DNA of 64,000 nucleotides, taken from positions 312,284 to 376,283 of the forward strand of contig JAJEKV010000094.1 in the NCBI GenBank assembly GCA_021234155.1. The letters are read 5' to 3'. The notes beneath the pieces are model-generated. The model was not told the origin of the DNA. It did not search any database and saw nothing but the letters and a program-made list of their open reading frames with translations. The position numbers were made by a program, and so were the translations under genes. This document shows positions 1 through 64,000 of this stretch, piece after piece (position 1 is the stretch's first letter; each line of letters begins with the position of its first letter). This DNA comes from Isoetes taiwanensis (lineage: Eukaryota > Streptophyta > Lycopodiopsida > Isoetales > Isoetaceae).

Positions 1-1462
1 ATTTTCCCTTTGTGGGCTACGAAAGTGCAAAATGAAGAAAGGAGAATAAAAAGTTTTGAAGCTAGTAGAGCAGGAGACGCAAACCCCGTTCTTGCTAACT
101 ACATAAAAGGGCTGGCAAGTGGAATTGGATGTCCATCTGCTAGCTGTCATCAACAATTCTAACCTGTAACATATGCCAAACTCAAAGCGTTATTCATGAA
201 CAACAAATGCTGAGGCCACTTTGAAACCGGGCTACCTGAAATTACAGCCTCAAGCTATCACCGCAGCGAGGGCCGGTACTATGGCATGAAGTCGAAGCTC
301 AAATCAAGAAAACAAAAGCAATGAATTCATATTGATGCTCTTAAAGGATCAAACCACGCAGCGTAGTATCAATGTGCTATATAGACCAACAACCGCTCCA
401 TTGCACGAATTGATCCAAGATCCTGGACAGTAATGACGTGACTCCAATAGAAAAAATACTATAACATATAATGGAGCGTAACATCTCTAGCACATTCTGG
501 ATTCTATAATATACCCGGACATATGAAGTTACAAAGCCATCAACTTCAAGAAGTCGCTTTGTTTTAACATATTTTGCAACAGATCCTTCCATGTCAAGAC
601 TCTTCATCATAAAATGGTTCTCGAGTATAAATCTTAAATGGACAATACTATCCAAAGGATTAAAGCTAACTTTGAGATTATCCCAAGAAATTTACCACCA
701 ATTTTGAATATCGCATCTTTGAGATCTTTGAGGATAACCGCATCGCCCATCCGCTTATATCAATTTTTGAGTTTATGCTTCCATCTATCTCGCGGCCCAA
801 GTAGAGGCATTCGGGATTGGAGGCTTCCACATATCCCCATGTTCTAAGTAGATGCCGCATGGCCGTGACAAAAAGGTTAACCGCGAAACCATAACCAAAA
901 CCCCGCCCTATTGGGATGCCGAAATATCCCTAAATGCAAGTTTGATTTAATATAGCCGAAAAGCAAACCAGACAAAGCATCAGCCCCTGGCCGTGGTTAA
1001 ACTACTTAAAACATGCTATTGAAGTTTTTGATGCACATGTAACCCGCCGCCCAAACCGGCTGAATCGCAGCAAAATCAACTTGTTTTAAGCAAAGGAAAG
1101 GGCGCGCTGGATCGGGCCCGATGGCAAATAATAGGCTAAATGGTTTGGGCCCTAAAATATGAGCTGGCCCCAGAGGGAGGCGCAGATGGTCTACTGGTCG
1201 GTGATGTCTTTGATCCGACTCAAAGCCGGATATCAGATGGTAGAGCTGCGGTCCCCAGACATCTTCGCCACGATTTGCATGCCGTAGTTTTGAATCCGGC
1301 CACCCAGCTGTTTTCAGAATCGGCCTGTAACCAGCAACCGGGTTGCAACCGTGAACTGCTGTGAAAGCCTGTAAGGGGAAGGCTATTCCTTTTTCCCGGA
1401 ATAATCACGCACTGCCTATTTAAGAGTTAGGGCCTGACCAGGGTGCGGTCCATTACACAACA
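1..1462. other. No gene recognised
   Basis: Short open frames exist on both strands, all under 95 codons, and none matches a family I know. No repeat or RNA structure stands out. The stretch ends at the A that precedes a Helitron-like 5' terminus. Confidence 0.5.
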
Positions 1463-1490
1463 TCCTATATTATAAAATTATAGCGTGTCT
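1463..1490 (+). mobile_element. Solitary Helitron 5' terminus
   Basis: The sequence TCCTATATTATAAAATTATA, preceded by A, matches the 5' ends of the three Helitrons described below (TCCTATATTATAAAGTTATA and TCCTATATTATAATGTTATA read on the minus strand). Helitrons insert between A and T and begin with TC, as here. I found no matching 3' hairpin plus CTAG downstream on this strand, so the element is truncated or its interior has been replaced by the polypurine tract that begins about 100 bp on. Confidence 0.6.
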
Positions 1491-1590
1491 TCAATGGTTT
1501 CTAACTGATTTGTCGAGGATTTGATCAATTCAATGGTGGAGATGTGATGTGTTGTTCCAACTAAAATTTCATCTTGACTATGGCTTCAAT

Positions 1591-3880
1591 ATGAAAGGAA
1601 AAGGAAAAGGGAAGGATTCATTATGAAAGGGAAAAGGAAAAGGAAAAGGAAAAGGGAGTTGAAAAGGAAAAGGAAAAAGGGGAAGGGAAAAAAAGAAAAC
1701 GATGAAAGGGAAAAGGGAAAAGGAAAAGGGAAAAGGGAAAGGAAAAAGGGGAAGTGGAAAAGGAAAACGAAGGAAAGGGAAGGGAAAGGTGAAAAGTGAA
1801 AAGGGAAGGGAAAAGAAAAAACGATGAAAGGGAAAAGGGAAAAGGAAAAGGGAAAGGGAAAAGGAAAAACGATGTGAAAGGGAAAAAGGGAAAAGTGGAA
1901 AAGGAAAAGGGGAAGGGAAAAGGAAAACTAAGGAAAGGGAAAAGGAAAAGGAAAAGGAAGGGAAAGGAAAGACTTTATGAAAGGAAATGGAAAAGAAAAG
2001 GGGAAGGAAAAGAAAAACGATGAAAGGGAAAAAGGAAAAGGGAAAAGAATAAAAGAAAGGTAAAAGAGGAAAAGGAAAGAGAAGGAGAAAAGGAAAAAGC
2101 AAGATAAAAAGGAAAATAGAAAAGGGAATAGAATAGGCGAGGGGGAAAGGGAAAGGAAAAGGGCACCATGAGAAGGGTAAGAAGTTAAGGGTGAGAAAAG
2201 GGAGAAAAGGTAGGAAACAAGGAAAAGGTTGCAAAGTCCATGGGAAAGAAAAGTAAAAAGGAAAGTAGAGGGGAAAAGGGCAAAAGAGAACTTGGGAAAG
2301 GGAACGAGAAAAGAGAAAAAGGAAAGGGTGTGAAAAAGGGAAGAGAGAAAAGGTGAAGAAAAAGAGAAAAAGGGAAGCAAAAAGAGCACGAGAAAAGTGA
2401 GGTGGAAAGGATGGAAAAGGAGGAAAAGGGTGTGGGGGAAGTAGGAATAGACAAAGGGTAGGGGAGAGCAAAGGAATAGAAAAGAGGAAAAGAGGGAAGG
2501 AGAAAGGGCACGAGAAAAAGGAAGAGGGAAAGGGTGAGGAGATAGAAAAAGAAAAGGGAAAAAGAGTATGGGAAAGGAAAAGAAAAAGGAACAAGAAAGG
2601 AGAAAGTGAAAAGTGGAAAAGGGGAAGAGGATGGGGAAAGAAGGAAAAAGGGTACATAAAAAGGTTGAGAAAAGGAAATGGAAAGAGGCATATGAAAGGG
2701 AAAGGGAACGGAAAGGAAAATGTAAAGGAAGGGAAAGAGAAAAGGAAAAGGGAAAGCCGGTAACAGCGCAGAGCAAAAAGGGTGGGAGGAAAGTATGAAA
2801 AGGAAACTGGAAAGTTGAAAGGAAAAGAGAAGCTTAAAAGGAGAAGGGAAAGCAAAAGAGTACGAGGAAAAGGGAGAGAAATGGGAAAAGAGATGGGAAA
2901 AGGGCACGTGATCAAGAGGAAGAGGGGAAATGAAAAGAAAAGAAAAGAAAAAGAGTATGGGAAAAGGGAAAGGAAAAGGAAAGAGGGAGGGAGGAAGTGG
3001 AAATGGGAAATGGGGAAAAGGAAGAGGAAAGGAGGAAAGGACACGTAAAAATGAATGCAAGTAAATGTCATGGAAAAATAAAAACCTGAAAGAGAAATGG
3101 AAAAGGAAGGGGAAAAGAAAGTGAAAAGGGGCAAGAAGGGAAATGGATCTAAAAGGGAAGGCAAAGGAAAAGAAAGTGGGCGAGGGTGGAAGGAAGGGAA
3201 AAGGGCCAAGAAAAAGGAGAGAGCACAGAAAATGAAAGAGGCAAAGGGTGAGGAAAGGGAAAGAAAAGGAAAATAGAAAAAAAAGAAAAGAAAAAGGGGA
3301 TATGAAAAGGGAAAACGAGTATAAAAGAAGTAAGGAAAGAAATGAGTAGGGCAAAAATATAAAAAGGTGGGAAAAAGAAATGATGTAAAAGCAAGGGAAA
3401 AAGAAAGGAAAGAGAACTAGGAAAAGGAAAGGGAATGGGGAAAAAGAGAGGAAAAGGAAAACGGCGGAGAAAGGGATGAAAAGGAAAAGGGAGGGAAAAG
3501 CAAAAAGGATACAAGAAAAAGGGAGAGAACAAATAAGAAAAACGGAGGGCATGGGATAAAGAGGAAGAGGGCCTTTAAAAAGGAAGTTAGTAAGCATGAA
3601 AAAGACGGAAAATGAAACAAAAAACTGCATGGAAAAGGGAAAGGAAAAGAGAAAATGAAGAGGAAAGGGAAAGGGTGCGGGAAAAGGGTACTAAAAAATT
3701 AGAAAGAAATGGACAAGAAGGGAAGGGAATTGAAGGAAGGGAGAAGGTGGTTAAAATAAGGAAAAAGAAAAAAGGGAGAAGGAAAAGAAGACATATAGGG
3801 TAAATAGGAAAATGGAAAAGGAAAAAGAAAGTGCGTAATAGAATGATGAAAAAGAAACGATAGAGAAAAGACAAAAAGAA
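1591..3880 (+). repeat. 2.3 kb polypurine tract, degenerate GGAAAA repeat
   Basis: The plus strand is almost uninterrupted purine, built of AAAAGG, AAAGGG and GGAAAA units with only scattered C and T. The left third is nearly pure repeat and the rest is more degenerate. Long open frames on the complementary strand encode only F, P, S and L and are by-products of the repeat, not genes. A tract this long can form triplex (H-DNA) structures. It may be an expanded microsatellite inside the Helitron-like element that starts at 1463. Confidence 0.9.
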
Positions 3881-3889
3881 AGGAAGGGT

Positions 3890-5450
3890 GTGCCCAATAC
3901 ACAAAATCCTATTATACCCGGAAGAACACCGGACGGGTTTCTATTATAGTAGATTTGGCGAAAAGCGGAGTCCGAGATGAACAGGGCGTTTCCATCCACA
4001 AGAGCCCTTTAACTTATAAACAAAGAACTGGCAAATTCATTACTAGTTATAATATAAGATGATTAAGTAGTTGGGACGGGATCCCAGCCTTACCTCCGAA
4101 AACTATGAGGAAGAGCTGTCTACAGAGATAACTATCCCCGAATAAGATTAACAAGGTTCAAATTTGTCCTTCAACGCTATTATTGAGAGCTTTACGCTAT
4201 ATTGTATAATCATTCATTCATATGATGATACTAAATAGTAATATCGTAATTTTAGCGGAGTTTTAGATTAATCGGAAATGTACCTTACAATACCAATTAT
4301 ATTTTAAACCATAGTCAATGCCAGCACTTCCTTATAGCTTCATGAGACGCCGTGTTGAAACTATATTTGAACCATCGACGAGTGGCCCCGCTGCATCCGT
4401 AAAATGCATCTTTTTTACAAAATCACTATGCATCCGTGAATGTTTTGCTTTAACCATCAATGGATCAAGTAGCTCATCAATACTAATTCATGGTTTGACT
4501 CATATATTAATACATAGGTGGACTTACATGCATCAAGACGCAATATGTGCCTTGCAATGTAAGATGAATTTTCCCTTTAACAACCTTGACCAACCCACGC
4601 TTAGAAGATTAGGGGCAACGCGGAATGGTCGGAGGAGGGCGCTCACGCCCGCCGCATATGATGCTCCTCAACAATCAAGGATGAAGCAAACTGCTGATCG
4701 GTCGCCGATCACGACGGGCGTGATTTTCAATCGAACAAGACGCTGGCAATGTAGCCGGTTCAAAACATGTCGCAATCAAAGGTCAAAAAATCTTGAGCTT
4801 TACTCACTTATGTAAATAAGTTGCATGTTAATCATATCCAAATGCTATATTTCGCTTAATCAACACACGCAAGGGTCCTCAAAAGTTCGATCAGTTGCAA
4901 AAGACAACCATGTTATTGAAGTCTACCGAAGTCGCTTCCGACCACTAATGGAAGAAAACCAATCACAACCCGATCGCCTAGTCTTTTTCCCAACCCCGCT
5001 CGCTGGGGTTCTTTCATAGTTAAAGAGTTGCCGGCTAAAGGTGGAAGTGGAACCATCAAACCTTATAGCGTATATCGATCTCAAATGCTTTTGATGAATA
5101 TGTGGAAGCACAGGATAGGAAACAAAGAGCCCTCAATCGAATTGTGTCCGTCGAAAGGAACATGAAGATACCAATCAAGTCACCAGATTTTCAATGAAGA
5201 GAGATGCAAGCTAAGGTCAATATAACAGATGCATTTAGACTTGGGAAGAGACCGGGGGACAAGACACATACCGGTGAAGTTCACAAACCGAGAGGACCGT
5301 TTTCAAGTAATCAAGCAGACACATCTTGAAAAACAAATTCATATGGGTAAATGATGACCCTCACCAAGGAGCAAATGCAAGAGAAAAAGGAGATGGCTAA
5401 GTATAAAGAGGCACAAAAGAACAATCAGAAGGTGAAATGGAACAAAGGTA
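3890..5450. other. No recognised gene; one 165-codon open frame
   Basis: An open frame on the plus strand at 4318-4815 encodes a basic, low-similarity polypeptide without a motif I know, and may be chance. From about 5.2 kb the sequence may belong to the 5' part of the LINE that follows, because an endonuclease-like reading begins near 5.49 kb. Confidence 0.4.
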
Positions 5451-6849
5451 AGGCGGTAATAGAATAGGGACTAGGTGGGGGAGGCCTCCGGTGTAGTGAT
5501 TTGGAACATTAACAGTGACCATAAATAAGGTACTAAGTATGCGGGAGATTTTGGATCAAACCATGTAATATGCGTTTGGTGGAAACAAAAAGAGCACGAT
5601 TTATTTGTTTTACCGGACATTGATGATTTTGATTTAATATATTCAGTTAAAAACAAAAGACTTAGAGACACAGATATGGGTAATGACGGTGTTGCCTGCT
5701 TTGTCAGACCAAAATTTAAAGAACTTGTACAAGGAGTTAGCAGAGACATAAATTGTCAGTATATATGGCTAGAAATAAAGGATGTCAAGAACGCCATTAC
5801 TGGCTGTATGCTACTTTTGCTCCTAAAGCATAAACAAGCAGAAGCATAGATAGATACCAGCGATGATGCCCGGCCGATGGGAAGACATATTTTTTCAGAT
5901 TAGAGCAAGATGTCATGAAATTTCGGGAAATGGGGAATGTAATCCTCACAGGATTTAATGCCGAGCGGGTAATTTACGAGCCACCTCTTTTTACCGGAGA
6001 GAAAAATCCATTATGGTTAGAACCCGTGGACGAGGCGAAAGCAGCAAAGATGTGGGCGTAAAAGAGAATCAAAAGACTTGGTAGTCACTAAGACAGAAGG
6101 CAATTTCTAAACTGTAGCAAAACAAGAAATCTTATGATATGTAATGGAATAAACAAATTTGTCGACACCATTAAGAACACATGCGAATGAGAAGCCGCGA
6201 TGAGACTATTTGGTTATGTCGAACATCTCTCGAATTCACCCACGAGCCTTCAATAGGGGAAGAAACAATGGAATCGATCAACGCCTAATCGGCTTTGGTC
6301 TACAAGTGGATGTACCGCTGTCCAGCCATGTTAATAAACAACGGGGTTATTACATGAAACCGTACCTACAAACCTTGATACAAAAGTTATTAATACAAAG
6401 CAAGCTGATTGATATTGACACACAAAGTCGGACCGCATGATGTAATCGATTTAACAAAGGTATTGGATGAAGCTGCCCGAGGTTTCACATCCCTCGAGCA
6501 CAAAAAGGTATGCCATGCATCATGGTTTGATTCTGAATCTTAAAATGCAAAAACAATGGAAAATCTGTGGTACCGAACATAAGGAGAGATGAAACACTTG
6601 TGCCAAGCCCAATCGTGGAGGAAGAAGAAGAGATGTTACATTCATAAATCGACAAGTCCTTCGTGTCGGCGGTATTTGGATGAACCAAAACCGTTTGGCA
6701 AAAGCTTAAAAAAGGAGAAAACAAGATGACATACCACCTGAGGCCTTGGATCTATGGAAATATGTACATCATTTGTACCACAAATGGAAACACAAAGAAA
6801 AGAGGAAGGCTATAACAGGTCTGATCTGGAAAATTACGCAGTAAGAAGT

Positions 6850-8165
6850 AGAAGATGGCATAAGAGCACTAGCAAATGGCAAAGCTCCGGATCTTTGGGT
6901 CTCAAGGAAGCGTAACATTTAAAGTGGGCGGATCAGATGTACATCCAATAATAGTAGACATGTTTAATAGAGCAAATGAACAAGGATTCCCAAATTGAAT
7001 GGTGTAAAAACAGAGTTGTTCCAATACACAAAGGAGGAGCAAAACAGGAAGTAGGCAACTTCTGGAACAATCCTTGTTAAGTAGTCTTTTTACCAAGTTA
7101 TATTCCACTATATTGGAGAAAACTAAGTGTTTGGGCAGAATCCAATCAAAAGAGCGGAGTCTCAAAATGGTTTTCGGGCAGGCGATCCACGCTTAGACCA
7201 TCCGGTGACACTAAAAGCCGTGATGATAAGGTTAAAGGTTCAAAAACCAAGCAGTATATGGCTTTTGGGACTTTTAAGAAAGCCTTTGACAAGGTTCCTC
7301 GGGAACAAGGATGGAGAAGATTAGAGAGGCTGAATGTTCCCCTTAATCTAAGAAATGCAATCAGAGTGCTAGTATACTTATCTCATCCGTTCTCATTGGA
7401 AGATGAAGGAGGGATTGAGAGTAACATCGGAGTTCCCTTGTCCCCGATGTTATTCGGTATTTTTATTGATAGTTTAGGACAGTGGCTGCATGAGAATTGT
7501 CCGGAAGGTATGGAGTTACATGGATATATAGTACAATTGTTGATGTATGCAGATGATGTTATTATTCTTGCGAGATCGAAGGAGCATATGCAGAAACACT
7601 TAGATAACCTGGCAGAATTCTGTGAGCAAACAAAGATGCAAGTAAATTTGGAAAAGACAAATACGATGACCGTAGGTGCTCTAAGACAAGCCAATTTCAG
7701 TTTTAGGAGCAGCCCGATAAATGTTTGTGATTCATATAAGTACCTGGGTCTTATCTTTAGCAGAAACCACAGTTGGCATGCATGTATCTCGCAAGGATAG
7801 AAGGAGGGCAAAAAGCAATGTATGCTTTGCAGAGCATGTGTAGGAGATCACACCTTTGGTCGTGGCAACTCAAGGTACGGTTATTTCATTCACTGGTACA
7901 GAATGTGATATTGTATGACTGTGAAATATGGGGACCAAGTCTTCCTCAATGTTTATGGGAGGATATTGAACAAGTTCTTAAGAAATTTCTGCGCCTGGAG
8001 CTGGGGGTTAAAGCCCAAACGCCATATCCTATGATGTTGACGGAATGTGGACTATTATCATTAGAAGGAGAAGCCCTTATTAAATGCATATCCTACATCA
8101 AGAAGGTACTTACAATGGATAATGATCGGATTGCATATAAAAGCATTAGTATCAAGCCGAGATAA
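6850..8165 (+). pseudogene. LINE reverse transcriptase, frameshifted
   Basis: Fragments in successive frames rebuild an RT domain. IRALANGKAPD lies near 6.86 kb, a QNGFRAG stretch near 7.15 kb, FKKAFDKVPRE near 7.27 kb, and GVPLSPMLFGIFIDSLGQWL then LMYADDVIILARS between 7.43 and 7.57 kb. YADD is the catalytic polymerase motif, and YKYLGLIFS follows it as in other LINEs. The longest unbroken piece runs 7258-7800, and a second at 7773-8165 continues the thumb and C-terminal region. At least two frameshifts separate the pieces. It reverse-transcribed the element's own RNA when active. Confidence 0.88.
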
Positions 8166-8776
8166 AGGGCTACTTTTGATGAAGAAGTGGTTAAGCAAAT
8201 GGGGGATATCGTGGGAGGAAGTAGCGGCTGACTCAGATTTAAGGAAGTGGCTCTCGGATAGAATCGGGGAAGAAACTATGGGCCCAACCAATGACAAAGA
8301 TGATATTATACGAAGTTACACATCAATCCCAATCTCGGAACCCGACCTCACATCTGAAAGAAAACATATCCATACGAAAACGGCATGCCATTTGTAGGAT
8401 CGTTTGAGCTCACATCATTTAGGGATTGAAAACAGGGGAGATGGGGACATATCATCCCGAGAGATCTAAGATATTGCAAAGTCCAATCTTTGACCCGGAG
8501 AAGAAAGGCGAAGATCATGCACTACTTAGGTGTCGGGCATATGTGAATATTAGAGAAAACTATGACATATCCCGGAGAATCTCCAATCACTATTCACTTT
8601 GGATGGGGATACTTTAGGGAAATATGTAATTGAACTTCTCGATATCGCGGACTCACCGCCTAGATGACAAACAAAAGATGATGTAGAAGATACATTAAGT
8701 GAGAGTGATGAGCTAGATGAGGACTTCGAGACTCATCTATTGTTTTACTGACATCGTTTGATGATTGTTGTCTAAT

Positions 8777-8829
8777 AGGCCTTTGAGGCCTCCCATAGAC
8801 ATAATACACTTTCTTTCTTTCTTTCTTTC
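8777..8829 (+). repeat. LINE 3' tail: hairpin plus (CTTT)n
   Basis: AGGCCTTTGAGGCCT forms a 5-bp stem with loop TTTGA. It is followed by CCCATAGACATAATACA and then five CTTT units. The second LINE (59.2 kb) has the same order: short hairpin, an ATAATA-like link, then a microsatellite. This marks the 3' boundary of the element. Confidence 0.7.
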
Positions 8830-8839
8830 ACGATCTTCA

Positions 8840-10444
8840 TCTCTCTCACGATCTTCATCGCTGCCGCCCCTTGGGTTTAGCGGCCAAAGTCCCGAACTCG
8901 AACTCGTGGATTGAAGTCTACCCTGAGATGTATTTATGGTGGGTAATAGGTATGGAATCACTTGGCCACCGACAGCAGCGAGGGGATTATTGGGGCGGTT
9001 TGCTTTAGGTTAGGTTTTTGTTTAGGTCTATTGATGGGCGGCGGCGATGGCGGTTGAGGAGATCGCACAAAATGCGACCAGCCTACGCTTCAATCCATTG
9101 CGCATACACGTTGATCCTCATATCAGCGAGAAGAATGTACGATAACAAATCAATCCTCATATCAGCGAGAAAAATATACGAGATTAGATCAAGAACTTGC
9201 CGTGGTTACATACTCATATTTTCTACTGGTAAGTTCAGAAAGTTCTCTTTTAAATCTGTTTTTTATTTTGTCTCTTTATGCTGAAACACATTAGTTTCAA
9301 TTTACAGCAATATGGAGTAGCGATTTTGGCAGATTCTCTGCCTTTTACATGCTGCTCACAATGGATGTTATTGTTCAAGAATCTAAAAACATTCTTTCAT
9401 TCTGCCTTCTTTCCGTGCTGCAATCTTCAACAAAGGTATGCATTTATACTTTCACGTTTTTAGTGCAGGAATGGTAAAGAATCATGGATGCTCATTTCGA
9501 TATTCTTGTGGTTTTACACTTCTGGTTTTGCAAGAAGATAGCTTTCATTCTACAAGAAGAATGAGCAGTATTCGTTGTTTGATGATGTGCCATTTGTTAA
9601 AGTAATAGTATTTCGTTTTTTATTTCATAATATTTTTCAATGGAAGAACAATACGGAACTGCAGTAAGACATATCTTGCGAATGACAGGATTTTTCATGC
9701 TGGCAGGGACACTCTAGCCCTCTTCTTCTCTTTCTACTGGCTTCTCTGAAGTCATAAGAGCATGAAGCTTTGATGTGGCAAAGCATCAGCAATGGTCTCT
9801 CCTTGGAGGAGCAGGTAATGGAGGTAATGGATGCAACGCTTCTCGGCTTTGAATCTTATGCTATTTATATCATTTCTTCATATCATTCTCGTGCATGTAT
9901 TCTAACTGTGCCTCTCCTAGAAAGTGATGTCGTATATTCTATCTGTGCCTCTCCTGGAGAGTGCTTTAATCTATTCTAACTGTGCACTTTCTTGGAGAGT
10001 GCTTCATATATTTTAACTGTGCCTCTCCTGGAGAGTGATGTCATAATTAAAGCTTTTTCTTCATTAATCTTTCATACTTGCAGGTGGTGGATCCAGGTGG
10101 CAACAAATTTGGAACAAATCTGGGAGGCAAATGGTGAATGCCTTAATGCCTTGCTCTCTTTTGATCAGAGTGACTGACATTCCTTTGAATTCAGGCTTCT
10201 ATTACTGCTTCCATAGATACCAATAGATACCAATGTTGCGCAGATTTAAATGAAGGGATGAATTAGCTGGCACGGAATGGCAAGTTTTCAGAATGATTTA
10301 ATGATTGAAATGAATTTGAGTACCGGGATTGGATTGGTCTTGCATAGTGTAGACTAAACAGATATTGAGATTCCAGTACAATGTCATTTAAGGGATTTGG
10401 ATTTTCTCAAGGTTCGACTCCTTGTTCCTATATAGAGATTTTTA
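8840..10444. other. No recognised gene; contains a 37-bp tandem repeat
   Basis: No open frame over 90 codons and no family match. Possible splice-acceptor-like stretches (for example TTGCAG before 10084) hint at old exons but do not support a gene. The only clear structure is the tandem repeat listed separately. Confidence 0.45.
9901..10048 (+). repeat. 37-bp tandem repeat, four units
   Basis: TCTAACTGTGCCTCTCCT and its variants restart at 9901, 9938, 9975 and 10012, a regular 37-bp period. Each unit holds the small palindrome CTCTCCTGGAGAG or a variant of it. Confidence 0.85.
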
Positions 10445-11448
10445 AAGGCCCCCAAATCATACCTATAAAACACTATATATTGCACACCATATATTATATC
10501 TACAAACCATACCTATGAAACAACAATACCATATCTATAAAACACTACATCGTACATACCTATGAAACACTATATTGTACAATATCATGTTGTATCACAC
10601 TACTGTAAATCAAGGAAGATAGATGGGGTAAAACATCATATCACAAAACTTGTTATATTAAGCAATATTACACATCGTACACTTTAAGTAGAAACTAGTA
10701 ACGATGCCCAGCGTTGCTGGGGTAAGTTCAAAGCCTGTAGATGTTGTACCCGCAATGAGAAAAGGTGCAGTAATAATCCAACTTTTGTAACTTTCTATTA
10801 TAACAAAAAAAATTTCAATTAACGTCGTCTAAAAGAAATCTAGCTCAAACATGGACCATTCAGCAAGTGTAGACATCACCTACCTTTAAATTTACATGAT
10901 CTAGCATTTTTGGATGGACAGACCTGCAAAGCAACCAACACTAATGATGTGCATTGTAAAAACACATGTATCATATTTTGCCTGCATTATTGGTATAGCA
11001 ATTGATCTCATGTATACGGCATGATGAATTCTCAAAAGTTTCTGTCATCTACAAATGAAATACCTTTACATTCCTTTTGATTGATCATGGCAGAAATTGA
11101 TATAACACAATTGGTTACAACTTTCTTCAAATTGATGTTGGTAAAGTAAAACTATGATAACTTCATTCATAGTTCAAACGTAGATTATTCAGCAAATGTA
11201 GATGTCAATTTCTTTTGAAATAACATAACTGGTTTATTCCTAGCACTTTTGGATGGACAGATCTGCAAAGCCGCCAACACTAATGGCACGTCAGCGTAAT
11301 ATACAAACTGAACACGCCCATGTCACCTCTAGCGTGAATCCTAGTTAATATTCATGAGGACTGGAAGCGGGGCAAACTTGCTCTAGCGTGAATTCTAGTA
11401 GCGTGAATTCTGGAAGAGGGGCAAACTTGCAAAAAAGAACATGGTAGA

Positions 11449-11703
11449 CTATGTTGGATATTGGCGGAAAACATATTTTAAAGAGAGACTTAGTGTAACA
11501 ATTGTCCTGCATTTCCAAGACAAACCAGATGCTACTTGCAGAAAACCCACAAACATAAATGTTGCTCCATCATTCAGTTCACAATTGGTCCTTTGCTTGT
11601 GCACCTCTAAGGTTTGCAAACCTGTTTTTACCCGTTGCATGGCTTCATGTAGGTGTAAGTCTAGCCCGCTGGCCATGATTCTCAGAAATTCATTCTGCTG
11701 CAA
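11449..11703 (-). other. Possible captured exon inside H1
   Basis: An 84-codon minus-strand open frame lies inside the non-autonomous Helitron. It has ordinary amino-acid composition, including EFLRIMASGLDLHLHEAMQR, but I do not recognise it. Helitrons commonly carry host gene fragments, so capture is plausible but unproven. Confidence 0.25.
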
Positions 11704-12611
11704 AAATTAGCAAGATATAATGGAAAAGCTTATTAGACTCCCAAGCAGTGCATGCTTGAGATGAAATTAGATGTGCGTTTTGTAGTAGTAAGTGTTCTGT
11801 AGCCTTTACTTGATGGCATAGGGACAACATTGCAAGCGTGCCAAACTATTCAGCATGGCATTTTTCGGAAAGGTAGAGACCACATTGTTGAATAAATTAT
11901 CTCAAGTGGTGTGTCCCTTTGTAGCAAGCTCCACTTATAATCCCAGTAAGATGCATAATAACTCTTCAAACTATGGAAACGTAATTAAGTTGCATAAGTT
12001 TACTAATCCATGAGAAGGGCAACACTGTATGTAGAGGACCATAGTGGAACATCATAGTTAGTTAGTTGCAAGATACAACCAAGCTCCTTGAGTGAATGAA
12101 GAGCAGAGATAGAGCTTGAGGTGGTTTGGCAAGAAAAATGGAATGGGGATTACAATTTGCTAGAATATGGCCAATAATATCTTCATAAAATTAACTACCC
12201 GACAAAAACGTAAAAATTTCTGAAAAATTTAACTACCCTAGGACAAGAATAGATACTTGAATCCCTACAAAATGTAAAATAGAGGCCATGGCATAAGATA
12301 GCATTCAAACTTTGGCCCTTCAAATAATCGTATAAAAGACCTCGCCTTCATACAATTCTCGTATCACTTACTCATGGTTAAGAATGATATTGTTGACGAG
12401 AGAAGATCGGTTTACCACTTGTGAAATACCTGATTTTGTTGTTGTTTCGCACATAATCTCGCAAAAAGAAAACACATTTCGGTTAGCCATCTTGCCAAGC
12501 ATGGGCAAACCTAGAATATAGAAATTATCTCCACATCTTCATGTTTCCTAAAAAGCTCCGTAAAATATAAGATGGAAAATGCACATAATCTCTCGCAAAA
12601 GAAAAACACAA

Positions 12612-12853
12612 CTTCGGTTGGCCATTTTTGGCGATATAGCTTAAATCATGAATTATCGAGCATCCTAAGCTCGATGGATCACAGAGATGAACGAAAATAC
12701 TACAAAGAGGGTGAAGCCCTTGTACAAAACAAAATCCAAGAAAAACACGCTTCGGTTGGCCATTTTTGCGATAGCTTAAATCACGAATTATCGTGAGCAT
12801 AGATGGACGAAATACTACAGCAGATGAAGCCCTTATACAAAACAAAATCCGTG
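12612..12853. repeat. Tandem duplication inside H1
   Basis: CTTCGGTTGGCCATTTTT begins units at 12612 and 12750, and both end in a shared ACAAAACAAAATCC stretch. A partial third copy lies upstream near 12450. The period is about 138 bp. Confidence 0.75.
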
Positions 12854-13616
12854 AAGTAAAGGAGCTTACAATGCAAAGAATACCAGGATGGGTTATAATG
12901 TAAACGTATCCAAGCATGTCCGGTCATGCCAGGGTATTACCGTTACATTCTCAAGCCTCCAAAACTGACCCTTTACAGCCTCTTGAAGAATTCCTTTTGG
13001 TGACCATAATTCAGAATAGTCCATAGCTTCCCAACGAAAAACTCTACCTGGCTTTTATCGATGTGCAAGACTGCTTATTCTGCGCCATAGCCCTTTGCAA
13101 AATCAAGCCTCCAGCTATTGTATCTGATGGGTTCCTTCTTACGCCAGACTTGTCCCAGGTTCCCATGAAAGAACGGCCTCCCCTAGACGGGACAGCGGGA
13201 CAGCCATGGCCCGATATTATCAGCCTAACCCTAAACGTGCCATTATCTTGGCCTTTGGATGCGATGCGATGGAGAACTTAGGCCGTCGATTAGGGCTAGG
13301 GTTTCATTCACGACATACAATATAACTTTATAATATAGGATAAGGATCAACTATATTTACCATGTCAAAAACCTATGCTCATTTATCATACTATCAAATT
13401 GTATAAATGAACCACCTTGCATAACTGTACACTTAACCATGTAAAACAATAATATTTGTTTATCATATTATAAGACCATATTACCAAACTATGTTGCATA
13501 ACCATACATGGTTTGTAAACTTTTTGGCCCATATACTAGTACTGATTTAAATGTTTGGCTTTCACTAACAAAGCATGGTTAAAAAGTCATACTGATTCAA
13601 TTTTGGGTGCCTTGTG

Positions 13617-14075
13617 TTTGTAGACAAGTCGTGGTGAGAAAAGTGATGGAAAACTTCACATTCTTGTGGGCGTGTTGCAGACCTTGTACTTCTTCCTGTA
13701 GCAGGAGAAGCTACAAATGGTGGGGGCAGTCTCCTTCGAAACACCTGTTGTGGTGCAGCATCTGCAGCTTCTGGTGATGGTATAAAAGGAGGTGGTAGCC
13801 TATTGTGTACAGGTGAAGATTGAATGAAGGGAGAAGGCAACCTACTTCTTAAAGGGCTCGGTGACGGTTGGAAAGGTGGTGGCAGTCTGTTGTGTGTTGG
13901 ACTTAGAGAATCGTCTAGAAGTGACAAAGATGTTGTTGAGGCAGGAGATGAGGAAGCCTGGACACCAGGCAAAAATACATGTTTATCAAGAATTTCCTCT
14001 GATGTAGAGGAACTAGGCACAAGAAAAGGTGGTGGAAGTCTGTTCTGGATGCAGTTAACCATCTTCAACAACGGG
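13617..14075 (-). pseudogene. Element A proline-rich gene (RLPPPF repeats), truncated
   Basis: The minus-strand frame carries at least five copies of a hexapeptide-like motif: NRLPPPF three times, SRLPSPF and RRLPPPF, separated by Ser/Pro/Ala-rich linkers. I do not know this protein. In element B the equivalent divergent gene begins with similar proline motifs (FTPP, LPPPIHF, RRLPP) and continues into a DUF7869-type domain, so this is probably the N-terminal exon of such a protein. Its downstream part is missing: the exon runs straight into the end of the inverted-repeat element at 13616. The open frame extends to 13565 within that element. No start codon can be fixed; an internal Met lies at about 14062. 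Confidence 0.5.
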
Positions 14076-14106
14076 AAATAGTAGAGAGAGGGACACAACT
14101 TCTGCA

Positions 14107-14740
14107 AGTTTGCTATTTGAGAATAAGAAGTGTCAACCCAAGGAGAAGACTGCTATTCCGGAATACACGTTAGCAGAAAGTTTGAACCACACGTTTTCGA
14201 TTTACATAGAATTAAGGAAGTGTCCATGAGTGACCTTTAAAAGGAAATTTTTTGGCGTTCAGTTGTGTATTCCGGATTCGACGCTCTAGCCGTTCGCATC
14301 CAGCGCATTCGAACTTCTTCTGCAGGAACTTATTCCGCTTTGCATAGCGCCAAGCATGGAGAGGTAAGGGGAAAAAGTACAATGTACGGGTTTGCAAAAG
14401 TGTTGTTTAGGTAGAAGCCAAAAGTGTATTCCGGAATACATTTTGGCCTTTTGTAAGTAGCCAAAATACACTTTGGCTACTATCGACAAGCCAAAGTGTA
14501 TTCCGAAATACACCTCGGCTTAACCTAAAAGCCAAGGTGTATTCCGGAATACACTTTGGCCTTTCAGTAGCTCTCTTTTCACTACAAAAAACGTAAATTT
14601 AGTGCAAATTTAGCTTTTCTTTTAGCTCAAACAGACTACGCTTTGTGTGTTTTAATCTAGATGTTTGTCATTTTTATTCCGGAATATACTTTTCTGTTTC
14701 TTTTCACTAGTTCTAATGTAGTTAGCCACTGTGATTTTGC
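14107..14740. promoter_or_regulatory. Element A divergent spacer with ATTCCGGAAT palindromes
   Basis: Between the two divergent genes, TGTATTCCGGAATACA or close variants occur near 14153, 14269, 14426, 14497, 14538 and 14675. Several are joined by CTTTGGC/GCCAAAG arms, so adjacent copies make longer inverted repeats. The same palindrome recurs in the introns of the ParB-methyltransferase gene (near 16122, 16181, 16468, 16527, 17236 and 17262) and is not seen in its exons. A shared bidirectional promoter and protein-binding sites are likely. Both roles are inferred. Confidence 0.7.
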
Positions 14741-15133
14741 AGGCAAGAACAGAGTGTCCCTAAGCCGAAGAGAACCATCAAGATCACTAGTAGAAAACCT
14801 GCATCGGAACAAGGACAGGAGACTGCTACGCCACAAATTTACGAGAATTTCCAAATGCAGTGGTTCGTTACACGAGGCTTCGCAGGAAAGTACAGCAACA
14901 TAACTTTCCTGTACGTTTGTCGAAGCTCAGAACAAAAAAGATATGATGACTCTGAGTTCGAGTGTATGGGCTCAATACAGCACATGGAACCTGTTGCTGG
15001 GTAGTTCAAGCAACAGGCAAAATTGTCCTTCCGGACATCACAAGGCTTCATCATCGTCAATGCAGCTTACTTCAAGTTGGTCAACGTGTAACCTCAATGA
15101 CTTTACAAGTACTGCGCCCACTACATAAACAAG

Positions 15134-16108
15134 TTGGCGTTGTCCACTATTCTTGGGATGGTTTCAAGCAGCAGAAGTGAAGCACTAGACTACAATGCTT
15201 CTGAAGATGAAGAAGGGCGTGGAGAAAGCAGTAGTGAATCTGGTGGTAAAGATGTCGACGCTGAGTTCGTGGAATCGGAACCTGAAGCATCACCACCACC
15301 ACCAAACAAGCAAAGACAGACTGTGACTGCTAAGGAGCCAAAAAAAAGAAAAATCGTGCAACTTGCAATAGAGAAAACACCTCAGGAATCTAGCAAAAAG
15401 GCAAAAGGAAAGGGCAAGCTCCCAGGAGTTGCAATAAAAGAAAAAAAAATTGACAAAACTGCAGAGAGAATGGAAGAAATAAACAAGCACAAATACGTGC
15501 AAGGTGTCATTTACCTTCCAGTCACATGCATGAAGTTGCCATCCAAGGACGAGACTGGAGAGAGGCCACTTCAAGTAAGAAAACTCCACGCTGACCACGT
15601 TAGAAACTTGAAGGACCGGATAAGGAGCAATTCAAATGCCCATGTTGCTCCAATAGTAGTGCTTACTGACAGGAATCAGTGCCTGCACCCGGCATATTAT
15701 GATAAAAAGTGTGTTGATCAGTACACGCACTATGTGCTGGGTGGAAACCACAGCTTCAAGGCACGCCAACAACTGTTTAAGGAGAAACAGAATTCTAGAT
15801 ACCTCTCTGTTCTCTGTGTGGTGTATTGCAGCCTGACTGACGAAGAGGCAAAGATAGTGGCCAATACATATAATGCTGATAACGAGTACAAACTCAAAAT
15901 GAGTTTTGTTAACAAAATAAGATTTATGCACAGAGAGTACTTAATTTTTAAGGAAAATTATGGTGAAGACCTTAAGAAACCTGCGCCATCTCTGGAGCTA
16001 AAGGAAGCGTGCGCAATAGAGTGCTGCCTCAAATATGATGAAGCAAATAAGAGGCACTCCTTAATCAGCCACGACAATTGGTTTCAACTCGCCTTCAGGG
16101 ATGGCAGG
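15134..16108 (+). CDS. Exon encoding the ParB-like domain (element A)
   Basis: The exon is open for about 325 codons. After an acidic, Ser-rich start come PPPPNKQ, the basic cluster KEPKKRKIVQ (like a monopartite nuclear signal) and a Lys-rich linker. The folded part starts near VQGVIYLPVTCMKL. It continues through RPLQVRKLHADHVRNLKDRI and HVAPIVVLTDR to YTHYVLGGNHSFKARQQLF. GGNHSFKAR matches the ParB/Srx-type signature G-x-H-R-x-x-A. A helical segment (MHREYLIFKENYGEDLKK) follows. The exon ends at a GTAAG donor after codons for DGR. Element B has the same blocks on the minus strand, for example VRVLQVRKLYAAHVAILKQR. Confidence 0.75.
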
Positions 16109-16771
16109 GTAAGAACTTTTGTATTCTGGAATAGCCCTTGCTCTTAAGTATTTTGTTTTTTCTTCATGGAAACTTAGTATTGTGTATTCCAGAATATAGT
16201 AAGCTGATTTTAACTTGTTTTGGTGCAGATTTGGGACTTGCAAAATGAAATTTTTACTGCATTTGAGCGCGAGGAACTAAAAAGCAAAGGGAAAGCCTCT
16301 GAAAAGAAAAAAGGCACAGACGTGTCAAAAAAGGAAATGACAATTACAGTTTGGAGAGAGCTGCAGGGCTTTACCGACACCGCCATACTTGAAAGAGTAC
16401 TCCCGAAGGTGGTGAATAAGGAGTTCACCTTCGAAGAGATGTCCAAAGGATTGCACAAGTAAGCTTAGTGTATTCCGGAATACGTTAATGTCTTCTGCTT
16501 GATTTTTTCGAATCTTCTAGCTCCAGTGTATTCCGGAATACGCAATGTGTTTATATGTTTTTTGTTAATTAGCCAAAAGAACGTTGCATGCCAGACATGC
16601 TTGATGGAACAACTGAATGTGAATCATGGGAAAGGTACAAGGAGCTCTACCCGGTGGCCACTTCAGATGAGCGTATCATACAATATGCTCCTAATTTTGA
16701 AGGTTGGGTATATTTTCTACTTTGTCGACTTTCGTTTTTTCTTCAGCTAATTGTCCATTAATTAACTTCAA

Positions 16772-17897
16772 ATGCATGTGCAAAACAAGGAAAAAAACAA
16801 AGACATTTCTGAAGGTTTCATGCACCTTCTGAAGCTTGTTCATGAGGAACGGACCTTGGCTGACAGGAGGCAATTAGCGATTGAACCTTCCGACTATAAG
16901 AAGTTTGCCTTGTTCGACCAAGACAATCTTTTTTCAATCATTCAAGGCGACTGTACTAAGTTGGTGGGAACTATCAAGCCCCAGAATTTTACCCTAGTTA
17001 TTGCGGACATACCTTATGGGTTCAAAATCAAGGACAGCCGTTATGACGACCTACCTTTCAGGAACTCCGAGTTCAATAGTTTTAAAGATGGTATAAAGCA
17101 GATAACAACGGCTAAACACCAGCGGTTGGTGGTGTTTCACTCCAGTATACAAGCAGGGATGGTCGAAACCAGCTTTAAAAATTATTTCGGATCCCCTGCT
17201 CAAGCAGGCTATGAGAATTTAGTTTGGTGAGTCTTTATTCTGGAATACACCTTCTTTCTAATGCTATTCTGGAATAGTAAACTTCTTTCTTAGTTGCTAG
17301 ATTGCTAACTACACTTCTCTTTCAAAGGTACAAAACAAATATAAATTACCATGCTGGAGGCCCCATGTTGTTAAGCAAGCCCGAGGTTGTTAAGCAAGGT
17401 AGAATACCCGCATGTTGCCTACTTGACCTTCGACGGCAAGAGGACAATGGAGCACTTCAACACTTCTGGATGCTCTGACTTTTCCAATGTCTTAGAGTTT
17501 CCAGCAATGTTGCAGAAGCTGCAGGACCCAAGCGCAGGGTAGAATCGTCAATCACTATCAGAAGCCCCAGAAGCTAATCAACCATCTTATTGACATGTTT
17601 TCACGTCAAGAAGACTGGATACTTGATGCTTTCTCGGGCTCTGGTATTACCATCGCCTGCGCACTTAAGAAGGGCCGCAACTGTGAGACAGTGGATATAG
17701 ATAAGGAGGTCGTGAACTTCATTAAGATGAGATTGGCTGCACTGCCTAGTTTACCAGACAAGAATCAAGAGCTAGGTGCCAAATCCTCATCTGATTTCGC
17801 CAAAATGACATCATCAAAAATACAACTGCCTTTTGCTAGCTCCACAGAGGACGAGGTCACTTTTGCTGAAGGATGTGGCTCTAGTAGTGGAAATTGA
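16772..17897 (+). pseudogene. DNA methyltransferase catalytic exons (element A)
   Basis: Motif IV comes first (VIADIPYGFKIKDSRYDD; DIPY is a variant of the DPPY/SPPY catalytic motif). RLVVFHSSIQAGMVE and, across an intron (17227-17327, GTGAGT...AAAG), WYKTNINYHAGGP follow. Then come LEFPAMLQKLQD, VNHYQKPQKLINHLIDMF and motif I, ILDAFSGSGITIACALKKGR (F-x-G-x-G, AdoMet binding), with VDIDKEV after it. The order IV before I fits beta-type N4-cytosine or N6-adenine enzymes acting on DNA. Two frameshifts lie between 17.39 and 17.55 kb. Which base is methylated cannot be told from the motif. Confidence 0.8.
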
Positions 17898-18029
17898 AGA
17901 CAACATCTAAAGCGTATATTAAATCACCTGAGCAGGAGAAGCCGGTTCAGGAGAACATTGCAACTACAAGCACACACCATGAGGAAGATTATGATATTGA
18001 TCTTTGACTCATTGTGTGAAACATTTTTC

Positions 18030-18385
18030 AGATTAAAATCTTCTAAAACTGATATTGAAAATTTAATTTATTATTATTTATTCCCATCAATTTTGGTATT
18101 TTTTAGGTCTTGCTTGTCTAGATTACACAGTCAACTGTAAAGTTTGCTCTTTTCAGCTAACAAGTGACAGAAAAGGAAACAATTAGGAATATTATGATTT
18201 TGAAGTTACACTTGTTGTCTGTAGCATTCTAGTGTTAACATTAACTTTGCCTTCAAAACTGATGTATTCAAAATTCAGATTAATGCTAACGTCATTAATT
18301 CTTTTAAACTAAGATGTTTCTGAGGTCTTCATTTCATGGATTGTATAGTCAGCTGTAAATTTCGTTCTTTTTAGCTGTGACATTA
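18030..18385 (+). repeat. Imperfect tandem duplication downstream of element A gene
   Basis: The stretch from TCTAAAACTGATATTG through AGTCAACTGTAAAG (about 18030-18165) is repeated in diverged form at about 18250-18385 (TTCAAAACTGATG through AGTCAGCTGTAAAT). No gene is seen here. Confidence 0.6.
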
Positions 18386-18527
18386 CATAGAACGAAAGTG
18401 TACACCTACTGGGAAGCTAAAATGCAAGAGAAAAAAAGTTTACCCTTACAAGATCCTTTACCTCGGCCAAAACGTTCACTTCTAGGAGCATGCCATGTTT
18501 TTTTAGGGCATCTTTGAAACGGAAGTT

Positions 18528-20480
18528 GTGCAACACTCCCGTTTCAAATGCAACCTTGTTCCCTCTATAAAATGCCTTTCCCTACATTTAAAAGGACACA
18601 ACAGAAACTGTTTCAGAATCACATCCGTAGACACTGGAATTTCTCTGCTAGACAGGTATTTCCTACACCTGCTTACTTCCAGATTTGACCCCGTTACCTA
18701 CATCGAGTACAATAAACAATATACTACTACATGTAGACCGTACATTGTCCTTAAGCCCACCGATCATCTAGAGCAGAAACCCGCAGGCGCAACCCAAAAC
18801 ATCATCCACGAGAGAACAAGAGGACAGTTAATCTGTAGAATACAACTACTAGTTTCAAAAGTTGGAGAGCCTTTCTACCTTAGACTCATCTTACTCCACA
18901 AAGCCGCATGATCTTAGAACAAACTCAATCCATGATGAAAAATAGTACGAAACATATCAGAAAACCGCCCAGGCTATGGGACTAATTGCACCAGCAACCA
19001 AAACCATAGCAGTAATGCAGCAGGCAATCTCATGCCTACAGACTCCATCACAACTATGATTCCTATCCGCGGTTCTAATACGAGATTCCGAACCAGCACT
19101 CCAACTATGGGAAACATTTCAAGACCAGATGATCGTTGACTTCGTACAACAATACCTAGAAAACCAATTAGCTGCCATCAATTAAAGCCTTCTCACCATC
19201 AACATCTTAAACGAGCATGGAACCAGCGCTGAAGCTTTTGGTCTGCCTTCACACAACATCCCATACAGAGAAATACAGAATGAACTCAGCAAATTCCCCG
19301 ACCATGAAGAGTATCTTACAAAGAGCTCAATTATGTTCGTGAACCAAAACCAGACCTCAATCTACACATATATATATATATGCAAACTTATCAACAACAA
19401 AAATTCTCCAGCCCCAATCTTCGTGTATGGAAAAGCCAGAACAGGAAAAATATACGTACTCAGTGCCATCTGTCTCTACGTACAAGGACTCAATCAAATA
19501 ATCTTACCACGCGCCACTATGGCATTAGCATCTCTACAGTACCTCGTCGGAAGAATTTCACACTCTCCTTTTCAAATACTCGTCATCGACAACAATATTG
19601 GAATCTATTCACTACTCGAACCACATTCTCCAAGGGCCCTATTGATCAGCACCGCAACGGCAATCATATAGGACGAATTTCCCATGCAAACAGAGCAGTC
19701 ATAAAGGCAGTTGATATCCTTCTACAAAACATAGCAGGCGTAGCCAGCCCCTTCGGAGGCAAGCTACTTATAGCAGCTGGTGATTTTAGACAGATCGCTC
19801 CCGTTGTCCAACGAGGAGGAAAAACAGCAATAATAAACTCATCTATCATCTCTTCCCACCTATGAAACCACTTCAAAATCCTAGAGCTTACTAAACCAGT
19901 AAGAAACGCAACTGATCTAGAACTCATACGATTCGTTGATGAAATCGGAGAGGGCCATCTACTCAATGACATTTTGCTAACACTATTCAAGATAACAACC
20001 AAAATAGGGGACACCGTCAACTTCTTATCTAACACATACATATTACTAACACCTATCCTATATGAGAGGAGAGCATTCCTATCTCCCAAGAACATCCCCG
20101 TCGACGACTTCAACATCGAAATCATATGAATGATTGCTTAGCAAACTATAGAAGCTACTTTAGCATCTACAGACTCACAAAAAAATGACCAAACCATCGA
20201 GGACCATCCAATGGCAATGATAAACTTCCTCAGCGGCTACAAACACCCAGTGCTTCCAAACATGAACTCCAATTAAAGACCAACACCGTATGCCACATCA
20301 CAAAAACATTGGACAAGGACAGAGGACTCATAAAAAACGCAAGGATCATGTATGCTCAATGCACACCAAATTCGTGACTGTCAAAGTTCTAACAGACCAA
20401 CTACGGCACGTGGGAAACATGCACCCCATATCCCGAGTTGACTTCTTCCACCAACCAGACAACTGGCCCTGGACAATTAT
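18528..20480 (+). pseudogene. Relic of Helitron helicase (Pif1-like)
   Basis: Successive frames rebuild a Helitron helicase. First is a pre-helicase block with VSKVGEPFYLRLILLHKAA (18.84-18.91 kb), then SEPALQLWETFQDQMIVDFV (19.1 kb) and EHGTSAEAFGLPSHNIPYRE. Walker A is IFVYGKARTGKIY (degenerate GxxGxGKT, 19.42 kb), followed by RISHSPFQI. Walker B is DEFPMQ (19.67 kb), then SPFGGKLLIAAGDFRQIAPV (19.75-19.81 kb) and NHFKILELTKPVRNATDLEL. Trp codons before DEFPM and NHFKIL are now TAG and TGA. The Rep domain and both termini were not found, so this is an internal fragment of an autonomous element. Confidence 0.85.
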
Positions 20481-20712
20481 ACTCTTAGATGTTTACTAAC
20501 CATATGGGACAAAGGATAGTTATAAGGCTTATGATTCCCACAAGAAAATATGATAGAAATATGCTTAAGCTGAAAAGCAAAGCTACTATCATTGTCATCA
20601 GCAAGCAGGAAACTAGCAAGTCCATCTTTCTTGAACGACATCTAATGCAGTGTGAAACCAGAGGGAAGAGAAGGAAGAACTCCAATCAAAATAACTTCAT
20701 TTGCAAAAACTA

Positions 20713-21000
20713 GAATTCGAGATAACTTGATCTAAGTGGTATTTAATTAAAAGTGGGACTCATTCCATTCCCATTTTTCGAAACCACGTTAATTTACACG
20801 AAAAGCACCGGCCGAAAACTATCCTTAATTGATTTTTGTCTAGAACTCTTGCATCCCGAGCTTTCCTCAGGTTTTCCCCGGATAGCGAGTCGAGAACAAA
20901 GAACAATGCAAAAGCAAAACAAAGGAAATTCATTAAAGATTGAAACCAAAGCTCTAGTTGAAAAAAAAATTTTATTAATAAATTGAATAGATACAATGTA
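20713..21000. other. No gene recognised
   Basis: AT-rich, with short open frames on both strands. It contains GCGAGTCGAGAA near 20886, a half-site of the element C palindromes, so element C may begin about here. Confidence 0.4.
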
Positions 21001-21561
21001 TTTTACATGGGGCCCAGGGGACCATGGCGATCTTCTTTGTCACTCTGATTACATCATCTTGGTAGGTGGTCCACCTTAGGGGATTAACTTTGCGGCGCCT
21101 TCTTCTGCCATTTGTAAGCCTTGGAGGCAACACGAAGAGTGTGGAATGCCTCACGATGGAGTGCCTCGCGGAACTCCCGTACGACCATCCACGGGCTTCT
21201 CCACTTTCGCCTCCATGACTTTTCATCGAATATGCTCCTTCCCCAACCTCAGTGGATATTATGCAATGCTTGCAAGATGCTTTTTGAGCTTCTGGGGCTG
21301 TCTCAAATTTCTTGGCGTGTTCTTTATCCCAGAGGGTGTGCATAACATCCCAATTCACGAAACAACCTTATTCAAAGGCCGGGCAAAGTGTAAACGTGGC
21401 GGGGATGCGATGCCGAGAACGGTATTTCTTACGCCTTGGCGGGGATCATCTGCTTTGGTGGTCTCACGAGATGCACGAGCGGGATACGTCTTTGGGTTAG
21501 GATCGTGCAGAACAACGCAAAGGAGAGTCTGATGATTAACAATTACGGTGCCATTAGTCAA
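20984..21561 (-). other. Uncharacterised minus-strand coding-like segment
   Basis: Two overlapping minus-strand frames (21358-20975 and 21561-21355) read as ordinary protein with a basic C-terminal part (NGRRRRRKVNPLRWTTYQDD). I do not recognise them. They lie downstream of the FCP1-like segment on the same strand and may be its last exons or a separate gene of element C. Confidence 0.3.
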
Positions 21562-21584
21562 AGCGAAGAAAAGAATGTTGAAAT

Positions 21585-21940
21585 CAAATTACAATGGAGA
21601 ACATTCATTCCATATAACTGCATCATCCAATGGCGTGGGAAGTAGTGTCTTTCTAGACTTCGCGAAGTCGAGAAAGGCGAAAAAAAGTTAAAATGCGACC
21701 ATTCTCATTAGAATATAAGTGCATCCAATCACACGGGAAGCATACAAATGGTTTAGATCCAGCGAGACAAGCGGTGCCTTTCTGTTCGCGTCGAGAAAAG
21801 GCCCAAAACAATGTACAACCATTATCATAATAGATTGTGGCTGCATCCGATCCTGACAAACAAACATACAAATGGTCTCATCAACGGGACAAGCATGCCT
21901 TTCTCGACTCGTTGGTCGAAATAAAAACTTCGATATACAA
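21585..21940 (+). repeat. Diverged 118-bp tandem repeat, three units
   Basis: Units start near 21585, 21692 and 21810. Each runs from a CATTCTCATTAG-like start through a GCATCCRATC core and ATACAAATGGT to TGCCTTTCTCGAC-like ends. Each unit ends with a form of the element C palindrome (for example GACTTCGCGAAGTCGAGAAA near 21658), degraded in the last two. Confidence 0.65.
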
Positions 21941-22039
21941 GTATATTCATTACAAAATGTAGTACATTTGTTCATGTTTGTTTAAATATTCACTGGTTGA
22001 CTATCGGCGGCCGGTCACTCTTCTTGATCACCAAAATAT

Positions 22040-22860
22040 TTGCCGTCCATAGCTTTCATCATGCTCTGCTCTGGATCCGGGTTCCGTGAGGCTCGGATAG
22101 TTTCTAATCACATCGGCGACAAGAATGGCAAAGCGGGATTCGCCAAGCGGACAAAGTCGAAAGACAACCACCTATCCATCTCATACTCTTGGTCGATATA
22201 CCTTAGCAAGGATTGTATTTTCAGTTATGATAACACTTGTAGGCGAGTCGTCTATGATCGGCGTGTTGTGTTTGCCATAGTCCGGGAATTGCTCATAAAC
22301 CCTGTCCAACCTTTTCACCATAATATGCTTCCCCTTTGTGATGGCTTGGATCGAGGTAAACACATGCTTTCGACCCTTTTGTTTCCCAAGCGAACTTGAA
22401 CTTCAAAGCTGGAAGGCCGAGAACACCAAGAACATTGACAATATTTTCTTTTGCCATACAAGACCATATGGCCGCCGAATCCCCATTCGGGCACCATTCA
22501 ACAATTTCCTTTGCTCTAGCCTCGGATACCGCGATTTTATGCTTTCCGTTTTTTTCGGGATCTGCGAGGTGTTAAGCTCGAGGGGCGTCTTTATCGTGGT
22601 ATCTTTGCAGCTAATACTCCATTGGCGTCAAATATTACAAAAGCTTGGCGGGACCATCGGATCCGGTTGGAGTTTGGCTCGACCATATTTCGGTTCATCC
22701 GGGATCCATATCGCGGGATCATTATTTTTTCAGGTCCTTTCTTGCTGCCCGCAGTGTCTTGCTCTTGATTGTCTTTGGGGTTTGCATTGTCCTCCTTGCG
22801 ACTAGATACTGTCAATGATCCGGAGTTGTTGGCATCGATCTCCCTGAAATGATGAGAGAT
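22040..22860 (-). pseudogene. FCP1/NIF-type (HAD) phosphatase-like domain, element C
   Basis: Read on the minus strand, SRQAFVIFDANGVLAAK (22.6 kb) matches the FCP1-family catalytic start (DLNGVL in many plant members). It is followed in another frame by RAKEIVEWCPN and AAIWSCMAKENIVNVLGVLG, then LKFKFAWETKG. A third frame gives VKRLDRVYEQFPDYGKHNT and IIDDSPTSVI. IDDSP is the second signature. Family members remove phosphate from phosphoproteins such as the RNA polymerase II tail. At least two frameshifts break it. It lies just 3' of the methyltransferase-like exon at 22971-23186, with an intron full of TCGAGA palindromes between, so both may be one fused gene. Confidence 0.7.
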
Positions 22861-22864
22861 GTCA

Positions 22865-22950
22865 GAAAGAAAACGAGTTTTCTCGACTCGCGAGTCGAGA
22901 ATGGAAAAAAGTTAGTCCCAAAAGGTTTCTCGACTCGCGAGTCGAGAAAC
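22865..22950 (+). repeat. Element C palindrome pair
   Basis: TTCTCGACTCGCGAGTCGAGAA occurs twice, near 22879 and 22928, in the presumed intron between the FCP1-like and methyltransferase-like exons. The same family recurs at 21.66, 36.1-36.6 and 39.8 kb. Confidence 0.85.
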
Positions 22951-22970
22951 ATCGAGAGAGAAAAGTGAAA

Positions 22971-23186
22971 TCACCTCAATCTCAGATTCTCAATAATGTG
23001 TTCGGTAGCATTCTGGTCTAAACCTTCGACATTCTCGTCTCCGTCAGGTTTCTCTCCCTCGCTCCCAGCTTTGTCTTCGTCATCGTCGTCCTTACTGCTT
23101 CCATTTGTCTTCCTCCCTTTGAAATGCTCATGAAGCAGATCCAGGTATGACCGAATGTAGGTTTCATTCCATAAAGCATAAACAAG
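22971..23186 (-). pseudogene. Element C methyltransferase-like gene, 3' half of split exon
   Basis: The minus-strand frame begins at the left inverted repeat of element B and reads LVYALWNETYIRSYLDLLHE, then HFKGRK and an acidic tail (KDDDDEDK). It is the continuation of the exon at 34587-34810, which ends QIVCEWYMNGLFSQGAMNK. Joined, the two resemble methyltransferase motif I and the acidic strand that follows it. The reading frame is kept across the 11.4 kb insertion. Confidence 0.55.
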
Positions 23187-23210
23187 GTTTAAAATGAAAC
23201 GCACTTATTT
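23187..23210 (+). repeat. Element B left terminal inverted repeat
   Basis: 24 bp, exactly the reverse complement of 34563-34586. Followed inward by AGAAGTGCGTTT, which pairs with the repeat's own AAACGCACTT. Confidence 0.8.
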
Positions 23211-23930
23211 AAGAAGTGCGTTTGAAAGATTCCTTTATAAAAATTGGAAACTTGAAAAAAATGGACAAAATAGGGAGCAAAATAGATTGTTGAGCAAATA
23301 GCATTCGAAATACCCCAAAAAAAGCAACATTTTTGAAGCCTTTTCATTTTTTAAAAGGGCAAAAAAAAAAAAGCTTGTTTTGAGGAGAAAGACATTACAT
23401 TTAAAAACTCATTAAGTATTTGTTGTTGAAAATAGAAGGAAATATAGTTTTGTGTTTTTGCAAGCTTAATATAAGTACTAAGAAAATCAAACATAGAAAA
23501 GAAAAAGAGTCTGAAAATCATGAATCAAAAAGAATTGTTCTAATTAAGCATTGTTGAAGAGAAAAAGTTTTTAGTTGAAATCTTCATCAAAATATATTAA
23601 AATTAAGTAACACATAGATTACAATGAAAGATAGTTTAAAATCTTTCTGCGTATAAATTTATCACGGAGGTGGCTCTTCCATCCACGGGGACTCTCTCTC
23701 CCCCCATAGATCGGTCTCTTTGCGAGGTTATAATAGCGAGACGCCCCTCGATTCCAATAGTGCAGTGCAGTGTTTCTCGGCTCGGGCACCACAGGCTCCA
23801 GATCGACGAACTCCACCTCCTCATTTCTTCTTCCGTATTAAGTGGAGGTTTGGATTTTGCAATATGTGCCTTTTACATCGCCGGCACCATTTTTGCTCCC
23901 AATTCCTCGTTTTCATCGGAAAGGATTCAC
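23211..23930. other. Element B left subterminal region, no gene
   Basis: A-rich, gene-free sequence, then short overlapping frames (23.62-23.95 kb) without a family match. It probably holds the 3' end of the element B methyltransferase gene. Confidence 0.4.
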
Positions 23931-24386
23931 AAGAGCTTATCCTGGTCCCGATGAAACTTATTTTGTCGGTCTATGTCGGACGGAACAACATTAAGCCCCT
24001 TAAAAGGCAAACTCTTCAATGGTGCACGAGCGCAGAAAATCGTCTAAGATCCAGTCCCTGTGGCGAAAACCATCATATCAAATTATTTATAAGTCGCTGT
24101 GGCTTCTGATAATGGGACACCACAGCGCCTTGTCGCTGTGGGTCTCTTAATTTTTGCAAAACCGCCGGGAACTGAAACGCATTGCAGGGAGGAGTCTTTT
24201 CATTCTGCGTATTAAAGTGAACCATGGTTTTTGGCGTCAAAAAACCCATGTGAAAGTGCTCGAAACAACTTACTAGCGCGGACCACCACCATGACCCTTA
24301 ACGTTTGTTTTAAGCACCCGCTAAACACAACAATGAAATATTAGTAAAATAAAAACAAGGAAAATAAGTTAGCTCAGTAGTGTGGC

Positions 24387-24545
24387 GGTATAAATTTATA
24401 CCAGGGTTGCCTTGCGGTATAAATTTATACCAGGGTTGCCTTGCGGTATAAATTTATACCGCGGCTGCAAACCGTATAAATTTATACAGACATTGCCTTG
24501 CTATATAAATTTAAACCTTAGGGTTGTGGTATAAATTTATACCGT
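24387..24545 (+). repeat. Element B palindromes, array 1 (intron)
   Basis: Six copies of GGTATAAATTTATACC or variants at about 29-bp spacing. The first three form a perfect 29-bp tandem unit with AGGGTTGCCTTGC. They lie in the presumed intron between the methyltransferase motif IV exon and the next exon. Confidence 0.9.
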
Positions 24546-25616
24546 GGAGTTACTAAAAAGAAAAGCGTTAAATGTTAAGCTTACCAAATGGGTTTTCAAA
24601 GCGGCATTACAGGCGACTCCCATAGGTTTAAGCAGGACATTGTTTGTAGGTCCGAATGGAAAATGATGACCCTCCGGTTAGCGGATAAGGTGACTTCCTT
24701 CGGGCCTTCAAAAAGAGTGGACTTGCGATGCGTGAAAACCTCCCCTCGTCAAAAGCGGCTGTCGCTTAATTTTGAAACCATAGGGAATATCGCAATGCAT
24801 AATGTGAAGTTCTGCTTCTCCAAAAAGTGTCCCCACCTCGTCTGGATCACCCTCAACAACTCTTGTTTTGCAGTTTGACCAAACGTTGTAAATCTTTCAT
24901 AAGAAGTGTCAAAGGCGCTGGTGGCGACCTCCTTTCCATTGGATTGCCTTAAGTCTCCGCCTCTTCCTTGGCCCTCACGAACCAGGGTTTAAAAAATCCA
25001 AATGGAGCCCTTTTTCTTGTTACGTAAGAATATTGTGAGAAAGGCACAAACCGCAGAGGAACATATTTTTAGCAAAACTTACCCGACCACTAAAGTTAAC
25101 GGCGTGCTCTCTAATAATACTATCGATTGGGTACAACTTGGGTAGAAGCTTGCACTCCTCCGTCCTCAAGGTTTAGCTTTGCTTCATTAACTTCGGCCTG
25201 GCGGGGTAACAATGTCTTCGGCTGCAAAGAGAAACATGTTGTAAGACCGAGAAAAATGTAGAAGAAAAGGCGGCATTGCAAATGTGGCTTCGTCTTAGCT
25301 TCCTTGGCCATTTTGGTCTAATGTAAATTCCTTGGCCCGCGACTTTTCCAAAGGCGAACAAAATTTCTTTGCTTTTTAATCCACAATCGCTGCGTCCGGG
25401 TACAATGCTCATATTTTTACTTTTAATTCTCCACCCTTTTTGGTTTTTCCTATAGCGGGCTGGCTTGCTCTTTAAACTCACCATCTTGAACATACAAAAA
25501 ATTCTTTCTTGAAGATCCCACACACTGTAAATGGACAAACGCCATTAGTTTAGTGTTGCTTAAGCGTAAGAGAATATGTTGCGATCTACTTTCTAAATGC
25601 GCTGGTGTGTAGTCCG

Positions 25617-25980
25617 CGGTATAAATTTATCGCCGTCCACGGACCTGGTATAAATTTATCTGCGACTGAATCGCGGTATAAATTTTTCTGCCGTGCCTGG
25701 TCGTGATATAAATTTATCCGTGCCCATTTCTGATATAAATTTATCACCGTGCCCTCCACCGGTATAAATTTATCGCTACGACTAGGCCGCGGTATAAATT
25801 TATACGCGACTAGGGAGCGGTATAAATTTATCGCGTCTTGGGGCCAAGATATAAATTTATCCCGCTGACTATTAGTCAGCGGTATAAATTTATCTGCGTT
25901 CCGGAACTGCGATAAAATTTATCACCGTCCCTAGTCGCTGCATATAAATTATCTTGTACCCACGGTATAAATTTATCACG
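25617..25980 (+). repeat. Element B palindromes, array 2 (intron)
   Basis: Thirteen copies of GGTATAAATTTATC or variants spaced about 25-35 bp, separated by unrelated GC-rich spacers. They fill the intron between the YGEDFKK exon and the VWDLQ exon. One more copy lies near 27031 in the next intron. Confidence 0.9.
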
Positions 25981-27551
25981 AAGTGCAAGGCACTTGTAAC
26001 CACGCTAAACATACTACAAAACATAGAAAAGAAGCGACTTCTTGCTTGACCATCTCGAATGCCGGTGAAAGTAGTTATCGTGTTGCTTTTCGCCATAATG
26101 GGCTTCTTATCATAGTCATAGGAGGCGACACTTTCATCGCACCTTGGGCTTCTCAGCTCCTGCGGCTTGTTCTTTTGCTTTTTAAAATCCTCTCCATACA
26201 TTTGTTTAAATTCCACGTACTCACGATTGCATGAAAGCGGATCTTGTCTATTAAACTCATTTTTAATCTGAAGTCATTGTCGAGATTATGACTCCGCGGA
26301 ATGACTTTTGCTTCTTCATCTGTTACACCAACGTATATATGTGCTTCTCACGCTCTTCCACGCCGTTCACGGCTTTCCTCTTTTTGCTAGTTCTTTCCTT
26401 GCCTTGTAACTATGTGTGCCTCCAAGAACGTGGTATGTGTAATCTTCAAGTCGACCTTCTTGTAATCTTTTAGTTGGTTGCACTGACTCCTGTCCACCAT
26501 AACAACTAGTGGCGACACATGGGCATGAGGATTTCTTCTCATTCTTTGTTTCAGTATAGCCACATGTGCCGCATACAGCTTCCGGACCTGTAGCACTCTG
26601 ACCCCATCTTCATTTTTAGGTGGCCTCTTAATGGTGCTCAATGTCAAAGAAATAGTTTGCTTTAGCAGTTTAGTGTCATTCACCCGCTTGAGAATAGCAC
26701 TTGATTTATCTGCAGGCTTCACAACAATATCTGCTCCGGGCCTTCTGAAGAGCTTCTGTTGACTCCTCTATAGTCAAAGCCTTTGTGCCTCTAGATTTCT
26801 TTTTTGTAGGAGCCTGTGTATCTACTACGAGGGAATGCTTTCTACCCTTTCCCTTTGTTACCACTGGTTCCTCTTCCTCTTCTTCTTCTACTTCCTCGTC
26901 CTTCTCTTCAAACTCTTCGATAGGAGTCGGGTACCAGAGACCTTTGACCAACTTTGTTTCTTCGCAAAGCACAACTGACATTAAAATGTCCACTATATCC
27001 TGTAATGCAGGGTTAAGTTAGGAAGATGACGGTATAAATTTATCGCGTAAAAGACACTAAACAATACTTACATGGCCACTCTTGTAATTGTCAGCCACGT
27101 ACTCTTGCACATCTTTGGGTTTGCACATGCTTATTCGAAGCATTTTACTTTCAAGAACGTAGAAGACTTCCCCCTTGTCATGCATGCACTTCATTAAGAT
27201 TTCATCATCGACCTCTGTAGCAATAAGGTTGACAATTTGTGGTGGGGTAATAATCGTCACTCTTGTACTTGCCCTTCCCGATTGATGACACAAGTAAAGG
27301 TGCGCCTCGATGGGTTTGCTCTCTCTTGCACCCATTTGGGCGTACCACATCCGGTTTCGGTTCGTATGTGCGTGGCTCTATTGGTGCGACCTTTGATGGT
27401 GGCCCTTGTTTACAAACGATCTTGGGGCTGGAAAAAGCATAAAGAGGCCATTTTTATGCAAGAAACAGAACCTTTTTCGACCTTTTGTACCATAAAAACA
27501 GTAAAAATAGAGGCGAAAAGAGCATAAAATCTACACTAAATTATCACTTTA

Positions 27552-30038
27552 CTAGTTACGGTGCCCAGCGTTGCTGGGCATAATTGGTAACCTGCAAATG
27601 TTGAAAACTTGCTCGGCATAATTTGGCAACTTGTAAATGTTGGAAACTTGCCTTGTTGGGAGCATATTTTATGTTGTCTTTAATTTGTGTCCCAACTTAT
27701 TTCTCGAGCTTATTCAACGAACATTTTTCACCTAACTATTTGCATGTCTTTTAATTCATTAGCAACATAAACATACTTATTAACACTACTTGATGCAATC
27801 GAAGGGCCCTTTGGGCATCTCCAAGTGTTTGTTTATTGGGTATCAACACTTAAAAACATCATCAAAGATGTTTCTTTGAAACAACTATTGTATATGCAAG
27901 GATGGTTTTTTTAACAACTATTTATATTTGTACATGCAATAACTATCTTTGACATCGTTTTTGCACAATATTCCATGTCATTCTAGCTTTGTTACATGAA
28001 CTTGGAGTCTCTCTTATAATGTTTGTTCTCCTAACAATTCAATATAGTGTCTATTTTCTACATATATTCCTATTAGGGGATTAACATTTTACAGTTGACA
28101 AAAATATGAATTACAAAAAATATGAATTACACTTCTGGCATAGGCCAATGCCGATAATAATTTTACTCTATGGAAAGACCTACTAATCTGCTTATTTTAT
28201 GGAGTGCATGTAGATCTAGACAAATACGTTGCAAGTTTAGCCCATAGTTTAGCCCATCTTTTTCTGTAACATGTCTATGCCTTGCAATTTTGTAAGCTTT
28301 ATACATGATACAACAAATTGACACTGCAAGGCACCTTTGGGTTAGTTCAAATCTCTGTTTCTTCATACATGCCCTCTCACATTGGGCAATGCCATTACAT
28401 GCCCTCTCACATTGGGCAATGCCATTGCAGAATATGACATATACCAGGGACATCTAGACAACTGTGTTTTGCTGCTATTGTAGAGGGTAAATACTGTAAG
28501 TGGGATTGAAACTCCTTATCCAATGAAGCTAAATATGTTAAAACGCTGGCAAAGCCTGACATGCTTCAATAAAAGGTATATGTTAGAAAGTGAACTTTTA
28601 TGCTATCTTACATGTTTGAATATAAGCTACGCAAACCAAATCCAAAGCAAATAAACAGATCCTTTTTTGAAACCAAAAGATTTTTTGCTTCATCAAAAAA
28701 CATGTCCCCTCCCATGCATGTTCTGAGGGAAGGCTGAACATGTGGCCAGTTTGAAGACTGTTGCAGAAATTCACAATCATATACCAGCAAATTCAATAAA
28801 AAAACAACTGATGCGAATTTTCCTAACCAGGCTTTGTGCACTTAAACTTCTTGAAAATGCATGGTCACCACCAGCTCCACAGTTGCGAGGGCTGGTCCCT
28901 GGCGTGCTCCCTGAAGATGTTGCACACTGCTCTAGAACTGGATCCAGCATATGGCCTCTTGTTTCTGAAACCAAGTCCTGGTTGGCAGTAGAAGAACTTG
29001 GTGACTCCACCTCTAATTCTGCTATGGAGCTAGCAGCATCTGAGCAGGTTGGAACACCTCCTGACTGAGTGGTACCTCGAGATGCCTTGGCTGTAAACAT
29101 GTACTTTATTCCTTAGTGTTTTAAACCTTATACTTCTGTCACATGTCAGAATATGAATTTTCCATTGGAAATTCACCTGATGCAGACATATATAGCAGGA
29201 TAATAGAATCCAGCGGAAGCTCTTCACAAGCAGTAGCTAAGACCTGTGAATGGAAAAGATATAATCCATCAAGAAATGGAAAGTAAAACAGCAAAGCATC
29301 TAACCAAAATAGGGTCTTACCAATAATAACCTCGGTATACTTGAACGATAGAGAATATGCTTTTCAGAATTTGGTGGCAAAGTGGGATCCTTTATTTCAT
29401 CGACAATGTTTGTTCTTTGAAGTGTCATTTCAGGCAAATAATTTTGAGCATTCTCTGGAGACTTTGAGCAGATAAAATCAGGATGCAGATAGCTAGAGCA
29501 GATAGTTGAAGATTTGCCCTTTTGCAACATAGATCTAGAGCAGGATGGACGGTTTCCAGATGCGATAGAGACTTCAGAGCTTGGATTTGGAAGCCGATGG
29601 CTTCTTACATTGTCACTGGTTAGTAAAAGGAAAATAGATGCCATCTAACCTTTGTAAAGAGGAAATAGGCTTGAGTGCTACAGCCGCAACCGGCATAGCT
29701 AAAGCGCGGGGACGCCCAACAAAACCCTGCACAGAAGAGGGGGGCTGAACCTGATGGGTTGGATCTGACCATCGGATTGCTACAGGCCATTCTTTGCTTT
29801 GGTGTTGTATGTCAAGCTCTATAGAATATCTTGCCAGAGATCCAACGACCTCTTCTGAGCCTTCGATTTTTAGGAGTTCCAGATGCATCTTGCTTGTAAC
29901 GCTCCCTTCAGCAGGGAGTTCTATTGCGGGCAAGCCCTAAAAATCCTGACCAGTCGAAATTACTAAGATGGATCCCAGCCATCCAATCTAGGGCTGGATC
30001 CAAATCCAGGAATTACAGCAAAACATTATAATATAAAA
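27552..30038 (-). mobile_element. Helitron H2 (non-autonomous, 2.49 kb)
   Basis: The 3' end on the minus strand is hairpin CCCAGCAACGCTGGG, CACCGTAA, CTAG, followed by host T. The 5' end is TTTTATATTATAATGTTTTG, a mutated form of the H3 start (TCC changed to TTT). Both H2 and H3 carry ATCCAGCCCTA within about 50 bp of this end. It lies in element B, just upstream of the ParB-methyltransferase gene. Interior open frames at 28.74-29.10 and 29.30-29.93 kb look like captured gene pieces. Confidence 0.82.
29300..29933 (-). other. Possible captured host exons inside H2
   Basis: Two minus-strand frames of ordinary protein composition abut in the Helitron. The upstream one includes LPAEGSVTSKMHLELLKIEG and SIELDIQHQSKEWPVAIRW. 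The downstream one is Ser-rich. I do not recognise the source gene. Confidence 0.3.
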
Positions 30039-30138
30039 TTTGTGTTATTTAGGCTTAAAACGCAAGAATATTACTGAAATATTAAGGTTTGCGACACTTC
30101 TTCAAGCACTAGACACCAAGATTCCAAAATGGTTCTGG

Positions 30139-31018
30139 ATCGGTATAAATTTATCTGCTGAGACGAAATGGTATAAATTTATCTGCGAACCATACGCTTC
30201 TGATCGGTATAAATTTATACCGCGGTGCTTTCGGCGGTATAAATTTATCTGGATGTTCGAGACACGCGATCGGTATAAATTTATCTGCAAGAATTTTCGG
30301 GTATAAATTATACCGATTGGTCTGGACCGGTATAAATTTATACCGCCGAGCACTGCTTGTTACTTTTATCCGATTCAGAGAATTATATCGGTATAAATTT
30401 ATATCGATCGCGTGTTCGAACAGGCGGTATAAATTTATCTCTGGCTGATTATGAAGCCCGGTATAAATTTATACCCATTCAGTAACCATATCGGTACTCA
30501 ATTTATACCGAAGCGTGGTGAACGCAGATAAATTTATACCGCTAGATTCGAGCGGTATAAATTTATACCGATCGAGAACCATATCGGTATAAATTTATAC
30601 CGCAGCCGCCACACTCCAGCGGGTGATTAAAACAAAAGAGAAACTAGAACAATGCGGGTAGTAGACTTCACGCGGCCATGACCCGATAGACCCGCTGCGT
30701 ATAGGCGTTCGCCCAGCAAATAGGGGGTATAAAGCGCCTGCTTGGCGCCGACTCCGGTGGAAATATATATAGAAATAGAGGTGGTGGGCGCTGGCTTAAG
30801 TACCTCTCGCTAAGTGCGCTTCATATAGCTTCTCCATAAAGTTTTCAATACAAGTGTCAATGCGTGAGTTTTAGGTATAAATTTATCTCCTTTCGTTCTA
30901 TGTTGCCCTCCTCAGTATAAATTTATACCATCTCAGGTATAAATTTATCTCTAATCTGCGCCTTAAGTTTTTCTTCCCTGTATAAATTTATACCAACTCT
31001 AATATAAATTTATCTTAC
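30139..31018. promoter_or_regulatory. Element B divergent spacer with 19 palindromes
   Basis: Fourteen copies of CGGTATAAATTTATACCG or half-degenerate forms lie in 30139-30604 at about 28-37 bp spacing, and five more in 30871-31017. The block sits between the methyltransferase gene (minus, left, beyond H2) and the proline-rich/DUF7869 gene (plus, starting near 31022). This is the same position as the ATTCCGGAAT palindromes of element A. Likely a bidirectional control region or transposase-binding array, by inference. Confidence 0.8.
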
Positions 31019-31021
31019 CGT

Positions 31022-33950
31022 ATGGCTCGAGAGAAAAGCTGCGAGCCTCCAACTCTTGTTCGCGGGGCTTCCTCTGCAATGGCTTTCACACCTCCTCAAC
31101 GGACACCGAGAAGTAGCCACGAATATTCTACATCCAGGCATTTCAACACCCACTCACGGTTGAGTTTACTCCGGCAAGACCACCTCGGCTTCCACCACCC
31201 GGTTCAATTTACTCCACCACACCACGCTCACGAGCGTCATGCGCCCCCACCAATGCGTTTCACCCCACCTCGGGCTAGAGAGGTCGGACTACCTCCTCCA
31301 ATTCATTTTAGTAACATTAAGCCCATAGTCCACCGTAGGCTCCCTCCCGCGGAGGCAAATCACACCAACTCCATCCATTTAAGCTAAATGGTACTACAAC
31401 AAATGGGGGCTTGATCGGCACCGAACTATCTGTGTTCTCACGACGCCCGGGGAGTCCAACTTCGTCCACCGGCCTCGATTACTTTTTCGAGAGAGAGGAA
31501 AGCACCTCCCCGGGCCTTGCCCACATCAAACCTCTCAAAGATCTACAAATTACACCTCATGTTGATCTCTCGGGGAAGAAACACCTCATGTTGATGTCTC
31601 CGGGGAGGGACCTACCAAAGCCACAAGACTCCATGTTGAATTCAAAGCCCCGCAAGTAAAAATCTTAAAGCGTAACTTACACAAGGCGGCATGTACAACC
31701 GTTAGAAGAAAGAAACTCATGGGCGAGGCTCACTTGCGGGCAACACATACAAAAGCACTTGTTGTTCTCAACGTTGTTTGCTTAAGATTGGACTAAAGGG
31801 AATTGAGGTTGCCGTTGATAGTTCTGAGTTCAATGACTCACCGCTAGACCAAAGGGGCTACTTAGCCTTCAATATTAGGCGGATGATGGTGAGAAGTTTA
31901 CTTACGGTGGTGGCCACACGTCACAATCAAAGCGGCCTTCAAATTGATTCATGCTTTAAGCGTGACGGCGACTTGACGCTGAAGAAAAGGCTTGACAAGA
32001 ATCCGGGCATCAATGACTCTTGCCATTCGGGAGGCATAACGAATTCATGCTCTTCAATGTGTTTCTGGATGGAAGGTTTCTTTAAGGAGTCTTGTGAGAA
32101 ACTCCCCTAACGACCCTATGTACCACTTGGTGACAATTTCCACGAAACAAGAAGTCTCGATAATTATAAGGAGATGTGTGTTGAAATTTGGAGAGCGGCT
32201 TTATGCCTTTACTCTTACTTTCACGTGCTTTCTGGAAAAAGAGTTTTCTCGTGTAGCCATTCCTAGAAAGCATAGGATGTCTGTTTGTGCTACATGCTCA
32301 CGAATTAAAAGCTTCGAGACAAAATGCAAGGACACTTCACACTAAAAGTAAGCTTCGGGGCGTGTTCTTGCCTAGTTCTACTTAAAGTAGGTTCTTTCTA
32401 AACATGTTTTCCTTTCCCGGATGCATTGAAGGAGAAACCCGAACAAAACCGCCTGAGAACAACAATCTTTGGAAAGGAGAAAATTGACAAAACATAGGAA
32501 AAAGAAAGACTTTGGAACAACCACTCAACTACATATCGGTTGTTATTGATGGAATGGACCGAAGAAGACCACCCTACCACATTTTGTCAATGTGCCTAAG
32601 GATCTTTCTTGAAGAAGATTTCATACATCGCATGTTGTTGGTGCTATGGTATTTAATGGAAAACTATCTTGCAAGGCATTTTTTTGAATTATCAAACATT
32701 CATCTTTGATCCAAATCTCACTATCACAATATTGAATAAGCTTCTTTCCAATCTAGAACATATCTGCCCGGGTTACGTATCTTCGACTAGATAACCACGA
32801 CAAGGGGAAAATAAGAATCGGCGTTGTTTGCTTACTTGTGCTATGCTAGTAGAAACAAATCTTCAAGAAGGTGAAGATTGGTTTCTGCTTGTTGGTCATA
32901 CACCGCGACCAAATTGATCGGATGTTGATGGGTTCTCTAAGCGTCTTGCTTTCGAAAAAAAAAAGCTCTAAGCACCTTACCCATGATTGAGGTCATCAAG
33001 ATTCCTACAATCCCTCGTCCGGACATCGAGTTATTGGAAGAAACTTATGATTTCAAGGAATGGATTTTTGAAAAAGAGATCAACTAGGTCAACGTGCTAT
33101 TGAGCCCTTGAGAAAACATTACATTCCAAAGCTCGAGATCAAAATTTCACTTGTAGATGGCAAGGCCATCTTACAAGGAAAGAAATATGCCACATCCTTG
33201 CGATGGCGACCCGGCACAGTATTCAATTCATTACCAACATCCCCAATACTAGTTCCATGCTCTCTGCCCAGAGCAAATGCCTCTAAAAAGCTTGAAAGAA
33301 ATCACAAAGAGTAAAAAAGGAGGGAAGAGCATTTGACTCAAATAAATCATTGGATTGTATTGAGACAAGTATTCATCTGCTCTAACCACTTTGGGGGCCC
33401 GGATGCTTTATGGTGGCCTCAATTTTTTTTCGACAGCGTGACATGTTGCAAGCTTCATTAAAGGTCGAAGACCGGTTATATTCAGCGGCCATCTAGGCAA
33501 ACCCTCCTCAGCAAGTTGAGAATCAAGAGGAACATGTAGAGATATTGGCTAGCTTCAGGATGAAGATGACGAGAGTCATGTACACCGGCCCTAGGCATAC
33601 AAAGACAACAAGTTGCTTTCGAGTATCACGGTTCAGTTCCTCGAGATTGAAAAAGGAATGCTCATAGTTGTCCCAAATGATAATGATGAATCTGGGAGGC
33701 CATTACGCTAGCTAAAAATCTTGGAGGTAACAAGAGAGGATGGAATTCCCACTCAATTAAAAGTGCACTGGATGAGAACGACTGCTGCCAATGCTTTCAG
33801 TGGGAGTTATACTTTGGAGATGGTAAAAACAGGAGTGGGAAAGAGAGCAAAGTCCAAAGCAAAAATCTGGCTGTCATAGATCTATCCTGAAGTGAAGGTT
33901 CTTGCATATGACTTTGTTCATTTCTGTACGCTAATAAGTTACGTATGGTC
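31022..33950 (+). pseudogene. Element B proline-rich + DUF7869-type (transposase-like) gene
   Basis: The first segment (31022-31387) repeats FTPP, MRFTPPR and LPPPIHF and matches the RLPPPF gene of element A in style. Blocks of the DUF7869-type protein follow: IPRKHRMSVCATCSRIKSFE (32.26 kb), NYISVVIDGMD (32.52 kb), FELSNIHL, KVKIGF then (frameshifted) LLVGHT and DQIDRM (32.87-32.93 kb). After those come ETYDFKEWIF, ISLVDGKAILQGKKYATSLR (33.15 kb), and FLEIEKGMLIVVPNDNDESG (33.65 kb) with LKVHWMRTTAANAF. The gene at 45.7-51.7 kb has the same order (IIHDKMDQ, GFMMVGHTHDDID, EGYFVLVRPDDEDRP). DUF7869 proteins are thought to be transposase-derived. Multiple frameshifts and stops make it inactive. 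Confidence 0.72.
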
Positions 33951-34562
33951 ACTCAAACTTTAATAAGGTCAGCATGTGGATTAGACAAACAAGCCAAAAA
34001 GGTGGCCAAAAAAGATGATGATGAAGACTCACTTGTAGACAGTGAGGAAGAAGATCGCTTCAGTACATCCGGTCTTTGAGAGTGAAGCCGAGGATGAAGG
34101 CTCGAGTGATCGGGGAATAAATGAGTCGAGGGATGAGATGCATCCCCGATCTTGCTGCAAAATGTAAGTTTGTCCGATGACTCGAACATGTAAAGAACAG
34201 AAAGTGCAGGTGATGATTGTCTGTCAAAATATCCTATACTTTTGACAATTTTGTTCATAATTTTGTACAATTTTCACAACCTTGAATATATCACTTCTTT
34301 GTCACTCTACTACCCTTGCTATTTTTTTTATTGCCCCTTTTTTGCTACACTTTATAAAAGTAACTATTTTTTGTTCTAGTTTAGGAGGATGAAAATTGCT
34401 ATTTAAAATTTTTGCACGAAAGTTATGTTCAATCAACCCCTCAAAAATGGTACCTAAATTACTTAAATTGTCACACCTGTCACAAAAAAATCTTAAAAAT
34501 GGACTTTTTTAAGGGAATTTTAGGGAATCTTTCAAAGATTCCTTTTGAAGTGCGTTTCCAGC
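33950..34562. other. Element B right subterminal region, no gene
   Basis: AT-rich sequence between the end of the DUF7869-type gene and the right inverted repeat. A minus-strand frame at 33953-34270 is Ser-rich and probably spurious. Confidence 0.45.
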
Positions 34563-34586
34563 AAATAAGTGCGTTTCATTTTAAAC
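34563..34586 (-). repeat. Element B right terminal inverted repeat
   Basis: 24 bp, exactly the reverse complement of 23187-23210. A second GAAACGCACTT lies inward in direct orientation. Confidence 0.8.
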
Positions 34587-37107
34587 TTTGTTCATAGCCC
34601 CCTGAGAGAACAAGCCATTCATGTACCACTCGCATACAATTTGATCTTCCTCGACCAAGCTGGTTATGAAGTACTTGATAACTCTTGGCCGGATAGGAAT
34701 TCTATGTATAGGACCTGTCGCACCATCTTTGCTGACTTTGTCCATCGATGGCACATCCTCCATAAATCTGCCGCCCTTCCGGGTTCCATCCGCTCTTTGA
34801 GAAATCATGAACCCATGTCGAGATAATGATGTTAAGCTAGACCACCACTTGTCCAGTCTGGTACCATCTTGAAACCAAAACCAAAATTATATTGGCCTTG
34901 ACAAGTCAAAGTCTACACTCATGTTCAAGTTCATTATATGGAGTACATGATCTTGTTGGTGAAGTTAATATCGGTTGCCCATTTGGGAGAGAGGCGGTTG
35001 TCCGATTGCGGCATGCAAAAAAGACAAGGAAACCGAAAGTATCCAAAGTCGGGTCATGTCGGTTACACGCCTTGTACCAATTTGCTCTATGTCGGCTTTG
35101 TCATAAAAAGGGTGGGGTCTTCGATCATATTGATGGCAAATAGTGCCACCGGCTCAGTGCCGATTCTGCACCACCAAAATCCTTGTGTCCCAAAGTTACC
35201 GAAATGGAGGGGAGCTATCATCGGCCTTAAATGGGACCACCCCTCAATCCAAGCTTCCTCTTGAATTGCCATAGCACGCCTTCGGGGAAGGGAAGGGTTT
35301 TGACGCTTACGCTTTAGCTTGGTGTTGATGTAGGGTTGACATACACGGTTCAATTCCTTCATGTCTTCCTCATAAAGGGCGGCCTTTTCCTTTGTAATAA
35401 TCAAAGTCATGGTATTCATTAGAAGCAACGTTGCGAACTTCCTCGTGATGCCTTCTTCCAACGCCGAGACGTCTCTTTAGGGACCGTGGCATAGTCCTTT
35501 TCGTCCGCATTTTAGAACTCCTAGTCTTCCTTAGCATGATTGTTCCATCCAAGATTTTGACTTGTAGGTCAAAGCGTTTCTTTGTCCGGTCGTGCCACAG
35601 ATCCCTTTTCATGAACTCGCTTGTCCGAACAACTTTGGGTCCGGATTGCATGGGAATTCTCCATTGTCGTCCCGGCTTGCCTCTTGTCCATTGAGCCCAT
35701 ATCTCAGTCCATTTCTCCCGGGCCTTCGGTGCTAAGAATGAGGTCATATTGGTCCGAGAGACTCCCCTCAGCCCCTTCCTTGGTGTTCTCTTCTTCTTCT
35801 CCTCTTCATCCTCTCCCTCATCATCTTCACGGCCTTCTAGCGAACATATCTCTTGAGTTTCTCAAAGGTCTTACGACTTATCCCAGGGAGCCCTATTTCC
35901 TTTAGGACAGGACAACCCAATGCTTTCCACTTGTTCTTAGCCTTTGTATGATCTGGTGGGGATGCGGGCTGCATTCAAAATGTCCCAATGTTAGAGCGTG
36001 AAAGTATCTACTAACACCCGGCAAACACTAAATAAGTAAACACTAAATAGGCTTTGCTCTCCGATACATTAATCTCAGTGTTCTCTCTATTGCCCGGGGT
36101 TGTCGAGAAAGTGAGAGGAGCACAAGTAAGGAGAAGATTCAAGGGGGCTTTCTCGACTCCTCGGTCGAGAATACCCTCCTGAGAGGAGAGAACATAGTCA
36201 GAGTGAAGGCGGTGAAAGCACCGGGCTCATTCCCCAAATCCTTTCTTGCCCTCGCCTCTTGACGATGCAACTTGAGAATAGAAACTAAGCTTACACTGCC
36301 CAAAGAGGCCGAGGAAGAAAGGATGGAAGGTTCGATGCTTTCACCTCGTCGACCAATAATCTCGAATGTCCTTTACCCCCAGGGGTTTCACCGCTGAAGT
36401 TGAGAAAAGCTCTCGACTCATGAAGCCTCGAAAAGTCTCTTTGAATGTTTAATTTCCTTTACTTCAAAGGGTTTTCCGAAGTCGCGAAGTCGAAAAAGCT
36501 CCTCGCGATCCTCGATTTTTCAGTTCCCACGGTTTCTCGGACTCACCGAAGTCGAGAAACCCGAAGAAAACCGCTAAAATGATAGGATGTTAGGGCTTTC
36601 TCGACTTTTGGCGAAGTCGAAATGGAAAGAATCAGAGAGTTATTTACCTTATGTAGCCGGCACTAATTCGCCGCTATTGTGTTCGGGTAAAGTATACGCC
36701 GGCCAGTTCGGGGTAGTCGGCGCTCATTTGAAAGAACTTCTGACTTCTTTGGCATATCTATCCTGATCCTTATGCGGCACCTCCTTCTCTCAATGCGCAA
36801 TACTTATGCTGCCATTGCTTCAATGCTGACCGCCTACTACCCGTAACGGGGCGTCTTTTCCTTCGGTCTTCCTCGGACTTCCAACTCAACAACCGGAATT
36901 TGGCCGATCTGCCGAAAAGGTATGATATCTGCGCAGTTTTGGATGCGCAATGGGATGGCGCACCATCGTTCGTTGAATCCAAAGATGTGTGTCGGATTAA
37001 ATTCCCACAATGTTGAACAAGACGACATCTCCCGCAGGCAAACCTTCAAATTGCCTAATGTCCAAATCCGCAGTTGGCTTGTGTGATATTCCCATCAGCC
37101 GCTCCAT
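34587..37107 (-). pseudogene. Element C methyltransferase-like gene, 5' part
   Basis: Three minus-strand blocks are seen. The first exon (37107-36840) starts MERLMGISHKPTADLDIRQF and, after one frameshift, gives FGFNERWCAIPLRIQNC. The second (about 35970-35087) has LKEIGLPGISRKTFEKLKRY, KAREKWTEIWAQW and FGTQGFWWCRIGTEPVALFA. The third (34810-34587) ends RPRVIKYFITSLVEEDQIVC then EWYMNGLFSQGAMNK, which resembles HYQKPQKLINHLIDMF plus motif I of the element A enzyme. The exon is cut by element B and resumes at 23186. The intron at 36.1-36.65 kb holds element C palindromes. No ParB-like block was found, so this may be a different methyltransferase class. The function is the least certain of the three. 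Confidence 0.42.
36130..36625 (+). repeat. Element C palindromes in intron
   Basis: Four or more degraded copies of TTCTCGACTTCGCGAAGTCGAGAA-type palindromes occur near 36150, 36410, 36475, 36530 and 36598, within the presumed intron of the element C gene. Confidence 0.7.
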
Positions 37108-37519
37108 TTTCTTCGTGCCCCTCTCAGGAAATCCGATCCATCATCTCGATCCATTATTGGGGAGTTGACCATATCTTCGCCTCCTTCACATTCCCGATTC
37201 CTCTTGTGTGATCTCATCTCGCATCCGAGGTCCTCGTCTGAGATTTATCTTTATAAGGCACAACATCCTTTAGTAATCGCCAAGTGTCAGAGAGTCTTCA
37301 ACACACCAGAAGTGAAGCTCTCCGTGTTGAAATGCTTTTCCCCCTCGAAATCTCCATTCCAAGCTCCCTCGATGTTAGGGTTCCGCCTCCTTCATCCCTC
37401 ACCCACCTGTTCTCGACAATTTAAAGGCGCTGCCTTTGCTCCAAGGCTCCCTTCGCTTGTTCATTGAAGAGTGAGAATAATTTGAAATCGATAATTTTTT
37501 TCGCGGTGGTAGAACTTAC

Positions 37520-38400
37520 TCTTCTCTCGCGCCTTCCACATGAAATGTTAGATGCGCCGAATTGGCGCTACCGAGATGGAGAGCACACACCGACCTTTCT
37601 TGTACTTGTCTCCCGAGCTCTTCTTATCCCTTTGGTGGAGAAACGACTTTCTCCCTTCCCACTTGTTGATACCCTCGACATACCACCAAGAATCCGCTAG
37701 TCGTGGATAGGTTCAATATCAGATAATGCTTTATACGCAATACGTATTTTTCGCTTGATACGGCACAAATTTGACGCTTAATACGCCAAAAATAATGACT
37801 AAAAAATTTCCTGGCTGCCGAAAACTTTCGCCAGAAAGGAAACAACTGCTTTACGCTGAATCGGTTCCGCTGTGTTTAAACAGGGGTTTTTTTCGCCACG
37901 CCAACCGCAAATAGTTTCGCGTAAACGAATGAACTGCTTTCGCCACGCCAAAACATCTTCGCTGGTAGTTTAAACAAATTAAGTCGCTACGCCGAAATTT
38001 TTAGACGCCGAAATATATATATAGAAAACTTCGCTGCAGTTTAGTTTCCTCTGCCGGGCTGAACGAACCGCCTTTAAAACGCAAAGAATGCTTACGCTAA
38101 CAAAAAGTTTCAAGGCAGGTTTAACCTTTATACTGCCACGCCAAAAGAGTTTCGCCGCCAAACATTAAGGCTTTCGCACGCCGAAAGCCGGCGAGGGATC
38201 TCACGAAGTTTAAAAACTTAGACTTCGGGCGCATTGAAGAAAGTTCGCGGAAAGGAACAGAAGGTTTCGCCACGCCGAACTTTTTTTCCCACGGGCTATA
38301 TAAATACAAAAATACGCATTTTCCCAAAAATACGTATTTTTGCACTTTATACCGCCCGAAAAAATAGTTTCATACGCATTTAACCTATCCCCGCCGCTAG
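37520..38400. promoter_or_regulatory. Element C divergent spacer with CGCCACGCC-type repeats
   Basis: TTTCGCCACGCC or its complement recurs at least six times between 37.85 and 38.29 kb (for example 37891, 37939, 38150, 38267). AATACGTATTTTT-type palindromes lie near both edges (37738 and 38325). The block separates a minus-strand gene from possible plus-strand coding sequence, the same layout as the element A and B spacers. Confidence 0.6.
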
Positions 38401-38459
38401 TGTGTCAAGAAGCTCGCTCACCTCGATGACGGCGAACTGAGTTCGCCCGCTGATCACTA

Positions 38460-39650
38460 GTGAGTCCATGGTGGAATGCCGCAAGACCAAAGGATGGATC
38501 GCAAAGGTATTCACCAAAGAAAACCTCGAAGCTCACTCCTTGTTTTTTTTTTCTTGTCGCCGCTAGAACCAGCCAAGCCCGGCCGCTTCTTGGACCCGAA
38601 GTCGCCATATCTCGTATGCCCTCAAGATCTTCTTTCCCGCGAACCTTTCAGAGAATTAAGTTTCCTCCGCGACGCTGTAGGTTTTAGGACCGCACGTAAA
38701 AAGATCGGGTGTTCTTTAATTTGAATTTAAGGACATGCAATCATTTAAGAAAAAAGCTGGCTAAAGGTACAAAGACGGTCGTGCTTTTTAGCCCTCGCCC
38801 AAAACACCATTTCCTCGAAATTGAATCACATCCAGGGACTTAGTGAGCTTGAGTGTAGATTATCTTCAACTGCTGACATTGGCGACTTTGAGTTGGGAGG
38901 CGAGCATCGACTATAAGCGACTTCCTAATGGCGCCGACGCGGAAAGCTCCTCACGGCTTTTGCTCGTATTTTTCTCGACCGCCTTATTGCAAAGCGTTGG
39001 ATTTGATCGATGAGCACCTGAAATAAGGTAGGGAAGCTTTTAGAGGAGCCGCCGCAATACCGAACTCTACACTACCGCCATGGAATCCGGATACGAGAAT
39101 CGCATTGATACAAGTATTAGATGCGAATGCACTCTTGATGAGACCCACGTAAGAAGTAAAGACTCTCGAGGTCCGCAGATCTCGGTGGATACAAAGGGCC
39201 CAAGGAATTACCGCATGAAGAGGTGAGTTTCGCAGATGCCTCGCTATTTTGCGGTAGAACATGCCGCCCGGTGTTTAAATCATGGAACCGCCATAAGCTC
39301 GACGGATTTATTGTTTCCTTTTCCAAAGATTTTTCGCCTTCAGAGATGATTTACTGGGTTGAGAGATGCTCCTCGAGCGGAAAACAATGGATCTGGGGTA
39401 AACTTGAACAGCTCCATTTTAGGTGTATTTTTCTTGGAATGTTGTATGTAAATCGGGTAGGTCTAAGGCCCGTGAGATGCGGGTTCAATGCATCCTCCCT
39501 CGGTGGTTGTTTGAGGCCTCCACTCACCGGAACCACTCCTCTCGCAATATTCGAGGAAGATGGTTCAAGGAGAGTGGCTCGCATAAAAGGAGGCACTTGG
39601 GACTAAAAACACGAGAATACAAAGTGCTTAGTTGTAGAGACTGCTAAGAC
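38460..39650 (+). other. Possible plus-strand gene remnants of element C
   Basis: Frames at 38460-38687 and 39223-39606 read as ordinary protein (for example ADASLFCGRTCRPVFKSWNR), and broken frames between them contain FSPRPKHHFLEIESHP. None matches a family I know, and no DUF7869 block was found. By position it would be the partner gene of the element C methyltransferase. Confidence 0.3.
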
Positions 39651-40014
39651 AGTAAGATAGGGTACAGGCCACTTCCCTTCGCAATATTCGAGCAATATAG
39701 TTTGAAGGAGAGTGGCTCGACCGCTCAAGAAACACGGAGAATGCACGGAGCTGCATTGCTATGTGGGATCGGGTAAGGGATTTCGACTATGCGAGTCGAG
39801 AATGCAAGCCTTGGCTTCCTTCGCATTCTCGACTCGCAAGTCGAGAATGCTAGCCATCGGTGAACTCCGTGATGGTACAGCATTCCCACTCGCGAAGTCG
39901 AATGCGCATGCGCAAGCTCGCGGGTTTCCCCGTGGTTAGTGTAGAGGCCTCTCCACCTAGTCCCAGCCCTCCCTTCGCAATATTCGACGAAGATGGTTCG
40001 AAGGAGAGTGGCTC
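39510..40014 (+). repeat. Three copies of an imperfect inverted repeat, plus TCGAGA palindromes
   Basis: CGCAATATTCGA followed by GAAGGAGAGTGGCTC-type sequence occurs near 39541, 39679 and 39976, each time after a CCACTYCC-type arm, so every unit can fold. Between copies two and three are ATTCTCGACTCGCAAGTCGAGAAT (about 39825) and related palindromes at 39783 and 39893. These link the right end of element C to the palindromes at 21.6-23 kb. Confidence 0.75.
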
Positions 40015-40599
40015 TGACTGGGTCGAGGCCACTGCGACCATACACAGGAGAATTGGCTGGCTAACACAAGGCACCCAAAACTTTAATCACTATAATAAAC
40101 CACTATAGATGTGGTTTTTTATGATAAAAGTTTTATTCTTAATAAAAACCACATAACATAGTGGTTTTTATAACTAGTACGTGGTTATTCATGTTGATTT
40201 TCTGTTGTAGCATGGCTTTTCAAAACCAAAATTAGTTTATTTTACAGTTTCTAACATCAACGGTGGTCATTCATGTTGGTTTTCTAATGTACCATGGTTA
40301 TTAATTCGATATTGGTTTGCAACATAGTTTTTCAACACCACTTTAAATATGGTAATGGTTGTTTATGTTGGTTTTCTATTGACACGGTTGAAGTACTTTA
40401 TGGTATGGTTTTTTAACCAATTTAAATGCCATGGTGGTTATTCATGCTAGTTTTCTATTATCATAGTTTATGTTATAAAATGGTTGTGGTTTGTAGCATA
40501 CTTTCAATACTGAGCTAATTGTCATGGTGAACATTCATAAATATCACCTAAAAAGATGTCACTATTCGTAGTCTGTAAACCAACATAGAATTGAATTGA

Positions 40600-43500
40600 A
40601 TGTTTTTATCGCCCAAGGAGACCAATCGGATAGTGGTGCGCTTTTGCATTCACACTTCTATATTAACTAAGGTTTATATCATGATTTCCATTTTTCGATA
40701 CCAATTTAGTATCCCATGGCCCAAGTATGTATTGAGAAGTAAAATATCATGCTATAACGATCTTTGAAAGATGGGAATTATTCTCGAGATGACTTTCTCA
40801 TTAATTAAATTGTTTTTTATCATCTATAGTATCCAAATTATCTACGAGACTTAATACAAGGACTTCATAGAAGGACAATCACAAGCATGCAAACCAATAA
40901 TATAATTTCTTAAAATCTATTCAATTAAAATTGAAGGACATGTTTTATTATATTTCTTTCTTGAAGAAAGTAAAAAATATATATATTACCACAAAAGCCT
41001 CTTTCTTGAAGCCTCTTTTAGTGGAAAAAAATATTTAGCTACTTCATGTTTATCGTCTACACAAAGAACAATCTACTCATTTAAAACATTTTAGGGACTG
41101 CTTGCCTAACGTCGTTAACACTAATTTCGGTGTTCGCTTAAGCCTTTTCCGGCTTGGTTTCCTTCATTTTTGTTTTCGAACAACCTATTTTGATTCACTT
41201 GGTGCATTCTAGATTTCTTCTTCCTTTCATTTTGCTCCTTCGCTCTGGTTTTCAGATTTTACAGATTCTTTCTTTCACTATTTTGCCACACCAATTACCT
41301 AGCAAACAAGAGCTCACTTAACAACAAATGCAAAAATGACACAATTGCTCAGCACCTGCCTCAAATGTGGTTCTTGCCAAAGATGCAAAAATAACATCAT
41401 TTCGTAGCACACTACCTGAAATGTACCTCCTAAACTTTGTTTACTATCTTTCTTTTATTCATACATTATTGAGTCTAAAGATGACAATCCTGTGGTTCCT
41501 ACACCCCCGAGGGATGCACATAGTAATAAGGGGGTGAACATCTGCATTTGAAGGGTGGCCAAAAACATCCCTAGTATACTGATCTTTGGAAACTAATTTA
41601 ACCCCTAAGGTATATATTTTACCCCAGATAGTGGCAAAGAAAACCCCTAATGGTAAGTATACAAGTACGAAATGGTAAAGAAAGAACCCCTTTCTTGCAC
41701 GCATCCCATACTACAAACAATACTGAATCCCCCGGGGCTACACCGAAATGATTTATGCCATAGAATGGAATGGAATGGAATGGAATGGAATAGAACAAGC
41801 TCAATGAACCTATTTGAAGCTCAAACCGCAGAACACCTCATACCAGAGATAGGACTAATATTGGAACACCACTCCCTCCATACAAAAATGACCAGAACCA
41901 AACAATTGATGCCTCCCAAGTACTTAATGTGTACAACTGCAAACTACGCAATCACCCACAAAATCCATTATCGTTGCTATAGGAGCCCCATTTATTGCAC
42001 TCATGTTACTACCAAACAATTTATTCTCAGTAGTTTTTCATTATTTGTGTCAAATGCTTGAGCACATACATGGGGGTACTCGTACCACCACCAAGTGTGC
42101 AATTAAGACTAGGGTTTGAACTCGACAACATGTAACCTTGGGGAATGCAACCAAGAAGGTTGGTTACCATGATAGAACAGAAATAGTATAAAACATAGCT
42201 AAGAATCACACACATGGAGAGACTTACATCAAACTTACACCTCCAACATGGAAAATTACAAATGGGCACTAAATATACCCCCATGCATGCATATTAGTCC
42301 ATCTGGTACATTGGGAACTCATAACTCTGACCATACACTATAAACAATCATAGCATCTGAACAATCACGCGGGCTTGGTCCCTAAATGATTTGGAAAAAA
42401 TAAAATAAAATAAAATAAAACTACAACCTAAGAAACCGCTTTGATTTGAGAACACGTGGGATTTGAACCTCGCCGCATTATTGCCCCATGTTCTTTTCCC
42501 AAAGGATAGATGGGTGCTACGATCGATGACCCTGGGATTCCCACTTTTGAATTCCTATCAAATTTTCCCACTTTAGATTCAAACTTAAAAGTTTCACACG
42601 TCTTAATGCTTCAAAGGACCAACCAAATTCAACAAGAATATGGTTCTAATTGTATGGTTCAACAAAGAATATGGTCATTGTATGACAAATCATTGTCCGT
42701 GCTAATCTACCAAATGAAGTTTTCCACGTCCACTACTCATACATGAAGCAGTTGGAATGAGGATCACCACCAATTTTTTAAAATAAAACAACGGAGAAAA
42801 CAGATGGAAACCTAACCTCGATTAAAGGTGGAAACCTTCCTTTGTAAAGTGTTATCACCAATAAAGCGGTGGCGAAGAGGACATCAACGACAAGTTGAAA
42901 AATTAGGTAGACACGTGGGGTTTCCTGTGTCGTCGCCTCCAATCCTCTCTCTCCATACGAAAAAAAATCATGACAGATCAGATCGTCCGGGGAAAATTCG
43001 AGCTGTCACCTTAACATTTTCTTCCTCCGCTTTAGCGTAGAGGCCATGGCCATGGCGACCACCCATTTTCGCATGGTGAGATTTTAAAGCTCCAGCTATG
43101 GCGCTAACTCAAAATGCTATTCGCACCACCATGCAACCGCATGAGCTGCTTGATCTCTCCGACATGAGCTTGATCTTTGTCGTGATTGTTCTTTGATGCC
43201 CATTCCTAAGGCACTTTTTCGTGCATTTATACATGAACCCGATTTCCCTATAAAGCTAGATCTTCATGTTCCTTCCATGCTTAATCCATCGCTTAATCCA
43301 TCGAGGCGGAGCTAAGGGGTCCCGCCAAGAAAGAAAGGTATATTTATTCTTCAACTCCCGATTCTATTAACCTTGAGTGAAGAACTCGATTAACCTTTTC
43401 TATTTTTAAAATCTGGACGCCCATATCCGGCCTCATTTTCCAATCCGGCCCTAATAGCTGCCCTCTCACTGAGACCCCTATACTTTTTTTTTCTTGCTTG

Positions 43501-44880
43501 CATGGCGGCCGGTTAGTTTGATATAAAGTTTTTTCTTCTTCTTGGAAAGTATGGAGCATCCCGCTTGTCGGAATGCCATGGCATGGCATGGCATGGCCTT
43601 TGCTATCGCTCCTATAAAATCTCTCAGTAGCTTGGTTTCTCGCCTGATTTTTGGCATCAATGGAGCCGCTTGGCGATGGCGATAAGCTTGGTGATGGCAT
43701 ATCCAAAGGCAAGTGGGCCTTAACTAGCAACCCATTTGAGAGCTGGAGTTGGGACCGCAACCTTTATTACGAAGGTAATTTAGCTTCGCTACTCTATTCC
43801 TCTCTTCATTCTAGCTCTAAAACAATCCATTACACGGGGCCCTTTGCAATATTTGGCTTCTACGGGCCGAGACGAAAATCAATGGAGGCGAAAATCAATG
43901 GATCCAAAGAATGTTTTTTTTACGCAAATGGCTATAAGAGCGATAAGTCACCTCCGGCTAATATATTCCAATCGCAAATGGGCCTCATTTTGTGATGCAA
44001 CTATGTTGGGCTTGCTAAGTATTTGAGCTGCAATTCTACCTCCGTGTCTCCTTACTTGTTGTTCTTTGTTTGGTTCTTCCCTTTTATTTTCTTTACGGTT
44101 ATAACCTTGATTCCTTTATACTACGAGGCATACCAAGGAAATTTAGAGGCATAAGAAGGAAATTTATTACCTTCCCGTGAAACTACACCTCCGGAAAATG
44201 GAAGCTCAGTCAGTTATGGCAACTTATTCCAACCTTTACCTTTTGCTATGCCATTCATGTAGCTATTGTTTTTATCTTGAACTCCCTTTGCGGAAATCTT
44301 GGTCCGGACTAATTTAATGATGCTTGGCGGCTTGTAACTTAGTAAAAATGCCATTAAAACATTCGTTTCCTGAAACTCAACCATCGAAAACAATCAGGTA
44401 TTATTAGAGGTTTTTTTTTGTATTTTAAAGTTGTGAAAACAAAAAGAGATCCAACATATCTTGAGAAGTATATCTCCAACATAGCTTGAGTAAAATCTCT
44501 TTGCAATCTTTCTGCTACAAGGTATGTGAGTTTATACGCTTTTATATGTCAGATCTTGGTACAATTTACATGAGCCTTTATAGACCTTAAAGTAAGAAGT
44601 TATCTTTTCATACTTTATTGCATCACCGGATGGAAGTAGTGGTGATTGGTTTAAGCTGAATTAATGTTTCTGTTTTTTATGTACTTACCTACAAGTGCAG
44701 TCAATACTTTCTTTTATAAGATGTTTCTATCTGAATTTGTTTTCTATGTATTTTTGAAAATAGATTTATTATTGTTTATGAGTTTTGGAAATGGTTGGGG
44801 TTCAAATCCCCTTGCTCCGTGAAAGCATCAATACATAAAAAAAACCATCCACATTCTTGTTAAATAATCTTGAAATGCTT
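40600..44880. other. Interior of the inverted-repeat element; no gene recognised
   Basis: Short frames only (for example 43651-43995, plus strand). It contains simple repeats, AAAAT near 42400, GGAAT near 41762 and GGCAT near 43577, and the tRNA-like element at 42448-42545. A T-arm-like GGGGTTCAAATCCCC lies at about 44799 without a tRNA body. Confidence 0.4.
42440..42550 (-). repeat. tRNA-derived SINE-like copy 1
   Basis: On the minus strand GAGGTTCAAATCCCACG resembles a tRNA T-arm (Pol III box B). About 55 bases upstream lies CGATCGTAGCACCCATCTAT, shared with the copy at 53.37-53.46 kb. No acceptor stem closes, so this is not a tRNA gene. Confidence 0.45.
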
Positions 44881-45659
44881 TAAACAACAAAACATTACTC
44901 CTTAATAGATTTTAGTTAAATAAAGTTGAAATGGTTTAAACAAAAGTGTTATTGGTTATCATCACAGGTTTATAAATGATAACCATGAAGATAATGCATA
45001 ACAAAACCATGCACATTTGGAATAAACTATTACAAATAATAATAGTAATTTGAATTTAACACATTGCGAATCGTGTGCATTTACCATGACAATTAGCCAT
45101 GTTAGTTCACCACAATAACCAACCACACTATAGAATCACATTAATAGAGCAGCATATTAAACCACATCCACACCATCGTGTTATACCATAGGGACAAACC
45201 ATAGCCTTAAAACGCTGTAATATACCATATAAATTTACCAACATGCTATACCACTTTAAAAAACACTACAAGGATAGCCATTAGCAATTACCATACAATG
45301 ACACCACCCTAACAAACCTTACAAAATAACCCATTAGTTTAGCCTCATATGGTTTTTAATGATATCAACCCACAAACATGTATTGGTTTTGTAGAATGGT
45401 TTTCTAGTCACAACCATGGGAAAAACCATGTAGTGTTTTAATTTTGGATGCCTTGTGATAGTTTCAATGGTTATATATGGTTTTAATGTTTACATATGGT
45501 TTACATTGAATATGGTTGTATGGTTTAATATGGTTATATGATTTTAGTGGTTATATATGGTTGTATGGTTTATATTTAATATGTTTGTATGGTTTTATAT
45601 GGTTTATATGGTCATATTTGTGGTGTTTGGGGCTATATGGTTTTAATGTATGCTTTTTC

Positions 45660-47612
45660 ATTCAGGGAGCATGTGAGATGAGTAAAATGGAGCCAAGGAA
45701 GTCCAGCACAGGCCATTGCCCTAGGCTCCAATGGAGGAAGATGGGTTGCTTCTTGTTGCACCATTGCAACGAGACGGTATTTGCAGAGGGCATAATAACT
45801 GCAGTTGATCCTTTTGATAGTGTGAATGATGAAAGGCTAGGAGATGATCATCTTGGAGTTGGCATTGTGAAGCTTCTTATCGAAGTTGATACAATCAGGG
45901 AAGCTCTAGTGATTGCATTGTGTGCTCTGGGTTGCTGGAGTCCCAAACTCAGTTGAAATGGCCAATTAGATATATTACACACAAGAATGGTGATAGTCTG
46001 GAATGCCCTACTGAACTACATACCCCAAAACCCACCCAACGCCATGTGGAAGATTTGGTGGTCGATGAGCATCCTTTGATCACAAGGAAGAGATGCTATG
46101 TTTTTCATAAAAGGCAGCCAAGGGTGCCCAAGAGGCCTAGAAGTGACAAATATTTAGAAAGGATGGAAAGTATGGCACCAACCAAAGAAAACCTAGAGGC
46201 AATTAGGGGACAAGAGTGTTGCAACCTAGATTGCACATGCAGTGACAAAGATGTGGATGACCTCGATGGAGATAAGGTCCCAATACATTGGGCAACTTCA
46301 AAAGATAGGATTAATTTCATTTACTCCTTGTGTAGGAATTCCGGACTATGATGAAAACACACGGAAGGTCGCTATATCAATTGAGGGGCATGAAGGTATG
46401 TATGAGAGCATTGAGATGGATTCTTGGGGTGAGCAAGTCTTCATTCTACGAATCGGGGCAAGTTAGAAAAGGGCACGGTTTGTTCCAACATGGTAATGCA
46501 CTCACTTTGAAACCTAGAGCAAATACTCTCAAGGCCATTGCGGTCTTAGAGCTTTGTGAGATACATGTCTCAATCTATGCCCCACAAGTCGAAGGTGAAC
46601 GCGAGTACGATTATGTGAGTGGTGCAAAGGGTGTTGCCACAACACTATATCCAAAAGGAGTGCCTTAAAGAGGTCAACTCCATCCCGGAAACTACCGGAG
46701 GTAGGCCTCTTTCTCAATCACATTTCAAGAAGTTATGGAGCACTCACTTCTGGACGTGAGTGTCACGCAACACATGCCATTCTCAAAGTGCAACACTTGC
46801 ATTCAACTCAAGGATACACTTGCATCAACTGCAATAGAGAAAGAAAGAATGGCAATTAGGGGAGCAATTTGCGGATCACCAAAAGGACCAAATATCATGT
46901 AGACAATTGTATTGGCGGAGGAGAACATTTTTCGAGATGCAAACGGACAAATTTTTGTGTATAATTCATGATAAGATGGACCAACACAAGACTTTCTTGC
47001 CAAAGCTAGATCCTTTACCCAAGCATTGTCAAAACGCTTTTCGGATGAAAGTAAGTCTCATGTGTCTTAACACATGGTCATGGAACTGGAACATATGGTC
47101 ATTTTGTGCTTGATCTATGGAGGGATTATCCAAACTTCCATGTGAGCTCTATTTTCAAGTGCTTGAGCACTAGAGAAAGGATCGATATAAGGAAGGAGGT
47201 TTTCCCCTTCAGCACCCATTTTTGAGGCTTTGATGGATGATCAACCGCTTTGTTACCAAAGGCAGATAAAAAAACTCACATCCAAGGTGTCTAGTGAATC
47301 AAGGAGGACTTGGGATGATTTCCCCTTACTTGAGAAAGCACAGCTTGAGGAGCTATGTGTTCAGTTGGAGAACTGTTGGAAAGAAAACAAGAATAGATGG
47401 ATGTTTGGGGCAATGTCATACTTGACAGCAGTGGGAGTATTCAAAGTTGTGAAAGTGGGATTCATGATGGTTGGGCATACGCATGATGATATAGATGGAT
47501 TCTTTGGAACTTTCTCCACCAAGCTCAAGAGAAAAAACGTGACTAGTCTCCCTGAACTAATGGATGTGTTTGAGAGCTGCATTGACCCCAACCCAATGGC
47601 TTTCTTGATGGA
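45660..47612 (+). pseudogene. DUF7869-type transposase-like gene, 5' part
   Basis: Blocks in order start with an N-terminal part with VFAEGIITAVDPFDSVNDER and LGVGIVKLLIEVDTI (45.77-45.90 kb). Next come RGQECCNLDCTC (46.21 kb), ALTLKPRANTLKAIAVLELC (46.5 kb) and SHFKKLW. FLCIIHDKMDQHKTFLPKL follows at 46.96 kb. The last part (47230-47612) holds QLENCWKENKNRWMFGAMSY and GFMMVGHTHDDIDGFFG, the clearest DUF7869 signatures (H-T-H-x-D-I-D). The coding frame is cut by Helitron H3 after codons for MAFLMD and continues at 50918. Frameshifts earlier in the gene show it was already decaying or that introns are present. Its upstream edge abuts the 40-45 kb element. Confidence 0.75.
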
Positions 47613-49243
47613 CTAGTTATGGTGCCCAGCGTTGCTGGGAATAGGTTGGAACTTGTAATGTTGGGGACCTATAAATGATAAGGCTGCATTGTAAAACTAC
47701 ATAACCTGGTATTGTTGGGCAGAACTTGGAAACCTGTAAATAATGAAGTAGCAATGCATGATCACTATGAGGATTTCAGCCTCATAATACCCAAAACATG
47801 TTAAACCACTACTATTGTAATATTTAATATTTAAGCTCAAGTGGAAAAGAAGATAAGGAGGGGTTTGTTTCCAGAAAGACATTAATACAATAGGGCATTT
47901 TAATACAATAGGGCATTTTAAAGTTCTGGATATGCCTTACAACATATAATCTCTATAGGGCATGCCATTATGAAAAGGGCATACGTCAAAATACATAGTC
48001 TAGGCGATGCTATAAAAACCAAAGGGATCTTGAAGTCCCATTGTAATATAGGATTCATCTTCAAGCCCTATGGAAAATATAATGTTGGGCATATGTTGGC
48101 AATATAAGGTCAATAGTGCTGTGCACTCAATGAAAATTCTATTCGCTATACATATGATCGTAGAGCAATAAGCTGCAATTGGGATCAAGAAAAAATTGCA
48201 TACACATATCCTTTTCAGAAATGTAGTCCTGACTATTTTCCCTTATAGTAATAAAGAATGATAGCTCAGGATTGTTGTATCTCGCATTTGTGCTATAAAG
48301 ATTCATTTCATTTCATTTTTGAAATTTCTATACATTATAGGCGCATGCAATGTCTGTACATTATAAAATGAATGGTATAAATTTCAATTAAAATGAAAGG
48401 TAATGTCTATACAAGGGGCTTTTTTCAACAATCCATAAAATCGCTTCTACATTGTAGATGCATTTATGATACACTTTGAATACATGTCTAGTATATTAGT
48501 GTGTACACTCCATTGTAGTAAATGTGGATGTCTTCGAAAGCAATGTGTTTTTCTTTTCCCCTTGCTAATATATAGGAAAAGAAAATTTGAGAATCAAGTA
48601 ATGTATGTTCGGCCTTTAAATTTTAGAATATTCTGGCAACTATTCCAAAATCTGCAAGGCCAGACCATCGGATCTCAGACTCTGTTATTTCTTACTTGAC
48701 CCATCCCTATGCCCTAAGGTTGAGGTCAGCATATTCGAATATTGTATTCCATGTTCCATGGGACCGCACTATTCAACCATTGAACCATGCAACATGACAA
48801 TCCACACAAAACATGGTTGCAAAATGTAGCCATTTAATTCTAATTGTCTACTTGCTAAAAAGCAGTGGTCAAAAACATAAGAACAGCAAGTGGCTTACTT
48901 TGACACGGTCTCAAAGAAGCATCAGTTACAAAATTTAAGCCAAATGTTGGGCACTTAAACTTATGAGAAGCAACAACTTTCTGCATCAAACTTGTTGTCT
49001 ATTATAATGCATCAAAGACTTACAGTATCTTTCTCAAGAATTCGATCAACCTTAGAAGCATATCGAAATATCTTGGAGCTTAAGCAATGGAGGCAATTGG
49101 AAAAAGGAACTGGAAAAGCTCAAGGACCTCCTTTCCATGTCCATTTCCTGCATATGCTGCAAGTATGGCAGTTTTTAAAATATATCATGATGAGCCATCG
49201 CGTCAAATACTTCCACAAATATTGCCACTCCTTCTTAGGACAG

Positions 49244-49537
49244 CTATACTTCCTTAGCAATGCCAAAAAAGACGCCAAAACTGCACTCAGATCTCTGCTC
49301 AAGAAATTCAAAGTTAAAAAGTAAATTATTCAACACATCTCTGCTCGGTAGGTTTCTGTTGCTCTTGAATGTGTCACAATCATCTGGGAGTTTTGTGGGC
49401 AGCTTTAGTCCTCCAAGAATATTTATCATTTCTGATGATAATACTGCCTCTGTGAGCCATGCTTTATGAGCAGGTCCTTTGCTCTGCATAAGCAAATAAC
49501 TTTCAGCTTTACATACACGGGATGAGAAACACAACAT
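49244..49537 (-). other. Possible captured exon inside H3
   Basis: A 97-codon minus-strand frame with ordinary composition (SKGPAHKAWLTEAVLSSEMI, ILGGLKLPTKLPDD) continues in other frames toward 48.99 kb. A separate acidic frame lies at 50266-50048 (SNDSDENVSSSDEE). The source gene is not recognised. Confidence 0.3.
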
Positions 49538-50570
49538 GGTAATTGAATGAATGATGGCTAAAGGGTAAGCAAATGAATGATTTATGACTTACCATCATTA
49601 GCCATCAAAAAATGTAGCTGCGTACCCAGATTTATATCTTGCTGTTCTTTGCATCTTTGCATCAAGCTAAAAGCTAGCTCTCTGGAATTTGGAAAACCCT
49701 GAGAATGAATGTGAAAAAAAAGAAAGGAAGCGAGAATACCTAAGTTGATGGTATGCCTGCTACACCATATACACCACAGCCATGGTTTTTTCCTCCTACT
49801 CTGATAATTCTGAATGGGTACATGGGTTTTTTTTAACAATCCGTGGCGCCCTCATTCCTAGATTGCATTTGACCTATCTTGCTTTTGCCCAGATGTATAC
49901 ACCGGAATCTTCTATAAAAGATATATGAGCTCAAAATTTCAACATAGTTTTAATTAAGCAATTCAGCTGGTTAATCCATGCCTCACAACTAAAATAGGGC
50001 CATTGAAACAAAATAACTTTTCCTATTGTTCTATTTATCGTAAGATCTTACCCTTGAGAGGGACTTATGCATGAAAAATAAAATCTTGCAGTATGTGCCT
50101 CTAATCTGGGCAAATCTAAATGCTCTGCCCAAATGATCTCTTCATCAGATGAGCTAACATTTTCGTCGGAATCATTACTAAATTCCGAGGTATTCATAAT
50201 AAATTCATCCTTCACAGCATGCAGTAGGTACCAATGGCTCCTTTTTCTTCTGAACTGCTCTACCAATCATTGCAAATCTTATAAGGATTCTTAGGGTCTT
50301 AACCCTAACAATCATGCCAGGCATCAAGATGGGTAAAGGAACAGGCTTAAGCTTATTAGAAACAGATCTGGGAACAACTTCCCTGAGCTGTCGTGTTTCT
50401 TCAGATACAAAAGTCTCAGTTTTTAAGTTTAAGAGGTGGAAATTGCTTAAAAAAAAGCTAGACCTTTCTCTTTCTCGCCTCCAAAGAAAGCCTCCTGTAA
50501 GACCTAGAAGCTCCTTCTCATGGCGTTGCCAGATTGAGGCAGAATCTCATATATTGAAGAATTCGAAGAA

Positions 50571-50720
50571 GAATAAAAAGTAGACAAATCGGAGCTAGGA
50601 GTGGATGCGCCGTTTGACGCTGATGCCGTCTCGCCTGTGAAAACTGAATAAAAAGTAGACAAATCGGAGCTAGGAGTGGATGCGCGTTTGATGCCGATGC
50701 CATCTCGCCTGTGAAAACTG
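50571..50720 (+). repeat. 75-bp tandem duplication inside H3
   Basis: Two units starting GAATAAAAAGTAGACAAATC at 50571 and 50646, differing by a few substitutions and indels. Confidence 0.9.
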
Positions 50721-50917
50721 TCTTCGTATTCAAGCTATGGCTCTTGTTAGGGTTTCAGGGCCAACAGTGGAAAATAACTCGTGGTGATAGTTGGCTCTTT
50801 TTAATCATGTCCGTCCAACATTAAAGGTCCTCATGGACCATGGTATTAGCAAATCCTGCCCGTCCGAATTAGGGCTGGATGCAAAACGGACACATACTAT
50901 AACATTATAATATAGGA

Positions 50918-51692
50918 TGCGGTTGCAGATTGGAAATCATTTGTAGAGGGATACTTGCTAGATGGTAAGGACCAGTTGACAGGACACACAAAGCCACTTC
51001 AGTTCAAGTTTTGGGTTAGGGATGGAATACCAATCATGCAATATAAGTGGAGACCAGAAGACAAGTTGTGGATGCCTGTACAAGGAATCGAGTTGTGGCA
51101 AAAGAGTGCTGCTGGTGAAGTTCTCATTCCTAAAGGGCAGCCAAAACCACTACCTCCCTTCAAGACTGTCAAAGACTCTAGCCAACTAGTGAAGGGCATC
51201 AAGGATTACATAACGCACTAGGATGATGTTCGAAATGGAAAGCACACCTCCACTCTTAAGAAAAATCAAATGGACTCCCTAATCAAGTACTGGGAGAAAG
51301 TTGTGACATGCTTAGAAACTGAACAACCATGTGGGAGGGAGCTAAGGGACGGGTTCTTGCCAGAGTCAAGATGGGAGGGTTCTCAAGGTGCAAGCGCGTC
51401 TAACAATGCTCACTTGGGTCCTAACAAGGGTTCCAAGTGGTTTGTGGGAAGTAAGGCCTCAAAGCCGAAGTGGTTTGATCTTCCTGAGTGGGATCCCTTT
51501 GAGGACATCAAGGAAGGATATTTTGTGCTAGTAAGGCCCGATGATGAGGATCGGCCAATATGGTTAGGGTGGCACTCTCGATGTAACCACCACTATGCCC
51601 GATGGAGAGGAGTTGCGTCCTGGATTCCAAATTCAATATTGGGAGCCCATTGGGAGACACAAGAAGGGCAACTTGAAGGAGCAATACACTGA
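50918..51692 (+). pseudogene. DUF7869-type gene, 3' part
   Basis: Continues the frame interrupted at 47612: AVADWKSFVEGYLLDGKD, LQFKFWVRDGIPIMQYKWRP, then a stop near 51220. The frame resumes at 51270 with FEDIKEGYFVLVRPDDEDRP and IWLGWHSRCNHHYARW (51.49-51.6 kb). The last block matches IEKGMLIVVPNDNDESGRP of the element B gene. The protein ends at 51690. Confidence 0.75.
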
Positions 51693-53247
51693 CTGCTGGG
51701 AGAAGAAGTGAAGGGCAAATTATACTGGTCCTCAAAGGAGGGAATTGGTGGAGTGTGTGGTATGGTCATATCCAAGTTCTCACATTGCAAAGGACAACAC
51801 ACACAAGATCCCAAAAAGGGAGATGGACAAAGCCATGAGCAACCTCCATGCTATATCATTGTATGAGGGTACATAATATTGAGAAGCTTGAAAACTTTCT
51901 CAACTAGTGGTTTGTAAAATTTATGAGGAAAACAAGTAACCCAATTCTTTGTGTGTCATGTGTAATTCTATTCAAGCAATCAATTCAGAATTTTTTTTTT
52001 TTGTTATGTGAGTCCCATTTTAAGTCCGAGTCCCAAAATTCAAGATTTGTCCTTTAATTAAATACGACTTCTAGAAGCAACCAAGATAGATGCTACAATA
52101 GATGAATGCAATGAGATATCTGCCAGAACTGGTTGTGGTGAATTTTAAAGATACTTGACTGCTTGTTTATTGCCCACAATGAACTTAGAGCAGCTATAGC
52201 CATGAAAAAATAGATGAACAATAAGAAGACATACGATTGAGGCCAAAATAGAGTGGGAACTAGATGCATGCCATGACATAAAGCCTGCCTTGACAAAACG
52301 TGTCAGGTTAAAAATAGATTACGCAAATTTCAAGGAAACATTCTCAAGGGCAAATAAGAATGCACTATCCAGAACAGTGATAAGAGCATGAATCAGGACA
52401 AGAGCATAGCTTTCTAGCATGGAATTGAGAGCAGGTGCCCATACACTTGCCACTGTGGAAACGACACACACATACTGTGATATTGCAACCGAGTCTTGCA
52501 TCACTGTCCACAAGTCACGCTTCACAACATGGGCAATCATTATCATTGCTTGCAGAAATGATGGATTGTAATTATCTGAGAACCAGACTGCATCCCACCA
52601 TAAAGTACCTTTTTCCACCTTTCCTTGCCATTTGGATCCATGGTATCTGAACCTACTTGGTATTTAACAAAATTTAGACCCAGAATCACTCGCACAAAAC
52701 TCTAGACTACGCATGCATTGTTATAAGGGAAATGTACTTGTATTATTCCATATGAAATTTATTTTTGAGAGGTACATCTTTTCTTGATCGGAGCCAAGAA
52801 CGATGTTTTACCTCCTTGAACCTCAAAAAACAAGACCTGTATTCACATGTCACTTCATCTAATACATGTTAACGGACAAGCCTTCAAAAACCAGGCCTGC
52901 ATATTCAGTTCTAACTCTACCAACCTTTCAAAACAGATGTTCTGATACCTGGAGGTTGTTTGAGCTTTGTGCCATTTCATTTCAAAACGTGCATCTATCA
53001 ACCTTTCAAAGTACGGACCTCCTGTGCTAATTAAACCCTTGGAAAGAAATTCTTCAGGTTCAGCTCAGCTGCGTCATTCGCAAATCCTTCCAAAATTAAT
53101 ATTAGTCTGGCTCCTCTAAATTGTCCCATTACATTATGCAACAGTGTGATAAGAGAAACCTTCACCCATGATGCTTTAAGGATCATCTTTACTGATGACT
53201 AATGTGCTTTGGATCAGCTGAACTAACTTGTAATTTTATCTGTTTAT
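51693..53247. other. No gene recognised
   Basis: Only short frames; no repeats or RNA structures of note beyond a poly-T run near 51990. Confidence 0.45.
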
Positions 53248-53296
53248 CATTACAAGAAATTTATCACGGCGGCCAAGGCCGCCGCGAACATTTCTC
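53248..53296 (+). repeat. CACTA-like terminal fragment
   Basis: CATTACAAGAAATTTATCAC followed by GGCGGCCAAGGCCGCCGCGA resembles the start of plant CACTA elements (CACTACAAGAAA...) and their palindromic GC-rich subterminal motif. No opposite end was found, so it is a remnant or a coincidence of moderate strength. Confidence 0.4.
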
Positions 53297-53364
53297 TTTA
53301 CTCGCTTGGTGTGAGTTCCAGGCATGCTAGTTGTATGTATCAATTTAAGAACACAATTAGAGAA

Positions 53365-53465
53365 CATTCGGGAGTTGAACCCGTATTATTACCGTGTGTT
53401 TCTGTGCCCGTATGATAGATGGGTGCTATGATCGATGACCACGAGATTCCCACTATTAGACTGTT
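53365..53465 (-). repeat. tRNA-derived SINE-like copy 2
   Basis: On the minus strand CGGGTTCAACTCCCG is a perfect T-arm with a 4-bp stem and 7-base loop. Upstream CGATCATAGCACCCATCTAT matches copy 1 at 42.4-42.55 kb with one change. Acceptor and anticodon stems do not form. Confidence 0.5.
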
Positions 53466-53469
53466 ATGA

Positions 53470-54450
53470 TTTGGATTTCTTTCATTTTTTGTCATTATTT
53501 TTAATCATCCGATGATAGTCAGTGGGTTTTGGGCCTGGGTGGGGATCGCCCATAATCCTTGGTCCCATGCTCTCCAAAATTTGTGTGTTTTTCTTGATCC
53601 CCTATGGGCACCACCTTGTCACGCTTTATGTTATTTTATGTGCAAGCACGGTATAAAGTGGGGGTGGGGGGATTGTCCATACTCATTTACATCCAATGGT
53701 TTTTATGCTAGCTAGAGGGAGTGGCTAAGCCTCATATGTTTTGGGTGATAGTTATATGGGTTAAAAAGAATATTTATTTTAAGGGTTAAAACCTAAGGTT
53801 GAAAATAACTTTAAAGAATTAGATTGTTGATAACGGATCAACGTCCATTAGAGCCAAGGCACGAACAGAATATCATGCAAAGGCCTGATCCATCCAAAAT
53901 TGGTTTCTCACTCCACAATAGGCCAACTTGCAAAACATAGCCAAACAAAGGCTTTGCATCCACACTTGCCTTTTCTGATAGATATTTCAAAGGTCTAATA
54001 AGGTGATTTAGGAAAAAACCTCTCGCTTTTGCTATAAATATCAGAAGCTCTATAGATTTGTTAGGAAGTTCTTCTTCTGCCGTCTTCCAAGCCCAACAAA
54101 TTGCCTATCTTAATCTGAAGCCTTACAGTTGCCTACCTTGAATATGTCTGTGCTGGTTGATTCTGTCTTAGCTCCATCCTTGCCCTATAATTGATTATTG
54201 CTATCTAAATTCTATCTTATATTAAGTTCCTATCCCTGTGACACAGTGTCCATATACCTTGAGTGTGAGAGAAAACATAAAAGGACTTTAATGTGCAAAA
54301 AGACTTCAAAATTATTTTAGTCGAAACATAAAGTTTTAAGTGGTTCCATTTCTAACAAATTATGAGGCATGTTAACCAAAATCAAGAGGGTGTTAATGCC
54401 GCTGGCTGTCTGCCGCTGGCACGGTCCTTTGTTGTGGACTTTTGTAGCAT
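53470..54450. other. No gene recognised
   Basis: Short frames and AT-rich sequence only. Confidence 0.45.
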
Positions 54451-54563
54451 TACATGAGACCTAAAATGCTTATATATCTTATCGCTCATATAAGCCTCTC
54501 TTCATGTTTTTCTTTCGTTCTTGAGCACAGCCTCAACAATTTTGAGTTGCAGAAGCCGCAGAG

Positions 54564-54725
54564 ATGGCGGGTGGTTTTTCTGTGCAGGGAGGGAAAATCG
54601 GATAATCGGACGGTGGATCATGTCGGAAAATTCACAGTACGTCTTTGTGGCGTGTATCTTGGCTGCCAATGGAGGGCTTATGTTTGGATATGATGTGGGA
54701 TACTTCAAGAAACATGGCAAATAGA
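54564..54725 (+). pseudogene. Sugar transporter (STP-type) first-exon fragment
   Basis: ATG at 54564 opens MAGGFSVQGGKI. In another frame QYVFVACILAANGGLMFGYD follows (54636-54695). Plant H+/hexose symporters of the STP group start MAGG/MPAG and have a first membrane helix of the form YV-x-AC-x-xAA-x-GGL-x-FGYD. The fragment then breaks off (KKHGK stop), where STPs read GISGGV. A frameshift lies between the two pieces. It covers about 10 percent of the usual 500-residue protein. No further exons were recognised downstream. Confidence 0.65.
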
Positions 54726-56030
54726 ACGTAAGTTCCAGGCCCCTTTTATTTTGAATTGCTTTAATTTTAAGTTCCCAAACTCTGTTTTTTCTGCAGAGCC
54801 CTTGCAGTTTCCTCATCAATCGTTATTGGGTATTTTTTCCTTCACTCAACCTTAGCATTATTCATCCTAAAATGATTCAAAGGAGGTTAATCGAGCAGCA
54901 GGCATTGCCATGTGGGTAGTAACTTATTTCTGTTGCCCAGCTTCTGGCATACTTGCTGCTGGAAACAGGAGCTGCTTCGGCAGAGGTCAGGTAACTTACA
55001 TATGCAGTGTGTTCAATGTTCTACTACTCACCTTATGAAGATACAAAAGCAACAGCCAAGGCCCATTGAACTCGAACTTGAGCCATTGCCTTTGGCTAAC
55101 TGTTTGTCTGATGTTTGTCTGACATAAGGAAAATCAAGCAACAACAGGCATTGATCAAAGGAAAGCACTTAAAGGAAAAGGAAAAGCAGTGACTTCCAAG
55201 CCAAAACTCTAGGGCCGATGCAGTTGTAGGGCAGCCAAGGCAGAGCAGAGATTTCGATTCTTCTCTGCTAAATATTTTCACTCTTCGCGCATTAGCTAGA
55301 ACATTCCAAGGCCTGCGGGATTTTTCCATCCAAACTGAGGGCGGAATGAGCGTAGAGCTCAAAACCAAATCTTATGCAATCTTATAATATTTTTATCAGA
55401 GATGTAACTTCCAAATTCAGGGCATATACATCATTCAACAATTCAACAATGCAGGAAACCGAAGCCATGAGTTCAGAAAGCCTTACCCTTACCTGAAAGT
55501 GAAGCCAGAACAGCGCCAAGCCTAAAACTAAACAATGGGCCGAAACTGATTCAAACATCTGGCTGAAGCACGAATCTCTGGCAGTGGCAGTGCTCAACGG
55601 TGAAGCGTGCACCTTATTTATCTGACGGTCGAGATGAATGCCTCGACGTCGAAGGTATAGGCATTATATATGTTAAGATAACATTGTTCATGCCACAAGG
55701 TCAACAACCCTGTTGACTATTGCAATGGGAATTTTACTAGACACGCCTCCACTAGTATGAGGGATGAGATACAGGTTCAAGGAATTTGTTTGGTACTTAT
55801 GGTCTTATGCCACACATCTATTAGATTCTCTAAGCAATCTGCCACTTCAGCAGCTTTTGCGCTCGTGGTTGAATTTTAATACCAAAAGATGACAAATTTG
55901 GCTCTCAACTAACCTAAAGAGTGTCCAATCATTCCAGTCTGTATCCTCACCTCATGACAAGGGGTATGTCGCGTATCTGGATAGACTAGACAAAGCAGTC
56001 ATCACAGATAAGAAGCACAGAGCATAGGAA
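54726..56030. other. No gene recognised
   Basis: Short frames on both strands, none familiar. The sequence just before 56040 may be the 5' untranslated part of the LINE. Confidence 0.4.
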
Positions 56031-56039
56031 GTAAGGACC

Positions 56040-59000
56040 TTGCGGGTGCTAGCCTGGAACGTCCATGGATTATCTCAAGCAAAAGTATATGCTGCTGAGA
56101 GCTTGTGGAACCAGACCGATTTGGTTTTATTGTCTGAAACATGGAAACATCAATCTCGGAACTTACCACAAATTCAAGGCTTTTATTTAGTTGACTCGAC
56201 TTGGAATGTGAAGGAATGGGGTTGGCAGAGGGAATGGAGGATTAGCAAATATATTAAGTAATGAATTTAAGGATAATGTGACAATTATGTCAAAGCATTC
56301 TTATAACCAATTCATTTGGCCCCGAATTGAATGTGGTGGTAAGCTAGCTTATGTAGCCATTATGCTACTTTCCACTAAATATGAAATTGTATACGCTTGA
56401 AAGGGATGGATAAGGAAAAGCCATTGCATGATCTTACGAAAATAGCTCTAGAATATAGAAAAAAGCGAGGAGACATTTTACTTGTTGGAGACTTTAATGC
56501 ACGAACCAAAGGGATGCAAGCAATCTCCTATGAACATGCAGAACTGTGGAGACAAGCTTCTTCTTGAGCGAGAAGATTCAAACTTCATCGAGATCAAATG
56601 ATAAGATTAAAAACGGTATGGGTGATTTCTTGCTTGAATTTGCCAATGATTTGTGGAATGAAAATCTTGAATGGTATTAGTAAGTTTAAAGACTCAAACG
56701 AGTCCACATGCTTTACTCCCACGGGGATAGTACTTGTTGATTACTTGCTAGCTCTGAATCGATTCTATGGTTAAGAGCTTTAGAATTTTGGAAAAACTGC
56801 GAATCTCATGCATGCCTTTTGTTCGAAATGGATATGAAAATATGTAAAGGATTACAATGAGATGTGTTTATACCGAGCTGGAAACTAGACTATAATAAAA
56901 AGGAAATGTTTCAGAATAAACTTACAAAGATTGCTTGAACAAACTTCGGTGGGCGGGGAAGTGGAAGGAGATTCTACACGTTAGCAAACATATTGAAGGA
57001 CAAATGCTTGAAGTAGCGCTTTGGGTATACTAAGAAGAGGTTGAATGGTTTACCGTGGCAATAACCGGTGGATTTAGAATGTAAAGAGGCAAGAAATCGT
57101 ATTCCCAAAGGATGCAAGGTGAAACCGGTATGGTATAAAGCGGTTGATCGAATGAAAAAGAGAAAATATTATGCTAAAAGGCAAACCTGAACGGGGGATC
57201 TTTTCAAGAAACAACCAAAATTATTTTGGACTAAACTATTAAGGAGGCGGATAGTGCAGCTAGACATAAATGATCCGGTCCAACTGGTAAAAGAGTTATA
57301 CTTTTGTAATGATGAACTTAGTATGGATGTCGCAAGTTAAAGAGGACATTTTTGTCAAAGAGGATGTGTATAGGCAACTTAAGAGAATGTATAATGGTAA
57401 GGTCACGATTTTTTCTGTATACCTTTGAGCTCATTAAGGGGCGTGAGATGATATAATTAACAAACTCACGTAATTACTGAATAAAGCGGTCCAAAGAAGG
57501 TTTACCAAAAGCTTGGTGCGAATGTAAGGTGGTTCCCATTCATAAGCGAGGCAAGAAAAGGGAGCTAAGAACTATAGAACTATAATGATTGGGGAGTGTT
57601 TTTCAAAGCTTTTTTAGGAGGCATGTTGGAGCATAAGATCAGTACTTGGGCTGATGAAAATGGGAAAAGGGCACATTCTCAAGCAGGTTTTAGAAAGAAT
57701 CATAGCACGTTGGATCATCTGCTTACATTAAGAGTGATGATTGAGCGGGCAAAGGGGCCTAGGAAGGCTCTATTTCTAGCCTTTATTGACTTCTCCGAAG
57801 GCATTTGACATTGTGCCTCGAGAAGGTTTGGGGTGCTAGGATGGAGAGATTGGGAGTTCCATTTGCTTTGAGAGGCTAGAGCACGCCTATCTGAAGAAGT
57901 CCCGCCAAGTTGTCAACGGAGATGCCCATCGAGATTAGAAGCACAATTGGAGTCCGTCGGGGGTGCCCATTGTCCCCGGCGTTGTTTGGTTTATACATAG
58001 ATGAATTGGAAGAATGGCTCAGGCCAACGGCATGTAGGCTCCAAACTAGGTGATTTTTGTGTGATTCACCTTTTGCTTTGACTGTGATGATGTTGTGTTA
58101 TTGTCCGAGTCCCCGAAGGGCTCCAAAACATTTGAGATTCTCGCATTTTGTAGTCAACGAAGATGAAGGTGAATTTGTCAAAGTCTAAAATAATGGTATT
58201 TGGTACCATTAAGAGCCACGCTTTTCTATACCGGGGGAAGAACTTCGAAACTGTGGACCGCTACAAATATCTTGGTCTTGAGGTATGCTCTAATTACAAA
58301 TGGAAAACATGTGTGAGGAAACGAATTGTAGGGGAAAATCAGCTCGTAGATGCAAAATGTCATTGATAGTTGGGGCTAAAAAAGATGATGTTTAAGACCT
58401 TAGTACGCATTTCCGGTGGTATTGTACTTGTTCCCATATGGGGGCTTCCATCTCTAGAAAACTCTGGAGTGAGGTGGAACAAGTGTTGAAGATATTCATT
58501 CAAGAAGAGCTAGGAGTCGAAAAGCAAATTCCTTATGCTATATTAATTGGGTGAACCGGTCTGCCTGCTCTAGAAGTCGGAAGGGTTTATATGTCCACCG
58601 CTAATTTTGTGAATAGACTAAGGAAGATGGATGATAATAGGTCACTTGAAAATGGCAATGGAACATTCGGGTACCTTGGGCTGGTATCACAATGTACTTG
58701 AATGGGTTAAGAGTCAGGGGTTTTCGGATGCAATTTTACCCACTCAATTAGGGGTTAGGAGATGATACATGATCGGTAGTCGAAAAGATTTGGGCGATAA
58801 GGGCACTAGGATGACCTTCTATCGTGAGGAAGTAAATCCTATGTTGGTATATGCAGACCCGGGACTATCTAAATGCACCTATGTCCGGCATATGAGATAC
58901 ATTATTGCTAAGTCACAGACATGATCACATTCTCTAGGATAGAAACAGGAGATGGGCTCGAATACCCCGAGAAGAAAGAGTTTGAAATATGCGGTCGGGG

Positions 59001-59230
59001 AGGTAGAAACCGGGATCACGTTTTTTTATACATTGCGCTTTTATGAAGACATTAGAGAGAGACACAACATTGCATATCCAGATTTTCATTTACTTTTGTC
59101 GTTAGATCCTAGAATATTGTGTAGTTTCTTAAAAGATGTCGATTCTCATCGAGACTTGTTGATAAAATTGAACACGTGATGTAGTTAGTTGCTCCATGAC
59201 CTTCAAGGTCCTTAAGGGGCATGATAATAA

Positions 59231-59271
<41 letters not shown>
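56040..59271 (+). mobile_element. Second decayed LINE (EN-RT type), near full length
   Basis: ORF2 starts MRVLAWNVHGLSQ, the endonuclease start. LLVGDFNARTKGMQ, with the conserved GDFNAR motif, is at about 56.49 kb. RT blocks are QAGFRKNHSTLDHLLTLRVM (57.68 kb), FLAFIDFSEG (57.78 kb), GCPLSPALFGLYIDELEEWL (57.97 kb) and a degraded CDDVVLLSES in place of YADD (58.09 kb). VDRYKYLGLEVCSNYKWKT (58.25 kb) and a C-terminal block with YEDIRERHNIAYPDFH (59.04 kb) follow. The 3' end is GACCTTCAAGGTC (hairpin), CTTAAGGGGCATGATAATAA and an ATT microsatellite. Many stops and frameshifts. It is more complete at its 5' end than most LINE copies. Confidence 0.88.
59198..59271 (+). repeat. LINE 3' hairpin and (ATT)n tail
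   Basis: Palindrome GACCTTCAAGGTC, then about 13 ATT units from 59231. Same order as the tail of the first LINE (hairpin, ATAATA link, microsatellite). Confidence 0.85.
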
Positions 59272-59436
59272 ATACTCATCTGCAAGGAACAATATACATG
59301 ATTGCAGTGTTGAGAGAAACATGGTCCCTTATAGTTGTTGGTGACTTTGACTGATGGAAAATTCCTATTCCTGTAATACTTGGGTGCACACCTTGGGAGC
59401 TTCGACATCAAAAGATTATGAAATTCATCCTGTTTC

Positions 59437-59482
59437 TTTGCTGACCTTAAACATAGTTCTTTGCTGACCTTAAACATAGTTC
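59437..59482 (+). repeat. 23-bp tandem duplication
   Basis: TTTGCTGACCTTAAACATAG is repeated back to back, once near 59437 and again near 59460. Confidence 0.85.
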
Positions 59483-59688
59483 TGAATGACTACATCCAGA
59501 TGCAGAGTATGATGCCACTTCAACATATCAGCAAAATCAAGAGACATTACTTTTTGTTTCTAACGATCTCATCAAATTATAATCTAGCTCAAAGGAGTTT
59601 GTTTTCTAATATAATAGTAACCAAGATGTTAAGCATATTATGGCTACAAGAGAATATGAAAAAAGCAGAGACTAACTAGTCTGGTCCG

Positions 59689-59855
59689 CTTCAAGTTCAT
59701 CCATGATAGTGTCCTGGATCCATTCCTTTGCCTTGGCATAACTGGGGCTAATTCTGAAGATAAAACTAGTTTTCACTTCATAAACTTCAAGTTCATCCAT
59801 GATAGTTTCCTGGATTCATTCCTTTGCCTTGGCCATAACTGAGGGGCTAATTCTG
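59689..59855 (+). repeat. 97-bp tandem duplication
   Basis: CTTCAAGTTCATCCATGATA starts units at 59689 and 59786. Both run through TTCCTTTGCCTTGG to GGGGCTAATTCTG, with few differences. Confidence 0.85.
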
Positions 59856-59995
59856 CACATTAGAAAACAAAACTAGTTCTCGCATAATGCTCCTATCTCC
59901 ATCCTGGTCCAATGCTAGGAGGGCTTGACATAAGGCCCTATTTGTTTCATCATGCATGGAACATTGCACGTGATAAGGAGGGGGAACCAGTCATA

Positions 59996-61445
59996 CTAGA
60001 TCCAGCATTTTACTGCATTTGAATTTAACAAAGCCCATTGATCTGGAATCCACCATTTATTTACCATTTTCAGTGAATGCCCTTCAATGTGAACATTGTG
60101 CAGATGGGCACAATGAAGCAGAGTTTGGGATGTGATGATGTGCATCATTTGGAACAGGCTCCTGTCCAGTCTCACTTGTAGTAATACAATTGCAATTCTG
60201 TCCAGTTTCACCTGTAATCATACACAATACAGAAAACATAATCGTTCTGGTTCAGACATGATCTTTTAAACATCATGCCTGCACGTCTAATGTCTCTATC
60301 TAATGCACATACAAGAACCTCTAAATTTATCAACCAATTTCATTGGAGGTGCGCAAACACCCTAGCGCTGCAGGAACGGAGCCTCTTAAGCTGTTTCCAC
60401 TTACACCGAACACTGCAAGATTAAGAATGGCACTAATCTCCAAAGGCATCCTTTGAGAACATGGTTCATAAGCACACAACGCATCAGGATCTAGGATTTG
60501 CTCCAGCACCATCTGCACATATAAGAATCAAAGGAAAAAAAACAATGTAGATCCTTGTTGATGCTTTTTGAGAGGCCAAACAATTAGTTTAGCCCCTGCT
60601 ATATCTATCTATTATCCCTGCACAAGAAATATACTAAGAGTCTAGAAGATACCATAACCATGCTCTATATCACCTTAATCAAATGTAATCGTCAATTCCA
60701 CACCTTTAACTTTGATACATCTATTTGGTTGTGGTCTTCAAACTCCTGCAGCCCAACAGTTTGAAATTAGTGCATTTAAGGCGAGCAAATGAATGCTTTG
60801 TATCCCTACAACATATTGCCAGTCACAATCGCAGATACTAGACATCCTTACAGAGATCTCTTGCCTTGCCTCAGATAATTTACAAATTTTAGAAGAAACC
60901 TTTGCTTTAAATATACATAAAAACTACAAATTTTGACTCATCTCTTCTTTCAAAAATGGTGGAAGGACCAAGATATTTCCAGCGAATTTCTACATCATCA
61001 TCACACTGAGATGGTAAAATAACAAAATCATAGCCTATACTAGCCTACAAACTATTTCCGCATCATTATCCAGCTCTACAAACAGAATAATACTATGTAC
61101 ACAATATTTGCAGCTTGAGGATGGCCATAGTGCCTCTGTGGGCTTGACAGACCCCAACTAGAAATCAGCCTTTATGAACATAAGTAGCATGGGAATCGCA
61201 ATTTAGATCACTCAGTAGATGCAGGGCATTCAAGGAAATTTGAAACTGAAAGCAGATTTGATACCTGGATTTGCATGAAATTTACCCGCTTGTTTGCAAA
61301 GTTCTAGTCGTTCCAACAGTGGACAATGAATTTCTATTGTTCTAGGATCTGAATCTGAGGTCTGCTGACTTTCACATGCATAAACTACTTTAAAGGTTTC
61401 GTCCATGTGGTGTTGTGATGCCACGTAGACTATTTTGCCTTTTTA
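59996..61445 (-). pseudogene. Possible LRR-type gene traces, minus strand
   Basis: Three separated minus-strand frames have leucine-rich-repeat-like cores: IEIHCPLLERLELCKQ (61.33 kb), LNLAVFGVSGNSLRGSVPAA (60.41 kb) and LLHCAHLHNVHIEGHSL (60.1 kb). The pattern L-x-x-L-x-L and C-x-x-L resembles plant LRR proteins such as F-box/LRR types. No complete exon structure could be fixed and no F-box or kinase was seen. They may be exons of one host gene with introns of 700-800 bp, or a degraded one. Confidence 0.3.
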
Positions 61446-61529
61446 GCAATAGGCACATGGGAAGCGACTAAATATAAGACCTGGGCAATGAATAAGGTCA
61501 TTGTTTAAAGCAGCTTTAGCTTAGGAGAG

Positions 61530-62290
61530 ATGGCGACAACAAAGATGGAGATGGCTAAGGAGATATGCAAGAAATACAAGGGATGTTTTCCTTGCCCAAG
61601 CTGCTTAAGCTACGAAACAAGGTTCGATTTCTTCAACAACAAGAACATCTGGCAAGGGCGGTTCAAGTGTGTCGAGGCCAAACGAACAAAGAAGGAAAGG
61701 GCGAAGCATAACTCACCATTTTTCGCCCATGGGCAAAATCAGAGACATGAGCTACAAAAAATTCGTGCGCAATTGTCCTGAGCTAGGTATGGAGCAAAAA
61801 GCTCTGGCTCTGTCCATGCTCGCCAAAATGGAGTCGGAAATTCACCAGCTACAACTACAACTGGAGGAGGTAGAAACGAACGAAGTGGAGTCAGTCGATA
61901 GCTCTGGTGAGAAGGAAAACCCTAGTTCTAGTTTTGGTTCTAGTGGTGGGGAAATTTCTGCCAAATCTGGCGCTAAACCAGGTTCCAGATATTGTTGTTG
62001 CTCTTCCAGCCTTTGATCCAAATATGCCTCTCAATAATAATATGGCAGATGGTAGTGCATCTGTGGAAGAATTTTATAGCTGGAGTATTAGTCCAAACAT
62101 GGCGGAACCAGATGCCCACAATGAAGAAGTTTTTGATGGACATAGCTGCTGGCAAAACTTGCCAGTCTTTGAAGAAGATAGCCCATATTCTAACAATCAT
62201 GAATTTTTGTGGTGTCCACATAGTATGATGGAGTTGCTAGAATGTGATGATTCTCGTGTCTGGTTTGATCAGCAATATACAAGTTTGTAG
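61530..62290 (+). pseudogene. Dof-like zinc-finger gene, frames shifted
   Basis: ATG at 61530 opens MATTKMEMAKEICKKYKG. Next come CFPCPSCLSYETRF, DFFNNKN, QGRFKC and VEAKRTKK. This matches the plant Dof finger (CPRC-x-S-x-x-TKF-x-YYNN...QPR-x-FC-x-x-CRR) with the first three Cys at residues 22, 25 and 47 and the correct 21-residue spacing. The fourth Cys is Ala50, so zinc binding should be impaired. A second frame from about 61.7 kb carries a coiled-coil-like MEQKALALSMLAKMESEIHQ and a Ser/Glu-rich stretch. A third frame ends the protein with EFLWCPHSMMELLECDDS and stop at 62290. Two frameshifts or unrecognised introns separate them. Dof proteins are plant-specific DNA-binding regulators. Confidence 0.5.
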
Positions 62291-62407
62291 CTCATTATCT
62301 ATATGTATAAAGATGTTTTCCAAATTGAATATAACAATCTCATTTCTTCTCTTTAGTCTTTTGTTCTCTTACACAATTAAGTGTTTGATAACATTCTTTG
62401 TCTTTTG

Positions 62408-62441
62408 TTAGAGAGAGAGAGAGAGATAGATAGATAGATGG
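62408..62441 (+). repeat. GA/GATA microsatellite
   Basis: Six GA units followed by GATAGATAGATAGATG. Confidence 0.9.
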
Positions 62442-63000
62442 ATCGGTCTAGGACATCTAGCTCTTGGTAACATGAATAAATGAAACTGGCATGATTGACA
62501 TTATAGTAGTGTATGAGTGTGAGACACCAACGCATTTCATGCCTTTGGCTTTGCACGTGAAGAGATTAAAGTTTCTTCAAATACAATTCTAATATATAAA
62601 CAGGGTTGCATTATTGAGGTAAAATTGATAAAAGTGCAGAGGGGTTTTAGGACGATGCTACTTGGAGCACAATCGATGATATCTATCTTCTTTATTAAAA
62701 AAGGAAGGTTTTGGTTTTTGTGCGAGAATGAAGCATGTGTAGACGCATGCATCATTTCCTCTCTTCCCTTACGGGACGCCGCAATACCAATTTTGAACTC
62801 TCTACAGCCCATCTATATCTACTTTTGGTATTTTGCCTAAGAGGAGCGATTGCAACGTAGTATGCTGTAGCATTTTTATCTTCTTGAAGAATGATTATTT
62901 CCCTTACCCCTTTTCCATTTCGGTTTTGTAGTCGGGACCATTTTCCATTTCAGTTTGCAGTGGGAGATTGACATTGCCGTAATATTGGCCCTTTTGCAAT
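62442..63000. other. No gene recognised
   Basis: Short frames only, between the Dof-like gene and the LINE at the right edge. Confidence 0.4.
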
Positions 63001-63004
63001 CAAT

Positions 63005-63796
63005 CTAGTTCTGGAAAGAAATATTCTGGAGAAGAGAACAGTTAAACTTGAAAGGAATATTTCTATCCTTGGGAGAATTCAGCAGATGCTTAGTGCTAAG
63101 AAATTGGGGCTGGTGGTCAGATATAGAAGTTCCATCATCACTTGTCACAAAGCAATTGTCCCAGAAATTGGAATTTGGATTAGAAATATAGAATCTATCA
63201 AGGGCACAGTAAACTCTGTCCTTACCTTTTTGTTTGTTAGACCATGAGTAAATAGAGGTAGAGGAGGGAATATGAATAAAGGACGAGCCAGTTACAAGAT
63301 TATCCCAATTAGATCTCTCAGCTATGGTAATATTTATTTTATTTCCAAGTTTCATATCCCAGGTAGGAGTATTATTAAAATCTCCAGCAAGGATCCAGTC
63401 AACAGAAGAGTTACTTGAGATCCAAGAATTAATTGTAGGCCAAAGATTCTCCCTCTCCTTTGGACAGGTGGAGGCATAAACATTTATGACTCCAATGGTG
63501 GAATTGTTTATAGAGAAAGTCACAGCTTGCCACATTTTAGTAACACTGTTGCAAAAAGAGATGTGATGCAAATTTTTCCAAATAATAGCCATCCCCCCTC
63601 GAGTACCATTTGCCTCCATCCAAATTGAAGAAGACCCAGGGTAGATCCAATCTCCCAGGTTAGAAGCTTCAAATTTAGGAAGCTTCAACTCCTGGAGTAA
63701 GATAATGTCTGCATTATATTGTCTTAGCTGAGAAATAGCTCTCCTTCTTTTAAGAGGTCCCTTGATACCTCTCAAGTTCCAACTAATTATCTTCAT
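63005..63796 (-). CDS. L1-type LINE ORF2, endonuclease domain only
   Basis: ATG at 63796 (minus strand) opens MKIISWNLRGIKGPLKRRRA. ADIILLQELKLPKF (catalytic Glu), NGTRGGMAIIWK, GVINVYAS, DWILAGDFNNTP (catalytic D and N) and ISDHQP (catalytic His near the end) follow. All APE-type endonuclease residues are present and the frame is open for 263 codons, so this is the best-preserved transposon protein in the window. It stops at TAG (63005-63007), and no RT follows, so only the 5' part of the LINE remains. Confidence 0.9.
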   Translation of the reverse strand: MKIISWNLRGIKGPLKRRRAISQLRQYNADIILLQELKLPKFEASNLGDWIYPGSSSIWMEANGTRGGMAIIWKNLHHISFCNSVTKMWQAVTFSINNSTIGVINVYASTCPKERENLWPTINSWISSNSSVDWILAGDFNNTPTWDMKLGNKINITIAERSNWDNLVTGSSFIHIPSSTSIYSWSNKQKGKDRVYCALDRFYISNPNSNFWDNCFVTSDDGTSISDHQPQFLSTKHLLNSPKDRNIPFKFNCSLLQNISFQN

Positions 63797-63837
63797 CAAA
63801 AGAGGAAAGATAATTAAGGTGCAATGATAGAGAAAGA

Positions 63838-64000
63838 TCAATTTTTTCTCCCTGATTTTTTTCCCCCTTTCCTGCTTCCTTGCTTAGCTTTTTTGCTTCT
63901 AGTGTTATTGGCTGGGGTATTAGGATCCTCTATATTAACCAAAGCTTTAGATGAAGACTTTGCCTTTAAAAAGATATCTCTAAGTAACTCATCATCTCCC
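63838..64000 (-). CDS. C-terminal end of L1-type LINE ORF1, partial
   Basis: The minus strand from the window edge reads DDELLRDIFLKAKSSSKALV and ends in a basic tail (RSKKAKQGSRKGGKKSGRKN) with TGA at 63838-63840, 41 bp before the ORF2 start. Position and basic tail fit an L1 ORF1 RNA-binding protein. The rest lies beyond the window. Confidence 0.65.
   Translation of the reverse strand, partial: GDDELLRDIFLKAKSSSKALVNIEDPNTPANNTRSKKAKQGSRKGGKKSGRKN

Follow-up and report, generated by a model that had tools for sequence, protein, structure and literature searches.

Related transposon systems

Fusions of a ParB-like part and a DNA methyltransferase (MTase) inside transposons are already known from Sola1 of the brown alga Ectocarpus. 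In the element Sola1-1_Ec32, a ParB-like/N4/N6 MTase gene lies on the strand opposite the transposase, and the authors (Dinatale et al. 2025, PMC12477816) suggest that ParB-like/MTase proteins attach to the transposon encoding them and mark it; the same kind of protein is cited there for green and red algal cases, including Petroll 2025. The words palindrome and binding site are absent from the main text of that paper. In Arabidopsis, the VANC21/VANDAL21 system comprises TE-encoded anti-silencing proteins with family-specific motifs (Hosaka 2017, PMC5735166). ParB-like/DNA methylase proteins also occur in phages, as in Streptococcus phage Javan476 (QBX28978), where a protein annotated as DNA modification methylase includes a ParB_N-like stretch.

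The plant elements described here resemble Sola1-1_Ec32, as it is described, in being DNA transposons with a ParB-like and N4/N6 MTase gene opposite the transposase, but Sola1-1_Ec32 is brown-algal and 21.5 kb long. With VANC/VANDAL, as reported, they share short family-specific motifs repeated in the noncoding regions of the transposon itself, and related proteins with different motifs; however, the VANC motif YAGTATTAY is non-palindromic whereas the plant sites are palindromic, and the plant protein, unlike VANC, carries an MTase. The phage proteins are prokaryotic and, unlike the plant genes, located outside transposons.

Among the matches listed in literature searches, only the Ectocarpus paper was relevant to ParB-MTase transposons, and DUF7869 was not found by name in a text search whose coverage mostly leaves out subscription journals. 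As far as these searches tell, the pairing of ParB-MTase and transposase is new for plants only; the sequence-only reading knew of no such plant transposon.

Transposons in the window

Two decayed elements, A and B, were located in the window, i.e. the whole 64-kb stretch of DNA analysed (Table 1). On the basis of shared termini beginning with AACAA, 4-bp target-site duplications (TSDs), and methylase and DUF7869 matches, both are members of a group of terminal inverted repeat (TIR) DNA transposons, as had been proposed from the sequence alone. The extents given then needed correction: A reaches beyond 17,897 to its right TIR, and B was set to its TSD-flanked limits. TSDs of 4 bp were found in all eight elements with both ends located, in family A (ATTC, CCTT, TTGG, AATA), family B (CATA in the window, GGAT) and family C (TAGA, GGAG); this sample covers A, B and C, as family D has no bounded element, and it leaves aside six loci with one or both ends absent from the stretch (L003, L006, L013, L014, L017, L040), window element A with its right end only, and the 4–5 kb loci, which were too short. 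A TSD of 4 bp is a feature of Sola-type elements, and those of Sola2 are described as AT-rich (PMC3627910); the plant TSDs were not exclusively so. The seven measured copies of intact length spanned 8.0–9.4 kb.

Table 1. Features of elements A and B in the window.
Feature	Position	Strand	Remarks
A, truncated family-A copy	13617..18560		right TIR retained, left end missing within transposase gene
A, transposase N-terminal proline-repeat (RLPPPF) part, truncated	13604..14080	-	tblastn E 4.8e-26, L004 protein
A, palindromes in divergent promoter region	14153..14552		GTATTCCGGAATAC and one-mismatch forms
A, ParB-like/MTase gene	14822..17870	+	matches spread over more than one frame
A, MTase gene N-domain	14822-15163	+	
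A, ParB-like and helical region	15230-16459	+	
A, palindromes in MTase intron	16470..16541		
A, motif IV exon	16778-17194	+	DIPYGF
A, motif I exon	17335-17870	+	DAFSGSGIT
A, right TIR	18540..18560	-	
B, complete but decayed TIR transposon of family B	23181..34592		termini AACAAGGTTTAAAATGAAACG / CGTTTCATTTTAAACTTTGTT
B, TSD	23177-23180 and 34593-34596		CATA
B, left TIR	23181..23201	+	
B, ParB-like/MTase gene, decayed	23825..27377	-	tblastn with A-copy proteins, motif scan
B, MTase C-terminal part	23825-24276	-	motif I unrecognisable
B, palindrome array in MTase intron	24387..24543		GTATAAATTTATAC, 28-55 bp apart
B, MTase motif IV	24641-24907	-	CDIPYGF
B, MTase gene helical part	25359-25538	-	
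B, palindromes in MTase intron	25618..25979		mainly one-sided variants (GGTATAAATTTATC..)
B, ParB-like part	26025-26740	-	
B, MTase gene N-terminal ORF	27057-27377	-	position and DNA match to L015
B, 2.5-kb insertion	27552..30037		not in L013, L015
B, palindrome array in divergent promoter region	30141..30994		between both genes
B, transposase gene, decayed	31022..33915	+	tblastn, ORFs, sequence
B, transposase proline-repeat N-terminus	31022-31387	+	
B, transposase conserved N-region	31626-32312	+	
B, DUF7869	32457-33212	+	E 2e-23 to L004 DUF7869 protein
B, transposase C-terminal region	33562-33915	+	
B, right TIR	34572..34592	-	

Element B matches both ends of the genomic B copy L015, and its genes match as broken pieces. 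Alignments of L013 and L015 run unbroken over the insertion point (27551|30038). Homology of element A to three other copies (L001, L002, L006) begins at 13617, and its transposase gene ends abruptly near 13604-13617. In other A copies, the proline-repeat ORF is immediately upstream of the DUF7869 ORFs on one strand, and therefore A had the plan of B. The proposed common plan, a ParB-MTase gene divergent from a proline-repeat gene, was thereby borne out, as was the continuation of the latter into DUF7869 in B. The A copy L004 matched the DUF7869 profile at 6042-6959 (PF25273, E 1.5e-43), and both genes were present and divergent at 12/12 ten-kb loci examined in this plant genome, a pairing that the sequence-only reading had put forward as a check. 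The elements are presumably mobilised by the DUF7869 transposase, whose catalytic role is likewise presumed. Identity of the ParB-MTase gene as an isolated domesticated host gene was rejected, because the gene lies inside elements with TIRs and TSDs in many copies.

The ParB-like/MTase protein

The methylase half of the fusion suggested earlier was found directly by Pfam: window positions 17496-17897 matched N6_N4_Mtase (E 1.9e-13), and L004 matched the same profile (PF01555) with E 5.9e-17. A CcrM-type NCBIfam match (E 1.6e-11) was under the cut-off of that profile. Motif IV (D[IL]PYGF) was present in 20/21 and motif I (DAFSGSG) in 11/21 of the sources scanned, in each case with members from all four families, and the exon of motif IV precedes that of motif I. 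This is the beta-class order, (D/N)xPY (IV) before FxGxG (I), and the MTase part is a predicted beta-class N4/N6 DNA methyltransferase.

The ParB half had no Pfam match (PF02195) in the window or in the family proteins. The ParB-like part is a putative ParB homologue, supported by profile-profile alignment and by weak NCBIfam matches below curated thresholds: four of the six family members matched TIGR03764 (best E 5.5e-4), all far under its cut-off of 143.75 bits, and hhalign against ten phage ParB sequences gave a collinear alignment with score 41.75, probability 81.6 and a single-comparison E of 1.1e-5, when the best of 200 column shuffles scored 21.39 and the reversed control 10.73. ParB was absent from the matches of a PDB profile search with E up to 10, and the AlphaFold model (pLDDT 35) was of too low confidence to inform on the fold. 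Relatives of the plant ParB part were not found in viral contigs (two alignments) or genome contigs, nor did a phage search with the L004 ParB ORF return a direct sequence relative; these prokaryotic and viral searches used short conserved peptides or tblastn, which distant relatives may escape. The GERRxR motif is the nucleotide (CTP)-binding box of ParB, and it is also visible in the phage ParB alignment. At this position, 18 of the 21 sources have GG[TN]H[ST][FY]KA instead, which makes a CTP sliding clamp doubtful for the plant protein.

The ParB/MTase exons of L001 and L004 were saturated at synonymous sites, and the gene has been under purifying selection over deep divergence. Constraint was weak in a recent B pair (dN/dS 0.40 and 0.61).

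Family-specific palindromes

Each of the four families has a 14-bp palindrome of its own, mostly in noncoding DNA. Genome counts, with reversed controls in brackets, were 3720 (0) for GTAT-TCCGGA-ATAC of family A, 12556 (17) for GTAT-AAATTT-ATAC of family B, 1551 (0) for CTAT-GCGCGC-ATAG of family C, and 64 (11) for GTAT-GAATTC-ATAC of family D. All four are perfect palindromes in the common frame (G/C)TAT-N6-ATA(C/G), and in the 64-kb window 18/18 matches to this frame with a self-palindromic core fall within A and B. These palindromes, the most informative part of the finding, were absent from the sequence-only reading.

Exact sites of the own family were present at all 35 ParB-bearing loci, with a sum of 302 own-family versus 4 foreign exact sites; the foreign ones were at two loci, L003 (three B sites) and L040 (one). 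Locus L023 has none of the four palindromes, and it was excluded from the family counts since the MTase end alone is recognisable and a ParB match is absent. The best ParB match, self excluded, agreed with the family label in 34/35, the exception (L024) being the D reference itself, which pairs with L040 at 98.8%. The palindrome sequence thus follows the ParB lineage, a co-variation of protein and site that rests on four independent families. Of the 149 sites counted across ten loci, 8 fall in coding DNA, where 74 would be expected, and exact sites were retained in both L001 and L004 despite their saturated synonymous sites. The seven elements of intact length contained 6–26 sites apiece. Arrays of sites occupy the central promoter region, in A and B also introns of the MTase gene, and in C also the inside of the transposase gene.

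Proposed function of the palindromes

We propose, with a rough probability of 60%, that the ParB-MTase reads the palindromes of its family and marks its own element, and that it would work like VANC/VANDAL anti-silencing. As in VANC/VANDAL, the plant elements have family-specific motif arrays outside coding DNA, and the motif changes with the protein that each family encodes. The protein probably binds the palindrome of its own family as a dimer. It would then, somewhat less surely, methylate DNA at or near the palindromes, adenine being the more likely target. More tentatively, the self-mark or binding might shield element promoters and introns from host silencing, or set the element's own expression, so that each family would address its own members and no others, in the way VANC acts on VANDAL elements. 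VANDAL elements are of the MuDR/MULE type.

At slightly less than even odds, the palindromes could serve as a private epigenetic address: a ParB-derived domain and a parS-like palindrome would have co-diverged within the frame (G/C)TAT-core-ATA(C/G), the 6-bp core changing, and the fused bacterial-type MTase would be steered to its own family only, so that rival families coexist by thousands in a single plant genome and escape silencing independently. If true, a bacterial DNA-binding and methylating enzyme would have been turned into a transposon self-recognition mark. VANC-style sequence-specific self-addressing would then have a second instance, and plants a possible source of DNA methylation other than 5mC. 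For the algal genes self-marking was suggested earlier, and cis targets are absent from the main text of that report; here, four candidate cis targets are supplied for the ParB-MTase, of which three number in the thousands, and this cis side looks new.

Dense arrays between two divergent genes would also be expected of pure transcriptional operators, with the ParB-like part repressing or activating the shared promoter and methylation acting as a local switch in the style of control proteins, and with no anti-silencing role. We consider this unlikely, as arrays also occur away from the promoter, in the introns and transposase gene noted above, and the number of sites per intact-length element is judged to exceed what a simple operator would require. 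Binding sites of the DUF7869 transposase, akin to subterminal repeats, are a less likely role and rather improbable. Because each transposase family comes paired with an MTase family, the palindrome type would fit either protein, and the MTase would then do something else. In the C elements L016 and L018, sites are indeed 230-400 bp from one end, but in four A elements no site is less than 1 kb from an end (minimum 1072-1963 bp), the nearest in L015 is 473 bp from the end, and the central, intronic and, in C, intragenic location of the arrays argues against this role. A DUF7869-like fragment without a recognisable MTase (46838-47610) has no palindromes either, although this fragment is a short and degraded one. 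It is very improbable that no protein reads the palindromes and that they arose as a side effect of local tandem duplication or of DNA that forms hairpins. The sites do recur at regular intervals, 42 bp in A, 41 bp in C and 28-32 bp in B, which indicates unit duplication, and the A flanks belong to the repeated unit. Yet information content is high chiefly over the site itself in families B, C and D, four different perfect palindromes share one frame, and foreign sites are scarce in the 35 loci.

Self-marking by the ParB-MTase, if it occurs, would not give lasting protection: in family A, 44 of 73 single-mismatch sites showed C-to-T decay of the central CpG, which is expected if host 5mC silences many copies. 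The flanks of A sites are partly conserved too, and in B, C and D the information content has dropped by about 2 bp outside the site. The half-sites of B (GTATAAA) and D (GTATGAA) have a one-base difference, and the tree places B and D together, apart from A and C, with a support of 0.996.

Gene pair and palindromes

The ParB-like/methyltransferase (MTase) gene and the DUF7869 gene, a predicted transposase, were located on opposite strands and diverged from a shared promoter in 12/12 ten-kb loci fetched from elsewhere in the genome (L001–L006, L013–L018), which bears out the divergent pairing claimed in the sequence-only reading. These loci are a non-random sample, nine chosen via ParB matches and three via DUF7869 matches from the best 150 scored of 3283, 1855 and 9906 candidates, with open frames preferred. 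Among the domains which that reading had named, N6_N4_Mtase and DUF7869 were both confirmed by Pfam profile matches, whereas the Pfam ParB model was silent. MTase motif IV (D[IL]PYGF) was present in 20 of the 21 sources scanned and motif I (DAFSGSG) in 11, as some stretches stop short of motif I or are frameshifted; the order IV, I is that of the beta class.

In the window, the 14-bp palindrome GTATTCCGGAATAC was confined to element A, and GTATAAATTTATAC to element B. Two more families came to light by fetching further copies selected via protein matches: C (CTATGCGCGCATAG; L016–L018) and D (GTATGAATTCATAC; L024 and L040, with one exact site each left in L029 and L030). Exact own-family sites were present in all loci (A 16/16, B 12/12, C 3/3, D 4/4), and foreign exact sites numbered four in all, i.e. 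one in L040 and three B sites in L003, which adjoin an additional B/D-type MTase fragment. A few more foreign sites with one mismatch were every one between B and D or in L003, and none of the four palindromes was found in L023, a locus with no ParB match. Exact copies in the genome (1.66 Gb, 1110 contigs) compared with the reversed control were 3720:0 for A, 12556:17 for B, 1551:0 for C and 64:11 for D. This genome is that of a plant, as it gave 13 matches to the NAC domain at E <= 1e-25, compared with zero in 14 prokaryotes used as controls.

Coding DNA was avoided, with 8 of 149 sites in ten loci inside it versus 74 expected, under a coding mask built from tblastn pieces that may extend into introns. 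Site spacings clustered at 42 bp (A), 41 bp (C) and 28–32 bp (B), which shows unit duplication and may reflect helical phase as well. Many B sites in element B were one-sided, with T or G after GGTATAAATTTATC, which looks as though half-site conversion had spread along the array.

Agreement with ParB lineage

Family labels were checked against ParB only after assignment, except that D was not blind, having first been noticed from its palindrome plus 48% ParB identity to A. With ParB queries of the four families, self left out, the best match was the own family in 34/35 loci; the exception, L024, was the sole D query, its best match then being B (60%). L040, L029 and L030 matched the L024 ParB at 80–99%, and L022 and L025 gave weak matches, about 49% to A. 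A ParB tree of 17 sequences, omitting 18 loci, recovered the four groups and a split of B+D versus A+C with support of 0.99 or more.

The ParB-like domain had zero matches to Pfam ParB models, and no ParB was listed by PDB profile search. TIGR03764 matched 4/6 members (best E 5.5e-4), and hhalign of 16 plant sequences against a phage ParB profile built from ten domains gave a probability of 81.6 and a score of 41.75 over 91 columns, compared with 21.39 for the best of 200 shuffled profiles and 10.73 for the reversed profile. The plant motif order, LQVRK..HV..LK / P.VV / YVLGG.HS.KA / LTDEEAK..A...N, is that of ParB_N. The phosphate-binding box is GG[TN]H[ST][FY]KA versus GERRxR of ParB, so its sequence does not support CTP-clamp sliding by the plant domain. 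AlphaFold from two sequences gave a pLDDT of 35.

Proposed function and prior work

On the simplest reading, the ParB-like part would bind the palindrome as a dimer and carry the methylase to promoters and introns of the element, the constant TAT..ATA frame providing a shared contact and the variable core the family-specific bases. Adenine would be the favoured methylated base, because of D[IL]PY and CcrM-like matches. It is also possible that the ParB-MTase sites only regulate the divergent promoter, or that the transposase binds the palindromes. For the ParB-MTase, we infer an anti-silencing purpose by analogy with VANC21 and VANC6 of Arabidopsis VANDAL elements, the closest working precedent: according to PMC5735166, these recognise differing motifs repeated in noncoding regions, and, with a follow-up study, VANC proteins are reported to remove silencing from their own VANDAL family. 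The families described here likewise carry differing motifs, repeated mostly in noncoding DNA of their own element.

Between the A copies L001 and L004, ParB/MTase exons had reached saturation at synonymous sites, their dN being 0.15–0.24, and dN/dS was 0.05–0.08 in transposase exons. Exact palindromes were present in both copies despite this divergence; neutral DNA as old as their split is expected to be largely randomised. Constraint was looser in recent pairs (L015–L031, dN/dS 0.40 and 0.61). Among single-mismatch A sites, 44/73 were C-to-T in the central CpG, the expected trace of host 5mC.

The ParB-MTase fusion within transposons is already known, since Dinatale et al. 2025 (PMC12477816) report that, in Ectocarpus, the DNA strand complementary to the Sola1 transposase gene encodes a ParB-like domain joined to an N4/N6 MTase, an arrangement like that of the plant families. 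They also point to examples from green and red algae, and suggest that such proteins mark their own transposon; neither "palindrome" nor "binding site" occurs in their main text. The earlier view that no plant transposon with this gene pair had been described holds among the literature matches listed, where the plant families and the DUF7869 pairing are new; as far as shown there, the family-specific palindromes are also new.

Element ends

The family-A copies L001, L002, L004 and L005 were of intact length (8019–8274 bp), had termini starting AACAA(G/A)..TTGC.., and were flanked by the perfect 4-bp duplications ATTC, CCTT, TTGG and AATA. Target site duplications (TSDs) were GGAT in L015 (B), TAGA in L016 and GGAG in L018 (both C). 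All 8 elements with both ends found had 4-bp TSDs, a count outside which stand L003, L006, L013, L014, L017 and L040 (one or both ends missing in the stretch) and window element A (right end only), and no D element was bounded. The coordinates first proposed for element A were nearly right but too short, given its right terminus (see table) and a left side cut near 13617. The stretch inserted in element B was missing from L013 and L015; L014 had about 2.3 kb at that place, with no DNA match to the window stretch among the matches listed.

Coordinates of features in the window and in fetched loci
Feature	Position	Remark
Element A, right terminus	18540–18560	
ORFs resembling a decayed PIF1/Helitron-type helicase	19186–19865	judged by eye
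TCTCGACTCGCGAGTCGAGA	22881–22947; 39827	two copies just left of element B; also at 39827
Element B	23181–34592	TSD CATA; both ends found
One-sided B sites	25618–25979; 30141–30994	
Inserted stretch inside element B	27552–30037	2.5 kb
Weak DUF7869-like fragment	46838–47610	recognisable ParB-MTase and all palindromes absent
Second MTase fragment	L003 8287–9632	with B palindromes, beside a family-A element
Repeat with TCTCGACTCGCGAGTCGAGA	L051 3815–4917; L052 3831–4979	1.1 kb

Second palindrome

The 20-bp palindrome TCTCGACTCGCGAGTCGAGA matched the genome exactly at 3786 places, its reversed control at none, and stood in five exact copies mid-way in the 1.1-kb repeat of two fetched loci. No match for ParB, MTase or DUF7869 was found in this repeat, which therefore probably belongs to another system as a non-autonomous element; TCTCGACTCGCGAGTCGAGA may point to a further system of similar style in the genome.

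Follow-up and report, generated by a model that had tools for sequence, protein, structure and literature searches.

The nearest functional parallel to the transposons described here is, by analogy, the VANC/VANDAL system of Arabidopsis. Short motifs occupy intron, intergenic, and terminal non-coding DNA of VANDAL elements, and the coding probes tested carried no motif (PMC5735166). The motifs are often tandem repeats and differ among related families (PMC5735166, PMC10398659). VANC is encoded by the element and acts in trans, even on an unrelated element; its binding and demethylation have been demonstrated experimentally (PMC5735166, PMC10398659).

The stretch of Isoetes taiwanensis DNA analyzed here (the window; 64,000 nucleotides, C1105:312284-376283) contains transposons which, like VANDAL, carry family-specific short motifs in their non-coding parts, often in tandem. 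They differ from VANDAL in that the sites are palindromic, the candidate protein combines a possibly ParB-like domain with an N6/N4 methylase, its companion gene is of the DUF7869 type, and the target site duplication (TSD) is 4 bp; moreover, the function of VANC is experimental, whereas that of the Isoetes system is predicted. Neither VANC nor MULE-type proteins were found in the Isoetes element frames scanned; thus, these elements are not VANDAL, though they may work alike.

CACTA (En/Spm) transposons have a 3-bp TSD and carry the motifs of their TnpA protein subterminally. Both systems share repeated motifs for binding by a protein of the element itself (TnpA in CACTA and a predicted protein in Isoetes), but the Isoetes sites occupy spacer and introns, the target duplication has 4 bp, and the termini read AACAAG. 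The ParB-parS system serves bacterial partition, and its parS sites are palindromic, of about 16 bp. Isoetes elements resemble it in palindromic sites of about 16 bp and possibly in a ParB-like domain, but Pfam ParBc was not matched in the element frames and no parS-like array occurs in the window: the parS consensus, searched in the window, gave one match at ≤4 mismatches (3 mismatches), located at 15774 in an exon. Bce_0392 of Bacillus cereus is one bacterial ParB–methylase fusion (PMC5512222). Fusions of this type unite a ParB/Srx-type domain and an adenine methylase in a single protein, as the Isoetes gene may do; the Isoetes gene differs in bearing introns, residing in a plant transposon, possessing an extra N-terminal domain, and being accompanied by clade-specific palindrome arrays. 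Among the papers listed on ParB with transposons, eukaryotes, or methylases in the non-subscription literature, no title or abstract opening described such an element. The family-specific palindrome arrays of this large group of methylase-carrying plant transposons, confined almost entirely to non-coding DNA, look like a self-recognition code between each transposon and the protein it encodes.

The owners of the palindromes are DNA transposons with terminal inverted repeats (TIRs) and a 4-bp TSD. The TIRs resemble AACAAG(A/G)TTGCATTTGAAACGGGAG and hold repeats of their own, TTGAAACGGGAG; fuller copies of element A can be aligned over ~8 kb. The TSD was readable by eye in copies L012, L014, L010, and L016 and in element B of the window (CATA), the remaining copies being ambiguous, truncated, or one-ended. 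Two divergent genes are present, DUF7869 on the left and a gene for an N-terminal domain, possibly ParB-like core, and methylase on the right. Exons were mapped by tblastn with the L012 genes, with exon borders judged from the sequence. The window contains an element A without its left part and an element B, which is an 11.4-kb insertion with an inverted repeat of 33 nt (94% complementary) at its ends. The open frame for the N-terminal domain and ParB-like core of A is broken between 15002 and 15100. The features of both elements are listed in Table 1.

Table 1. Features of elements A and B in the window (positions counted from its first nucleotide).
Feature	Position	Strand	Remarks
Element A copy	13617..18560	+	Without left part; alignment to relatives begins at ~13617
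DUF7869-type divergent gene of A, N-terminal part	13616..14071	-	76% to N-terminal frame in L012
A-type palindromes (6), divergent spacer	14152..14688		
N-terminal domain and ParB-like exon of A	14738..16108	+	77.5% to L012, one frame
A-type palindromes (2), intron 1	16120..16198		Exon borders from sequence
A-type palindromes (2), intron 2	16469..16542		Exon borders from sequence
Methylase exon of A with DIPYGF (motif IV position)	16766..17227	+	16802-17227 84.5% to L012
A-type palindrome (1), intron 4	17234..17249		
Last methylase exons of A	17329..17894	+	N6_N4_Mtase in 17496-17894, PF01555 E=1.9e-13
Right TIR of A, CTCCCGTTTCAAATGCAACCTTGTT	18536-18560		Element end at 18560
Element B, with its two ends	23181..34592	-	TIRs ~30 bp, TSD CATA on either side
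B exons for N-domain, ParB-like core, and methylase, decayed	23822..27359	-	tblastn
B-type palindromes (6), intron preceding last methylase exons	24387..24543		~29-bp spacing
B-type palindromes (10), intron 1	25618..25979		Spacing mostly near 29 bp
B-type palindrome (1), intron preceding ParB-like exon	27031..27046		
B-type palindromes (16), divergent spacer	30142..30994		
DUF7869-type divergent gene of B, decayed	31022..33852	+	Matched by L012 pieces in tblastn (lowest E 4e-17)

Both elements are strongly enriched in their palindromes. With ≤3 mismatches allowed, the A palindrome (TGTATTCCGGAATACA) has 11 sites in the window, two of them exact and all within 14152-17249, against 0.34 expected and a maximum of 2 over 100 shuffles; six lie in the spacer, introns 1, 2, and 4 of the methylase hold the other five, and none is in an exon. 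The B palindrome (GGTATAAATTTATACC) has 35 sites at the same threshold (0.47 expected in the whole window; shuffle maximum 3), of which 34 fall inside element B, spanning 23650-30994, and one at 9435. None of these 34 falls in a mapped exon; that at 23650 is past the last one. The intronic site at 27031..27046 had a counterpart in all 8 of the B copies compared. A preliminary description of this DNA had reported about 13 A and 39 B palindromes; the enrichment stands, while the numbers come down to 11 and 34 in the respective elements. Its statements that the sites keep to the spacer and methylase introns, avoiding exons, and that the elements do not use each other's palindrome hold for A and B alike: element A has no B sites and element B no A sites, and the interiors of the copies fetched from the rest of the genome agree.

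An element C had been proposed as a third case. The exact string given for it had no match in the window; related palindromes, of the TTCTCGACT..AGTCGAGAA type, are present at 21652, 22880, 22927, ~36150-36620, and 39783-39847, few in number and scattered over two regions, yet tblastn with the L012 genes detected no ParB-like/methylase gene at them. Comparison of the two regions with each other gave no protein similarity at E≤0.01, and C as a third case is not supported.

Regarding the encoded proteins, Pfam DUF7869 was recognized in the left gene of L012 and L024 (E=4.5e-32 in L024); no mention of this domain was found in the literature outside subscription journals. The right gene encodes, in this order, an N-terminal domain of no assigned kind, a possibly ParB-like core, and N6_N4_Mtase (PF01555, best E-value 7.1e-17). 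By sequence, the nearest solved structure to the methylase is CcrM (3.9e-9, the match spanning the spliced methylase region of L012), followed by MboIIA (4.1e-7) and RsrI (3.5e-6); judged from these matches, the methylase is of the beta class, N6/N4, and CcrM-like. The usual tetrad of N6_N4 methylases is DPPY or SPPY. Since the catalytic tetrad is DIPY in A, L012, and L034, the activity of the enzyme is regarded as putative. Only DUF7869, N6_N4_Mtase, and another methylase profile, Cons_hypoth95, exceeded the Pfam cut-off in the element frames scanned; among the matches of this general Pfam scan there was no ParA or HTH domain.

The core of the right gene is possibly ParB-like, as several weak profile matches suggest: DUF6551 (best 8.6e-4; 13 of 15 members at E≤1), NCBIfam ICE_PFGI_1_parB (best 1.9e-4; 3 of 5 members), and a ParB-like PHROG (best 1.4e-3; 2 of 5 members). 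Unrelated profiles reached equal scores (IgA0_D2, 5.6e-4, in 5/5 ParB-like exons; yfcE, 1e-3), and sulfiredoxin chains matched the GGTHSFKAR motif at E ~2, ranking under two chance-like matches at 0.09-0.1. Structure prediction for the ParB-like exon, based on the two window copies alone, had a pLDDT of 33. Exon 1 of A, used by itself as a protein query, retrieved nothing, and no relative was found in the viral contig collection searched. A profile of the A, B, and D cores (D being a third clade, described below) retrieved three proteins of the fern Adiantum, in two of which the joint of exons 1 and 2 (AFRDG/AFRDR, then a WDLQ stretch) is continuous; this supports the gene model and indicates that the protein family exists outside the Isoetes genome.

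Palindromes were then counted in related copies, matching at ≤2 mismatches in A copies. Twenty A relatives were fetched from 115 non-window places among the matches listed (3966 first-look candidates), eight B relatives from 149 places (2058 candidates), and five DUF7869 places from 150 (9902 candidates), likewise among the matches listed; the choice of places was non-random and followed their score, their open frame, and the profile range, this range being set for the five DUF7869 places so as to avoid the A and B clades. In the genome (1,658,258,908 bases, 1110 contigs), exact counts were 3392 for A, 7218 for B, and 1551 for D (14-base core), and zero for the reversed controls. The palindromes, initially thought private to each copy, therefore occur in thousands of exact copies and are common to clades.

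The A site was present in all 20 A relatives, with 4 to 16 sites per copy and no B sites inside the elements. The 180 A sites of these copies were distributed between introns (88) and spacer (80), with none in the 37,820 bases mapped as exon, none in 72,040 bases leftward, and 12 elsewhere. Eleven of these 12 are to the right or unassigned, namely five in L009 and L028, where later exons were not found, and six in an element neighboring L021; the twelfth stands under an N-terminal exon label, which in this rearranged copy (L017) is an offset only. B sites were found in 9/9 B relatives: eight copies have 9 to 34 sites each, and the ninth, L041, 14 at ≤3 mismatches, all nine without A sites. Ten B elements, that of the window included, hold 201 sites, 83 in introns, 103 in the spacer (the 1.3 kb preceding the gene), 11 still farther 5' (each of them in the window's B, whose spacer is long), 4 past the last mapped exon, and none in 18,317 bases of mapped exon. 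Copies L013 and L027 have 8 and 2 B-type sites, respectively, each past the right end of the A element. Three of the five DUF7869 places (L037-L039) form the third clade, D, with TGTCTATGCGCGCATAGGCA-type palindromes (8, 11, and 7 sites) in the spacer and, by eye, also in the introns of L038 and L039, in runs at 40-42-bp spacing. The other two places were L041, which belongs to B, and L040, which has neither palindromes nor a recognizable ParB-like gene.

The position in the divergent spacer would suit promoter-type elements for the two genes, and B has TATAAAT on both strands; intron sites being about as many as spacer sites, we consider this explanation highly improbable. A TATA-box reading was rejected, the A and D palindromes not being TATA-like.

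The tree comprised 32 cores, 21 of A, 9 of B, and 2 of D, and each of these groups was split off by a well-supported branch, D copy L037 being left out for its poor ParB-like core and D consisting of two rows, one long-branched, with bootstrap not fully settled. Palindrome type coincided with the core-named group in 32/32 rows and required two type changes, the minimum possible; the groups were named by the best-matching core, and the shuffles therefore show core clustering only. Thus, the expectation that palindrome type follows the ParB-like clade was borne out by three clades and three palindromes without exception among the 32 rows sampled, although such tracking is equally expected from plain inheritance. 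Eight further palindrome places were compared with the palindromes masked, and six were related to elements of the right clade (A 5/5, B 1/3). Of the other B places, L047 is similar only to DNA flanking the A elements in L013 and L027; L048 matches L040 only. Neither of the patterns that would have spoken against a link with these genes, an unlinked spread or copies free of sites, was seen in the sample (20/20 A, 9/9 B, and six of the eight further places).

The half-sites are GTATTCC in A, GTATAAA in B, and CTATGCG in D. All three have TAT at -6 to -4, and the inner bases -3 to -1 differ (TCC, AAA, and GCG, respectively); the probability of three random half-sites sharing such a run is ~0.002, in a post hoc comparison of sites already known. 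Logos of B and of the two A subclades, A1 and A2, lose information beyond a core of 12-16 bp. The two-fold symmetry of the sites, taken with the information they carry, suggests a dimer as the binder, and the confinement of the sites to the elements of one clade points to a binder encoded by the element. We therefore read the palindromes as putative cis recognition sites of a two-fold symmetric, transposon-encoded protein, most likely the ParB-like/methylase one, and give this reading a probability of about 0.5; the competing profile matches of the core and the B places L047 and L048 reduce our confidence in it. In its favor are also the enrichment over chance, the absence of sites from mapped exons, the agreement of type with clade, the arrays that follow a TIR without a gene at the shortened ends of L021 and L045, and the presence in one gene of a CcrM-like methylase and weak ParB-like matches.

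Methylase sites are usually shorter than 12-16 informative bases. This length, together with DIPY in place of the usual DPPY, speaks against the palindromes being the methylase's own substrate, with symmetric adenine or N4-cytosine marks of self; the same gene does encode a beta-class N6/N4 methylase by the PF01555 and CcrM matches given above, and we regard this alternative as rather unlikely. It overlaps with the recognition-site reading, and the odds of the two are not additive.

The palindromes may instead be sites of the DUF7869 protein, a putative transposase, serving transposition. The DUF7869 gene borders the same spacer, and in L021 (from 8942) and L045, shortened elements with one end of each in view, the TIR is followed by an array within ~400 bases with no gene between, as would be needed if mobile derivatives are to retain transposase sites. 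On the other hand, the first array site of L012 is ~3.6 kb from the left TIR, arrays also occur inside introns of the other gene, and the TIR repeats TTGAAACGGGAG are better candidates for transposase sites, which makes this explanation unlikely. The arrays in its introns and the separate repeats of the TIRs make the methylase gene a better candidate for the binder than DUF7869.

The arrays differ in number and place. The main intron array occupies intron 1 in A1, intron 2 in A2, and intron 1 plus a later intron in B; units recur at 42/41 bp in A, whereas in B the spacing is mostly 28-32 bp and in D 40-42 bp. Within a copy, linkers of spacer and intron sites are 0.39-0.64 alike versus 0.28-0.30 for random ones (P≤0.05 in 16 of 18 copies), and between copies, spacer and intron units align, palindromes plus linkers, at roughly 71-86%. 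Units may have been copied inside the element, or the recognized site may be longer than 16 bases; the self-spread suggested earlier thus gains modest support from the linkers, and an extended site fits them too. Conservation of palindromes exceeded that of linkers in A1 intron 1 (0.963/0.910), A2 intron 2 (0.863/0.640), B intron 1 (0.902/0.600), and B spacer (0.904/0.678), but not in A1 spacer (0.883/0.872, P 0.446); this test, favoring palindromes in 4/5 arrays, is biased upward, as resemblance to the motif was itself the criterion for picking sites.

These data bear on selfish tandem amplification as the sole explanation, in which slippage and spacer/intron copying would build the arrays with no bound protein and the clade type would be inherited. 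It agrees with the linker likeness within and between copies, the A1 spacer result, and the variable number and place of the arrays; it is at odds with the loss of information that the A1, A2, and B logos show beyond the core, the biased excess of palindrome conservation in four of five arrays, the TAT register common to the clades, and the location of the main intron array in different introns of A1, A2, and B. We hold it to be quite unlikely.

Under the recognition-site reading, a dimer of each clade's own protein would load on its own arrays, in cis and, on gene-less copies, in trans. The loaded dimer would mark or open the DNA; the fused CcrM-like domain makes adenine methylation the obvious candidate activity. 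Genes of the family might thereby escape host silencing, with recognition limited to their own copies; this effect is proposed by analogy. The arrays would grow via tandem duplication of the unit, perhaps also via spacer/intron copying, and specificity would move in the three inner half-site bases while TAT at -6 to -4 stays. As a more tentative proposal, the ParB-like domain and adenine methylase could constitute a self/non-self address system, in which the clade protein reads its own palindrome and places a non-5mC mark on its own copies, and clades arise when the protein and the three inner bases change jointly.

If the recognition-site reading holds, VANC-type family-specific motif arrays have evolved twice, here in a seedless plant with an unrelated protein, which may itself methylate DNA; the elements would also indicate where genuine plant 6mA or 4mC could be sought. 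One genome would then offer three natural protein/site pairs, in which it can be tested directly how DNA recognition evolves with TAT constant and the inner triplet changing.

Many A sites are decaying, and the commonest changes are transitions at the central CpG, as expected if old copies are 5mC-methylated; this decay suggests that A sites of old copies are unprotected, a point against the recognition-site reading. Strict helical phasing was rejected as a general rule: the 42/41-bp spacing of A corresponds to four turns, but that of the B introns is 28-29 bp. Element B of the window also carries a further palindrome variant, GGTATAAATTTATCTG, which is found 916 times in the genome.

In the element B copy of the window, the right half of the palindrome was altered to an ATC type (e.g., GGTATAAATTTATCTG) in many sites (window 24387–30994), and these altered sites were present in the spacer as well as in both introns. 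The sequence GGTATAAATTTATCTG occurred 916 times across the whole genome. The ATC-type right half possibly represents an emerging code of a subclade. The C-type palindromes, TTCTCGACT..AGTCGAGAA, had a variable centre and lay in two regions of the window.

The ParB-like core contained the motif GGNHSFKAR/GGTHSFKAR, common to transposon clades A, B, and D and the Adiantum (fern) proteins; it is similar to GGCHR of sulfiredoxin, with Ser at the place of Arg. The left TIR region of L012, a clade A copy, and its relatives carried the repeats TTGAAACGGGAG, the AAACGG portion of which is identical to the Ac transposase motif.

No ParB-like gene adjoining the further DUF7869 remnant was found by tblastn with the L012 genes as queries. 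The PIF1-type helicase remnant probably represents a Helitron. LINE reverse transcriptase- and endonuclease-like frames were recognised by eye (window 7081–8162 and 63008–63883). At the long purine-biased repeat, AT skew of 0.72 and GC skew of 0.74 were calculated for window 2001–4000.

Features located in the window and at two other loci of the genome
Feature	Position	Match
Diverged further DUF7869 gene remnant	window 46838–51185	DUF7869, 1.3e-29 (47191–47613)
PIF1-type helicase remnant	window 19186–20126	6.2e-11 (19186–19668)
Long repeat with purine strand bias	window 1578–3690	
C-type palindromes, TTCTCGACT..AGTCGAGAA	window 21652–22952, 36150–36620, 39783–39847	
Shortened element end: TIR, then palindrome array, without gene in between	L021:8942–9450	
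Shortened element end: TIR, then palindrome array, without gene in between	L045:460–967
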